Shown one piece after another: positions 1 through 64,000 of a stretch of DNA of 64,000 nt; position 1 is the stretch's first letter, and each line of letters opens with the position of its first letter. The DNA is taken from assembly GCA_032358255.1 (NCBI GenBank), contig JAULBX010026385.1:166958-230957 (forward strand). The letters run 5' to 3'. This DNA comes from Heterotrichella gracilis. Taxonomy: Eukaryota; Sar; Xanthophyceae; Tribonematales; Xanthonemataceae. Below the pieces are notes generated by a model, which worked only from the letters and a program-made list of their open reading frames with translations, was not told the origin of the DNA and did no database searches. A program made the position numbers and the translations under genes.

Positions 1-257
1 CTCTCTGTGTTTGCTTGCTTGGTCCGCTCTGTGTTGCGCAACCGTTGTGCTTCGCTGGTGTCAACAGTCAACCTCGACGCTGTTTGCAGGGTTGACCGCA
101 CGGTCACAGCTTTGTTGCCACAGCCAAACCAGCCCAGGAAACCCTCTTCGTTACTGTAGCCGCAATTCGTATTGCACAAGTCATCTCGGGGGCTTCCAAC
201 ACGGCCGTCGTTCATCACTCCATTGTTTCGACCTGACCTCAATTCTCATCAACCACC

Positions 258-782
258 ATGTTGCGCCAAAAATCCAACCTCCTGGCCAACTTCAGCTTGA
301 CCCCAGAGCAGCCTGCCGATGAGCAAAGAACCAGCACGTCAAAGCAGAACCCTCGAAACATCCAAGAGCATCGGCCACAGCCTACGTTCAAGCCATCGGA
401 AGACAAGGAAAACAGTGAGTGTTCACCTTGTGCCCTGGAACCCCTGACCGTGCTGTAAAACCATCTGGCCTGTATACGGTGGATTTTGCAGTCCATCGTG
501 TGATCTGCAGTGGAACCCCTTCTTAACCTGTCATATTTGATTGTTGCAGTCCATATTGGCCCTGAACCCTCTCCTGACCTTTACTGTGTGGTTGCTGCAG
601 TCCCACCACTGCTGTCTGCAGAGCAATACCCAGCATCTGGGAAGGGCTCGCATGTCAGGACCGGGAGGACACCTCTGACAGACGTCACCCACCTGTATGA
701 CAGCGCAAGCAAGCAGTTCCAGTTTGACACGTCTGCTGTCAGCCAGAAGAACCTGAGCAGCAAACTGAAGGGCATGCGATGA
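258..782 (+). CDS. Small KEN-box and D-box protein, candidate APC/C substrate (securin/PATRONUS-like)
   Basis: Two-exon model. Exon 1 is 258-414 (ATG at 258; donor GTGAGT at 415) and exon 2 is 601-782 (acceptor TGCAG ending at 600); the phases match (1 to 1). An in-frame alternative acceptor ends at 549 and would add 17 residues. The product is about 112 residues, polar and apparently disordered, with no recognisable fold. The splice junction creates the motif DKENIPPL at residues 50-57, a KEN box. About 24 residues later lies RTPLTDVTH, which fits the destruction-box core RxxL with hydrophobic and Thr positions like those of cyclins and PATRONUS-type proteins. The C-terminus is basic (KLKGMR). 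Known: KEN and D boxes target proteins to the APC/C in mitosis. Inferred: a cell-cycle regulated substrate or an anaphase inhibitor. Family membership is not shown by sequence beyond the motifs. Confidence 0.6.
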
Positions 783-1749
783 GTGTAGTAGGCTAGTGGT
801 TTCATTACTTGTACCAAAACTTAATATTCCTTTTCGCTGCTTTTGCTGCTTTACCACGCGACAACAGATTCACTAGTGGGGAGCGCTGGCAGATTTCCTG
901 TTAGACGCTCCCCAATGCAGTGTGCCGTAGGACAGCAGAGTCTGCTTCCAGTTCCAGCAGTTGCACTCGCATTGGGCAACCTGTGGTTTACCCTGGACAG
1001 TTTTCACCACCACTTCTCAGACGCACTTTAGCTTAGGAGAAGCCCTGGCGGTGGCACTGAGTTGAACATGGGTATGCAAAGCATTGTTCACCGTCTTGCA
1101 ATGTACGGTCCACCCCAGGGCATGGCGCATGGTGACACGGCAGGGCTCCAGCTCACCATTGCTTTGCACCCCTGTCAAGTTGTGGCAGGTGTCACCATTG
1201 TTAAAGCGTTTTGGTTACTGATGATTATTACAAAGCCTCAGTACTTGACATTTTGCCACTAGGTCCACCGTGACCACCTTTCCACAGTAACCCCAAAGCC
1301 CATCCCATTGCAGCTGCGTTCATACATCACTAAAGTTTTACCTGGACTGCTGCACGCCCATTAGTAACTCTCGCAGCTGTATGTGCCACAAGTGCACGTG
1401 TTTAGGACAGGACAGAACATTTGAGTCAAAACCTGCAGCAGCTATCTGTTCGGTCAAAATTTCACTGACAGTGTAACCTTTCCGCCTTCTTGCTATCGAT
1501 AAATAGCAGCCACAATAAACAGCAGTTATGTTGCCAAGCGATGCCAGCTGTCGCACTTGTCAGCAACCCTGGGAGTCAACCCCATCAGATCCCAAGAGGT
1601 CTTGACGATGCAAAAAAACCCTGATACTTCCTGTGGTGGGTGAAGGCCTACACTGTGCGTGAGTTGTGGATCGCGTCACTGACTTCGGAAGCTTGACCAG
1701 GCGCCTGCCGACGTCCTGACATGGACAAAAATCTCCAGATGGTCCCTTC
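783..1749. other. Convergent intergenic spacer
   Basis: This lies between the stop of the KEN/D-box gene and the stop of the TPM-RING gene on the other strand, so it should hold both 3' untranslated regions. I see no coding exon with family similarity and no notable repeat. Confidence 0.5.
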
Positions 1750-4700
1750 TCACCAGCTCCCGCCTCCACCACCGCCGCCCCTGCTGCCGCCACCTCCAAA
1801 GCTGCTGCTTGCACCGTAGGTGGACCCCGCATGGGTGCGCTCCTGGCGAACCGCAGCGTCGTGCAGCTGGAAATCGTGGTGGCCCTGCCAGTTGAAGTTG
1901 CCGGTGACCTGTGCCTCCCGGGACCAGTCGTTCACCATCCCCCTGGTGACGTAGTGGGGATACATCCTGCACAGCCAAAAATAATCGGCTCATTATAAAT
2001 CTTATATAATATACAAAGGCCTAACACAACTGCCAATGCGGGAATCGCAAATTGGTGGGGCAAGAGGTATGCAGCTGCAGCAGCATACACATAAAAGCAC
2101 ACAGGCTCCCTCCACCAGCATCCAGATATTGCCAAATTCTCCAGGAGAACTTCAAGAATTTTGCAGGGTTTTGGCTGCACGTACCCTACATGCAGTGAAC
2201 AACTGCATCTGTGGCATCTAGCCCATGCACATAGCTCGGCTAGCCTCAAGCACACAGCGCAGCCCCTCAACACGCAGGGGCAACAACATGGGGCAGTATG
2301 GTACTTCCGTGCATCCACCCAGCAGACCAGCGGCTGGCAGCGCACCTATGCATGCTGTTGAGGCGGTAGGTGAGCTCCATGGGCCACATGTCAGCCACAG
2401 GGTTGGCCTGCATGTAGGTGGTGCTCTGCATAGGCGGCGGGGGCTGGGCTGCCCGAGGGTCGTGGTCGATCGGCCTCCTGCAGATTGGGCAGCTGTTGTG
2501 CTGCTGAAGCCACCTGCAATCAGTCAGTCAGTCAGTTAGTTACAAGCATGTAACCTCCAATTGCGTGGGGAATATGTTATATAAGAGCACTTCATACTGC
2601 AGGTTGCGACTTGAGCCAACTGAGTCTACACAGGGCAGTCATTACACTAGATGCATGGATGCGGTCGGCGTCAATGCAAGACCTCAGATTGCGCCAAATC
2701 GATGAAAGGTATAAAGAGTGCTAGGGTAACACTGTTTGGCGCCCTGTGCAAAGGCTGGCTAACATCTTGATGCATGAACAAGTGATGCATGAACTAGTGT
2801 AGACTGGTATTGGTACTGACCTCTCAATGCAGGGCTCGCAGAACTTGTGGCCACATGGCAGCGCAAGCGGCGTGCGCAGCACGGCACCTGGCGCCCCCGC
2901 AGGCTGTGCCCCCATCCCTGCCGCACGGCTCCCGCTAGCCTTTGCACCCCCGCCAGCAACCTCCTCCCCCACAGCCCCCTTCCCACTCAGCAAGGGGTCG
3001 CGCTCAGGCGCCTCCCCTGCCTTGGCAGCACCGCTGGTTGATGCACCGGCGGCATTGGCAGCTCCTTCCTTATCAGGCTGCAAGAAGAGCAAACCTTTGT
3101 TGAGACAGATACCATAAACCAATTGATTGACATTTATTTTCAAACGTGAGTGGAGCCATGTATACTGTAAGTTATAGCCTGTAACATGTGTACGATCGCA
3201 CTAATCCTATCCACATGGATACTCAACATCCACAGCAAACCCTCGCCTCACCTTGGGCCCTCCCTGTGGCTGGAAGTCCTCCAGGCACACCGGGCAGCTG
3301 TCCACCTCAAAGGTCTGTGGTGAGCGGCTGCGCCTCTCCTGCTGCTGGCGCAGGTTGGTGAGCAGGCGCTTCACGTTGGACAGCTCCTGGCGACGCGCGC
3401 TGCCCGCCCTGAATGGAGACAAACACAGTCAAAATTCCACGATAAAATTTCACAGGTCACTCCGTTTCGTTGACAAAAAACTAAATGAGGTGCAAAATAC
3501 ATTCACTGCTAAAATTCGATCCCTGCCATAAACCCTAAACCCTAGTATGCGCCCTGCCTGCTCGCTAAATGAAAATAGTTATGAGCTTGACCGTGTCTGG
3601 CTCAGGTACGCCATGTTGCTACTAAGGTATCCTTATTAATCAGCTTCTCTCAGGGTTTATAAATTTGGGTTGGGTATGGGTTAGGGTTACCATGGTCAAG
3701 GTTCCATACGCTGGCAGACTTGGATTACGGGGTGGAGGGGTGCAGGGTTTTGGATAACATCAGACGGCAAAATAAGCGGGCGAACAGTGAAGCTGTGCAC
3801 GCGTCACCATGCGCAGCACGGGAGCGGCGATGCAAGCAAAACTGACACCAGGCACGTGGATGTGGCTAACCCTTCAAGGGGAGCGTGCAAAGGGTGCACT
3901 GCGAGGTTTACAAACCCAGCTTACCTCCAGGACTTGTACACCAGGAAGCCAAACAACCCAAAGAACAGGAAGAAGACGATGCTGCCCCCCCAGCCGCCCT
4001 CATCATCCTTGGGCTGAAGCCCGGCCAAGCCGAGCCCAACATCCACTACCGCTTGCTCCATTGCCCTGTTATAGTCGCCGCTGCGCAGGTGCGGGCGCAT
4101 GCCGCCCACAATCTTGTGGATGGTGGAGGTCTTGAGCTTCCTGGATGCACCTTTCCCAGTTGAGATGTACACCTGCAGACCCACAAATTCAAGGAGGTCA
4201 CACCAAGGGCATGTGAGTACCCCGCCACAGCAGCAACACCGGTGTGCAATAGCTGTGTGTATACGCAGGACAAAGAGATGAAGTAGAAAGACCGTGTATG
4301 TACCGGGCCACAGCAGCCAGCAGTAGCTGTGTGTCACTGGCGGCACGTACCTGTCTCGAGTTTATGGCAAGCAGGATGACCACCCCGTTGTTGCACTGTG
4401 CATCTCCCACCCCCCAGCTGTCGTGCAGCCCCTTTGCAAAAGCATGGGCCTCAGCCTCTGGCCCATCTGCTCCTGGCACGGCCATATCCCTGACAACCAC
4501 AGCGGCCACCTGTGCACACCAGGAGGAAGCTACCTCAGTTTTAGACGCATCCACCCCTGCCAAAAGCTGGGCCACTTGATAAAGCAGCAGACTAGCAGTA
4601 CCCCACCAAAGCAGGGAAGGGTGAGCCAACTCTATGAGTGAACAGACTAGCAAAAACAAGCTCCAGCTTGAAAATGATGCGCCAACTGGAGATGACCATG

Positions 4701-5023
4701 AGGTGGAAAGGATGGGCAAGGAAAAGGAAAGTGCACACTATTTGTACCTGGTACCCAACAGGCCCTGCACTGCCACACTGGTCTCGGACATAGGGCTGCT
4801 TCCCTGCCGCGATGTCCCTCAAGGTTCCCTCGATGTAGTTTGCAGAGTCACGCGCCAGCACCCTGTCCGGGTCACAGACCCAGCTGGGCCTCTCCCTCCC
4901 ACAGCCCCCGGGGTTGGTGTACGGGTTGGGGATGGTGCTCAGCGTCCATGTGGTGCAAAACACAGACGGTGTCGCGGTCAGCACCGCGAGGAGGACACTC
5001 CAGGTAAGGGTGTGCATACCCAT
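1750..5023 (-). CDS. Secretory-pathway TPM-domain / RING-finger protein
   Basis: Seven exons on the minus strand: 5023-4748, 4509-4351, 4172-3925, 3408-3252, 3077-2821, 2513-2346 and 1966-1750. All phases agree and give about 493 residues. Residues 1-23 are a hydrophobic signal peptide. A TPM (TLP18.3/Psb32/MOLO-1) domain follows: it opens with TLSTIPNP, has the D-P-D...LARDSANYIE segment, a hydrophobic strand (GVVILLAIN) and the IVGGMRPHLRSGDYNRAM helix. Next comes one transmembrane segment (SIVFFLFFGLFGFLVY), then a RING finger split over exons 4-6: CPVC, then PCGHKFCEPC, then WLQQHNSCPIC. A 60-residue Ala/Gly/Ser-rich insertion separates the first RING cysteines from the rest. The tail is Gly-rich. 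Likely a membrane E3 ubiquitin ligase with a lumenal TPM domain; the substrate is unknown. Confidence 0.85.
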
Positions 5024-5963
5024 GGCAAGGTGTGGGGTCCAGCAATGCCAGTGGCCCTTTCCAAACTTTTTTTGGTAAATGGGTTTCAGGACTAGGGCCA
5101 GTCACGGAGACCGGTGTTTGCACTCGTGTTAATGGACAGAACCCTGCATGGCCGTGCGTTAATGGCCAGCAAGGACAGTCCCTGAACCTAATAGGAAGAT
5201 ACCGACAGCATCTGGGCAGGTGCTCAAGGGGCGAGTTTACATTTAGCAAGCAAGATTGCCATGCGGTCACCTTCGTAAATTCTCTTATCCAGCTATTTTC
5301 TAGGGCGTTCCCACCCCAGCCCATATGTAGTACAGTCTCCTGGCTGGAGCTTGTTTGTACGTATGTGGGAGCCGCTTAAAATACCCGAAGGTGCGATGCA
5401 TGCATGCATATGTGATTGGGTACGCGTGCACTTGTGAACTGTGGCGAGGGCTGTGCGGTTTGGTGGCCATCCGTTTGGCACCGAGCTGCGCCAAATGGGC
5501 TTTGCTGACATCCCACTCACCAGTGGCACTCTTCTATTCAGCACAACGAACGCCCATCGTGTTCTATGCCAGTCGACTCTATCCCTCCTAAGGAAAATTC
5601 TCGGCAAGCCTGCAGGCAGTCTAGCTATCAATGGATGTAAGCAACTTCCCTTTTAAATAATTCTACTAGATCCCATCTTCAGCACTGCTACTGTAGCAGG
5701 AGTAGTTCACATTCTGGGACACTGCTGCCCGTTGACTGGGCTATCCAGCTATTGATACAGGCGGGGTATGATGTCCTGGGTCACAAATAAAGCCTTCTGT
5801 GTATGTTGACCTCTGATGCACTTGCACGACCTTGCTTCCTACCGACTTTTTGGTGTCTCCGGGGTGTTGTAGTGACCATGTTTGCACCTTGACCTTGTCT
5901 GCCTTGCAAGGACTACACCACCCTATGTGACTTGCTGCTGCTGTGCAGGAAGCTACTGCCAGC
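5024..5963. other. Upstream region of the TPM-RING gene
   Basis: About 0.9 kb upstream of the TPM-RING start codon, running to the SAP-like frame. I found no convincing exon or RNA gene. A weak acceptor-like TGTGCAG at 5942-5948 precedes the SAP-like reading frame. Confidence 0.4.
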
Positions 5964-6386
5964 ATGCCTCTGTTGCAGAATCAGCCGCCGCAAGAAGCTA
6001 CACATGTGGTCAATGACCCGCAAGTTCCAGAAGTGCTGGACTTGTCTGAGTCCGAGCAGTTGGACCAGCTATTGCAAGAGATTATAAAGACAGACCAGCT
6101 GCTGTAGACCACCCACGATGACATCGCCAACCGCTTAATAGGGCTAGAGACCAACACTGCATCCAGGGCTATGAACGCTGCTCTGCCAGTGCTCGACCTG
6201 GAGCCGTTGGTCGACCTGGCCACCAACCAGGCTCCCAACAACTTCCCTGCCACAATAACTGACCTCAAGAACCTCACCGGACCGGAAGTGAACAACCTGC
6301 TGGCCTTCTACGGGCTCGCAACCACCGGTGCCCTGCGTACCCGCATCACACGACTGGCAAGATTCTGTGGGGTGAGACTCTCATGA
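5964..6386 (+). pseudogene. SAP-like ORF interrupted by an in-frame TAG
   Basis: An ATG at 5964 opens a frame with a short acidic, leucine-rich coil (LDLSESEQLDQLLQEII). It stops at TAG 6105-6107. The same frame continues open from there to the TGA/ATGA region at 6386, about 93 more codons. The second part ends with LTGPEVNNLLAFYGLATTGALRTRITRLARF, whose helix-loop-helix spacing resembles a SAP nucleic-acid-binding motif. The region could be a decayed gene, a transposon-derived fragment, or two exons split by an intron I could not place. No neighbour supports a function. Confidence 0.4.
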
Positions 6387-6497
6387 GTTGGAGAGAATAT
6401 TGTGGTGGGCTTGGCGATATTTGCGAATTCACTGGTCAGCTGGTCTGCTGGTTGCACTCTGCCGGAGGGGTGGCACTGCAGCTGCGTGAACCACTTT

Positions 6498-6682
6498 GGA
6501 GGAAAAGCTTTAGCGATGAAAGTAAAATTGACCACGTGTACCTGAGGTCAAGCAGCTCACTCATCAACCCACGTTCAGGGTGGCACAGATCCAGCACCAT
6601 GCGTTGGTGGTGTGAGGTGCTTGACCTCAGGTACACGTGGTCAACTTTACATCTCACGCTTATTGGTAAAGCTTTTTCTCCG
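6498..6682. repeat. Large imperfect inverted repeat (possible foldback/MITE)
   Basis: The left arm (about 6498-6562) and right arm (about 6612-6682) are reverse complements over some 60 bases. They share the core TTGACCACGTGTACCTGAGG and an outer AAAGCTTTA block. The spacer is about 50 bases and contains no obvious gene. Arm identity is high in the inner 30 bases and falls outward. It could be a small non-autonomous foldback element or a hairpin-forming transcript. Target-site duplications were not identified. Confidence 0.75.
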
Positions 6683-6689
6683 AAGCAGG

Positions 6690-7896
6690 ACAGCCTGCGA
6701 CAATATTTCAAAAGCTACAGGTGGGAGTAAAGGTGCACTGCCCCACTCCTATGTTTTGTTTGTCAATGTAATTGCGTAGTATGAGATGCAGTCACAACAT
6801 GCACAGTGTACGTGCGTGGTCACAGGTGAGGGCAGCTTTTGTAGCCATTGGCAAGACACTTTCTGTAACCACTTACAGGGTAGCCTACAGCTGTATGGTC
6901 TTGGTGAGCAAACTGCTAGTGAATAACACGCGCAGCAGAACGACATCAATACAAACCACAAAAAGGGCGGCGTTACTACAAAGCAGACATGGCAGTGCAG
7001 ACTTTTTGCGGCCTACATGTGGTTGTCAAGCCACACGTGGGTTGTCTTGTCATTCAAACACTAATAGGTTATAAATGTACACAGTCTTGTGACCTCAGAT
7101 TCTGACGATCACGTGCAAATAGGATGCCCTGGCCGAGCCTATGGCTTAGTAAATCGATACTTCTTAACCCTGCCCTGATTGCCTAATTTAGCCTTCCCCA
7201 AAGTTTTAAAAAACAAGCACGCATAGCATGCGGCATTTGGATGCTCTATCAATTCTTTACTCGGCAGCAACACAAAAAATGGCAGGGCCTGGGCAACTGA
7301 AGAAACTCTGTGGAAAGCACGTCACTAGTGGACAAGCCTGTGACGATCATGTCACAGGTAAAATTGAAAGGCCTTGTCGTTTCAAAACTTGGCAGGTAGT
7401 AAGCTGTCATGACATCACTGGCGGTCACGTGCACACAACATATCACCACGAGTCTTGATACCAGACCGCTCAGCCAGTTTCACATAAAAAGGCCAGAAAT
7501 AATACTGGCTAGTAGCTACTTAATCAATCTTGTCTACAAAAAATGGTGCCATAGTCTGGTTAGCAGTGGCAGTCATGCATACATGGTCACCGCCTTGCCA
7601 CACACCCCACAGTGGAAGCGCTTGGGCTTAATAATGGGAGCAGAAAGTCTATTATTTCAAAAAGTATCACATACATTCGTTACCGACGAGCCGGCCCACC
7701 ACACCACTAAATAAGGGCTGCAGTTACCACACTCGCCACTTCACGGTACTACCAGAGGATGGCTGGATTAGCCTGCAAAGGCTGGCATGCGACACAGCGC
7801 TAGGGCAAATGATGCTGCCCATTGTGCCCAGAGCCAACCATGGCTCACGCATCTCCATAGACTGCTGGACCAGGTGGAACCTGACTGATACAGTCG
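6690..7896. other. Intergenic region, no gene recognised
   Basis: AT-richer spacer between the inverted repeat and the terminal exon of the SBP gene. Several CACGTG/TGTGACGATCA-like short palindromes occur at about 7100-7370. The last 180 bases could be 3' untranslated region or a further small 3' exon of the SBP gene. Confidence 0.35.
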
Positions 7897-10800
7897 CTAC
7901 AGACCAGCCATGCTGGCAAAGAGTGATGATCCCAGAACTGGATGGCCTGACAACTGCCCGCCGGCCCAATCCAGTGGTGCCTGGGCCTTCAAATTGCCAA
8001 GGCTGAGCCTGGATGGTGAAGAAGCATTTGCAACGCCACGTGTGCCAGAGGCTGCTGCACCAGGTGGGGAGTCCAGAGGTACATGGTTGCAGGTGGTCGG
8101 TGCAGAGGCATCAAGGGTTGTGCAGCCATCCAACGTGACATCCGCCGCAGCAAGCCCTGCATAGCCCTCCTTGCTCCACTGTGCTGCCTCTGCCACGCTG
8201 TCAAGAATTGAATCACTGTCAGACATTGTGTCAAGCAGGCTCAGCCTGTCAGAACAGAGTATGTCAATGCTGGTGCTGGTGGGGCTGTGGGTGCGATCAC
8301 CAAACTGCAATCCCAGGGTCATATCATTGTCTGTGAGCTGATCTGCAAAAAGTGCTATGGCATCAGACATTTTGGCTGCCAGGAGGCCCAACTCCATGCC
8401 TTCACACAGCTGCTGGATTTGAGCTCCAGCAGAGGCTACGAACGCCAGTGTGGGATGGTGGTCTGCAGGCGCCACCCAGCTCTGATGTTGCAGCCTCCAC
8501 TGCACTTGCAGGACCAGGCCTATGTGTGCAGCAAGCACGCTCCAGCCTCCCTCAGACAAGCTGCAAACAGTGCATTGCCAACCTTGAGCGGATGCGACAC
8601 AGTGTTTTAACTTCATGCTGTTGAACAGTTAATATTTGCACAATTCATTGCAGTGGGAATTGTGCACATCAAGAGAGGCAGGAGGAGGCCACTGCTGATG
8701 GTACTGTGTCAAGAGTGACCACGCTTGGCCATTGGTACTCCTGATGCAGTGGCTGGCAACCATGATTCAATTGTAACATAACATGAAGTTCATCTGGGAT
8801 GATCCATAAAAATCAACCATCGTGTCATAAAATGCTTCCAATGTTGAATGAGCTGCACCTGATTTTCTGCTCCATGATCTGCAGCTCACGCAGCACATGT
8901 CTGTCCTCCACAACCACGAACGGGTGTGGTTCACTGAGCAGGTCTTGGTGGGAAGCCTCCAGCACCAGCAGGCCTGGATGCATGAGGCCCTTCACTGTGA
9001 TGTTCAGCTCCACGAGGCCATGCATTGCAGGGTCCAACCCCCGGGCCTCTTCAACTTCCACCTGCAATTTACCAGCAGTAAATGATTGAATAAGATTGAC
9101 AGGCATGCCAGGAAGTGACAGCACCTTGGCAACTTGAGGCTGTACAAATTGCCTCCTGCTACTGGACCAGGCGGAGTTCAACACTATTTTTTTATTAAGG
9201 AGTACTGTTTCACCTGTCCCACCACACACGCAATGCGACCAGCAACGCCCTTGTGGAGAAGTCATTACGCCAGGATTACAACGTCATCATGTACAAGACA
9301 GAACCTTTTAGCAATGGCATCTGCTATTGTGACTGTCCCCGAGAACACTTTATCATTTATGCTGTAAATTTCTTCGAAAATGTTATATCATTTCTTTGCA
9401 GCTGATCACCATGCATTATTTCCCCCTGACCTTGAGATACTGGCCTCCAGATCGGCATGTCCAATGCACTTCGTGGAGTGGAAGGTGGGCAGACTGGTAT
9501 ACCACTTGGAACACTGGACTCCCCAGCAAGGTGGAAGCTGAAAGCACCGCAAACTTTGGGACAGCCTCATTCAGATCATCTCTTGACCACACCTTTGTCA
9601 CCTTGTTGTCTACCACCAAAGCAGCAGATTCTGGGAGCTGCATCAGGCAAAGCATGGATCATGTGCTGCATTATTGCAATATGGCATGGTAAAAGCATTG
9701 CTGCATCATGTCCAGCTGACAATTTCCCCACAAAGTTGGTTGTAAGATGCTCCAGGGATTTGCGTTACTGAACAAAATGCCATCAACTTCAATTCACACC
9801 ATGCTGCTAATCAGTTGACCGGTACAGTGCACATACATGGCCTATGAGTAGTAGGCTGGATGCACGTACAGTGTATACTTCAAACCTTACTGATCAGCAG
9901 AGCAAGCAGCCAGGTGGTGGGCGGTGGTGGGCAGGAGGCGGGAGAGGACCTCAGGTGTGACTCCCTGGGTGATGGCATTTTCATGCAGCTGCGCATGCCA
10001 ATGGCTGTAATGGAAGCCGGCCCCGGCATGGCATTGGCTGCAGTAGCAACATCCCCTAAATTGATGACAGTTGGCGACTCAAATCATCAGACGAGTTCAA
10101 ATCCCATGGGGTCAAGTACAGGAGCACTGGTACTTTCACACAGGTTATTGCAATGGTGACCTTGCTAATAACTGCATGCATGGTACTTGCAAGTAATCCA
10201 GCTGAATTCTTCAAGGCTGGAGTGTGATATGCCACCAGCCGCATTGCCGCATTCGTCTACACTGATCCTCGTACCATAATGCTGGCACTGTACCTGAAGC
10301 AACAAACTTCCCTTCTTCCAAGAACTGCAAGATGCAGCCAGCCTTGAATAGGCAGCGGCAGCATCCAGGCAGCAATCTATGGAATGCCCCAAAGCATCAG
10401 CTGTCAGCCTGACGCATCCGGGTCTGAGGTACCCTTCAAAGTAGAGCGGGTGACTTTGCAGCATGTCTGAGAGCTGGTGTCGCAGGGCCAGTGGAAGCTC
10501 TTCTAGGCGGCGGTTGGCAAGCTTCATTGAGAGGCGATACAGCCCTGCAAAATTGGGAAGTTGCAGTGGCATGGTACCACTTTCAGAATTGCAAGCATTG
10601 GAATGGCTGTAAGGTACATCATGCTGATGTACAAGTCGCAGGATTGATGGTTGATATATTTTGTAAGTGCGCACTGCAGCTGATGGGTAACTGCCTGCAT
10701 GGCAACACGACATGCATGAAAGAATCTCCCAAGTTCGAAAAGCATATTGCTGCTAGTCCATTGTGGTCCACTGTGACCATGGAATAGTTACAATGCTTGT

Positions 10801-13800
10801 GCATTGGAACTAATAGTATTGCATGCAATTGACCATGTTGCAATATGGCCAATTAGAGAACATCATGCATCATTCAAGTGTAGATTGAACTCACCTGCAT
10901 TGGGCGTGTCCTGCTCCACTCCCACAGGCATGGAACGGAATGTGGGCAAAGAAGCCGACACACTTCGCACAAGTGTGGGCCCACCATACCTTGCCATGCT
11001 TTGACCTCCCTGCAAATATCCCCATAAGTGGGCAGCATTTCAATGGCAATTCCAATGCACTGCAATTTTAGTGTATTCAATTTCAATGATATTCCCAATG
11101 CATGCGCAAAGTTTGCATGCAACTCAAACGCTCCGGGAACTCTTCTCAAAAGTTCACACCATGTGTACCCGGTGTAATATCCCAGTCCTCAGCAGAATCA
11201 ACGTGTCCCCCTATCCATGCTCATATAATCCCACAAAGTACCCTGTGAGTGGCACGATGTCATTGTAAATTACTCACCTCTATGGATGCCATTGTTTGCT
11301 GCAGCGCAGAGCCACCCAGGCTCTGGGTCAGACCTCCTGGTGGCAGCATGGATAACAGCGCTGCAGAGGGCTGTGGGGAAGCCAACAGTGGCTGCGATTG
11401 TCTTGGGGGCTGGTTTGCTGCACTTGCATCCACCCGCTTTGAGGCTTCTTCTATCCCAGGCGGCAGAGCAAATCCCCTACGCGCTGGGATTGGGCCCACG
11501 AAAGTGGGCTGTGCATAGCCTGCATCCATGGAATTCCGTTCACGCTCAGGTTGGTTTAGGGATTAGGGTGTTTTTTAATAAGAAGCACATTAACAGCATG
11601 ATGGCTGGTGAAGGCTGATCGTCGATGGGCTGTACTCCTTTGCTATGTAGAACTGAAACCCAAGGCCATTTTCCACCCGGCTACACATTCTACAAGGTTG
11701 CACCTGGGCCAATGCTTTGGCAGCATGCATCATATATGCCCGATGGAATGTTGAGTCCCCACAGCTCTGCTAAAGCTTTGCCGTGGCTCGTTATGGGACA
11801 TGCATTGGGGAAGTTTGTCAACAAACAGCTCATGGGTTGGATTACTTACAAGCACAAAATGTTTCAGCGTAAAATGCTTTCATCAAAACTGTACTCGAGT
11901 GATCACAGGCAAATTCTGATGCAGTAGTTGCAAATCACCTGGAAAGGACATGCTGAACTTTTGTTCGCCAGTGGGCACCACATGCACAGGCCTATAGGAG
12001 GCTTGCATTCCACTTGGAAGGCTTTGGGGGAATGCAGGTGCCTCTCCCTGCGATGGGTATTGAATATACTGGGAGGCTCGGATGGTCCTGCAGTATCCAG
12101 ATAGTGAGCAGCTCTTTCTAGTAATGTGGTACTTGGGGGTGGCCAGGGCGGGTTGATGCAGTGCGTCATGACCACTGGTAAGAAAACAGCACGTCAATTG
12201 CAACACGGATGCTGTAGGTACGGAATCCACAATTTCCAGGCAAATGGATTATAAGTTGAACCTTGGGTTGAGTTTACATATATATAGCGTATATTGTCTC
12301 TACTCTGCTGCAGCCTAAGCCAGCACGACATCCATACCTGGCTGGAAACTGTCCAAACGGCCTCTCCAGCAGAATTGCTGCATCTTCCTCAAATCCCTGT
12401 AGAGGTACGCTAGACTCAGTTGGGCTGTAACAGGGCTAAATGGTACTTTAGCGCCAACTAGTTTGCTCTGCTACCACATTATGTCAACGGTTGTGGTTAC
12501 ATTAATGATGATGATGATGGTGATTGAGAGACTCTAGCTTGCACAAGATTCTTAAGTTCTCAAAAGCCACAACACAAAGTACCCATCAAATCCCCAACCA
12601 GGCACTTTTGCTCGCGCAAAGCCAAGATGGGTTTTGGCAGCGGCAGGTTTAGGACAGGAGGTATGTTTGGGGATGCTTCTGCAAGCCGACTCAGCAGTGG
12701 CTGCTGTTAGGCATGTCACTAAGCAAACTCATTACATTGCGCTGCCTAACGCACCCTCATCTACTTCAGGGCTTCGCAACCCTACAGCCACGGCCATTAA
12801 ATCCCTTTAGTCTAGCCCTCATTAGACTCTGCCCTAGCCTATGGCAATCCCCACCAGGTCCAATCGCACCTCTCCAAATGATGCCATCGATGCTCAGGCA
12901 AAGCCCTGCGGTTGTAGGTCGGCTCACTCGCAAACTTGACGAGGCCTCCTGATGCACTGAGTGGAGAGAAGCTGAGTGCATGAGGCGGGCGCATGAGGGG
13001 GGATGCCTCAGCGCTGTCAAAGAAGCCACGCCCGCCACCCTCTGGGGACAGCTCTGGCGGCTCTTCATGCATTGCAAATGGGTTGAAGGTCGCAGCATGG
13101 CCTGAAGGCACGGCAGTCGCCAGGGCTTGTGACGCAGGGGTCTGTAAGAAAAATACAGTATGTTATCGTAAGCGCCAACTGCGCTGAGCCGTGTGATAGC
13201 TTAGGCTAGGTGACACACTGAGAACTGTCAGGTGCCAAGCAGTGCAATGCAAAGCCACCAAGACTAGCCTTACCGCTTGTGGGGAGACAGGTCCCTGTGG
13301 CGCCATGCTGCCTGACACAGGTAGCGATCCGTGCCTTTCCAGCTGCGACATCGCCTGAGGTAGAGTGACCACAACCGACTGTGCGATACTGACCAGCCTG
13401 TGTGAGGGCTCAGACAGGCCTCTTTGGAGGGGGCGTATGGGGTGCCACTGGCCCGGGTTCCAGCTGCAACAAAAACTCATCACAGCATTGAGGGACCAGT
13501 ATAATGAAGCATGTATACATTATATTATAATACATCCTGCACCTTGCCACTCCGAATGGCATTTGTTCTGGGTTCTGTGGCAGGAACACAGGATGCCCCC
13601 TTGCCAGCCAAAATTCAAACGATTTGAGGGCCTCTGCGCATTCCCGTACATGGAATGAGGCAACATGATTGATGATGTCACCCTAAGAGCGCAACGCTGG
13701 CCTTGTACTCTGAAAAAAATGGGCCAAAGTAGCAGACTTAACCATTAACGGGACGAGCATCCGCCCCGATGATGATGTCTGCGGCGGCACTCAGCGCAAA

Positions 13801-15528
13801 ACGACGGCAACGCTTGTACTAGAACAGAATGGGCCAATCACTGGACAGCCCATGGGAGTCGTGGCCGCTGACACCCACTTTAATTTGAACATTCAATGGG
13901 CTTGGGACTCATGCAGCCACTGTGGCAATCATGTCCAACATTGACTACATCCATGCAATTTATAATGTGGCTGGTCCAGGATTCACAATAATTACCCAAG
14001 TATTGGCATTGCAAGTGCATGGCATAGGAACACCATGCACATGACAGCACACACCTCGCACCAATGCCCTGCATGCCAAGCCCCATAGGGGTCGCTGTTG
14101 CAGCTGCCGGTGCGCCAGTCGCCATGCATGGACCAGGGTACAGCGGAAGGCCACCAGCATCCAGCTGGCGGTGCCTCATTGCAGCTGCAGGCAACGACTC
14201 GGACCGCGCAATGGGAGCCCTGCTGGTTGGCATTGCAGCGGCAGTGTGCTGGTCGGTAGTGTCCCTCAGGGAATGGCCAGTCTGGTGTTGATCGTCAGCA
14301 GACAAGTCACTGTCCACCTGGCGCATGGAGCAGTGTGCATTAGTGCAGCCAAGATGCAAGCCAAACCATGGAAATTGCTGGAAGGCACACTGCAATCATT
14401 GTCATGATCAGAAGTTACATTGAAATTGTTGCTGGCACTGCAAATCCCACCTGTAGCTTCTTCTTGGGCCTCCGGCTTGGCTTCCTTATCATCTGGGGTT
14501 TTGCGCTGTCAGCAGCAGTTTTACCTGCAGCTGCGCGTTTGCGACGCCTGTCATTGTGCTTCTGAAGCCTTTCCTTGCAGCTCCTGCCAACCAAATGAAC
14601 CACTCGCTAAGGGGGGGTACTTCCAGGTAAGGGCTTAGATCCACCCACAGCAAAACAGTTCGGTTCGTACTTTCTGCTTCCCTCGAACTCCTCCACTGGG
14701 TGAAAGCGTCCACACTGCTGGCAGAAAAGTTGAGCAACCTCGTCTTTGAAGAGCTGCTCCTCCTTCAGGTGCCTTTCACAGACGCGGTACCTCCGGTAGT
14801 ATTCCTTCTCTGTACTCAGGTCCTTGCCACAGCCATAAACCTATGCAAAACAGCAAGCTTCAAAGTGCAAGCACCCCACACCAGTATTACTGAGGTTGCC
14901 CCAGGGGCCCTTAGGGTCCTATTTATAATTGGGCAGACATTTGCACACTGGCTTTGTTCTGGGCTGATGACGCGCATAGGGCAGTTCAGGATGTCAGGTG
15001 ATTTTATGTCCTGTTTAACAGGACATACACAGCATGTGCGGCAGAACCCAATTTGAAGGCCCTACTGGTGTCAGTTGTCCATAGTATGACGCTGGATGTT
15101 AGTGTTCACCTGACAGTGCATGGCAATAGACTTTCTTCCAGCACTCGTTGCATTCTGGACCGCTTCGTAGTCTGACGGGAGGACTGGTATGGCAGCTTCA
15201 ACCTCTTCTCCTGCTGGTGGAACTGCACGCACACAATCACTTATTTTTCCAAGCAGTGGTGATGAAGTAATAAGCCAAAAAGGCCCACAGTGGATTACAA
15301 ACCTTCAGGAGCACCTTGCAGGGCCTCCGAGCTGCTGTCAGCATTGCGGTTTGCCACGAGGCGGTGAGAGTCCCAGTGGTAGTGTTCAGGGTTCCAGTGG
15401 CGCTCATCCTGGTATTTTTCTGAGCTGTGCTCAACGGGTCCTTGCATATGCATGCCAAATTGGGCCAATGGACACTCTAGTACTTCGGCCTCGGAAGAAG
15501 CGACGCTGGGTGCCCTGACGTCTTCCAT
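7897..15528 (-). CDS. SBP-domain transcription factor, SPL1/7/12-CRR1 class
   Basis: Many exons on the minus strand. Confident ones are 15528-15303, 15222-15111, 14840-14672, 14583-14451, 14317-14055, 13463-13274, 13141 down to about 12840, 12174-11939, about 11520-11278, 11009-10895, 10544-10294, 9637-9431, 9061-8859 and 8560-7897 (TAG). The N-terminus has WNPEHYHWD, like the Trp-rich start of large SPLs. The SBP domain is complete: CQVYGCGKDL, YRRYRVCERH, FCQQCGRFHPVEEF, SCKERLQKHNDRRRKR. It has both zinc sites and the bipartite nuclear signal. Further on, RHQLSDMLQ...FEGYLRPGC matches the conserved RPGC block of SPL1/7/12, followed by the VVVDNKV and HPFVVVEDRHVLRELQIME blocks. In algae and plants this class includes the copper-response regulators CRR1/SPL7, which bind GTAC cores. 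Whether this one senses copper is inference. Some middle exon borders and the 3' end are uncertain. Confidence 0.85.
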
Positions 15529-16978
15529 ACGCCCAGAAACGTACCCAAGACTAAGCCAGGTGCCATCAACCAGTGAGGACCAAGCACCCCGACATCCTGG
15601 ATATGATGCACCAATCGCCCAGAGTACTATGTCTTTTAGTTGCACCCAGTTGCTCAGTAACAAAACTGTGTGCCAATTCTGGGTTTAACCTGTGTATGGT
15701 TGACAAGGTATTAAATCCCAAAAGCAAGTGGTCCAACTTGTCAGTGAAGCCCCTATGAACACCCACAGTTCCGAGTACATACCAACCGGCCCTGGGTTCC
15801 CATGGGCCTCTGTCGTACTGCTATCTCGTCATCGCCTGCGCAACGGCTACAAAGCCCTTATGCACGTTCAGTGCTTCCACCATAACACTGACACTGAAAG
15901 TAGGTGATGCATCTGCGTCGGCGACGTCTGGGGTTCTGACTTGGACGTGGGTGTCGCTTCACCTATCGGCATATGCGTTGGATCCCCGGTGCACCCACTG
16001 CCACACCTGAACCCTCACCAGCGTCACTGCGTGCATTGACTTCTATGACGGCTTCTAAACTTCAGCCGTATCGTGCATGTGCTCAACTGGCTGACAAAGG
16101 TGCGGTTCGAGACGTACAGTTGGCGCCAACTACGCCAAACGAAGCCAAATGGGCCGGGTAAAACCACTTGGTATCGGGTTATGATCCGTGAATTTTGTAG
16201 GCTGGATTTACTTCGTTAGATAAATCCACATAAGTTGCACTGGACGCTCGGGTAAAAGCAGCGGCAGATGGTGGCCACGAGCAGGCCTGCATCTATGCAT
16301 GCATGTCGACCAGGCCAATCGGCAGTATCTGCCACAGAGAGTTGATGAGGCACTATGTAGACCAGTTGTAGATATGTGCGATCGAGTACATCATATTGTT
16401 TGCAATGCTTGATTCCACAGCAGTTGCAACGCAATCGCTCGAGCTGTTGTCAACCCACAAAGTTGCAGAAGTGCGCCTGGTCCGATTCACACCAGCGCTG
16501 CCATTCTCTTTGCAAACCGCCTATCAGCAAGAAGATACCTATGGGTATAACGCTGTAACCAGCCGCTTGTGCAAACACAGGACGGTTTTGCCGGTGATCA
16601 GCAGTTCCGGGAAACCCACCCAGACCCTAATAGGGTATTCGACCACCGCTCAGCGGCGGTGCACTGGTGGCGACCACCGTTGCACCGCCGTTGACTCAAG
16701 TCAACGAGAAAGGTTGGCAACGACGATTATCAAATGCGACACTCATTGTGGGTTGGTCGTTTATCACTGCAGTTAAGTGGTTAAGGGGACAGTCTGAAGT
16801 ATGCATGCAGCTCTTGCGAGTCCCAATTTTGGTGCCTAACCACCTGGCCGTTGTGCCTAGCCAAAAAGTTGAACGCCAACCACTTTTGTAACATGCCACC
16901 AGATTATCGCAGCCATCACAGGATATCAGAGCGTCGTGTGAGGTAGCAAAGTTTGTAACGCGTAGTGCTGGACTGGCG
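15529..16978. promoter_or_regulatory. Divergent upstream region of the SBP factor and kinesin genes
   Basis: The 1.45 kb between the SBP start (minus strand) and the kinesin ATG (plus strand) must hold both promoters and 5' untranslated regions. I saw no TATA box or family-specific element that I can defend. A short GC-rich palindromic patch lies near 16650-16690. Confidence 0.4.
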
Positions 16979-19900
16979 ATGGCGGCAGATGGCGAGGATG
17001 TATGGGTGGGCGTACGGTTCAGGCCCTTGCACCAACAAGAGGCTGGCCAGCGTGTGGCTTGGCGACCTGGCAGCGACGGGAAATCCGTTGAGTTCAACCG
17101 CCAGCGTGTGGACGTGACCGTTGACAGAGTGTTCTCGGAAAAATGCAGCTCGGAGGAGGTGTATCAGGCCACAGCCAAGCCGTTGGTGACGTCTGCAATG
17201 AAGGGCCTGAATGCCACAGTGTTTGCATATGGACAGACAGGCAGCGGCAAAACCTACACCATGAAGTTCATTATGCGGCGTGCAGCTCAGGACATCTTCA
17301 GCATCATCGAGGACACTCCTGAGAGGGAATTCCTCATCCGCGTGTCAGCCATTGAAATCTACAACGAGGAGGTCAGGGATATGCTGGTCGATGGCAGCCC
17401 AGCACTGGACGTGTTTGAGCACAAACTCAAGGGCACCGTGGCCAGAAAGCTGACAGAAGGCAAGATCAGGTCCCAGGAAGACCTAGTGGAGCTGATATCC
17501 ATGGTGGAGGGAAGGAGACAGGTACATTGGGTCTCCTGCACTGGCTGATGTACAGTTGGTTTTGCCAGGTACAAAAGCATGCAGTTGTTGAGTGACTCTG
17601 TGTTTGCAGGTTCGTGACACCAACCTGAACGATGCCAGCTCCAGGTCCCATCAGATACTGCGTGTGTATGTGGAGAGCAGGGACGCGCAAAGCCGGCCAG
17701 GTGAGTACCCCTGCTGGTCCGTAGTATAGGGTTGGCACTGCTCCCTGCTGAAGCTCACAGCTGGGTGTCTGCCTGCTTCAGGGTCAAGGACCGGGGACAA
17801 CGAGTGTGAGTCCGCTAGGGAGGAGGCCAAGGACTGGAGCACTGTCACCATTGCCACCCTCAACTTTGTGGACCTGGCTGGCTCAGAGTGCAGTGCCTTG
17901 GCAGAGAAGCAAGACGAGGCAGCCACACGGCGCAGGGCGGAGGTGATATCATGCTGTGTTCACCACCTTGAACAACTTCGCCCAGCATGTCCTCCTTGGT
18001 CTCAAAGCGCTTGTGCTCTGCAGGGCAAACACATCAACATGAGTCTGCTGACGCTAGGCAACGTCATCTGGGCTTTGGGGAAGAACAAGGTACCAATCAA
18101 CTCTGACTAATACCGGCTCTGAATACACAAGTTGCACCAAGTTTTCACACTGTCGCTGCTCTTCTCAGGCCCATGTCCCCTACCGAGAAAGCAAGCTGAC
18201 CAGGATTTTGCAGACTGCCCTTGGTGGCAACGCAAGAACCGCAATGATCTGCACAATCAGTCCCACTGAAGGTGCGAGCATCGCTTGGTTTGCCACGGTT
18301 TGCTTCCATGCAGTGTCAGATCTGCACTGAACAAACATTTTGCACCTGCAGCGGCCACGCAGAACACAAGGATAACTTTGCGGTTTGCACAAGAGTCCAA
18401 GGCAGTGCGCACAGCTCCCACGGTGAACCTCGTCAGAAATGAGAAGGCTGAGATGCGCCAGCTGCAGGAAAAGATTGAGCGGCTCAAACAGCAGTTGGTA
18501 AGTGGTGACAGTCTGTGAACAAGGGTCACACGAGCCCATGTGACCCAGCAGGACCTCAAGATGCGCAAAATTGATCAATAGCACAATCAGCGCCAGGACC
18601 AGACTGCCTAGAGCCGCATCGGCAAGGCTGCCTGCCATGTTGACCGAGTGCATGGAATTATTTTGGTGCTACTACTGCATTTTTTATGCCACCATTTTTT
18701 TGAAACAAATGCGACATGGCCATGCAACTTGTGCAGGAGGGCAACAAGTTGGTACAGGAAGCATCTGAGCTGAGATCCGCACTGGAGAAGAAAAACGCGG
18801 AGGTCAGGTTGACAGGTGCGTATTTAGCCCAGACTTGCACCACTAGCACCTCCTGCAGTTTCAGTTCTAGTCCCATGGGATGCATTCAACAGGTGTGCCA
18901 CAAGCTCTTTTCAACAGTCTGGGCCAAGTGCTGCGCCTGTAACTTCATTTATGCACTTGTGAACCCAGCTTATCAGCTTGAACAATGGTGCTTGGGCTGG
19001 AGCTTCCCTTGACCCTGTTTCTGCCACATGCAGCTCAACAGCGGGACGAGGTGGTCAAGAAGCTGAACAACATGGAGAAGCTCATCCTCCGAGCAGGAGG
19101 GGATCCACAGGTATAAATTGTAGATGATGCATCATCATTTGCCTTTCCATGGTGCAAAGGATTCGCGCCCAGTATAAAACAGTGATTAAAAGTAATTTCC
19201 TGTGGCGCAAAAGGGACCCCTCTGGCGGCGGCAGTCTTCCGTGACGCAGTCCCAGACCTTTGATGCCTCGACATCAGCGCTGCCGGCAGGCGGGCCCATG
19301 TTCCGATCCGTCAACTTTGGCTCTGGGTGGGGACATCCAGACACCCGCCAAAGCGTGCTGTTCAATCAGGTAGGAAATGTACTTCGGCACCTACCTGCAG
19401 TATCGTTATAATCAAAGTTTGTTCATGCTTCATTTTGCATTCCAGCAGTACAGGCAGATTGGCAATCAGCCTTGCACATGCGGCGCCAAATGCTCATACC
19501 TGGCACTGCCTGTACCATTCTTGCACAATTTGGTCCTGCTACCCCAGCGCATGGTCTGCAGAACCACCTGTGGCCCAGCAAATGTAATATTTACACGCAT
19601 TTCAGCCGAAACATCACCCATGCACATGTTGTGCCAGCCAACATGTTACATGTATCGTTGTGTTGTTAACCTTATGCCACTCCATCATTCTCACATGTAT
19701 CTGAACATGCCTGTACATCTGCAGTGGCCTCGGAGCAACAACCTGCTCCTGGATAGCTTCTTGGGCGCACCCGGCAAGATGCGCTTCTCTACCATCGCTG
19801 AATCCCCAAATGGGCGGCAGTCGACGAGTGCGCAGCACTCTTCGCCATTGGGTTCCAGGCTGGCGCGGCTGTCAATGGCTGCTGGCACCAGTGGCGTGCT

Positions 19901-22900
19901 GGAGACGCTGCAGGTGGGGACAGCCGGAGAGTTGCTTTAGTTAACTCATATGAGCACTGCAGGCAGATTAGCAATGTATTAAAAGCATTGCGCCCACCAG
20001 CCCTGTCCTGCATGTACCATGTGCTCTGGCAGTCGGTCATTTTCTCGCTCAGGCTCCTCTGGAGAGCAGCATGGCGTGGAGCTACCGCACCTCACACGTG
20101 TGCAACCTGTTGCAGGGTCCCAGTGGTGAGCAGGCCGAGCAGGCGCTGTTTGCCCTGCAAGCTGAGGTCATCAGCATGAAGCACGGCAGCAGGCCCAGCG
20201 CCACCGATGACCCAGATGCAGCCATCGGCAAGCTGCAACACGAGCTGAAACGACTTGAGGTAAGGCCATGCTGTCTTAAGCAACAGCACTTTCGATTGCT
20301 CCATCGCTGAGTGATCTGTAGAGCCAGGCTGGGCGAAAGCTTTGACCGCTCCGCGTGGAGCAATCTGACATGTTGGACTCGCCTCTTGCCATGTCTGACA
20401 AACAAGTTCTCTAATCGTAATTTTCAAGTGTCATTTTCAACATGACAACATCATTAATGGTAATATTTTCAAGAAAAAGTCCAAATTATTCCAACCTTGC
20501 CGGCACTTTGGTGTGCATATCATGATATGCAACATCTGGTGGCTGCAGGTGTTGAGAGACGCTGGCCGGGCAGACGCTGAGCAGCAGGACACCATCATCG
20601 CCCTGGAGATGGAGGTGAAGCGTCTACAGGATGCCCAACGCGCACAGCTGGAGGCGAATGCCGCGCTGGCATCACTGCAGCACAAGATCGACTCCATCCA
20701 CATGTCGCCCAAGGGGCACACACACATGCTAGGCGGCGGAGCGCTGCCAGACTGGATGGCGGTCGAGCTCGCGGCGGGCCCGGCGGAGTCCCCCTCGGGG
20801 GATGGGGATAGGGACACCATCCCCGCGCTGCATGGAGCTTCTGCCAGCTTCAGCCGCAGCCCCTCCTCCTCGCCCCTCATGCAGAGCCCTGTGAACAGCC
20901 TCAACCTGGTGGACCGCAAGCGCAGCCTGGGCCATGCGTGCGCCTCGCCAGGCTCGCCAGCCAGGCAAAACAAGGAGAACCGCGCAGGCGCAGGTAGCCC
21001 CGCAGCCGGGGGGCAGCAGCACACTCCTGAGCTGAGCAAGTGGGACAGCGACAAAGTGCGCACGGTGATAAAATGCCAGCAGGAGGCGGTGACGTCATGG
21101 TGAGCTTATGAACCCTAACTTGAAAACCCAAGCCCTTACAGGAGACCAGGCAATTGGTGGTGGGAGTGCGGGCTGAGTTTCCAGGGGCCTGGTACTTGGC
21201 AGCGGCTTGTGGAGGACAGGAGTTAATGGTGTGTGGCGGCCTGCATGTGACTGCAAATGTAAAGGCAAGCTGCGCACACTACCTATCCCTGGACGCGTTT
21301 TGCATTGATTTACATTGCACCACTTCTACTTCCATCGTTTATTGCCTGCTAATTTCTCATCACATGCGTGACAGCTAGTCGGATTACATGCAACAAGTGG
21401 TAATTCAGTGTCATGTATTAATATCAGGGCACCTTTTTGCAAGGGGATGGCGTTGGCTGACATGACTCCTCTGCCTGCAGGTACAAGGGTGAGCTGAAGA
21501 AGGTGCAGCAGGCGTTCCAGGCCTCCACTGAGCGTGACCTCACCTCCCTGCGAGCAGCGCTGGACCACTATCAGGAGCAGGCGGAGAAACTGGAGTGCCA
21601 GAAGAACATGCTTGTCAACCAGGTATATGTAAATAAGATAAATGTAAAATTCTAGATTGAAATTAGCTACACGTACATTAAATTGCGTTTGTGGTTCTTA
21701 CCTTTTAATCGTGGTATAATCTTGTGTTGGTACTATGGCAATTTTCTCCTTTACACTTGGGGCATTCTTGCAATGTGCTGGAGCAGCACTTGGTTCCCAT
21801 ATGGAACAGTGTTGGATGGATCAATCATTAGAATCAGATCAGGGGCATAGACATGGCTCCAGTGTTTGAGTGTGTACAGGGATGCTCACCTGACAACCCA
21901 TGCCCCCTGGGGGAAATGTCATTACATGTAGGTGCTGCGCCTGGAGATGCAGCTTGAGGAGCATAGCGAGGGGCACCAGGAGGCGGACCGCCAGCTGGAG
22001 GATGCGCGCGCAGAGGCTTCAGAGCTGCGTGTGGAGCTGGCAAGGATGCGTAGAGTGGCGCAGGTGGGGTAATTACTTTTTTCAATTAATCTAATTACTT
22101 GCAATAAGTACATGTTTTTTCTGTAAATCTTTCTTTAACAATCATGAAATGTTTTGCTTGGAAGTATAGTTCATTTGTGAAGCGTTACTGAAGCTTTCAG
22201 GCTTCTTACCTTCTGGTTGCTTTGCCTTTGCTCTTGCCTAGTTCCTCTGCCCAGCTTGCCTGGAAGTGGGGAGCTGCCATGTACCATGATACCTTGTCCA
22301 TTCACCTGCATTCCCGTTGTCAGGCAGCGCAGCCGGCTAGGAGGGAGGGAGAGAGGGAGGGGCGAGAGGAGGCGGACCGCCAGCTGGAGGATGCGCGCGC
22401 AGAGGCTTCAGAGCTGCGTGTGGAGCTGGCAAGGATGCGTAGAGTGGCACAGGTGGAATAATAATATTCAGTAAATATAATTGCTTGCAATAAGTGTAAT
22501 TTGTTTTTGTAAAGTTTTACTTTGTAGTATGGTTCTTTTGTAAAGCGTTAGTGAAGCGTTGGCGCTGCTTACTCCCTGGTTGCTTTGCCCTTGCTCTTGC
22601 CTGGTTCCTCTGCCCAGCTTGCCTGGAAGTGGGGATGCCATGTGCCATGATACCTCTTCCATTCACCTGCATTCCCGTTGTCAGGCAGCGCAGTCGGCTG
22701 GGAGGGAGAATGGGGAGGCAGCTGTGCCGCACACGCCTGCGGGGCCCAGGCTGCCGCCGCCGCTGCAGCTGCCCGGGGAGGCGGGTGTGCGGGAAACCAG
22801 CGAGGTGGGTATGGCACAATGGCGTAGGCGGTGTGAATGTTGTCACGCACAGGCAGCTGCATGTAGTGGTGGTCAATGGAGTTCAATGCAATGGACTTTT

Positions 22901-25050
22901 CCTCCTCAATGAAGCTTTACCCCTGTGTACTCACAATGCTTTCATGTACCCTCCATAACATGCAATGGGCAGTGATTAGCTTAAATCATCGGCCCACTGT
23001 AAATGACACCCTTGTCCTTTCAGGCCCTGCTACCCAAGGTGGTCGCCCTCTGGCAGACGCTGCACATCCCGCTGGTGCACCGCTCCCGCTTCTACATGGC
23101 CTTCCGCGGCCAGGAGGCCTTCTACGCCGAGGCGGAGTTCAGGCGCCTGAGCCACATGCGCAAGCAGCTGGAGGACGACGACCTCGCCCCCAACAAGAAG
23201 GGAGCAAAGCGGCTGGAGCGGGCAGCCAGGAAGCTCCAGGTACGCGGGGGAGCTTTGTGTATATGGCTTTATGGTAGTGGCTAGGCAAGCAGGTCGGCAT
23301 GCGGCTGGAGCGGGCAGGATGGGAAGCTGCAGCAGCAAAAGGTGGCACCTGTGCGCCACAGGCAGAGAAGGGTGAGCAATTCAGATGGGTGTGCGTAGCT
23401 CACTACTGGAATTGTACATGGTTGCATCATGGGCCAAAATGCACGTCTCATTATCCTCGATGTTGCGCTGTATCTCACAGTGCGTGTGTATGTTCCTGTG
23501 GGAGGGCAAGTAGCTAGCCCACCTGCTGAGCATGATAGTAATATATAAATCAAGTACTGATCGGCTTGCCTCATGTACTACGGATTAATAATAGACATGT
23601 GGAGAGCTGGCTGCTGAGGCTGGTCATTCCCTCACGTGATCCTATTGTGTCATGCCAATCTCATTTCTGCCAAAAGGGCTGCGCCTGTGAGTGTGTGTGG
23701 TGTGCTTTCCAGTGGGAGCGCAAGTGGCTTGCCCAGCTGCTCAAGCTTGACAAGACGCAGGAGGAGCGGGACGAGCTGTTCCTGTCCTGGAACGTGCACA
23801 ACGACAACAAGGAGCGCAAGCTCAAACTGATCAGCCAGCTGTGGTCGCCGCAGCTGGTGTACATCAAGGGCCAGCCAGGCGTGCTGTGAGTGGCATGCGT
23901 ACCATTGCTCGCTAGGCCACAGGATGACACAATAACAAAAGTTACATACCGTACTTGTCAGTAATTACTATTGTATATAATACTGTTGATATTTACCATT
24001 GCTGCACCAGTACATTTTGCATGCCTCGTTCAATGCCCCCTCAAATTCGTCTTTATTCTGAACAAGGAGCCATTCCTTTATAACTTGCAGTCCATGTGGA
24101 GCCCCCATATTTATGCATGGCTGTATCTGTGCAGGGACCACGAGGGCATGGTGCGCTGCTCTGAGCTGGTGCTGGAACTGAATGGCACCGACCCGGCGGA
24201 CACAGCATTCGACCTGGTGTACGGGAGGATAGACGGTGAGCGCTGGCATGAATCCCTAACCCCCTGCCCATGAAACCCTGAGCCATTGCCCATGCTTGCT
24301 GCAAATGCAGTTACAGTTGCATGCGGGCCCAATACCTGCTACACGCCATGCATGCATGTCCATCACAAGCCGCTGCCAAGGGGCAGTTCCATATAAACCT
24401 CTGCCTGGTGGTGTAGACCTGCCCTGAATCCTACACCAGCACATGCCGCGTGATTGCCATGTGGTCACCCCATATACTATTGCGCAGTCAGGGTTTATCA
24501 GGTTTGACACTGTGGCAGAAAACCCTGTGCGCCTACACCCTGAAATGAATAAACCCTGACATATGCACCTGCAGGCGACAACTGGATGCGGCAGGTTGTG
24601 AACACCACGGGTACGGTGATGACCCCCCTGGTGACGCCGCTGGTGCACGCATTTCGGGGGGGACCCGGGTCGGGGGAGAAGCCAAGGGAGCGCAGGCTCA
24701 GCGGGCTGTTTGGCTTTGGCAACACACCGCGCGCAACCCCAAAAAACTCCAGCTTCAGCCTGTTCCGCAGGTATGAGAGTTGTAGCAGAGCATGATAACA
24801 GAGCATGAGTAATCACGATCACTGACATCAGCTAGCACAGTGGTTGCCCGATTGCTTGGGGGTGCCTGGTTTGGCCATGCGCATTAATGCTGACATCGAC
24901 TTGCTCTTAGTAAATGGGTGCCCTGGTTCTGTGCCTTTGGCCTACAACCTGGAGGGAGGAGCCCTGGGATGGCTTTGGAATCGTGCCTCTTCTAAGTTTG
25001 CCGTTTGTTTCCTTTTCCGCAGCTCTGTGCAATCCGCCCGCCATGCCTGA
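16979..25050 (+). CDS. Kinesin-7, NACK-like (cytokinesis kinesin)
   Basis: At least 20 exons. The motor exons are 16979-17521, 17610-17700, 17782-17942, 18024-18089, 18169-18271 and 18352-18497. Motor motifs: [14 protein letters not shown] (P-loop), NDASSRSH (switch I), VDLAGSE (switch II) and [16 protein letters not shown] is followed directly by a short loop, as in plant NACK1/2, and [11 protein letters not shown] and GTVARKL are NACK-like. A coiled-coil neck ([24 protein letters not shown]) and long coiled-coil exons follow. Exon 20549-21100 is Ser/Pro-rich with SP sites and a KEN motif (QNKENR). Exons 23024-23239 and 23713-23886 carry the NACK C-terminal domain (DUF3490): [21 protein letters not shown] and ISQLWSPQL. 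The last codons are at 25023-25050. NACK kinesins drive cell-plate expansion and activate a MAPK cascade; here the role would be division-plane cytokinesis. Confidence 0.88.
21981..22712 (+). repeat. Recent tandem exon-intron duplication inside the kinesin gene
   Basis: The exon segment at 21981-22059 recurs at 22370-22448 without a mismatch that I can see (about 79 bases). The following intron and the next exon start (22213-22345) recur at 22576-22705 with few differences, including the CCTGCATTCCCGTTGTCAG acceptor. Both exon copies stay open and in frame, so the coiled-coil segment [20 protein letters not shown] would appear twice in the protein. The duplicated unit is about 365-390 bases. 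Confidence 0.85.
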
Positions 25051-26460
25051 AGACAGGGCAAGATGAGGCGCTGGCCAAGGGGAGCATAAGGCATTCAGCT
25101 TTGCAGGGGGCCAGCACCCGTGGTGACTGGCATGGTATTGATGATACGGCCCAGGGCGGTGCTTGGAATGAGCGTGTGATAGGACTACATGGGGGAGCGG
25201 GGGGGAGGGTATGGGCTGTTCATTAACTTATCGGCAGGACAACTGTGAGTTCTGCCAGCAAACACCATCAACATTGATCGAATGCAACAAGCGCATGCAG
25301 CACAGGGGCTGAGGCGGCGTTGGCAAATGACTTTGACGTTGTTCTTGGCACTACAGGTAGTAAAATAATAAGTGACCCGGTGCTTTTAGGCATGGGTTAG
25401 GCAACACGTTAGCAGTAGAGTTCCCGCTTGCAAGGTGACCCATTCAAACTTGACTTTCCAGCTTTTTGGACGCTTACCAGTTGTTTTATCACGTAGATTG
25501 GGTTTAGATCCCATGTGGGTTTAAAGAATAGACAAAGGAGATTGGGTTTAGATCCCGTGTGGGTCTAAAGAATAGACAAAGGAGAATTGCCAATAGTTGC
25601 AACAGTTTCAAATGTGTATGGCGACAATATCAAGGGGTGTATTAAGAGTCTCACTTTGCGCTGCTGGCGTTTATTGCCACCCAAGGTTTACGCTCCCACC
25701 CCGACAGGCCCTGGGCTTGCATTGTGATATCTGTTCTTACTGTAACATCTCAACTACAAAATAAGGAACAAAACAGCCACACACACGGTGGCATACCACG
25801 AGCCAGCCAGCAGCATGTTGAGGTATACAGGCTTCTGAGCTAATACCCCACCGCCTGGGTGTACACGTGCATAGCACGCTGCCTGTCAAGAGTCGTAAAA
25901 TCACAAAGGAAGAACTTCAATTTTTGAATTGCTTTTTTATGCCAGAACAGGCGCACAGTGTGTTGAATGTTAACGTTGCGATAAGGTGCACACATTGGTC
26001 AAATAATCTGAGTGACCAGTGAGGGTCATTGATGCTGTGTCTGCCAGGCTTTAAATTCAATTTACCGTGAATGTAAGAAGCAGAAGGTGCATTTCTGACG
26101 ATGACCAAAAATACCCTGCCACAGTGCAATGCAGGAAATAGATTATTCAGACTTTGGTTGATCTCGGAGACTGGAGTCCACGAGTCGTCTTAGACAGAGA
26201 TGCCTTTAAAAGAAAGCTCCTAAACCATAGTGGCCCAGGCGGCAAGGCCATGCCAAGCTGCACATGCACAACTGCTGCGCGTCATCGTGGCCGCGTGCAC
26301 TTGGCGCCAGGGAGGCAAGGCTTGGGTCACGCTGGTCAACCCCACATCAGCGCTGCTGTGTCACCTCCGCTCAACCCGCCTCTACCCGCAGCCGCGTCGC
26401 CCTAAAGGTGTATCCCAGTGCACCCCCCCGCGGAATAGATCCACCCACAATTGCTGCGTG
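25051..26460. other. Convergent spacer between kinesin and PSF3
   Basis: Contains the kinesin 3' untranslated region, a 44-base tandem repeat (25497-25584), and at about 26240-26420 a decayed copy of the PSF3 3' end. No independent gene was recognised. Confidence 0.5.
25497..25584. repeat. 44-base direct tandem repeat, two units
   Basis: The unit beginning ATTGGGTTTAGATCCC and ending AGACAAAGGAG occurs at 25497-25540 and 25541-25584 with two substitutions. It lies in the kinesin 3' flank, and the start of the unit contains GGGTTTAG. Confidence 0.85.
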
Positions 26461-26520
26461 TCATTGTGGCCGCTTGCGCTTGGCGCCAGGAGGCAAGGCC
26501 TGGGTTTTGCTGGTCACCCC
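26240..26520. repeat. Partial tandem copy of the PSF3 3' end
   Basis: Bases about 26265-26345 (GCTGCGCGTCATCGTGGCCG and following) match 26452-26520, the last codons and stop region of PSF3, including the TTGGCGCCAGG block. The distal copy is more diverged and shows no complete coding exon. It is a decayed duplicate downstream of the gene. Confidence 0.65.
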
Positions 26521-27790
26521 CGTGGCAGAGTTGCTGTACCGCCAGTTCTCAAAGGCGCCCACCGACACCCTCCCCGCCTCAAATATGTATGCCTCCTCAT
26601 TGGACAGCTTCTGGGTGATTTCCGTGGTGGCCTGGCTGCTGCTGATGGTGTGCGCCTTGGTCAACAGCTCCTGCAGGGTTTAGGAATTAGGGTTTTGTTG
26701 ACAAGTTTGAGGGTTCAGGGTTGAGCATTTGGTGGTGCCCAGGCTGCGGCTGATGGTGTGGGCCTGAATGAAGAGCTCATGTCATGGGCAAATGACATGC
26801 CAGGTTGAAGCGTAACATGGCCAGCCGCTCATCCCTCAACCCCAAAACCATGAACCGGGCCAAGCGCTCATCCCCTAAACCCTAAAGGGTACCCACCTTA
26901 AACCTCCCCTTGAAGGTGGTATTCATGAACCTGGCCAGCCGCTCATCCCCCGCCGCTTGGTTCAGCTTGAATGCCGCTGTGTAGTAGTAGGGGCAGCGCA
27001 TGCGCAGGTCCACGCACCCGTACCCAGCAGATAGCTTCTTCTCAAGCTTGTGGGAGTAGTACTTGGGCAGCCTGAGCAGGAAATGCGTCCAGAAGTCAGG
27101 ACAAGACAGTAGCTGCGTGGTCCAAGCTGGTACATGCTGACTTGTATTCTTGTACTGCTGGACCGCGTGACGCGAAGGTCCTCACAATGGGAAGGTGTTC
27201 ATGGCGCAAGTGAAGTAATGAGGAGGGGGGTTGGCATGCGCAAAATGGAATAAGGTGACAACGATGGACAGCAATCGTGAATGCAAATGCAATGCTAGAG
27301 TTCATATTTCAGTTCTACTCACATGGCGTTGACCATGTGCCTCTTGGCCAGCTGGATGGTGAGCCACAGCGGCAGGTCCACATCCACATCCGGCTCAAGG
27401 TCAGGCTTGTCTGAGGAGGGGTCCACCTGGCGTCCAATCTCTGCAGCCAGAAAACCACCCTTCAACCCTAAATCCCTAAAGCAGGGTTTGTCCAGGCGCC
27501 TCAGTGCACCCCATTTGCAGCGGTCAGGATGCAGAGTAATCTCAGAGGAAACTCAGTGTTTCATGTGGGAGGCTCCTGTGGGAGTTCCCCTGTAGTGGTT
27601 TGTGACAAGCGCGTGAATGCCCCTTTGTCGCATGCAGTGACTCACTATCAATGCAGACGTGCATGAGATGGAAGTAGCTACCCAGGTTGGTAATATGCGC
27701 ACCTGCACAGCCGTTCACAAGGGCGCATGGTATACTGATAAGCTGGGAAAGCGTGTCGTGGATGTCATCATAGTTGCTTGACCACGCCAT
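26461..27790 (-). CDS. PSF3: GINS complex subunit PSF3 (Sld5-Psf1-Psf2-Psf3)
   Basis: Four exons: 27790-27682, 27440-27323, 27071-26897 and 26670-26461, with all phases agreeing. The product is about 203 residues, against 216 in human GINS3. The N-terminus NYDDIHDTLSQLISIPC matches the PSF3 start. DVDLPLWLTIQLAKRHMV is the conserved VELPLWLA strand-helix. LPKYYSHKLEKKL, VDLRMRCPYYYTAAFKL and TFKGRF..ELLTKAHT follow in family order, and the last helix is SVGAFENWR. PSF3 is part of the GINS tetramer in the CMG replicative helicase and is needed for origin firing and fork progression in the nucleus. The gene sits immediately downstream of RPC9 on the same strand, with under 100 bases between. 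Intron copies of exon pieces are listed separately. Confidence 0.92.
26730..26965. repeat. Intronic copies of PSF3 exon ends with CCCTAAA tract
   Basis: The exon 3 segment around 26934-26960 (CTGGCCAGCCGCTCATCCCC) is repeated in the intron at about 26815-26838 and 26850-26875; the second copy is joined to CCCCTAAACCCTAAAGGG. A copy of the exon 4 start (GCTGATGGTGTG, exon 26640-26670) lies at about 26740-26790. These are partial copies of coding sequence lying inside the same intron. Confidence 0.75.
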
Positions 27791-27886
27791 GGCGCTTGCC
27801 AGGCTCGGCGCTACAAGTCCTGCTAGACCAGCTAGACCCGTTGGCCCCAAACTCCACTCCGCCGCTGCATGGCCTGATATGGTATT

Positions 27887-28747
27887 TTAAGGCTGTGAAG
27901 TATTTTGGATGGTGTCGATGAGGAGGTCCAATTTATCCTCTAGAGGCGCAAGTCGATCCTCACAGTCCTCCACAACCTAGCATGCGGATGACTGTGTCAG
28001 GACCCTGCTGCGGGTATGGGCAAGCCAGGTATGCAGGTGCTTGGACAGTGTTGCGTCACCTGAGTTAGGATTCTCGGCAGGCAAGTCAGAGTGTGTGGCC
28101 AGGGGCCTGGTGCTGCCAGTGTGCAAACTTGAGGTTTAAGGACCATAAAAGTCTTAGTCTTTGACAGCAGCATACTGCTGGCCACTTGCTTGCTGGCAGG
28201 TCACAACTAGTGACTGCAAGTAAGGTGGATTACTGTGTGGGTAGGGCTACGACTGCAGCCATCACTCACCAGGTGGACTTCCACAGGGCTGGTGGGTTTC
28301 AAGTTCAGCAACTGGAGGATCTCCGCCTTGGTTAGGCCGCTCCTTTCCAGTGGGAAGTCCTGGAGGGACAGCAGCCAAGTCTGTTAGAGTTCCAAAACTG
28401 GCCAGTCAACAGGGTTTGAACTTTTGCCAAGGCAGCCACTACCTGTAGCGCCTTGACTGCCTGCTGCAGCTGTTCGCGAGACAACACCTTGCCCCCTTGT
28501 TGCTGTATTAGGTACTCGTACACCTGCAGCACGATGGCGGGTGATGACCAGGAACAGACAAGGGTTGCTGCGAGTACTGGAGTGAGGATGTGGCTGGCGG
28601 ACCCACCTTCTTTTCTGAAGGCAAGCACTTGCCCTCTGTGCCAGGCAGGTCCGCCCCTCTGTCGACAAGCACTTGCAGCACTTCACAGTTTGTCAACAAA
28701 GCTGCGCTCCGCTCCACCCTATAGGAGGCAAGTGGGTGCTCACACAT
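27887..28747 (-). CDS. RNA polymerase III subunit RPC9 (CRCP/Rpc17 family)
   Basis: Exons 28747-28607, 28523-28443, 28359-28271 and 27976-27887. The protein is about 130 residues. The start region RSAALLTNCEVLQVLVDRG matches the family N-terminus (NSALLSNYEVFQLL in animals). VYEYLIQQQGG..REQLQQAVKALQ is the middle helix. LTKAEILQLLNLKPTSPVEVHLV is the strongly conserved HRDC-like block, and VVEDCEDRL..EDKLDLLIDTI is the last helix. RPC9 pairs with RPC8 in the Pol III stalk and helps initiation on tRNA and 5S genes. The ATG at 28747 is the simplest start. An acceptor-like CCTATAG just before the codons for VERS would allow a separate upstream first exon, so the first ten residues are uncertain. 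Confidence 0.87.
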
Positions 28748-30805
28748 TCGAGCGAGTATGCATGCATATGACACACTTTGGATTAAACCGCCCAACTACC
28801 CTGTATAACAGGCATCGACGACAGTATTGCACACAGGTTTGTGACTCGCAGGTATGATGGGTATACTCCAACGTACACTTTCATAGTCAAACAGACGCCA
28901 AGTTCGATCCGCTGCAGAGCTCCGCTCCTGGCCGTAAACGGTGGAAATTAACGAACACGTTCAAAGCACACAGGTTGAAAGTAGGAAACGAAGATGACCC
29001 ACAACAGCGTTTATGCTAGTGTAGCACACTCTTTCGTATGACAGCGTTGACTCAGTCGTAGGCCCACTGAAGTTCAAACCCAAGGCTATACCCTAAGCAG
29101 CTGTGCCATACCCTAAGTGGCCATACCCTAAGTGGTTTGTCTCCTGTCACAGAGTCTGATCTTGGAAGGGCATCGATGGTCCAACAACCAGACTGGTATA
29201 CGTGAGACACGAACTGAAAGATAACCTCCGCTTTCAGGCTCCTCGCTTGCTCAGGCTTGCAGAAAGCAGGTCGGGAATCATCATAACCCACCTTGCAACT
29301 TTCATGGTAACTTACACCCAACTTGTCAACTTGGCAGGGTCTTATTGCTGGGTCATGACTTCAGAATTTTAAAATCTGTTCTGTTACAGTATGCAATTTG
29401 ACTGTCAGTAGACTCAGTGACGTGATTACACGGTTTCAAACAATCGTGTGACTGTTTTAAGACCCCTTTTCCTGGATTTTCTCCAAAAACAGTGTACACT
29501 TTTGAATTGTTCCCAATTGCATCGGTAAACCCCAATCCTGATAATTCCAAATATGTACCCAGGCATACCACAAAGCTTTTAAACCTGCCAGGAGTCACCA
29601 GTGGCCATGACAAAGTCAACTTCCATTACGGTTTCATCGTTCATCACGTCCTTGCCAAGCATACGGCATATTTCATGAACCATATAAAATTTGTACCCTA
29701 GGTGGTGTACTTAGACTGTTGATAACACTGCTGCAGTATTGGATGCATTTGCTACACAAGGTCCAGTTTGATGCTGAACCGCTAGTGCCTAAAAGCAAAT
29801 CACGCTTGTCAATCAAGGGTCTTGCGTGCGTTAACACTAGAATGCAACAATGGAACCACTGAACCTAGGCGGCATATATTCAAGACACAATGCAAGAGAT
29901 TGCACCATGCCAGGCTGCCCTGTACCAAGTAGATCATAGGCGGATCGCTGCCTGCTCCCTATGTCAGTGTCAGAACTCACATTGCTGACTACAAGGCAAT
30001 CTAATGCATGACTGAACATAACAGAGAAAGCAACGACTCCCGTCACTGTGGCAGCCTGAGCCTTGGGCCACTATTGAAAACAAAAAAATGTGCTCATTTG
30101 GCACCCATGCGCGCCAACAAATTCATAATGCAACATATATGCACACAGCAAAAGCATGGTAGTGCATAGGATTCAGAGCGAATCCACTGGTTTATTATCC
30201 TGGCAGCCATTGACAATAGCAGTTGCATTTCACTGGAGTCGCATTGTCTTGTACACGGTTGCAAGCACCTTAGTCAGTGGCGCCAAGCGTATGCAATAAA
30301 TCAACATGCTGCATGGATCATTGAAAAAGCGACATACTCTGCTTGAAAATTTGCGCATGTGGCATCCCAGACAACCCTGGGTGGCATCCACTTGCAAACA
30401 ACCTGCCACAATTACACTTGGTAGTCGGCTGCTCCTTCAAATCATCCGGTGGCAGCTGTTGGCACCTCTTTGTAATCCAACTGAAAGGAGCAGTACTTTC
30501 CTCCCCCCTCAGTCTGTGCCTGTTGGTAACTGCCCGCCCCCTCGTAGCTGGCAAAGGCTGGGGAACTGCAGCTGCAGTCCTGTACAACACATAAAATCAC
30601 TAAATCACATTGTGTGGTCATGGTGGTGCACCATGCATGTAAAATTCACAAGCACATGTTGCAGAAAGAAAGAAAGAAAGGGAACGCCCATAGGCCCCGC
30701 CAGGCACAACATGCACACACAAAGGGCGTGTTCCACCTCGCCACACACCCAAAAAGTGTAAACCACAAGGCATGGCAGACACGGTATGGAAGCAGGAGAA
30801 TCTGA
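28748..30805. other. Intergenic region, no gene recognised
   Basis: About 2 kb. Short open frames exist but none has recognisable similarity, splice support or codon character like the neighbours. A (GAAA)n microsatellite lies at 30664-30682. Confidence 0.4.
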
Positions 30806-31261
30806 CTAAAGCGGCAGCGCATGCTGGAAAGGACTGCTCACCGGGTACATGTTCAGCACCAGGGTGGACGCTTCAAATGGGATGCCAGTGAAATAGTTGA
30901 AGGCGAGGAACTTGAGCGACTGGATGTTCCACTGATTGGAATTGAGCGCCTGGAAGCACTCACTCTTCTCCCCATACGACACTGTCACGTACCCATCCTG
31001 GTTGTAGAAGGCGATGGGGAAGAGTGTGCCTTGCAAGTTGGGCAAGGGATAGAAGAAGAACTGCACCAGGAGGCTGGAAGGTGGTTCAGTGCCAAAAATG
31101 GATGGAGCCAGAGACTGGGGGGGTGCATGCGCAGGACCAGGGGCTAGCGCCATGGCATTTCCAGATCCCGCCTGAGACAAGGTGCGGCAGTGGATGCTGC
31201 TGCAGAGCAACATGGACAGGAATGCGCAGGCGAAGGCGCTTCCCATGCTTGCTTCAGTCAT
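30806..31261 (-). CDS. Hypothetical secreted protein with signal peptide
   Basis: A single uninterrupted frame from ATG 31261 to the stop at 30806, about 151 residues. Residues 6-25 (GSAFACAFLSMLLCSSIHC) form a good signal-peptide hydrophobic core. A Pro/Ala-rich spacer and then a beta-rich, aromatic region follow (LLVQFFFYPLPN, PIAFYNQDGYVTVSYG, FLAFNYFTGIPF, STLVLNMYPV). I do not recognise a family. Two cysteines remain in the mature part, counting one near the predicted cleavage site. An intron or a longer 5' exon cannot be excluded, since the frame stays open upstream. Function unknown. Confidence 0.5.
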   Translation of the reverse strand: MTEASMGSAFACAFLSMLLCSSIHCRTLSQAGSGNAMALAPGPAHAPPQSLAPSIFGTEPPSSLLVQFFFYPLPNLQGTLFPIAFYNQDGYVTVSYGEKSECFQALNSNQWNIQSLKFLAFNYFTGIPFEASTLVLNMYPVSSPFQHALPL

Positions 31262-33323
31262 AGGGGCGCAGCGGCTGCCACGTTTCCCTGCACGCGAGAC
31301 TCTCAGAGTTGGATATTTTACAAGGCGGTCGAGTAATGTACATGACAGCATGTATATATGAGGTTTTGACTGTGATCCCCACCCTTGTGCCAGGTTATCC
31401 ACTGGGTGAGCAACAGCATACCCAGTTAATATATTATGATAGGGCAACCCATTTCCAATGAATTGACAAACAGCGGCCACCATGGCCAGCAACTGCATAC
31501 ACTGTTTCAAGAGATAAATGCCTACGGTATATCAATGCAATCCCTGACTCTAGCTTCCACACCCAGCGGTGCTAAAATATCTATATATGCACCCTACTGG
31601 GTCACGTCTGGTGGGTGGGTGGGTGGGTGTGGGAAGCATGGGCAGCCGCTGCGCATGGCCACTGGCATGATGAACTGTAGCAGAGGTGCCAGAGATGACT
31701 AAAAGTTTTGGACAAGGTCTCAGACATGGGGCCTCAAGCTAGTATTAAGGAGGCTCCATGTCTGAGACCCAGCTGGGATGCAGCCACTTGTTTGCAACTG
31801 TAAACTGCCTCAACAGCTGCTGCCAGCATGAACCCAAGCAACGCACTGAGTTTAGTTGTACCTGATGACCCCTGAGAGGGTGTTACAGCAACAATAGGAT
31901 AATCCGTGTGGACCTCTGCAAGCCAAACGGTTTGCTGGCCCCCTGTGGACGGTGTAGGTGACGGCGACTTTGGCTCCAAAATTGGGGCTATAGCTAGACA
32001 CACTGTGGATCAGAACATTAGCTGCCACTTGCAACCAACACTGTGGCTCCCAGAGACGCACTGCCAGTAGTTGCAACTGCTTTAAGGCTTTCCGAAACAG
32101 TGTTGCAAATGGACTGCCGCCGCAAGTTGCACATAAGCATCGCCCTTGCTCGGCGAGGACAAGTCTTGCGCAAGACTTTCTAGAAGCTTGACCTTCAAGG
32201 TAAATATGCGTATATATTTGTCAGGCACTGGTCCATGCAAAACTTCGCGGCCAGTTTCAGCGAGACTCTCGAATCGAATCCCAGCTGGCAGCTAGTGAGC
32301 TGCTTGCTGCTTGCTGCTTGGGCCAAGGTAGACTGTCCTCAACCCAGCAAGCCTTTCAAGGCGAAGGCCCTTTGCGAAGTTGGCATGCCAGGTTGCATCC
32401 GAGTGCCCTTCCGACTCGCAGTGAAAGCATGCATACTCAGCCTTTGAGCTCGCCTCGTGATGCAGGACGAGCACATGCGACCCAATTGCCATGACATGTG
32501 ACATTGGATGGTACCACATGGGGACTGCTGGCCATGCGGGCGGGTCCTTTTGAGCTTCCTGGCAGTGTTGAAAACCCTACTACAACCCTCAGGCTGCATG
32601 TTTTGAAGTAATTAAGAGTATACGTAAGCCAGTCAAGTGGGCCAGCAAGTTGCAAGCTTTTGTCTCAATAATCGAGCCTGTCAGTGAATTCAAGTCCATT
32701 TGATACAGTTTACTCTTAAAAGTTCCAGTCATTGCAATATTGTGTATGCGCCTGTTACAGTAAGCTGCTGCACATTGTGCTGACAGACGGCTAAGCCTTG
32801 CGCCACATCAATTTGCGATGTACAATACTCGTGTGCGCACCTAGCTAGGTTATGCAAATGACATATCTGTCCAGGCATAATCAACTGCCCCATAGCATTT
32901 TTCTGATCCAGGAGTTAGTGACTGCAAACGCATACCTATTAGGCTGTATGACCGTCTATAGCTAGATAATGGATGAATCACATGATCATTTCTAATAACG
33001 CCATGCATGGAAAAGCATCTGAGTTATAGAATGTAGACAATGCATGGATCAGGACAGACCACATCTTTGCTGTCTTCACCAACTGTCAGTCACCAGTGAC
33101 AACTCCGCAGAGTCCATTTGTGACAGGAGACCCAGGGGTTCTAGGTCTGGAAAATCCTAGGCTAGGACGGGAGTCTGACATGGCATTGCAGCGTCTGATT
33201 GGCCTAGCTCAGCTGCACCACCCTTTGGCAAGAACTCCATGTCCGCTACAACCTGCACACAAAGGACAGACAAGTGTCAGCATACTATTCATCGCACAAA
33301 TATACGGTATGCATCTTACATGA
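31262..33323. other. Intergenic region
   Basis: No coding exon recognised. A (GGTG)n-type microsatellite lies at about 31610-31630. A short inverted repeat (CTCAGACATGGGGCCTC near 31710 and GAGGCTCCATGTCTGAG near 31752) could form a hairpin. Confidence 0.4.
31709..31770. repeat. Short inverted repeat / hairpin
   Basis: GTCTCAGACATGGGGCCTC at about 31709-31729 pairs with GGAGGCTCCATGTCTGAGAC at about 31750-31769, with a spacer of about 20 bases. It could be a transcription-end hairpin or a small foldback. No gene ends immediately beside it. Confidence 0.55.
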
Positions 33324-36300
33324 TTATTCAGTCATGACCAAGCAATACAATTTTGGATTGTACATCCAGCACTTGAGGTGGATGCAGGATGAAAGCAGTT
33401 GAGTTAGGATTTGACGTACAGGGAGGTGGTCTGAAGGGAATCGCTCTGAAGGGATGTAGCCATTCAGCTCTTCCAATGGCACTGGGATCTCTCGCCCAAC
33501 CTTCATCCGCCCTGGCTGGTACCAGATGTAGTCAAGGAGCCCTTGGTAGCCCTTGACGTAGTTGGTGTACGGCGTTTTGAGATCGTCGGTGGGCCGAAGT
33601 GCAAAGGGGATCTGCACATCAATCCCTGTAACTGCAATGTCCAGATCCACAGCATCTTCCGCCTCGGAATTTTCGTTGGACATGTGAGGGTTGGCAGTAC
33701 CATCGGTGGTGGCTGCGGTTGTGGTTTGCATCCTCGATTCAGCCTTGAGCTTAGCCTGCTCATCACCTGTGATGTCATCTGGATCTGCAGATGCAAGACC
33801 AGTGTTGGTCGCTTTACAACATTAGAACGTGGCATAAAGTCTGTAATGACAGACTTGGGTGGCGCGACTATAGTGTAAGAATGGCTGCTGATCCCTGCAA
33901 TTCTACTGGAAAGCAAGCATCTGATTGACTGTCTGTTCGAACATGTATCCGAGTATCATCTTTCCCTGACACCACAGTAGTCATGCAAACAAAAAGAATT
34001 GATAGCAGTTATGCTTGTGTGCAAGGACAGTTTTCATAGCTGGTTCAATACTCACCAGCTGCAGCCGCCATTTCTGTTGCAGATGGCTTGCCACGCCGTT
34101 TCCTGTCAAAGGTGAAATCTGCACCAAATGTCCAGTCCCAGTAGTCTGCTGACAGGCTCCCCTTTTGCAGCAGCTCCACCACACCTACAGAGTTGGCCAT
34201 TTTAGCCTATGTCAGCAATACATATGCAACACCTATGTCAGCAACACCTATAACTCCTTAATCAGGCCGCTCATGCAATGGAATCACACAATAGCACAAC
34301 AACAACTTTGTGCATGGTTCCCAGTGCACCCATACAAACCCATACCTGGTATGCCGTCATTGAGGTCGCTGTTCAAATCCCCACAGAACACCAGCGCTGG
34401 CCGCATGCCCTTCAACGCCGCTGCATGGGCAGGGTCTGCCACCAGCGCCTCAATGGCATCATGCGCCTCCTCAGCCAGCACAGCCGTGTGGATGTTTCGT
34501 ATGTGCGACGCCATCCAATGGTAGAACAGGTGGGTGTTGACCACGCACAGGGGCTGGTCGAGTCCCGGGGATGAACCAACAGGTGACAGAACCACCACCT
34601 GACCTATGGTGCCCACCCGCTGCAAGGCGGTGCTGAGAGCAGGGGAGGCTTGCAGCATGGGGTCAAACTGGTGGTGTCGATCGGGGTTTTCGGGGTCCAG
34701 GCACTGCTTGAGGATCACGTCTTTCACCAGCAGCTCCTGGAATCTGTCCTTCCTCCAAAACGTGGCGCTGCCTTCCCGCACCTTCCCAGCCTTGTTGGTG
34801 TAGTGGCCATCAAAACCTGCCCAGGGATCAACCCAGTTGTTGATTCATGACCTTCCACTTGATTCACAGTACCTGACCAGTCCAATAAGTTCTTTCTTAT
34901 CTGATTTCAAACAAAAATGATGCAGGTTTCAAAATGTTGAATTGGAACCAGCTGACTCATGCTGATGTCTGTACATACTGTGTACAGTGATGACATGTCT
35001 GTACATACTGTACACAGTGATTGGCTAAAAAGTGATTGGCTTTCTTCGTTGTAATACTGGGTGATTGTTACTGTGCTAACAGGTACCTTCACCTGTTACT
35101 AGCGTATAATTCAACAATGCTCTGCATGGGAGAATTAGATGTCCTATAACAGGGGGCTTGGTGAGTTACCTGCGTATGCCAGGTGTGGATACAGTCCATC
35201 AAGGAACATGCGCTCGTCCACCTCCTGTAGGCAGATGATGTCAGCATTGAAGCCCAGCAGCTCCTCGATGACCAATGGCCTTCGGTAGGATGAGTGCAAG
35301 AACCTGCAGGATGTGGTAAAACTTCCAATTCACTACGTGTTATTCAGCCTCCATGTGGTGGAAGGTAGTTGCAATTGTGTGCACATACTGGGTACTTGGC
35401 ACAGACTGATAGCCACCAAGACCATATATTCCCAGCAGAATGAACAAAGACTGCAGTAGAACATTGTTTAGGCGCAAGCCCAAAACGATTGGTAGCGGAA
35501 TTGGGATCAGCAAAGATAGTGTAAAGTATACAAAATCGGCGGCCCACAGGTAGCGCTCTTACTTGTTGGGGCAGTGCGCAAAGATGATCCCCTGCGCCCT
35601 CTCTGTGGCCGCGTACTGATCCGCCAGAATGTTGTACGTCACCACGCGCAGCCCGGGAGGGGCCAAGGAAGTTGCGGTCAGCTTTTGGCGGTTTGCACCA
35701 CTGCGCACTGACGGCCCCGCCTGTATGGGAGTCGATTCGCAGAGGACGGGTCGGCCATACACCACTGGTGTATTGCTGGATTGTGCTTCTGCTTCTTGTC
35801 TGCATCAAGCCATCCATTCAGCAGCCATGATTAGACAGAAAGAAAGGAAACACACACAGATTCATTCACTAGATGCGATTCAGTAGCACAATCAGACCAG
35901 TAAGCAGCCTTGCACCCAATTCACCACATGACCTCTCCAACGCCACTCCTCACATGCCATGCCACTCATCAACAGCCCCCCGGCCCAGTGCCGAACCCAG
36001 CATTGGTGCCAAGCATCGCCCATCCACTCACCTGCCTGGCGTGCACTCCACTTGAAGCACATACCCCACATCGTCGACACTTGGCGTATAGTGGCGGGTG
36101 GACACATCCAGGGCCTGCCACGTGGCGCTGCTGGGTGGGACTGGTCGGGCGGGGCGCCGCCACCAGCGCCATGTGCAGGCTGCCTCCTCAGAAAACAGGA
36201 GCTGCAGATACATGGGTTATAATCGACCATTAATTGGCGATGGAAACGTGCAGGCGGCCTCCTTTGAAAACAGGAGCTGCGAATATATAGGTAATGAAGG

Positions 36301-38700
36301 ACGATGAAGTGACGATATACACGATGATAACCCTCATTTTGACTCTTCTTGAGGGCGCAAGTCAAGCAAGCCTTGATCCTGATGTAAAAGCATCAGCAAA
36401 GATGGTTTTGAAGCACAGAGCATGGCAAAACCCAAGACATGCCACAGGTGTGGATGCTACGGCATGCATTGGCTTCTGCTCGCCATGTCACTCACCGATA
36501 CAACCGGCACCAGGGGGATCCCAACAAAGTGATAAAATGGGAGCTCCATCTGCACCACACCACATCAAGCTGTCAGTGGCTGTATGCATACATGCGCATG
36601 CACATGCACATTTAAAACCTAAACCCTCTGGTGGCCATGCACAGCTCACCCAGGTATGTGCGCCCTACAACGGACAATCAGTCCCTTGTACATACGACCA
36701 CGTATGGAGGGTTCAGGGGACTGCACAGGGTCGACCGTCAACCCTACCCCCCACACCATGGCTGAGTTAAGCACCACACCACCGTACATATGCTCTTGAT
36801 TATTGGATAGGGTGCTAAACCCTGAACCCTCACATAGTTTACCGGGTGGGTCAACCCCCCTGACCAAGCGCCCATGCTTGTAGGGTTTGACACAACAAGG
36901 GTACTCAACCCTACCGTTACTCCGGCCTGGAGCAATTTATATCACTGAAATTCTTGCCCTGACAGGTTTAAGGGCATTCTAGTGCAAAACAGCACCATTT
37001 CGAGCACGGACGACAGACATGGAAAGGACAACTTGTGAAGAGTAGTTATTGCTATGACACCGCCGTTGCCCCTTACCTTTTCCACCATGGGTGGGTTCAG
37101 CACCACCTCATACAGCTGTGCCCCAATCTGCAGCAGCTTGCCGCGCAACCAAGCCTCCTCATTGGTCAACCCCTCGTCCACTGGGGCGCTGTGGGTGGTG
37201 GGGTGGTGGGTGGGGTGGGAGGAATGGCATGGGTTGTGGGTTTTGATGCGCGATGTGTAGACAGGTGCATGGGGACGAGTGATGAAATGTAAGATGTTGG
37301 GGGTGGATGGTGGGGGGTGATGGGGTGGGGATGATTGTGGGGGAGGGATAGGGTGTGGAGGCCTGCAGCTGATGTGTGATGCAGGGATTATAGGGCAAGG
37401 GCAAATGGATATGATGCGCTGCCTGCTGCCTTCCTCACCTGGGAGTTGATGCGTAAACCCTAAAACCCTAAACCTAGACCCTTAACCCTAAAGTAGGTAT
37501 GGGGGTGGATGCGCTGCCTACTGCCTACCTCACCTGTCCAAAGTGGGCCCCTCATGCAGCGCCACAGCCACATCCTCAGCGCCTGCTGCTGCTGAGGGCG
37601 AGGCAGGCTGCTGAGCCTCTGGGCCCTTCTTGCGCTTCTGCTTCTTGTCTGCACCACCAGCACACCAGGGTCAACCAGAACTTAAAGATTGTTCCAGAAC
37701 ATAATGCACTATTAAACTATTTAAAGTATAATAAAATCTTTTCAACTATGTTCTTTTCAATTTTTGACGTTTTACATTTGAAATAATAGCTTAGAGGTGT
37801 ACTGTTGCACTGTTGTTTTCTCTGGAACGCATGCCATTAACTACTACGGGGTCAGCCAGCACACATATGGATGTCAGGCTGTGACATCATGTTTCAAGGT
37901 GTATACCACAGGCCACGTTGCATCAAGAATGATGGCATGGGTGATGCAAGGCGCCATGTGGCGCCACCCTGTCCCCACCTGGTGCAGGCTTGGCCTGTAT
38001 GCGCATGCGCGCCAGCACCTTCTGCAGCGGCTCTGTCTTCAGCCTGCACCACCACAGGCCTTAAAGTTATGGGATATCAAGATGTATGAATAACATATAT
38101 ATTTAATGATTTACAATGCCTACTGGCACCTTCTGCAGCGGCTCTGTCTTCAGCCTGCACCAAAAGTAGCAAGCCATGTCATGATCTGGTGCCCTTTGTC
38201 CGCATCAGAGCAGGTAATGTCCCAACGCCAGGTGTAACTGATCTGAGCTACAACGAATTCCAGCAGTACAGCCAGGTTCTGGCACCCTTTGATGCACAGA
38301 TTGTGCGCAAGGGTAGATAGGAAAAGCGTCAAACCAAATGCAATGGTACCCCCCTCCCCTCCCATTTTGATTCTCCGCTGTCGCCCCCTAGATGGCTGCC
38401 CACCTGTCCATATTGCGCTGCCTGCCTGCGATGTCCAGTCGTATAACCAAGGTTGCATCCCCAGGCACTGATTTGACAATGGCCTGGATAGCACCGGCGT
38501 TCTCGTTAAAACTCGGGGGTGCCACATGGCGGGGCGGGTGGCCAGTCGTGTGTGGAATGCACGGGTCAGCATCCGGAACAGTGGGGTTAAATACAATCTG
38601 TATGATCACACAGGTGCAGTTCTGCTTGCTGGCAACACAAGTCCCGGCCCAGGCATGCCCACCCGCCCGCAATCATGCATATGCCGTCATGCAGTTTCAG
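33324..38700 (-). CDS. PDE12-like 2',5'-phosphodiesterase / deadenylase (EEP family), 5' end unresolved
   Basis: Minus-strand exons: about 38690-38390 (QIVFNPTVPDAD...GRQRNMD), about 38045-37982 (LKTEPLQKVLARM), 37648-37534 (KKQKRKKGPE), 37188-37077 (NEEAWLRGKLLQIG), about 36555-36497 (ELPFYHFVGIPLVPV), 36201-36032 (SVDDVGYVLQVECTPG), 35799-35573, 35303-35170, 34816-34346, 34184-34056 and 33784-33324. Catalytic EEP motifs appear in order: VVTYNILADQY, CLQEVDE, GFDGHYTNK, VNTHLFYHW, FCGDLNSD and FPSDHLPV. The N-terminal sandwich (Y-x-P-S-DDVG-x-L) is as in PDE12, which degrades 2',5'-oligoadenylate and trims mitochondrial poly(A). Mitochondrial location is inference, as the first exon was not found; a possible fragment (TTALMEAMKQ) lies near 39000. 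An 80-residue acidic insert precedes the last catalytic block. Confidence 0.82.
36172..36290. repeat. Partial copy of a PDE12 exon start
   Basis: The exon start and acceptor region at about 36174-36225 (GCAGGCTGCCTCCTCAGAAA, then ACAGGAGCTGC) recurs at 36250-36292 (GCAGGCGGCCTCCTTTGAAA, then ACAGGAGCTGC). The copy lies in the intron just upstream in gene direction. Confidence 0.75.
37405..37545. repeat. Exon-end copies flanking a CCCTAAA-like tract in PDE12
   Basis: GATGCGCTGCCTGCTGCCTTCCTCACCTG at about 37413-37441 matches GATGCGCTGCCTACTGCCTACCTCACCTG at 37508-37536, which is the donor of exon 37648-37534. The copies are separated by a tract of CCCTAAA variants (about 37455-37493). Confidence 0.85.
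38020..38161. repeat. Copy of the PDE12 exon LKTEPLQ start
   Basis: CACCTTCTGCAGCGGCTCTG followed by TCTTCAGCCTGCACCA at about 38017-38052 recurs at about 38127-38162. The two copies are identical over about 36 bases. The proximal one is the exon and the other sits in the adjacent intron. Confidence 0.85.
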
Positions 38701-38797
38701 TAGATCACATCCCAACGCTGAAGCACAATCATAGATGCTGATTTGTAATCCTATCATGCAGTTTACCGCACCCACAACTCTTGATGGCCTCCATGGA

Positions 38798-38840
38798 TAA
38801 ACCCTAAACCCTACGTCTAAACCCTAAACCCTAAACCCCA
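38798..38840. repeat. CCCTAAA telomere-like tract
   Basis: Four to five plant-type telomere units with two imperfect ones. It lies near a repeated GATGGCCTCCATGGA/CATGGCCTCCATGAG sequence (38783 and 38980). Confidence 0.85.
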
Positions 38841-39039
38841 CATCCTAAACTCGCAAACCGCAATGCATGCATATTGGTATCATTAGCAAGCTCCGTACTC
38901 GACTTCCAAATGCTGCAATGCACCTAACAGCGACAACTTTGCAACACGAAAATGCAATTCATCACACACACCTGCTTCATGGCCTCCATGAGCGCTGTGG
39001 TTGAGAAGGGCTGCTGGGTTGCTTGCTGTGCGGTACGTG

Positions 39040-39877
39040 AAAGTATGTGGCGGGTGTGCACAGCGCCCAGCCAGCGGACTGTGAACATGAGGCGTTACAT
39101 ACACTAACGGCTAGCCCAAGCCCCCCTGGTCCCAAGCACTCCCCACTTGCTAGCTCCTCGTGTCAGATCACAATGCGACGCAGTGGAGTGAGGTGTGGAG
39201 TTGGGTTGTCTCCAGGTATTTGCAAGGGTTTATAGGGAACTAGTCTTCCGAGCTCTACAAGTGTGTTAACGATGCTGTGGGGAGGGTCAAAGGCGTGTTG
39301 GTGCTCTTGGCACACACCAGCTAACGATGTTCTGAGGCACTGGGTGGCGGCAGGTGAGTGCCCTTGTCAGTCTGCTACATGCTAACAATTTTCCGTTGTG
39401 CTAAGCAGCAATTGAGTAGCAGCACACGCAGGACGTCGTATCTGTAGCTCTCCTTGCGTGCATGGTGCGCTCCCTTCTTTCTGCCCCTGTAATATGCACC
39501 CCAGTCCTAGCCAGCCCAGTGTTTTCCCGCGCTTACATATGCTACGAAAGTGCAACAAAATGCAGGCAAAGGTGTGTGCTTTGCGAACGGAAAGCAGGCA
39601 TTTGGGTGCCTTGTGACGACAACAGTGCGTTATTTCCTGGAAGACCTTGGCATCCAAGGTGCAGTAGTGGTCGAGAAGCTGGTCCGACGTGCACTTGCAT
39701 GCATGCATATGTCGCGTGACTAAGATCAAGAAGATCAACCCCGGGGCCATAGAACCACTGCGTCCCAAGAAACAAACTGAAGTTATAGTCCGTCTTTGCC
39801 TAGCAAATATCCGTTTTTTCACAGGTGGGTTGCCCGCTTAAACTACAACGGACACTACATTAGCACAGCGCAATCAG
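39040..39877. promoter_or_regulatory. Divergent upstream region of PDE12 and GH1 genes
   Basis: Up to about 0.8 kb between the first PDE12 exon candidate (minus strand) and the GH1 start codon at 39878. It holds both promoters if no further exons exist. No core promoter motif is claimed. Confidence 0.35.
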
Positions 39878-44846
<4,969 letters not shown>

Positions 44847-46387
44847 TGGCTGTCTCATGTGTGTATTTGGGGAGGTTGGGCCGATCACTTGGGGAGATTT
44901 GGGCTGATTACTTGCAGGGCTTGATTAACTTTTAAGCCAGGATAATTGGCACTTTCCGTGCAATTAGAGGGTGAAGAATTGCCTGCAGCCGATGATGATA
45001 TTTCACAATTTTGCAATCTGTATTTTTGGCAATGTACCTACTATCATAGTATGATATTTGAAATGAGCATCCTCGAAGGCAGTGCACACTGTGTGCCTGA
45101 ACAGTGCTGGCAGCTCTTCACAGGCAGTGGTGGCAGCTATTTACAGGCTAAATATAAGCGGGCGGACAATGTATTGGTAGAAAGAAGAAAGAAAGGGAAT
45201 GCACAGAGCGTAGTTAGGGGGCCACTGGCTCGCACCAGGGCACCACACCAGCCAGAACGGTAATTTTAAGTTGCTTAGCTTAAAAGCAAGCTGAAAAGCA
45301 AGCCTACATGCTGGAAGGTGTGGGAGAAATGCCTCCATTGACAATTTATTTTTTGTGGTTCACAGATCAGATCAGAAATTTTCCATTCTGATAACACATA
45401 CCCGTTGCCATAGGGTCACCGTGGTGGTATGCCGTGCTCTGCATTACTGCCAAGGTTGCAGTGTACTGTGTACACATGGGCATTGCAAAACACATTGTGG
45501 TGCTCTTGCTCTTGGCTGTATGAGCGCTTAAGCTTGCTGTGGATACTCGGTACTCAGTCTGACCGAGCGGGCCATTGCGTTTGTTTGAGCTGGTCCAGCT
45601 GCTGCAGGGTGACTGTCACATTACATTGCAACTGTTACATGATGACTGTGCTGGTGAGTCACCGTAGTACGGTACGGTACTTAATTAAATACAATGTCAT
45701 GTATGTGCCACTGACATGTAATAGCAGGCATTGTACACTGCACGCGTCGTGTCATCATGATGTTGTGATGCGGGGCCAGTTGATGGGGAACAGCCTCTTG
45801 GTAAGTTTTCACCCCGGGTTGAGAGTTACCAAGTGCTGCCCAGTGTGGCACAGTGAAGGTAACACACATATGGGGGCGCATTGTAGTAAGCGTACCATGC
45901 TCCCTACTGAATCTTGAAGGCCTTGCCTGTCTGTAACAGTTCCAGTATGGAGCATAGTACGCTTTCTACTATGCACCCCATATATTTGTAATTAAATCCT
46001 CCACTCTGGACACCATATGGTAACTCTGACCTCATCAAGTTGAACTGGCCCCGCATCAGGTTGGAATAGGAAGGATTCTACTTCCGAGGCCTTGCAGAGA
46101 ATGCACACAAGCACTTCCAGTGGCGCCAAATCTTTGACCTTTCTAGCTATAATCTCCGACTGGTGAAGCTGCAGATTGGGTTGATTTTGGGGTAAAATTG
46201 AATAAAATGAAAGCTTGTTGAAATCTTGCAAGGTAGGCTCGGGGTTTACTGCCACCCTTCCCACGTAGTGTGGACTGCAGCGCATGTTAAGTAAAATTGA
46301 AGGGGAAAACAAAGGAGAGCATGGCACCGCTCATTGCTAAAACATGTACATGTCAAATGGGTACATCCACTGGATGAATCAGATTGG
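44847..46387. other. Convergent spacer between GH1 and the SDR gene
   Basis: Holds the 3' flanks of both genes. A (GAAA)n-like purine patch lies at 45178-45200. No gene recognised. Confidence 0.45.
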
Positions 46388-48966
46388 CTACACAAACTCC
46401 TGTGCCGATGCCTGCTTGGCACCTGAGAACCAGCTGTCCCTTGGCGTGCCTGGCGCCTTCTTTGATGCCACCACCTCCACCACCCGGTTGTAGCTGCGCT
46501 CCCCCTGTGCCACTGCCTCAGCAATCACCTCAGCCACCTGGAACAGGCACAGGGGGCCATCACGCTGTGCCAGTAGCTTAAAATAAATGGCTTGAATAAA
46601 ATAAACACTACAAGTTTAATAATCATTGACAGGGACGGGGCGCCATTGCGCTGTGAGTGCCAGACTGGGGTTAATGTATTATTTTTAAAGACCTTTCATT
46701 ACTGTCCCGAAACCCATACCACAGTGCATAGTAACGCATTGCCTTCCACTGGAAGTTCCAGAACCAATGCGCCTGGTCAACAAAAATGCTGCATGGTTTT
46801 TCATATCTTCATCATTTGGTATCGACAATACCTGTGCGCGTGCCACCTTGTTGCCAGGGTCGGTCGGCAGGCCAAAGAATGCATCCTCGCCACCCACCAC
46901 AATCTCACCCATCTTCTCGGGAGCGTCGTTGGTCAGGTTTGCCGGCCTGTGGGTGTGGGCAACAATCCAAGATGACTATTCAGGCAGCTCGGTGACAACG
47001 ACAGAGTGGCTCTGTTGCAAATTCTGGTGCACTACTCCAACCATGCATTGCCAGTGCCTTGTACGCATTATTTACAGGCTCCTTTACAGGTGTTTACTGC
47101 CGTCTTTGCCGCCAAATAAAAAATAAATAAATAGCTACGCAGCCTGTCCTTGAACAAGCGCGTTGGTCAAGGTCTTTGCCGCCATACGCATCGCCAACGC
47201 TGGGCGCGCATGGTGACAGCATCGCACAACAACTGCATTTATGTGACATCGAAAGCTTTGCCCTGCACAGGAGCACTATGCTGCATACCTGACAATGGTG
47301 TAAGGAATCCCAGACTTCCTCAGATACTCTTCTGCCTGCACATACCCACATGAATTGCTGTCACGAGCATGCACATATGGCTGGCATCAAAAGCAGGTCA
47401 TGATGCGCAACTGCTGTTTTGGATATAATATGCGGATTCTTTCAGCGCCATGACCATGATTGTCTATATTGAATAACGGGTTAGGGCTTCCTATCCAGCA
47501 CGTTGACGTTTTGTTTTATTGGTTTACCATTCTGGATTAGGGTTTCCGTATTAGGGTTTAGGGTTCAGGGTACCTCGCGCTTCCTATCCAGCACGTTGAT
47601 GAATGCATTGAGCATGGCGTACTGGATGCGCGCCAACCAGCCGTGCCCCTCCTTCGCCCCGGTCAGCAGTGATGTCTGGATGACAAGGTGCTCCACACCC
47701 GCTGCTTTGGCCGCCGCAATCAAGTTGATGCTCCCCTGGGGAGAAACCCACAGATGGCGTTTTGCAATGTGACCATAAAACGTTCATTATAATTTGTAAA
47801 GACCTTTACAGGAACAATGAAGAAATGGGTAGATATGGGTGTAACAATTTCGTGCAGTCAACGCAGCACATGTGCCATTAAATATTCAGTAGGTATGCAT
47901 GGTTCACAGAGAGGTCGACCCCAATAATCCAGCAAAAAGACAGGTTGAGGTGCGCAGCGGATCTGCTGCATCTGCCTGATCCGTACCTCCCCATCCACTT
48001 GCGCGAAGCCGGCCTTGTCAAAGTGGCCCCCGTTGTAACCCAGCGCACTGACAACCACTGCTGCATCCCCAATGGCCTCCTGGATATGCCTGTAACAGCC
48101 AAGATTGGGTTGTGAATCACAACTTGTGATTCATTATGGCAGTAAGTTGCTGTTGCTGCAGCAAAAAGCAGATTTATATAACCGTACAATTGGTTGTGGT
48201 GGCATGGATCTCGCATCCGATTGAATAAAAAAGCTGGCACTTTGTTGTTGTGCTACTGCACCCACCGGCTGTTCAACCATCCACTACCCCAAAATCCCAG
48301 ACCCTAAACTCTAGACCCTAGACCCTGCACTTACCCCGGTCCTGCCGTCACATTGCACTGCACAAGCTCCACCCCGTCGTCTTTGTCAAACCCCAAAGCC
48401 TTGGCCTTCTCCAGACCCTGTAAACACCAACCCAATGTGGTTTGTATCTACTACTCACTAAGAGGTACGACGTTACCCTAAGGGTTTGAACCACTGCAGT
48501 GCTTACCCGGACAGCTGCTTTGACCGGATATCCCTTTGCCCGCAGCTGCTTCACAATCTCTGCCCCTGTCTGGCCCGTGGCACCGGCGACAAACACCTGC
48601 GCAGTGGGTCGTACACAATCACCGGCCCTCCACCTAGACATGCAGACTCTGGAACCAATGTATACATGCGTGCATACTGCTGTAACAGTTGCTGATGCGC
48701 GGCGGTAGTACCAGTGAGTGGGCGTGGTCCTCGCGCATACTTAGATGAGGCGGTTATTCATCATACTGTCAGTCCAATGGCTGGATTAGACATGTTCTCC
48801 TATGGTACGCCATGGTAAGAGCCATAAACCAGTGGCAGAACATATTACACCCTCCTGCAGGTCAACAGTATGAAGGTGATAGCTGCAGTACCTTTGGCAA
48901 AGGCTTAGATTTCTTGATGGTTACAGTCCCATCTTCTGTCTTCTCCCCACTGGCACTAGTCACCAT
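46388..48966 (-). CDS. Atypical short-chain dehydrogenase, At2g34460-like (NAD(P)-binding, probably plastid)
   Basis: Exons: 48966-48892 (upstream part uncertain), 48596-48507, 48417 to about 48336, 48089-47997, 47735-47574, about 47335-47289, 46946-46832 and 46537-46388. The N-terminal glycine motif VFVAGATGQTGAEIV is the Rossmann dinucleotide-binding loop of atypical SDRs. It is followed by LRAKGYPVKAAVR, VELVQCNVT, AAVVVSALGY, GSINLIAAAKAAGVEHLVIQTSLLTG, AEEYLRKSGIPYTIVRPANLTND and VAEVIAEAV, all in the order of the Arabidopsis At2g34460 family, which is plastid located. The classical YxxxK pair is absent, as usual for this NmrA/TIC62-like group. The start at 48966 gives a 25-residue polar leader. 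The preceding acceptor at 48982 implies an upstream exon, where a transit peptide would be encoded. Confidence 0.88.
47484..47606. repeat. SDR exon-end copy joined to TTTAGGG sequence
   Basis: GCTTCCTATCCAGCACGTTGA at about 47487-47507 repeats the exon end at 47579-47599. Between the copies are GATTAGGGTTTCCGTATTAG and GGTTTAGGGTTCAGGG (47534-47570). Confidence 0.85.
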
Positions 48967-50241
48967 TGAGCGCCCCCTTGCCTGCATGAAGTGCAAGAAC
49001 TTAGTACAACCCATGGGATCAGAGATATACGATGCACATGCAGCCCTGCCCTCCAGCAACCTTGGAGGCAAAACAAGGCGAGGAGTGGTGTCGGAGTGGG
49101 TCCGCATGCGGTTTTCTTGGAACATGCCACAACGACATGCCACGATGGCTTTTTTGGTGGCTTACCGCGGCACTTGCACCCAGGCCTGGTGCGTGTGATC
49201 TGAGTGATGTGGCATCAGACGGCCTCAAGGCAGCAATCGTCCTGGTGTCGGAAAGGGATCTGCCACGCCAGCCCACCACCCTGCCACGAGTGGTGGGCAC
49301 ATGCGTGCATGGGAGCGCCGGGGTGGCCGCTCACCCTGCAAGGTAACCTGAGCGTGTCGTGCCACAAGCGACATGATCGCTACAGAAGTCGAGCGTACCA
49401 AGGTCTTGGCTACTAGTGTTGAAACTAAAGCTTGGGACTGTGTGGGTAGGAAGGCGAGCCGGTGCTTGGCCACAACGATGCTGCACTAACGACAGCGACA
49501 CTGGTTTGCTTGGTTTGTGTTAAAATAAAGCAGCAACCTTTTGCGACGGACAAGGTGTGAAGCAGCAGCAGTCTGTTAAAGCTGTCATTGGGCGCGTTGC
49601 TTTCTGCGTATTTCAGTGGCTAAGCCTCTGCCACTCAGGTACTGCCCAGCTTCAAGCTGAGTGGCACTCGACACCTGAGAGTGCACAGCACCACACAGTG
49701 ACTTATTTGATATCCTTGCTTTTAGCTGCAACGTGGTGCCCTGTTGTGCTGGCGTGGTTGCCCCCCACTGGCTTAATCCAGCGCCACTAGTGTACGTTGG
49801 CGCCACGGCATCATGTTTCAATGCATGCAGTGTGGATGGTTTAGATGCAGGTAGAATTTGGATGCCCGCCGCAAGAGCGCTGGTGCGCAAGTGTGGTTGC
49901 ACTGTGTGTTCCACACCAGTTGTGTCACGGCTGTGGATGAGGATGCAAGGCTTGTATACTGGTACCACGGTGGGCAGTGCCCACCGATGTCATGGTTTGC
50001 TGCAAAGGTTACAGAGCTAGCCCCACATCGGTTCAAGCCAGCGCGTGGTGACAGGGTCCAGCGCTTGGCCCTGTGGCTTTAACCCTAAACCCTAAACAGG
50101 GCTCTGTGGCTCGACGAGGGTTCAGGCCCAATGTACTGAAGAGTGCGCACGCCTCGGCTTCAAAGAATTCCAATGCGGGCTTCGCTCACTACGCACCACA
50201 ATGCGCATCCCACGGGTAGGCTGTAGGGTTTTAGGGTTTCC
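48967..50241. other. Upstream SDR region and 3' flank of eL14
   Basis: The proximal part (to about 49300) probably contains the first SDR exon or transit-peptide exon; I could not fix its borders. The rest shows no recognised gene. At 50070-50110 the word GGCCCTGTGGCT is repeated around CCCTAAACCCTAAACAGG. Confidence 0.4.
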
Positions 50242-51997
50242 CTAAGCCTCCAGCTTCTTGAGCTCCCTCCTGACTGCGCTGCTCTTCTTCTTCTTGGCGA
50301 GCATGGCCTTGAAGCGGTCAAAGTCGGTTTGGGTGGCCTTCACCTCCTGCTTGGCCAGCTTCTGGCCCCACGAAGACTTGGCAAACTTCTCAAAGGCGCC
50401 TGGGGAAGGGGTGCGAGGGTGAGACAGGAGCGGCAGAAGTGGCAAATGGCAACAGCAGAATGGGTAGCGGCAGGGGCGGTTAGCAATAAGGTAAAGAGTA
50501 GGAGGAGTGAAGGGGTAAGGCGCAGGGGGTGAAAATTGCAACTTCTCCAACACACCCACAGCAGTGCATGCGAGTAGGTCCAGTGCAAAATGGCGCGTTT
50601 TCACCAACCATAGAGGTTGTAAAATGAGCCGCTGGTGGCATGCACATGTGGCGCACCACCCTTACAAACCAGACAAGCACCAAACCTGCTTTCCGCAACA
50701 CTTGCATATTGTACACCTGTCCCAGACATGCGTACTGTGCCATCCTAGCCGTCTGCAGAACTGTAGAAAAGTACCTTTGTGCGCTAAACATCTGCCCAAC
50801 CCAGCGGACAGGCTACATCCACATCACAGCATACACTCTCCGGAACCCAACACAGGCTAACTAGCTGCAGGATGCTGAAACCTGGGCATGTAGTTGCACA
50901 AACATATGTTTTATGGATGTCCCCCCATCCGGTATGCACTTTGCTGCCCTGTGCACTTCGCTGCCTAGAGAAGAGCGCGAGACAGTGAAAACTGCCTGTA
51001 TGTTGTAGTGCGCTCCACCATCACAGCGTGCAGTATGCAATCACTGCTGCAGCTGTTTTGGCAAATAACCCCGGCACGCACACCCAACAAACCCCCTGCC
51101 AGGGTAAGTGCATCACCCAGCTGAGCAACATAACCCATCCATAACGACCACTTCACCCACGTGTCATACTTGCTGCCCAACCCAAAAAGAATACTGCCCA
51201 GTCACCAACAGCGCCCCCCCCTTTCTTTGCAAGTGCCAAGTATAACGCGTTGTGCTAAAGATAATCGCGCAAGGTTGGCCAGTCACTTACCAGACTCCTC
51301 GATGGCAGCCTTCAGCACCTTCTTCTTTGCCAGGCGGGGGATCTCCACCTTGAAGTCGGTGAGGGCCAGGCGCTTGAAGTTGAATACCCGCCTGGTCTCA
51401 TCGGGCCTGTCCACCAGAGCCTGGACAAAGAACATGCCACAGGTTACATCCAGTGACACAGGCTACAGCCATGCCTCCTTTAATGTAGAACCAGTTGGGT
51501 TGGAACCAATACACACACCCTGTGCTGCACTATCCTCATCAGGCCTATACTCCAAGCATGAAAACACCACATCCAGTGAACAAAGGATACTGCTGTTGCT
51601 GGCAGACCCAGTTGGATGCAGCCAAGACACATGTTCTGCGCAGTACCACGCCCACGCAAAGAAACTTGAAATAACAAGGCTTTAACCCAAGTGATGCTTC
51701 GCTGTAGATATGGATGCAACAAGCAAGCCTTTGACATCTGCCCGTTATGGATGCTGCCTGTGACAGGGCGACCCTGCAACCCCTTCCTTCCACCTCGCTC
51801 CACCTCAACTAAGCTGATTCTACGACGTCCGTCCACCCATCCCTACAGCGGCCACATATGCATGCCTCGCTGCTGCTGCTGCCCTTTCTTACCCTGTTCT
51901 GGTCGACCACGTCCACAATCACCACCAGCTTGCCATACTCGGGCCCGTAGTTCACCAGGGCCACCCGCCCAATCTCAACGTAGCGTGAGAACGGCAT
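50242..51997 (-). CDS. RPL14: Large ribosomal subunit protein eL14 (RPL14)
   Basis: Three exons: 51997-51893, 51420-51291 and 50399-50242, giving 130 residues, the normal plant length. [39 protein letters not shown] is the conserved N-terminal KOW-type/SH3 fold. [26 protein letters not shown] and [15 protein letters not shown] follow as in plant eL14. ATG 51997 is chosen because family proteins begin MPF[KS]R. The protein sits on the solvent side of the 60S subunit. The gene is divergent from the mitochondrial carrier. Confidence 0.95.
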
Positions 51998-52406
51998 GGT
52001 TACCACGCCCTGCTGCTAATCGTGCAAAGAGGGCGAGCATAGGAGCCGCCAAGGCTCAAGAACAGTCGAAACTTTTCGCAGGCAGCGCGAAAACCCAGAA
52101 TTTGGTTCGCACCGCCGCCATTTCTGGGATCCCCGTAGGGACCATTGATTAGGGTCTGATTAGGGTTTACGTTAGGGTTTCACGATGGCCCGTCCGACGA
52201 GCCTCGAGTCAGTGAGGCCAAAAGCTGGCGAACCACATAACTGTTCTTACAAGGCTGCTTGGGTCTCAACCCCTTCTGCAGCTTCTGCACTAACAATCCA
52301 ACGTTATTGCATAGTTGTGTATCGGCAGACGACAGCTCTTGTGTTAGGAAGCGTTGGCATGCATAGGCTGCCTGGCAGTGCCCACCACCAGGCAGCTGTG
52401 TAGAAG
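51998..52406. promoter_or_regulatory. Bidirectional promoter interval eL14 / SLC25 carrier
   Basis: Only 409 bases separate the two start codons on opposite strands, so both promoters must lie here (or in untranslated exons). Contains GATTAGGGTCTGATTAGGGT and TTAGGGTTTC at 52146-52181, telobox-like (AAACCCTAA) sequences. Teloboxes are common in plant ribosomal protein promoters. Confidence 0.6.
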
Positions 52407-53794
52407 ATGGAGGAGGCGGAGCAACAACGGCCCCTCCGCCTGATAGACAGGGCGGTGGCGGCGGGAGGCGCTTCGATAGTCTCGGCAATGGTCGTCAACC
52501 CGTTGGATGTAGTCAAGGTGAACTCCCCCGGCAGCCTCGTCCATAATATGCATGCATATGCACCGGACCTCACAAGTACCGATTGAACCGCGCTGTAATA
52601 TTTTGGCCTTGTTGGGTTTCTGAAACCATGGGTTGGGTTTTTGCAGACGCGCATGCAAGCCCGGGCTGTCCCAGACGCACTGCGACGGCTCGCCGAGGAG
52701 CCCCTGCTAGAGTGAGTACACACAACCACCACCAACACCACCACACAACCCAGCATTTTCCACGTATGTGGCTTTCAAAAACCTCTTTTGTCAAATACAG
52801 TTATCGCGCTTTACTTTGCACTGAGGCGCCCCCTCAGACCCTCCATGCCACTTGCACCACACCCAGACTGACACCTTGGCTATGAAGTCAGCCTATTTAT
52901 GAATCCCACTTGCCCTGCAAACCCCACAAACCCTAAACCCTCTCACACCAGGGTCCAACCCACCGCCCCCGCAGGAAGTTCGCCATCGCCAGCTGTCCCA
53001 TGCCCGAGGCGCGCGTCAGCGCAGCAACCTGCACCCCCCACTGCTACACATACGAGTCCACCTTCGACGGCCTGCGCAAGATAGTGCGCCACGAAGGCGC
53101 GCAGGTTTTGTGGCGGGGCACCGACGCTGCGCTGCTGATGGCCATCCCCATGGTGGGGATCTACCTCCCCTTGTATGACCACCTACTCACGCGGTTTTCC
53201 CCCTCGGGAGGGGTCTACGCGCCCATCGCAGCGGGCATAGTGGCGCGCACCATCTCGGTGTATTGCACAGCGCCTCTGGAGCTTCTCCGCACCAGGATAC
53301 AGGCAGACGCCAGCCGGCAAACCGATTTCTGGCGGCACATGCGGCTGGCGGGGAGCCAATCGGGGCTGCTCGCGCGCATGCGGCTAATGTGGACGGGCGT
53401 GGGCGCAACCCTTGCTAGGGATGTGCCATTCTCTGCGATCTACTGGGGGATGGTAGAGCCGATCCGGGGCGCGCTGCTGCCCGCCGATCGGCCGCAGGAG
53501 CCCCCGCAGTCGCACGTCGCGGCGGCCAACATTGCCGCCGGCGGCGCGGCGGGCGCCATCGCCGCCGCCGCCACCACCCCGCTGGATGTGGTCAAGACGC
53601 GCATGCAGCTGGCCGAGGAAGGGGGCGTGGTGGCGTCGCGGGGCATCGTTGCGGCCCTGCGGGGCATCGCGGCGGAGGAGGGGGTGGGGGGGCTGTTCCT
53701 GGGGGTGGGGGCAAGGGCGGTGCGTGCTGCGCCAGCCTGCGCCATCGTGCTTTCCTCCTATGAGGTGCTTAAGTCGTGGCATCGAGCATCGTGA
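52407..53794 (+). CDS. Mitochondrial carrier, SLC25A39/40 (MTM1) type
   Basis: Three exons: 52407-52517, 52647-52711 and 52975-53794, phases matching, about 331 residues. Three mitochondrial-carrier repeats are visible. NPLDVVKTRMQ (repeat 1, split by intron 1), APLELLRTRIQ (repeat 2) and TPLDVVKTRMQL (repeat 3) are the PxD/ExxK/RxR signatures. A long insert with two CxxC-like cysteines in repeat 1 (SCPMPEARVSAATCTPHCYTY) is typical of SLC25A39/40/MTM1. In this group it lies where matrix Fe-S/glutathione sensing has been proposed. GTDAALLMAIPMVGIYLPLYDHL also matches. Likely role: mitochondrial glutathione import or manganese/iron homeostasis in the inner membrane. Exon 3 is strongly GC-rich compared with its neighbours. 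Confidence 0.92.
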
Positions 53795-55173
53795 CTGGGG
53801 ACTGATGCGGTGCAGCATCAGGGGGCCGATGTAGGGTACATATGCAGGGGGAGCGACAGCCCAGAGCCACGCTGAGGCACATGAGGGGTTGGGTGGCGCG
53901 CCTTGGCAGGGTGGCAGCTTTAGCAGCTTTAGCAGCGTTTGAGTGCTGTGAGTACAGATAATCTGAGGGCCCCAGTGGGTGAGGTAAAGAGCCTGACACC
54001 CTTTAATGAGAAAGGGTGTGTGCGTGTTAGGGTTTAGGGTTTGGGTCCAGGCCCCAGAGGCGCTTTCGTTAGTGCCAACGTGAACAGCAAGTCAAGGGGT
54101 TTTGCCTACCGCCCATTTTTTTTGTTTGGGTAATCACTCATGGGTCTGCCGTTGGGTATTCAATCACCAACAAATTCATTTTTTGGGGAAAACGACAAAC
54201 GATTTCCAGAATACCACTCTTTTTTGTCCGAAACTCGTTTAGTTTTACAGCTTTGGGTGGGGCGTAGATGTCATGGGTTCAATTTGCACACTTCCAAACG
54301 ATAATGCAATTCCTTCATGCATAGGCACAGCGTTCTAGGTAAACCTTTCATAGTTTTCGCACACCGTGCGGATTGAATTACTCTTGTGAGGCGCTTCAAA
54401 ACTTACATCCTGGTGAAGCATAGGGCACCGGCCTGGGGTTGCATGGTCTGGTTGCGCATAGGTTTCAACATTTTTACCTGCTCGTTTTCTTGTCGAGCAC
54501 CATGCCACATGCATGTAGCAGTTGGGTGGTGAGGCTGTGTGTGCAAAACCAGCAGATTAGCAGTTGCCGTTCAAAGTCAGTTGGCATTCAATGCAGCATT
54601 CAATGCAATTTGCGCCATTCTCAGAATCTGCCAGGGAGTCAGTGACCCCGGGACTGCAAAAGATGCACTTTACCCAGTGCAACTCTGTCCGGGACCCACC
54701 CAATCCTACGACAGTACGTGTAATTACAGCAACTGCAGAGTCTCGATTACACATCAACAATTGGTACTCTGAAGGTCCTGGGAGTGCCAACCTGGTGATC
54801 CATGGCAATCCTGGATGGACCATCTGTTCACAGGACGTGGGCTGGCTCAGGCTCTGAGCCTGTCTGTCTGCCGCAGGCTGCATCAGCTGCATACTGTAAC
54901 TGCTACATGCGTTGCTTTTCTAACCGCGCAACTGTTTGCCCGAGCCCATTGTGCTATAAAAGATACACCCCACATTTTACGAGCCCATTGTGCTATAGAA
55001 GATACACCTCACATTTTAACCTGAATCACTTCCCCACAGATTCCAGGCAGGGGCGCTCACCCAATAACCCCAAGAACTATCCCTGCCCCAGGCTGACCCA
55101 GTATTCATTCCATGCGGCATCACCCCCTCTGCACACCCCACACCCAGCCAATCAGCTGTCTCCACCCTTGCCA
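53795..55173. other. Convergent spacer between carrier and THO2
   Basis: Holds both 3' flanks. GTTAGGGTTTAGGGTTTGGG lies at 54028-54047. A twofold repeat of the phrase GAGCCCATTGTGCTATA, each followed by GAAGATACACC or similar, lies at 54943-55017 (period about 42). No gene recognised. Confidence 0.5.
54941..55018. repeat. Two-unit direct repeat, period about 40
   Basis: GAGCCCATTGTGCTATAAAA followed by GATACACCCCACATTTTAC, then GAGCCCATTGTGCTATAGAA followed by GATACACCTCACATTTTAA. Near-identical tandem units just beyond the THO2 3' end. Confidence 0.85.
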
Positions 55174-58100
55174 TCATTCCCCCCCCTCCCCTGCATCGCC
55201 GCCCCTCCCCTTGCCCTCCTCCTCCCTTGCCCGCGCCCGCTTGCTCGCCACAATCCTGTCCAACACATTCGAGGCCCCCCCCGCCTCCCCGCGCTGGCGC
55301 CCCCCCCCCCTGCCCCCCACCGGCACAGCAGCAGCTTCAGCAGGGCGCTCGTAGACCTCCCCTCGCTTGCTGTTCCCCACCTTGGCCCCCGACATTTCAC
55401 CATCGGGGCTGGCATCGCGCGCAGCCCCCTTGCTGCGCGAGCTTGCGCGCTCCTTGTGTGGCTTGTCTCCCTTGTGGCTCTCCTCCCTATCCTTGTCCTT
55501 ATCCTTGTCCTTGTCCTTGTGCTTCTCCTTGTGTTTCTCCTTGTGAGGCTTGTCCTTGTCCCTCCCCTTGTCGCCATCCGCGTCGTCACCACCCCGCTTC
55601 TCCTTCTACACAAACATACAGGGAAGTATGTCAGCCGGGGTGCGCGAAAGCCCTAAACCCTAAACCCCGCTTCTCCATCTGCACGCACACAGGAGGTGCC
55701 TCAGCTGGGGTGCTCAAAACCCAAGGGCATACACAGCATTTACCCCCTAGGGCTTGCAAAGCGCCCTAAGACAATGCTGCCAATGTGCACGATTGACAAT
55801 AGCATTCAATCAATGCGCATCTCAAATAGTCTGTGGAACATCTCCCCCCCACATTCACCGTACCTTTGCCTTTTCTTTCTCCTTTGACTTCCCCTTGCCC
55901 CTCCCCTTGTCCCCCTCCCTCCCCTTGTCCCTCTCCCCGTCCTTGTCCTTGTGCTTCCCGCCCTTGTCACGCTTGCTGTCACGCTCCTCAACAGCCTCCA
56001 CTGATGCATCTGCACACACCACACGCCCCACATGGATTACCAACATGCAGGAAATGCTGTATGCGCACCAGAGGTGTTGGTGATGCACAAAGCCTACTGC
56101 GAATTGCAACGCCAAACAGCCCTACACCGCAACCATGGCGCCAACACTGTAGATGTGCATCTCCTACCTTAACCTGCACAGAAGCTTGTGTAACAAGTGA
56201 CAAGATATAGGCTAGGGTTTAGAGGGACGTGCTGCGGGTTTTGACACACGACGATCCAGGGTCTAGCGAAATACTTATGGTCATCATGGATACAGGGAGG
56301 GTATGGCCACGCACCCTCAGCAGGCTCGGTTTTCCTTGCCTTGTGCCTCTCCTCCCTGACCACCTCCTGGGATCGCTCATCCTCTTCCCTTGCCCGCTTA
56401 CGCTCACCCCCCCGCTTGCTTCCCTCGCCATCATCGCTCCCCCTGGCGCTCTCCCTCTCCCTCTCCCTCCCCTTGCCCTGCCCCTTCTCATCACCCTCAT
56501 CGCTCCCCCTGCCCCGCCCACTCTCCCTGCCCCTCCCCTTGCCCTTGTCATCCCCAGACTCCTCCCGCTTGTCCTTGCTCGCATCTTCCCTCCCCTTGCC
56601 CTTCGCCTCCCGGGGATCCTCCTTGGCCGTTTGCCGGGATTCGCGATCCTTGGACTCTGCCCTGGCCTTGCTGGGAGCTGGCGGCTGGTCCTCCCGCGCT
56701 GATTTCACATCCTCCCTGGCCTTGAATTTCTGCTCCCGAGCCTCCCTGACCTCCTCCCTCCCCTTGGGTTTTTCATCCCGGGGATCCTCCCTCCCCTTGG
56801 ATTTGTCATCCCGGGGATCCTCCTTTGCTGTCTGCCGGGAATCGAGATCCCTGGACCCGGCCCTGGGCTGGAAGCGGATTGGCTCCCTCGCTCCCCCTCG
56901 ACCCTGTGGCTTCTCCTCCCGACCCCCTTCTTCCCTCCCCTTTGGCTTCTCCTCCCGGCCCCCCTCCTCCCTCCCCTTGGACTTCTCCTCCCGCCCCCCC
57001 TCTTCCCTCCCCTTGGACTTCTCCTCCCGCCCCTCCCTGGCCCCCTTGCAGTCATCAGCTGCAGCAGGGGTCTTCTCATCCCTCCCTCCATTGGCCTTCT
57101 CCTCCCGAGCCTCCCTAGCATCCTCCCTCCCCTTGGGTTTGTCATCCCGACCCTCCCTCGCTTCCTCCTTCCCCTTGGGTTTCTCATCCCTGCCCCCCTT
57201 GTGGCGGTCATCCGCTGCAGGGGGGGGACCAGGCAGCTCCCGGTCATCCCTCCCCTTGGATTTGCCCTCTGATTGCCCCCCTGGATCGGCCCTGTGCCTG
57301 CAATAGTGGAGAGCGGCAGGTGAGTACTCCCATCGGTGGTGGTTCACACAGCAGAGTTATGCGTGCACGGCATGCATATCGCACACCCTTCCCAAGCGCA
57401 TATGGCACGGTGATGACAGGCTTTCAAGGCCAGACGGTGTAATGACGGCGTCAGTGAACACACCACAAGTCATGTTGGCATGCACACAGTCACCAGGATA
57501 TGAGCCCCAGTTCACAAATCCCGAGTCATGATGATGAACACATGCCCACACTCTTTCCTACCTACGTCCACAGGGGCCACTCACTGCTTGTGTAGGGCTT
57601 AATGATAAAGGACTTGAGGCTTTCGGTTTCACACGCAGCCTAGTGGCACTCACCTACTGACGGCTGTATTGCTCGAGTGCATATAACCAACCAACTAAGT
57701 AACTTGTAACACTCACCGCTTGTGGTCATTGTTGGCCGGGGCGGGGGCAGGCTCCTCCGCCCTCCTTGGCTTGGCATCACCACCCCTCCTTAGGGTCACC
57801 TCCACGACCCTGGGGGCAGCGGAGGGTTCCCTCCCCTGGGACTGGTTCCCATTCCTCCCCTGGTCGCGCAAGGCAGGGGGTGGGGAGCGGGGGGGGAGGC
57901 CGGAGGGCGACGCCTGAAAGAGGGGAGGGGGCAGCGGTGAGGAAATAGAGCATCTCGTGATTGCTCACATAAACGACACTTAAATTGCAATAGTGGTTCA
58001 AACAGTGCCAGTAAAGAGCTGCGTGGCGCCGCATGTCCCAGACTGACTGCTAATCTGGCTGTATTGCTGGAAGGCATGTAACAAACCTACTAACTAACTA

Positions 58101-61100
58101 AATTGTAATGGTGTCCAGCTGATATATGGTCACAGGCAAGCATTCAGGTGCAATCAAGAGAAGTGTTGCCTGCAGGAAACCATTCATTGCCCAGACAGGG
58201 AAGAGCTCTTGCGCCCAGAAATCATTGCACAATGATGAATAGGCACGCGAGCACGCGAGCATGCGAGCAAATGGGGAGACACCACACATTTCCTTGTCCT
58301 GATACCTTAACCTCTAAACCCTAAAACGTACCCCTTCCTCCCTCCCCCTCTTCACACCGCGCGCATCCCTCCCCTGTGCCACAAACGGAGCAGCCTCCGC
58401 CCGCAGCTTGCTGGATGAGCCCACCCTCCCCACCGACCCCCCACCCTCCGGTGCAGGGGGCCCAGGGGGGGTGGCACCCGCCACGCCAGATGGGGAGCCC
58501 ACGGCCCCAGACCCTGATGAGGGTTTCACTCCGATGCCTGGCGGGAGCTTGGAGCGAGCGGCATCCAGGGGCTGCCGGGGCTTCGCAGGGGGCCCCGGGG
58601 GCTCCTTGGAGGTTTTTTCGGAGGGTTTTGGGTCCTCCTTGGGTGGCGCGTCGCGCGGGGGCTTGGGTGGGGCCTCCTTGGGGGGCTTGTCGGAGGGCTT
58701 CTCCGAGGGCTTGGAGGGTTTATCGGAGGGTTTCTCAGAGGGCTTGGAGGGTTTCTCGGAGGGTTTTGAGGGTTTCTCCGAGGGCTTGGGCTTGCTCTGT
58801 GCCTTGCTGCCATCCTTGGCTGCTGCAGGCTGCTGCACAAGAAAAAGGAGGGGTTCAAGCTTGATGTCATGTGTGCGGTGGGGGGTGCGGGGCGTTCACA
58901 GTGAAATGGCAGGGCAAGGAGAAGAAACAGCTACTCTGTTGATCACTGGCTCCATGTCCATCAACCGTTGTCGATCACAGGGCCACATCAATTTCCAATT
59001 GATCCATGGGACTGTGAATCAACTAGTGACATTATTATCCTCCTTGATTGATCCAACCACCCCCCGTCTCCCTTCCTCACCTGCACCTTTGCCCCCCCGG
59101 CCGCCTCACTCCCTGCCGGCTTGCCCCCTGCCGCCGCTGCTGTGCCCGACCGAGCCGCGCTGGCGGTTGAGGGCCCGGACTTCTTCTGAGTAGAGTCCTT
59201 TAGCCCACACTCGGTGTAGGTCTTGAACCTACGCAAGTGGGTGGGAGGGTGTTTAGGGTTTAGGGTTTAGGGACCTATTTGTGAGCAGAATCCTTCAGCT
59301 CACACTCCCTGTAGGTCTTGAACCATGGCAAGTGGGTGAAAGGGTATTCTAGGGTTTTTATCGTAAGGTTTTCACCCACCTGCCCGGGATTGCACGCTCC
59401 CCCTTGAGCGCCGTGAGGTAGGACGACGTGATTGTCTTGATGTCCTGCCGCCCATCCTCGGCATTCAGCTTCTTGATCTTGGCGGTCAGCGAGTCCACGT
59501 GGTTTTGGAAGTAGGGGAACACCTGGGGGCAAGGGAAGAAGATTAGGGTAAGAAATAGCTGCTTGCTAGGGTTTTGGGTAGGGTTTTATACTATCAGGTG
59601 GGTTTGGAAGTAGGGGAACACCTGGGGGCAGGGAAGAGGATTAGGATAAGAAACAGCTACTTGTTAGGGTTTCGGTAAGGTTTTTTGACCATCAGGTGGT
59701 GGTGGAAGCAGGGGAACACCTGGGGGCAGGGAGGGGGCAGGCTGAGAAAACAATGCAAGGTAGGGGGAGACACCTGCAAAATCAGCACGTTCTGCATGAC
59801 CACCATCAAGGCTGCACCCCCCACTCCCCCCACCCCCACCCACCTTGATGAGCTTGTTGAGCACCACCATGGCGTTCCCGATGTGGATGTGCTCCTTGCT
59901 GCTGATGCAGGCCAGGAAGGTGGCATTCGCCACCCAAATGCACACTCCCCATCCACCATTAGCAATTCCAAATGACCACCACGATGTGAACGCACCCCCC
60001 TTACACCCCCATCCCCACCCCACCTTGATCAGCTTGTTGAGCACCATCATGGCGTTTCTGATGTGGATGTGCGATGCATGCCAGGAAGGTGGCATGCACC
60101 ACCCAAACGCACATTCCCCCCACCCCCCCAACACCTTCATCAGCATGGTCCGTATGAACACCACCATGCGGCTGCACCCCTCACCCCCACCCACCTTGAT
60201 CAGCTTGTTGAGCACCATCATGGCGTTTCTGATGTGGATGTGCTCCTTGCTGCTGATACAAGCCAGGAAGGTGGCGTGCAGCTCCGACTGCCAGTGCTTG
60301 AATAGGTTGCGGAACTTGTCAAACTCGCAGTGGGGAGAGTTGGGGTCCCCGTTGCCGGTGGTGAAGCCCGGCTTGGGGCGGCACTCGCGGGTGTAGGTCT
60401 CCTCGTTCTGCAGGGGGGTGGGCAGGGTTAGAGTAGGGTTTTGGGCGGCACACGTGTAGGTGTTCTCGCTCTGCAGCGGGTGGGGTGATGTTTCCAGGGG
60501 GTGTTGGCAATGATTGCAGTAGGCATGCCACACTGGAAACAACGTTTAACCAAGGCTTTCGGCTCTAGAATGGGCGCGAGGTCATGCCCATCGTAACCAC
60601 GCTTCACAGGGCTGTAATGCACACATTTACTCACATGTTTGCTCAAGTAGAAAACACATACGACACCAACCCAACCCCGATCAGACACTACTCCCACTCC
60701 GTCATTACACCCCATCATCCCACGCAGTCCCACATACCATCCATCGCTGGATGACCGCCATGCACTCCCGCAGGAAGATGCCCAGGTTGGCAGCGTCTCG
60801 GTCGGTGCAGCACAGCAGCAGCTTGCACAGCTCGCGCATGGTCTGCGGGCAAATCACAGGGTTTTGTCAGGGATTTGGTGCACAGCATGCGCAGGGGGGG
60901 ACTACAACTTCTTTTCCGCTGTTTTTCATTTTTCAGTTTTTTTGGGTCAGGGTTTTGGGTGGGTTTAATGTGCAACACAGCAGCAGATTGCACAGCCTGC
61001 ACATAATAATGGTGCGCCTGTGCGTACGTGGGTATAGGGTTTTAGATAGGGTGTTGGGTGCAGCACAGCAGCAGGCACACCACTTCAAATTCGCCGCTAC

Positions 61101-64000
61101 ACCCCTCTTCCAAAACCCTACCGTGTTGTAGAAGAACAGCGTGGAGAAGTAGGGCAGCTCCAGCCGGTGCAGCACCTCGGTCAGGTGCGCGCAGTACATG
61201 GCGTCCGCGGGGGAGTAGCACACCCGCGGGATGATGCAGTGGGTCATCAGCATGGCCACAAACATCTTCTTCACCTTGAGCCCGGACAGCAGGGTGGCGG
61301 ACTGGCTGCGCAGGCGGGCGGTGACGGCGGCCACGCGCGCCTTCTGGCGGGCCGCCTCCTCGGGAAGCTTCTGCAGCACGCCCTGCACAGGAGGTTGGGT
61401 ACAAATTTCATCACTGCTTTTCACATTTGGTCCTCTTTGGGAGGGTGGTTTGGTGGTTTTGACCATGGGCTTTCAAGATAACCAGGCCACCCGCTCCTCC
61501 TTGTCATGCCTGATTAGGGTTTAGGGTTTTAGGGTGGTCAGTTTACCACACCTGCAGGTGCTCCACCTCCTTCTCCAGTGCCTTGAGGTCCAACCGCTCC
61601 TCCTCACTAAGCGCCTAATTAGGGTTAAGGGCTTTAGGGTTTTAAGGCTTTAGGGTTTTCGGGTACTGTACCTGCAGGTGCTCCACCTCCTTCTCCAGTG
61701 CCTTGAGGTCCACCCGCTCCTCCTCGCTCAGCGCCTGGGGCTCATACTCCCTGCCCCGGTACCTTGACCGCTCATCCTCCACCCGCAGCTGATCCTGCTT
61801 GGCACGCAGGGCCGACTTGACCTTGTCGGCCTCAAGCTGGTACCTGGGAGGGATTTGGGTAACTGTGGTTAGAAGTTTGTTAAGAAATTGCATCTGAAAG
61901 GCCAGGGAAACGCCCTGCCACCAAACCACGAAACCCTAGACCCTCATCTTTCAGCCGAGTGGCAGACGCCTGCGAGGGCAAGCTGCCAGTGGAGCATAAA
62001 CCCCTACACCCTGAACCCTAAACCAGCCCCTCACCTCTCGGCTGGGAAATGGATATCCGCGTATGTCAGCTGCCAGAACATGATGTAGAACTCGAGGGAT
62101 ATGCTTTGCCGATGGACCGTGAAGCCCTACAACCAGAACCCTAACCACTAAACCCTAAACCAGCCACTCACCTCTCCGCGGGGAAGTGGATGTCTGCGTA
62201 TGTGAGCTGCCAGAACATGATGTAGAACTCAGGGGACATGCTCTGCCACACCGCTTCGGGCAGCATGGGCTTCACATCAGCCACCAGGCGCTCCCACTGG
62301 GCACTGGCACTGGCACGGGCTGCGGCACCCGCCTCATCCGATAGCTCGCCTTCCTCGCCTGCATAGTGGTGGGGATAGTAAGAATACCGTACCAAGCTAA
62401 ACCCTGCTCGGCAACAGCGCTCCAATGCTGTACTTAGTAATTTGTGGATGTTTTTATTTAGGCATGGGTGGACAATGTCGGTCGGTGCTCCCAGCGTGCA
62501 CTGGCAATGGCGTGGGCGGCTGCACCCGCCTCATCCAATACCTCGCCCTCCTCGCCTGCAGGGTTGATTAGTTGATTACATGCATTTCACCAGTACAGCC
62601 AGATAAGTAGTCAATCTTGCACCTGCGTCGCTACGCAGTTGTTGGCCCCGCTGGATAAGGGGTAAGGGTGCACCCACCTCCCGTTTGGTTGTCAACATGC
62701 TCCCCCTCCTCAATCTCCCCGTCTTCAACCACATCCTTTTCACCCCCTTGCTCCTGGGGGGCCGCGCCGGGGGGCGAAATGTCTGCGATCGCGGCGCGGT
62801 GCGCGTCGAAAATGACTTCGGGGTCCAAATGGTAGTCGTGCAGCATGTCCCCCATGGGGGGCAGCATTGCGGCGTATTCCTCGGGGCTCAACGCCACCCG
62901 GAGGAACTCAATGTACTGCACAATAGGGTTTGCATCAGGGTTTTGGTTTTGAGGCAGGAGCTTGAATTTTACATGACAGCTGCCTACTATTTCTCGGGCA
63001 CAATGCCATGCGCACAAACTCAATGTAACGCACAAAAAAGGTTCTGCATCAAAGTTCACGTTTCAGGGTTTAAAGTGATACCTGTTTGAGCGTCTCCGTG
63101 CACGCGTCGTACATCTCGGCCGTGTGCTGCAGGTGCGAGGAGTGCGCCTTGGTGGCAATGGCTGATCGCTGCTGGGCGATGAGCACCAGCAGGGGCATGG
63201 TCAGCTGGTGTTCGGGAGGACCCTGCAGGGGTGAAGGAGAATTGTGAGTATGTAAGGGGGTTGGCGAGGCGCGGGGTGGGTTATTGGGTATGTGACGAGC
63301 GGTGGTGGGGTCAGTGGAGTGGGTGGGGTGGACAGGATTGCACAGCCTACCATGGCCCAACCACAGCCACCCCCGACACGCAAACCCACACGCATGCAAG
63401 TGCCGCCAGGTGCTGTACAATCCCCCCACCTTTCGTACCCCTTCCAGCACACAACACCACCACACCACTGCTACACCACCCACCTGCCGCAGCGCCGCAG
63501 CCAGCCTCTGTACATTGTCCCTTGCCTTCTTGTAGCATGTGAGTGGGTGGTGGCGCTGGGAGGCAATGGAGCAGCGCAGCCACACACCACCCGCAAGCAC
63601 CTCGGTGTCGCTCACATCCTCAATGGCCTCAATACCCTGCAAAGCAGAGTAAGCCACACGAATTTCAGTTGGGTGATCACAAGGGGTTGGGGGGAGGGGG
63701 GAGGGGCCAGAGCATTGAGAGGGTTGGGCGGAGCATCACATGGCCATTTATGGGCTGTGGACTGCAGATGATTTTTTTTAGCTCAATTGATTGGAGGTTA
63801 CGTTTCTCGTTTTTCGGCCTGACCTTCATGGCACTTGTTACCCGAATCCGCACTACACCCCTTTCCCCTCCCTGCAGCATGATGAGATCATACAGTGGGA
63901 GCCACGTAACTAAGTAAGGTTTGTCAGGTGTTTTTAAAATCCGTGTCGAGCCGAAACCACCTGCACCCATCAGGGCCTGCTTACCTGGCTAATTTGGTTC
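55174..64000 (-). CDS. THO2: THO complex subunit 2 (THOC2/THO2), 5' part beyond the window
   Basis: Minus-strand exons: 63636-63484, 63222-63082, 62915-62678, 62358-62172, 61843-61672, 61382-61122, 60842-60738, 60407-60195, 59522-59380, 59228-59081, 58832-58332, 57913-57717, 57297-56315, 56009-55864 and 55605-55174. Conserved blocks in THOC2 order: LTMPLLVLIAQQRSAI, AEMYDACTETL, VWQSMSPEFYIMFWQLTYADIHFP, MLMTHCIIPRVCYSPADAMYC, YFSTLFFYNT, LGIFLRECMAVIQRWM, YTRECRPKPGF, FRNLFKHWQSELH and EHIHIRNAMMVLNKLI. Exon 58832 onward encodes a very long low-complexity tail: KPSEKPS repeats, then REEKSKGREEGG-type repeats, then DKDKDKDK. This fits the charged, RNA-binding THOC2 tail. THO couples transcription to mRNP packaging and export in the nucleus. 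Exon borders in the tail are less sure than the core. The N-terminal half of the protein lies beyond base 64000. Confidence 0.88.
55590..55722. repeat. THO2 exon-start copy next to CCCTAAA tract
   Basis: CCCCGCTTCTCCTTCTACAC, GGAAGTATGTCAGCCGGGGTG (about 55592-55645) recurs as CCCCGCTTCTCCATCTGCAC, GGAGGTGCCTCAGCTGGGGTG (about 55664-55713). AACCCTAAACCCTAAACCCC lies between at 55652-55668. Confidence 0.85.
56880..57190 (-). repeat. Coding minisatellite in the THO2 tail
   Basis: Tandem units of about 36 bases encoding variants of G-R-E-E-K-[SP]-K-G-R-E-E-G repeat at least four times at 56917-57040. Looser units continue to 57190. All stay in frame on the minus strand. Unit count is likely to vary between strains. 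Confidence 0.85.
58650..58800 (-). repeat. KPSEKPS coding repeat in the THO2 tail
   Basis: A short unit (GGCTTCTCCGAGGG-type on the plus strand) is repeated about eight times, encoding tandem KPSEKPS/KPSDKPS heptads near the start of exon 58832-58332. Confidence 0.9.
59165..59345. repeat. THO2 exon-start copy across a TTTAGGG tract
   Basis: The exon start at 59170-59245 (TAGGTCTTGAACCTACGCAAGTGGGTG and flank) recurs at 59284-59345 (TAGGTCTTGAACCATGGCAAGTGGGTG). GTTTAGGGTTTAGGGTTTAGGG (59251-59272) separates the copies. Confidence 0.9.
59500..59745. repeat. Three copies of a THO2 exon start
   Basis: TTTGGAAGTAGGGGAACACC and TGGGGGCA.GG(A/G)AG..GATTAGG at about 59508-59550, 59602-59645 and 59700-59735 (period about 94). 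Each is followed by variants of TTGCTAGGGTTTTGGGTAGGG. The first is the exon 59522-59380 acceptor region. Confidence 0.9.
59840..60275. repeat. Three copies of the THO2 exon EHIHIRNAMMVLNKLI
   Basis: CACCTTGATGAGCTTGTTGAGCACC... occurs at about 59841-59935, 60020-60105 (with an internal gap) and 60190-60275. The 60190 copy is continuous with the rest of the exon (to 60407). The other two lie in the downstream intron and keep the GT donor, and one keeps the open frame with R changed to G. All three copies are readable in one frame for about 290 codons without a stop. Confidence 0.9.
60378..60490. repeat. THO2 exon-start copy with TTAGGG-like junction
   Basis: GGCGGCACTCGCGGGTGTAGGTCTCCTCGTTCTGCAGGGG (60378-60417) recurs as GGCGGCACACGTGTAGGTGTTCTCGCTCTGCAGCGGG (60446-60481). 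GGTTAGAGTAGGGTTTTGGG lies between. Confidence 0.88.
60800..61082. repeat. THO2 exon-end copies with TTAGGG-like junctions
   Basis: GTGCAGCACAGCAGCAGCTTGCACAGC (60806-60832) recurs at about 60970-61000 (GTGCAACACAGCAGCAGATTGCACAGCCTGCAC), and a third partial copy lies at 61058-61082. GTCAGGGTTTTGGGTGGG and ATAGGGTTTTAGATAGGG sit beside the copies. Confidence 0.82.
61548..61735. repeat. Duplicated THO2 exon 3' half across TTTAGGG-like tract
   Basis: CCTGCAGGTGCTCCACCTCCTTCTCCAGTGCCTTGAGGTCC(A/C)ACCGCTCCTCCTC at 61551-61612 and 61671-61732, nearly identical over 60 bases. TTAGGGTTAAGGGCTTTAGG and further TTTAGGG variants (61618-61662) lie between. Confidence 0.93.
62035..62255. repeat. Duplicated THO2 exon end with CCCTAAA tract
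   Basis: CACCTCTCGGCTGGGAAATG and about 60 more bases (62033-62110) match 62169-62245 at roughly 85%. The pieces between carry ACCCTAACCACTAAACCCTAAACC (62138-62162), and AACCCTAAACC at 62017-62027 leads the distal copy. The proximal copy is the exon. Confidence 0.92.
62285..62562. repeat. Duplicated THO2 exon start
   Basis: GCGCTCCCACTGGGCACTGG and on to the CCTCGCCTGCA acceptor (62288-62362) recurs in diverged form at 62485-62561 (GTGCTCCCAGCGTGCACTGG). No clear telomere-like tract lies between. Confidence 0.88.

Follow-up and report, generated by a model that had tools for sequence, protein, structure and literature searches.

Results

Gene content and duplicated exon edges of the window

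The window, the whole 64-kb stretch of DNA analysed here, represents the final part of contig C387 in a 68.5-Mb genome that is assembled in 903 contigs. Pfam supports genes for a GINS protein (Sld5), a member of the endonuclease/exonuclease/phosphatase family (which fits PDE12), a Tho2 protein, an NAD(P)-binding protein and GH1. Another gene recognised by eye is presumably eL14, and ARAGORN detected no tRNA in the window. In the GINS/PSF3-like gene (reverse strand, assigned by Pfam Sld5), copies of an exon end lie at 26814..26950 with CCCTAAACCCTAAA between them; this gene model also matches Rpb4 and may fuse two genes. Further duplications on the reverse strand involve splice sites. At 36173..36280, a 3' splice site and the adjoining exon start are present twice (33 bp, 91% identity) as a near-complete tandem unit without telomeric heptamer. 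At 37413..37536, a 5' splice site is duplicated (29 bp, 93%) with telomere-like filler between the copies, and at 38015..38162 a 3' splice site with its exon start occurs twice (37 bp, 100%), the copies being separated by AT-rich filler that lacks a telomeric heptamer. An organellar origin of this AT-rich filler was discarded after one stretch of it (38045-38130) had been searched against the genome and had matched itself alone.

On the forward strand, the GH1 gene carries an exon end (..AILDCLE) and the start of the next exon (HGMEPM..) twice each at 40452..41324, and GTGAGTGGTTAGGGTTTAGGG is located 3' of one 5' splice site. At 41801..41940, a 47-bp exon piece is copied into the intron (89%) with CCCTAAA-type filler in between, and at 42140..42570 an exon end together with the intron start occurs three times at a spacing of about 176-212 bp, with TTTAGGG tracts in the intronic part. 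Back on the reverse strand, an SDR-like NAD(P)-binding gene (Pfam NAD_binding_10) harbours an exact intronic copy of a 21-bp exon piece with TTTAGGG-type filler (47486..47599), and among the 21-bp copies at 55591..55684 CCCTAAACCCTAA terminates at the second copy. At 59499..59728, an exon-edge unit of 98 bp occurs 2.4 times in tandem and includes degenerate TTAGGG-like sequence; an exon/intron unit of 171 bp, present about twice in tandem at 59904..60280, is free of telomeric heptamers. In the THO2-like gene (Pfam Tho2, same strand), a 67-bp exon end with its 5' splice site is present twice at 61550..61736 (96%), and CCCTAAA-type sequence lies between the copies and again past the copy. A 97-bp exon end with its 5' splice site is duplicated at 62014..62247 (89%); here, the telomeric heptamer lies within both copies and belongs to the copies themselves, not to the gap. 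In addition, the window contains protein repeats inside exons (56785-57264; 58693-58789), and at 34965-35021 and 54941-55018 noncoding sequence is simply repeated in tandem. Positions 62568-62638, roughly 70 bases, have some twenty more partial copies genome-wide at 78-88% identity, two of which lie within 150 bases of contig starts.

For THO2 and GH1, the extra segments were largely unaligned in the single solved-structure alignment displayed for each, which fits lineage-specific copies, and we infer that these segments are intronic. DNA searches of the genome retrieved no second copy of the duplicated parts of two gene regions. A GH1 paralogue on contig C739 was considered as an empty site; it carries no duplication of the gapped kind, yet with differently placed exon boundaries it is not a valid comparison.

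Abundance and structure of the local copies

For quantification, we used a 254-kb sample consisting of the window and 19 further stretches, each 10 kb long and placed at positions set beforehand; two of them sit on the window's own contig. L009 and L020, which looked bacterial, and L017, the first 10 kb of contig C387 with 8127 of its 10000 bases being N, were removed ahead of the counts. L009 (contig C1, 894 kb) and L020 (contig C100) have a GC content of 35-36% and long intronless ORFs of bacterial type, which by eye we take to be dCMP deaminase-like, NifU-like and L-aspartate oxidase-like and of Bacteroidota-like origin. Judging by these two stretches, the assembly seems to include bacterial contigs.

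The sample was scanned by self-comparison within 600 bases, and two passes of third-order Markov shuffles served as null. Low-complexity copies and copies with at least 40% telomere-like words were filtered out, and gapped pairs were defined as copies with a gap of 8-300 bases. The 254 kb yielded 82 local copy pairs, and neither shuffled pass produced any, which makes chance an unlikely source of the duplications. The local duplications are real. With its many contigs, its N stretches and its bacterial-looking contigs the assembly might be suspected of having created them, but most pairs diverge by several percent, which is not a product of read misplacement, and the pattern is seen on many contigs. 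Thus, we give an assembly artefact next to no weight. The earlier note had counted about twenty sites between 26730 and 63070; this number is approached by 17 scan clusters, including five window pairs that were lost to the complexity filter and restored, plus at least one duplication that the scan missed and that was seen by eye (the GH1 exon end at ~40.7 and ~40.9 kb). All five restored pairs also entered the unit-completeness and polarity analyses and three of them the abutment test.

Copy length peaks at 20-50 bases and the distance between copies at 60-120. At equal thresholds, 70 gapped pairs were direct (head-to-tail) and 6 inverted, as expected of overhang fill-in. Template-switch repair with inverted copying was rejected, since only these 6 inverted pairs were present and five of them were noncoding. 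Gapped extension of 55 pairs (the 50 of a non-redundant set with one pair per locus and the five restored ones) classified 19 as nearly complete tandem units, 10 as intermediate and 26 as covering less than 60% of the period; the extension score of 5 is below the 95% chance level of 7, which biases these calls towards complete units. At L002, the telomeric tract recurs after the second copy, which is the layout of a tandem unit. At window positions 38015 and 47486 and at L013 3776 the copies are identical and the filler is not repeated, so that the filler there is not merely decayed sequence. In L019 (5028-5388), a mini-exon and flanking intron pieces are repeated about four times with a unit of ~105 bases, and TTTAGGG-like sequence runs into the copy start.

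Copies on either side of a filler resemble the target duplications that flank an insert, and a mobile element or introner family inserting at exon edges would leave such a structure. The fillers of L019 and L022 even share a 31-base match that extends beyond the telomeric sequence. Apart from this match, however, the fillers of different loci in the 254-kb sample have only telomeric sequence in common, the AT-rich filler at 38045-38130 has no relative in the genome search, and copy lengths range from 17 to more than 70 bases. We therefore rejected such an element as highly improbable.

Preference for exon edges

Exons and introns were called with a small purpose-written gene finder, which was trained on seven pieces and retrieved the splice consensuses CAG/GTG and TGCAG/G. 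Three window GH1 exons found by Pfam were among the training pieces, so that agreement there is not independent. Predicted exon edges are included in 13 of the 17 window clusters between 26730 and 63070; the other four are the two protein repeats inside exons and the two plain tandem repeats in noncoding sequence. In the non-redundant set (13 gapped pairs from the window, 37 from elsewhere) 42 pairs have one or both copies in contact with an exon and 8 lie entirely in noncoding sequence, compared with about 24 and 26 for random placement. Between genes, copies cover 0.4% of the sequence; coverage is highest around the two splice sites, reaching 5-6% on the exonic flank of the 5' site and about 4% at the 3' site. 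When splice-site content was scored with a simple weight matrix, 35 of the 50 pairs were positive, which does not stand out clearly from the 29 for placement anywhere and the 26 for placement in introns. The excess of exon-touching pairs, together with the 82 pairs against none in the shuffles, supports the claim that a recurrent process copies exon ends into introns.

When the copies were masked before gene finding, 33 of the 50 pairs lay near an exon (22.3 expected; highest of 12 placements 31), and 27 had exactly one copy near an exon (13.6 expected; highest of 12 placements 20). The exon-edge excess thus persists after masking, but it is smaller, and the contrast depends in part on our own gene finder. 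Seven plain tandem pairs were all noncoding (Fisher p=2e-5), and with a looser complexity filter 2 of 11 such pairs were wholly in exons. GC content alone was dismissed as a cause, copy coverage increasing with GC in introns and not between genes. Simulation of uniform duplication with slower decay in exons gave edge-to-noncoding ratios of 204:273 and 138:465, and the observed ratio of exon-touching to noncoding pairs is 42:8, or 37:8 without five pairs wholly inside exons. In this simulation, slower decay of exon copies would account for only part of the exon-edge preference.

The telomeric repeat and its distribution

Arrays of TTTAGGG begin contigs C70, C140, C526, C609, C717 and C770 in telomere orientation, and a telomerase RNA-binding domain is encoded on contig C626. 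TTTAGGG is therefore very likely the telomeric repeat of this organism, which we would take to be an alga from its telomeres and the structure of its genes. Genome-wide, three-unit telomeric matches number 406+428 compared with 0 for the reversed motif, and most of those listed are internal, so that short internal runs of the organism's own telomeric repeat, as in interstitial telomeric sequences, are present.

In the 254-kb sample we counted 157 exact heptamers, 142 of them in predicted introns, which make up 49% of the sequence, 13 between genes and 2 in exons. This corresponds to densities of 1.15, 0.21 and 0.03 per kb for introns, intergenic sequence and exons (0.24, 0.11 and 0.17 for the reversed motif); heptamers are about five times denser in introns than between genes. 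They occur along the entire intron and in both orientations, sense CCCTAAA tracts numbering 53 vs 37 (p=0.11). Their density is highest in short predicted introns, with ~3 per kb below 120 bases compared with 0.6-1.0 above 250. Telomeric heptamer density varies strongly along one contig: positions 1-25000 of the window, which are gene-dense according to the gene finder and include what we take by eye to be a kinesin-like gene (16.9-25.1 kb), contain just three exact heptamers, unlike the region of 26-63 kb. In the flanks of 188 tracts, the most enriched words were telomere-like, with CCTACC (5 vs 0.5) and GCCCAC (6 vs 0.8) also enriched; the idea that telomerase-RNA sequence lies beside the tracts was abandoned on this result.

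Association of telomeric repeats with the copies

An exact TTTAGGG or CCCTAAA lies between the copies of 17 of the 70 gapped pairs. Shifted positions gave 5.2, any of 133 permuted heptamers at most 4, and segments matched for exon/intron content 4.1; intron length was unmatched in this last control, and heptamers are denser in short introns. Counting one pair per locus, the heptamer is found in 10 of 50 pairs (2.7 expected), with 5 of 13 in the window (0.8 expected) and 5 of 37 elsewhere (2.2 expected, p=0.06). Within the window, the spans of 8 of the 17 clusters contain an exact heptamer, 7 of them between the copies, and several further gaps contain degenerate telomeric variants only. In an earlier, cruder run, pairs with a heptamer numbered 5 of 11 in the window (0.5 expected), 5 of 25 in 16 stretches (1.7 expected) and 2 of 6 at eight tract-centred loci (1.1 expected, not significant).

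Pure three-unit tracts were studied separately at tract-centred loci, namely the first eight of the genome match list and ten that were picked by hand with longer runs favoured; L006 was excluded because it overlaps L005. Here, 5 of 21 tracts lie between copies, whereas gaps cover 2.3% of all sequence (p 9e-5) and 3.4% of intron sequence (p 7e-4). At four of these five (L002, L003, L032, L034) the tract is part of a unit that is itself repeated. No copies surround the other 16 tracts; three of them lie too close to a stretch end for a verdict. We detected neither abutment nor a significant telomerase-predicted polarity: in 20 gaps the mean distance from the tract to the nearest copy edge was 20.4 bases compared with 17.8 if random, and the polarity count was 22 vs 15 (p=0.32). 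Tract edges are often degenerate, which limits the power of this test.

These data modify several statements of the earlier note. The motif had been placed between or beside the copies in most cases, and the 17 of 70 pairs and 7 of 17 window clusters fall short of this; nor does it sit exactly there, given its distance from the copy edges, but both orientations do occur as described. To call the copies often sealed with telomere sequence overstates an association that does exceed the matched controls: it concerns 17 of the 70 pairs and comes with neither abutment nor a significant polarity. The predicted enrichment at duplications appeared in the full set and was weaker outside the window. Duplications and telomeric repeats might be separate features without causal link, introns simply being rich in both. 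The intronic concentration of the heptamer, its preference for short introns, the borderline value outside the window and the absence of abutment and polarity would all agree with this; the exon/intron-matched segments (4.1 vs 17 observed) and the excess of pure tracts between copies disagree with it, and we regard such independence as unlikely. The link between telomeric repeats and duplications is probably genuine, though confined to a minority of events.

A link might also run from the tract to the duplication. If the G-rich repeat stalled replication or broke, restart upstream would copy the exon edge, the intron start and the tract, so that tracts already present in introns would seed the duplications. 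Such a seeding role explains units that contain tracts: the tract lies inside the unit and is repeated after the later copy at window positions 42140-42570 and 61550 and at L002, L003, L016, L019, L023 and L032. It would also be in line with the 19 of 55 nearly complete tandem units, with heptamers throughout the intron length and with the instability of internal telomeric repeats described for other systems in the available text of PMC6410037. It does not sit well with the 53 of 70 gapped pairs that lack an exact heptamer between the copies, with the 16 of 21 pure tracts that have no copies around them, and with identical pairs whose filler does not recur after the second copy. On balance we treat seeding as a plausible contender, with a chance of roughly one in three and nearly as likely as repair of staggered breaks. 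Both mechanisms put forward in the earlier note, break repair with telomerase filler and slippage started by telomeric repeats, are retained as candidates.

Intron gain

It had also been suggested that duplication of AGGT-containing exon sequence leads to intron gain. When windows at the 5' and 3' junctions of up to 419 predicted introns were compared, no clear case of such a gain was found. Strong matches (score of at least 16) were seen in three introns and in none of the shuffles; two of them fall within a single array of tandem mini-exons, the third reflects duplication of a 3' splice site, and none is a clear gain. At lower scores there was a weak excess (12 vs 2.25 at score 9; 21 vs 6.6 at score 8), and old intron gains are possible.

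Discussion

Our preferred reading, which we hold tentatively and at somewhat less than an even chance, is that error-prone repair of staggered breaks in genes left the duplications behind as scars, with occasional telomerase filler and with the extra copy being spliced away. A staggered break in a gene would leave two overhangs that cover the same 20-100 bases, and when both sides are filled in and rejoined, a head-to-tail duplication would result. At some breaks the 3' end might first be extended by telomerase, or other filler added, which would place telomere-like DNA between the copies. If the unit spans an exon edge, one splice site would work and the other copy would leave with the intron, so that the gene survives; the intronic copy would then decay and the exonic copy be conserved. 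Break, fill-in, telomerase step and splicing outcome are our reconstruction. What we observed are the duplications, their direct orientation, the exon-edge bias, the telomere association, fillers without an element family, contig-start TTTAGGG and a telomerase domain. Staggered-break repair with occasional telomerase action would accommodate the direct orientation of the copies, their frequent filler and the link to telomeric repeats.

Several observations speak against repair of staggered breaks. The 53 heptamer-free gapped pairs count against it as well, and so do the missing abutment and polarity of the tracts and the non-redundant association outside the window (p=0.06). For the nearly complete tandem repeats, 19 of 55, the tract may predate the duplication. 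According to our simulation, random breaks with slower decay of exon copies would leave the exon-edge excess unexplained. A search for Stn1 of the CST complex, carried out without positive control, did not find this protein. Tandem duplications in plants can result from patch-mediated repair, as in rice, and from paired nicks. In favour of the proposed repair, both of its halves have been described before: in mammals, telomerase is used at breaks and some target duplications are formed, according to the accessible parts of two reports (PMC2246262, PMC7215372), and the accessible part of a third describes small tandem duplications generated by CST-Pol alpha fill-in (PMC8355091). A more far-reaching version of break repair, in which telomerase and C-strand fill-in are a routine intragenic repair, perhaps linked to transcription, and a main engine of intron lengthening in this alga through added telomeric filler and exon-edge duplications, appears rather improbable to us.

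If the pattern held genome-wide, the introns of one eukaryote would archive a large set of repair events and would reveal how telomerase acts on internal breaks in a non-mammal. Two processes known so far as separate ones, the insertion of telomeric sequence and small tandem duplication, would then be tied to the growth of introns and to competition between splice sites. Among the open-access matches listed, which mostly leave out subscription papers, none described telomere-associated duplications at algal exon edges.

Comparison with known systems

A potato study has reportedly described introns that slid or were gained when coding sequence was duplicated in tandem. In Drosophila, as far as the accessible text goes (PMC2891723), one copy of a duplicated exon sequence likewise becomes intronic during intron sliding or gain. 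In contrast to such cases, the present pattern looks like growth of existing introns from their edges, with no clear new intron. The small tandem duplications of CST-Pol alpha are, in the part of that paper available to us (PMC8355091), direct and short like ours, of which 70 were direct and 6 inverted; here, however, filler is often present, there is an exon-edge bias, and the CST machinery is putative. The interstitial telomeric sequences of primates, rodents and horse share with our tracts that they are short, lie far from the ends and are scarce in exons, again judging by the available sections (PMC2246262, PMC7215372). In these sections, plain duplication accompanies about 4.5-16% of the mammalian insertions, compared with the 5 of 21 pure tracts between copies in our data, and the share of human tracts that is intronic (31%) is said to agree with random insertion (PMC7215372), whereas 142 of our 157 heptamers are intronic. 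Taken together, each component of the pattern has known counterparts, and it is the intron bias and the density that are unusual.
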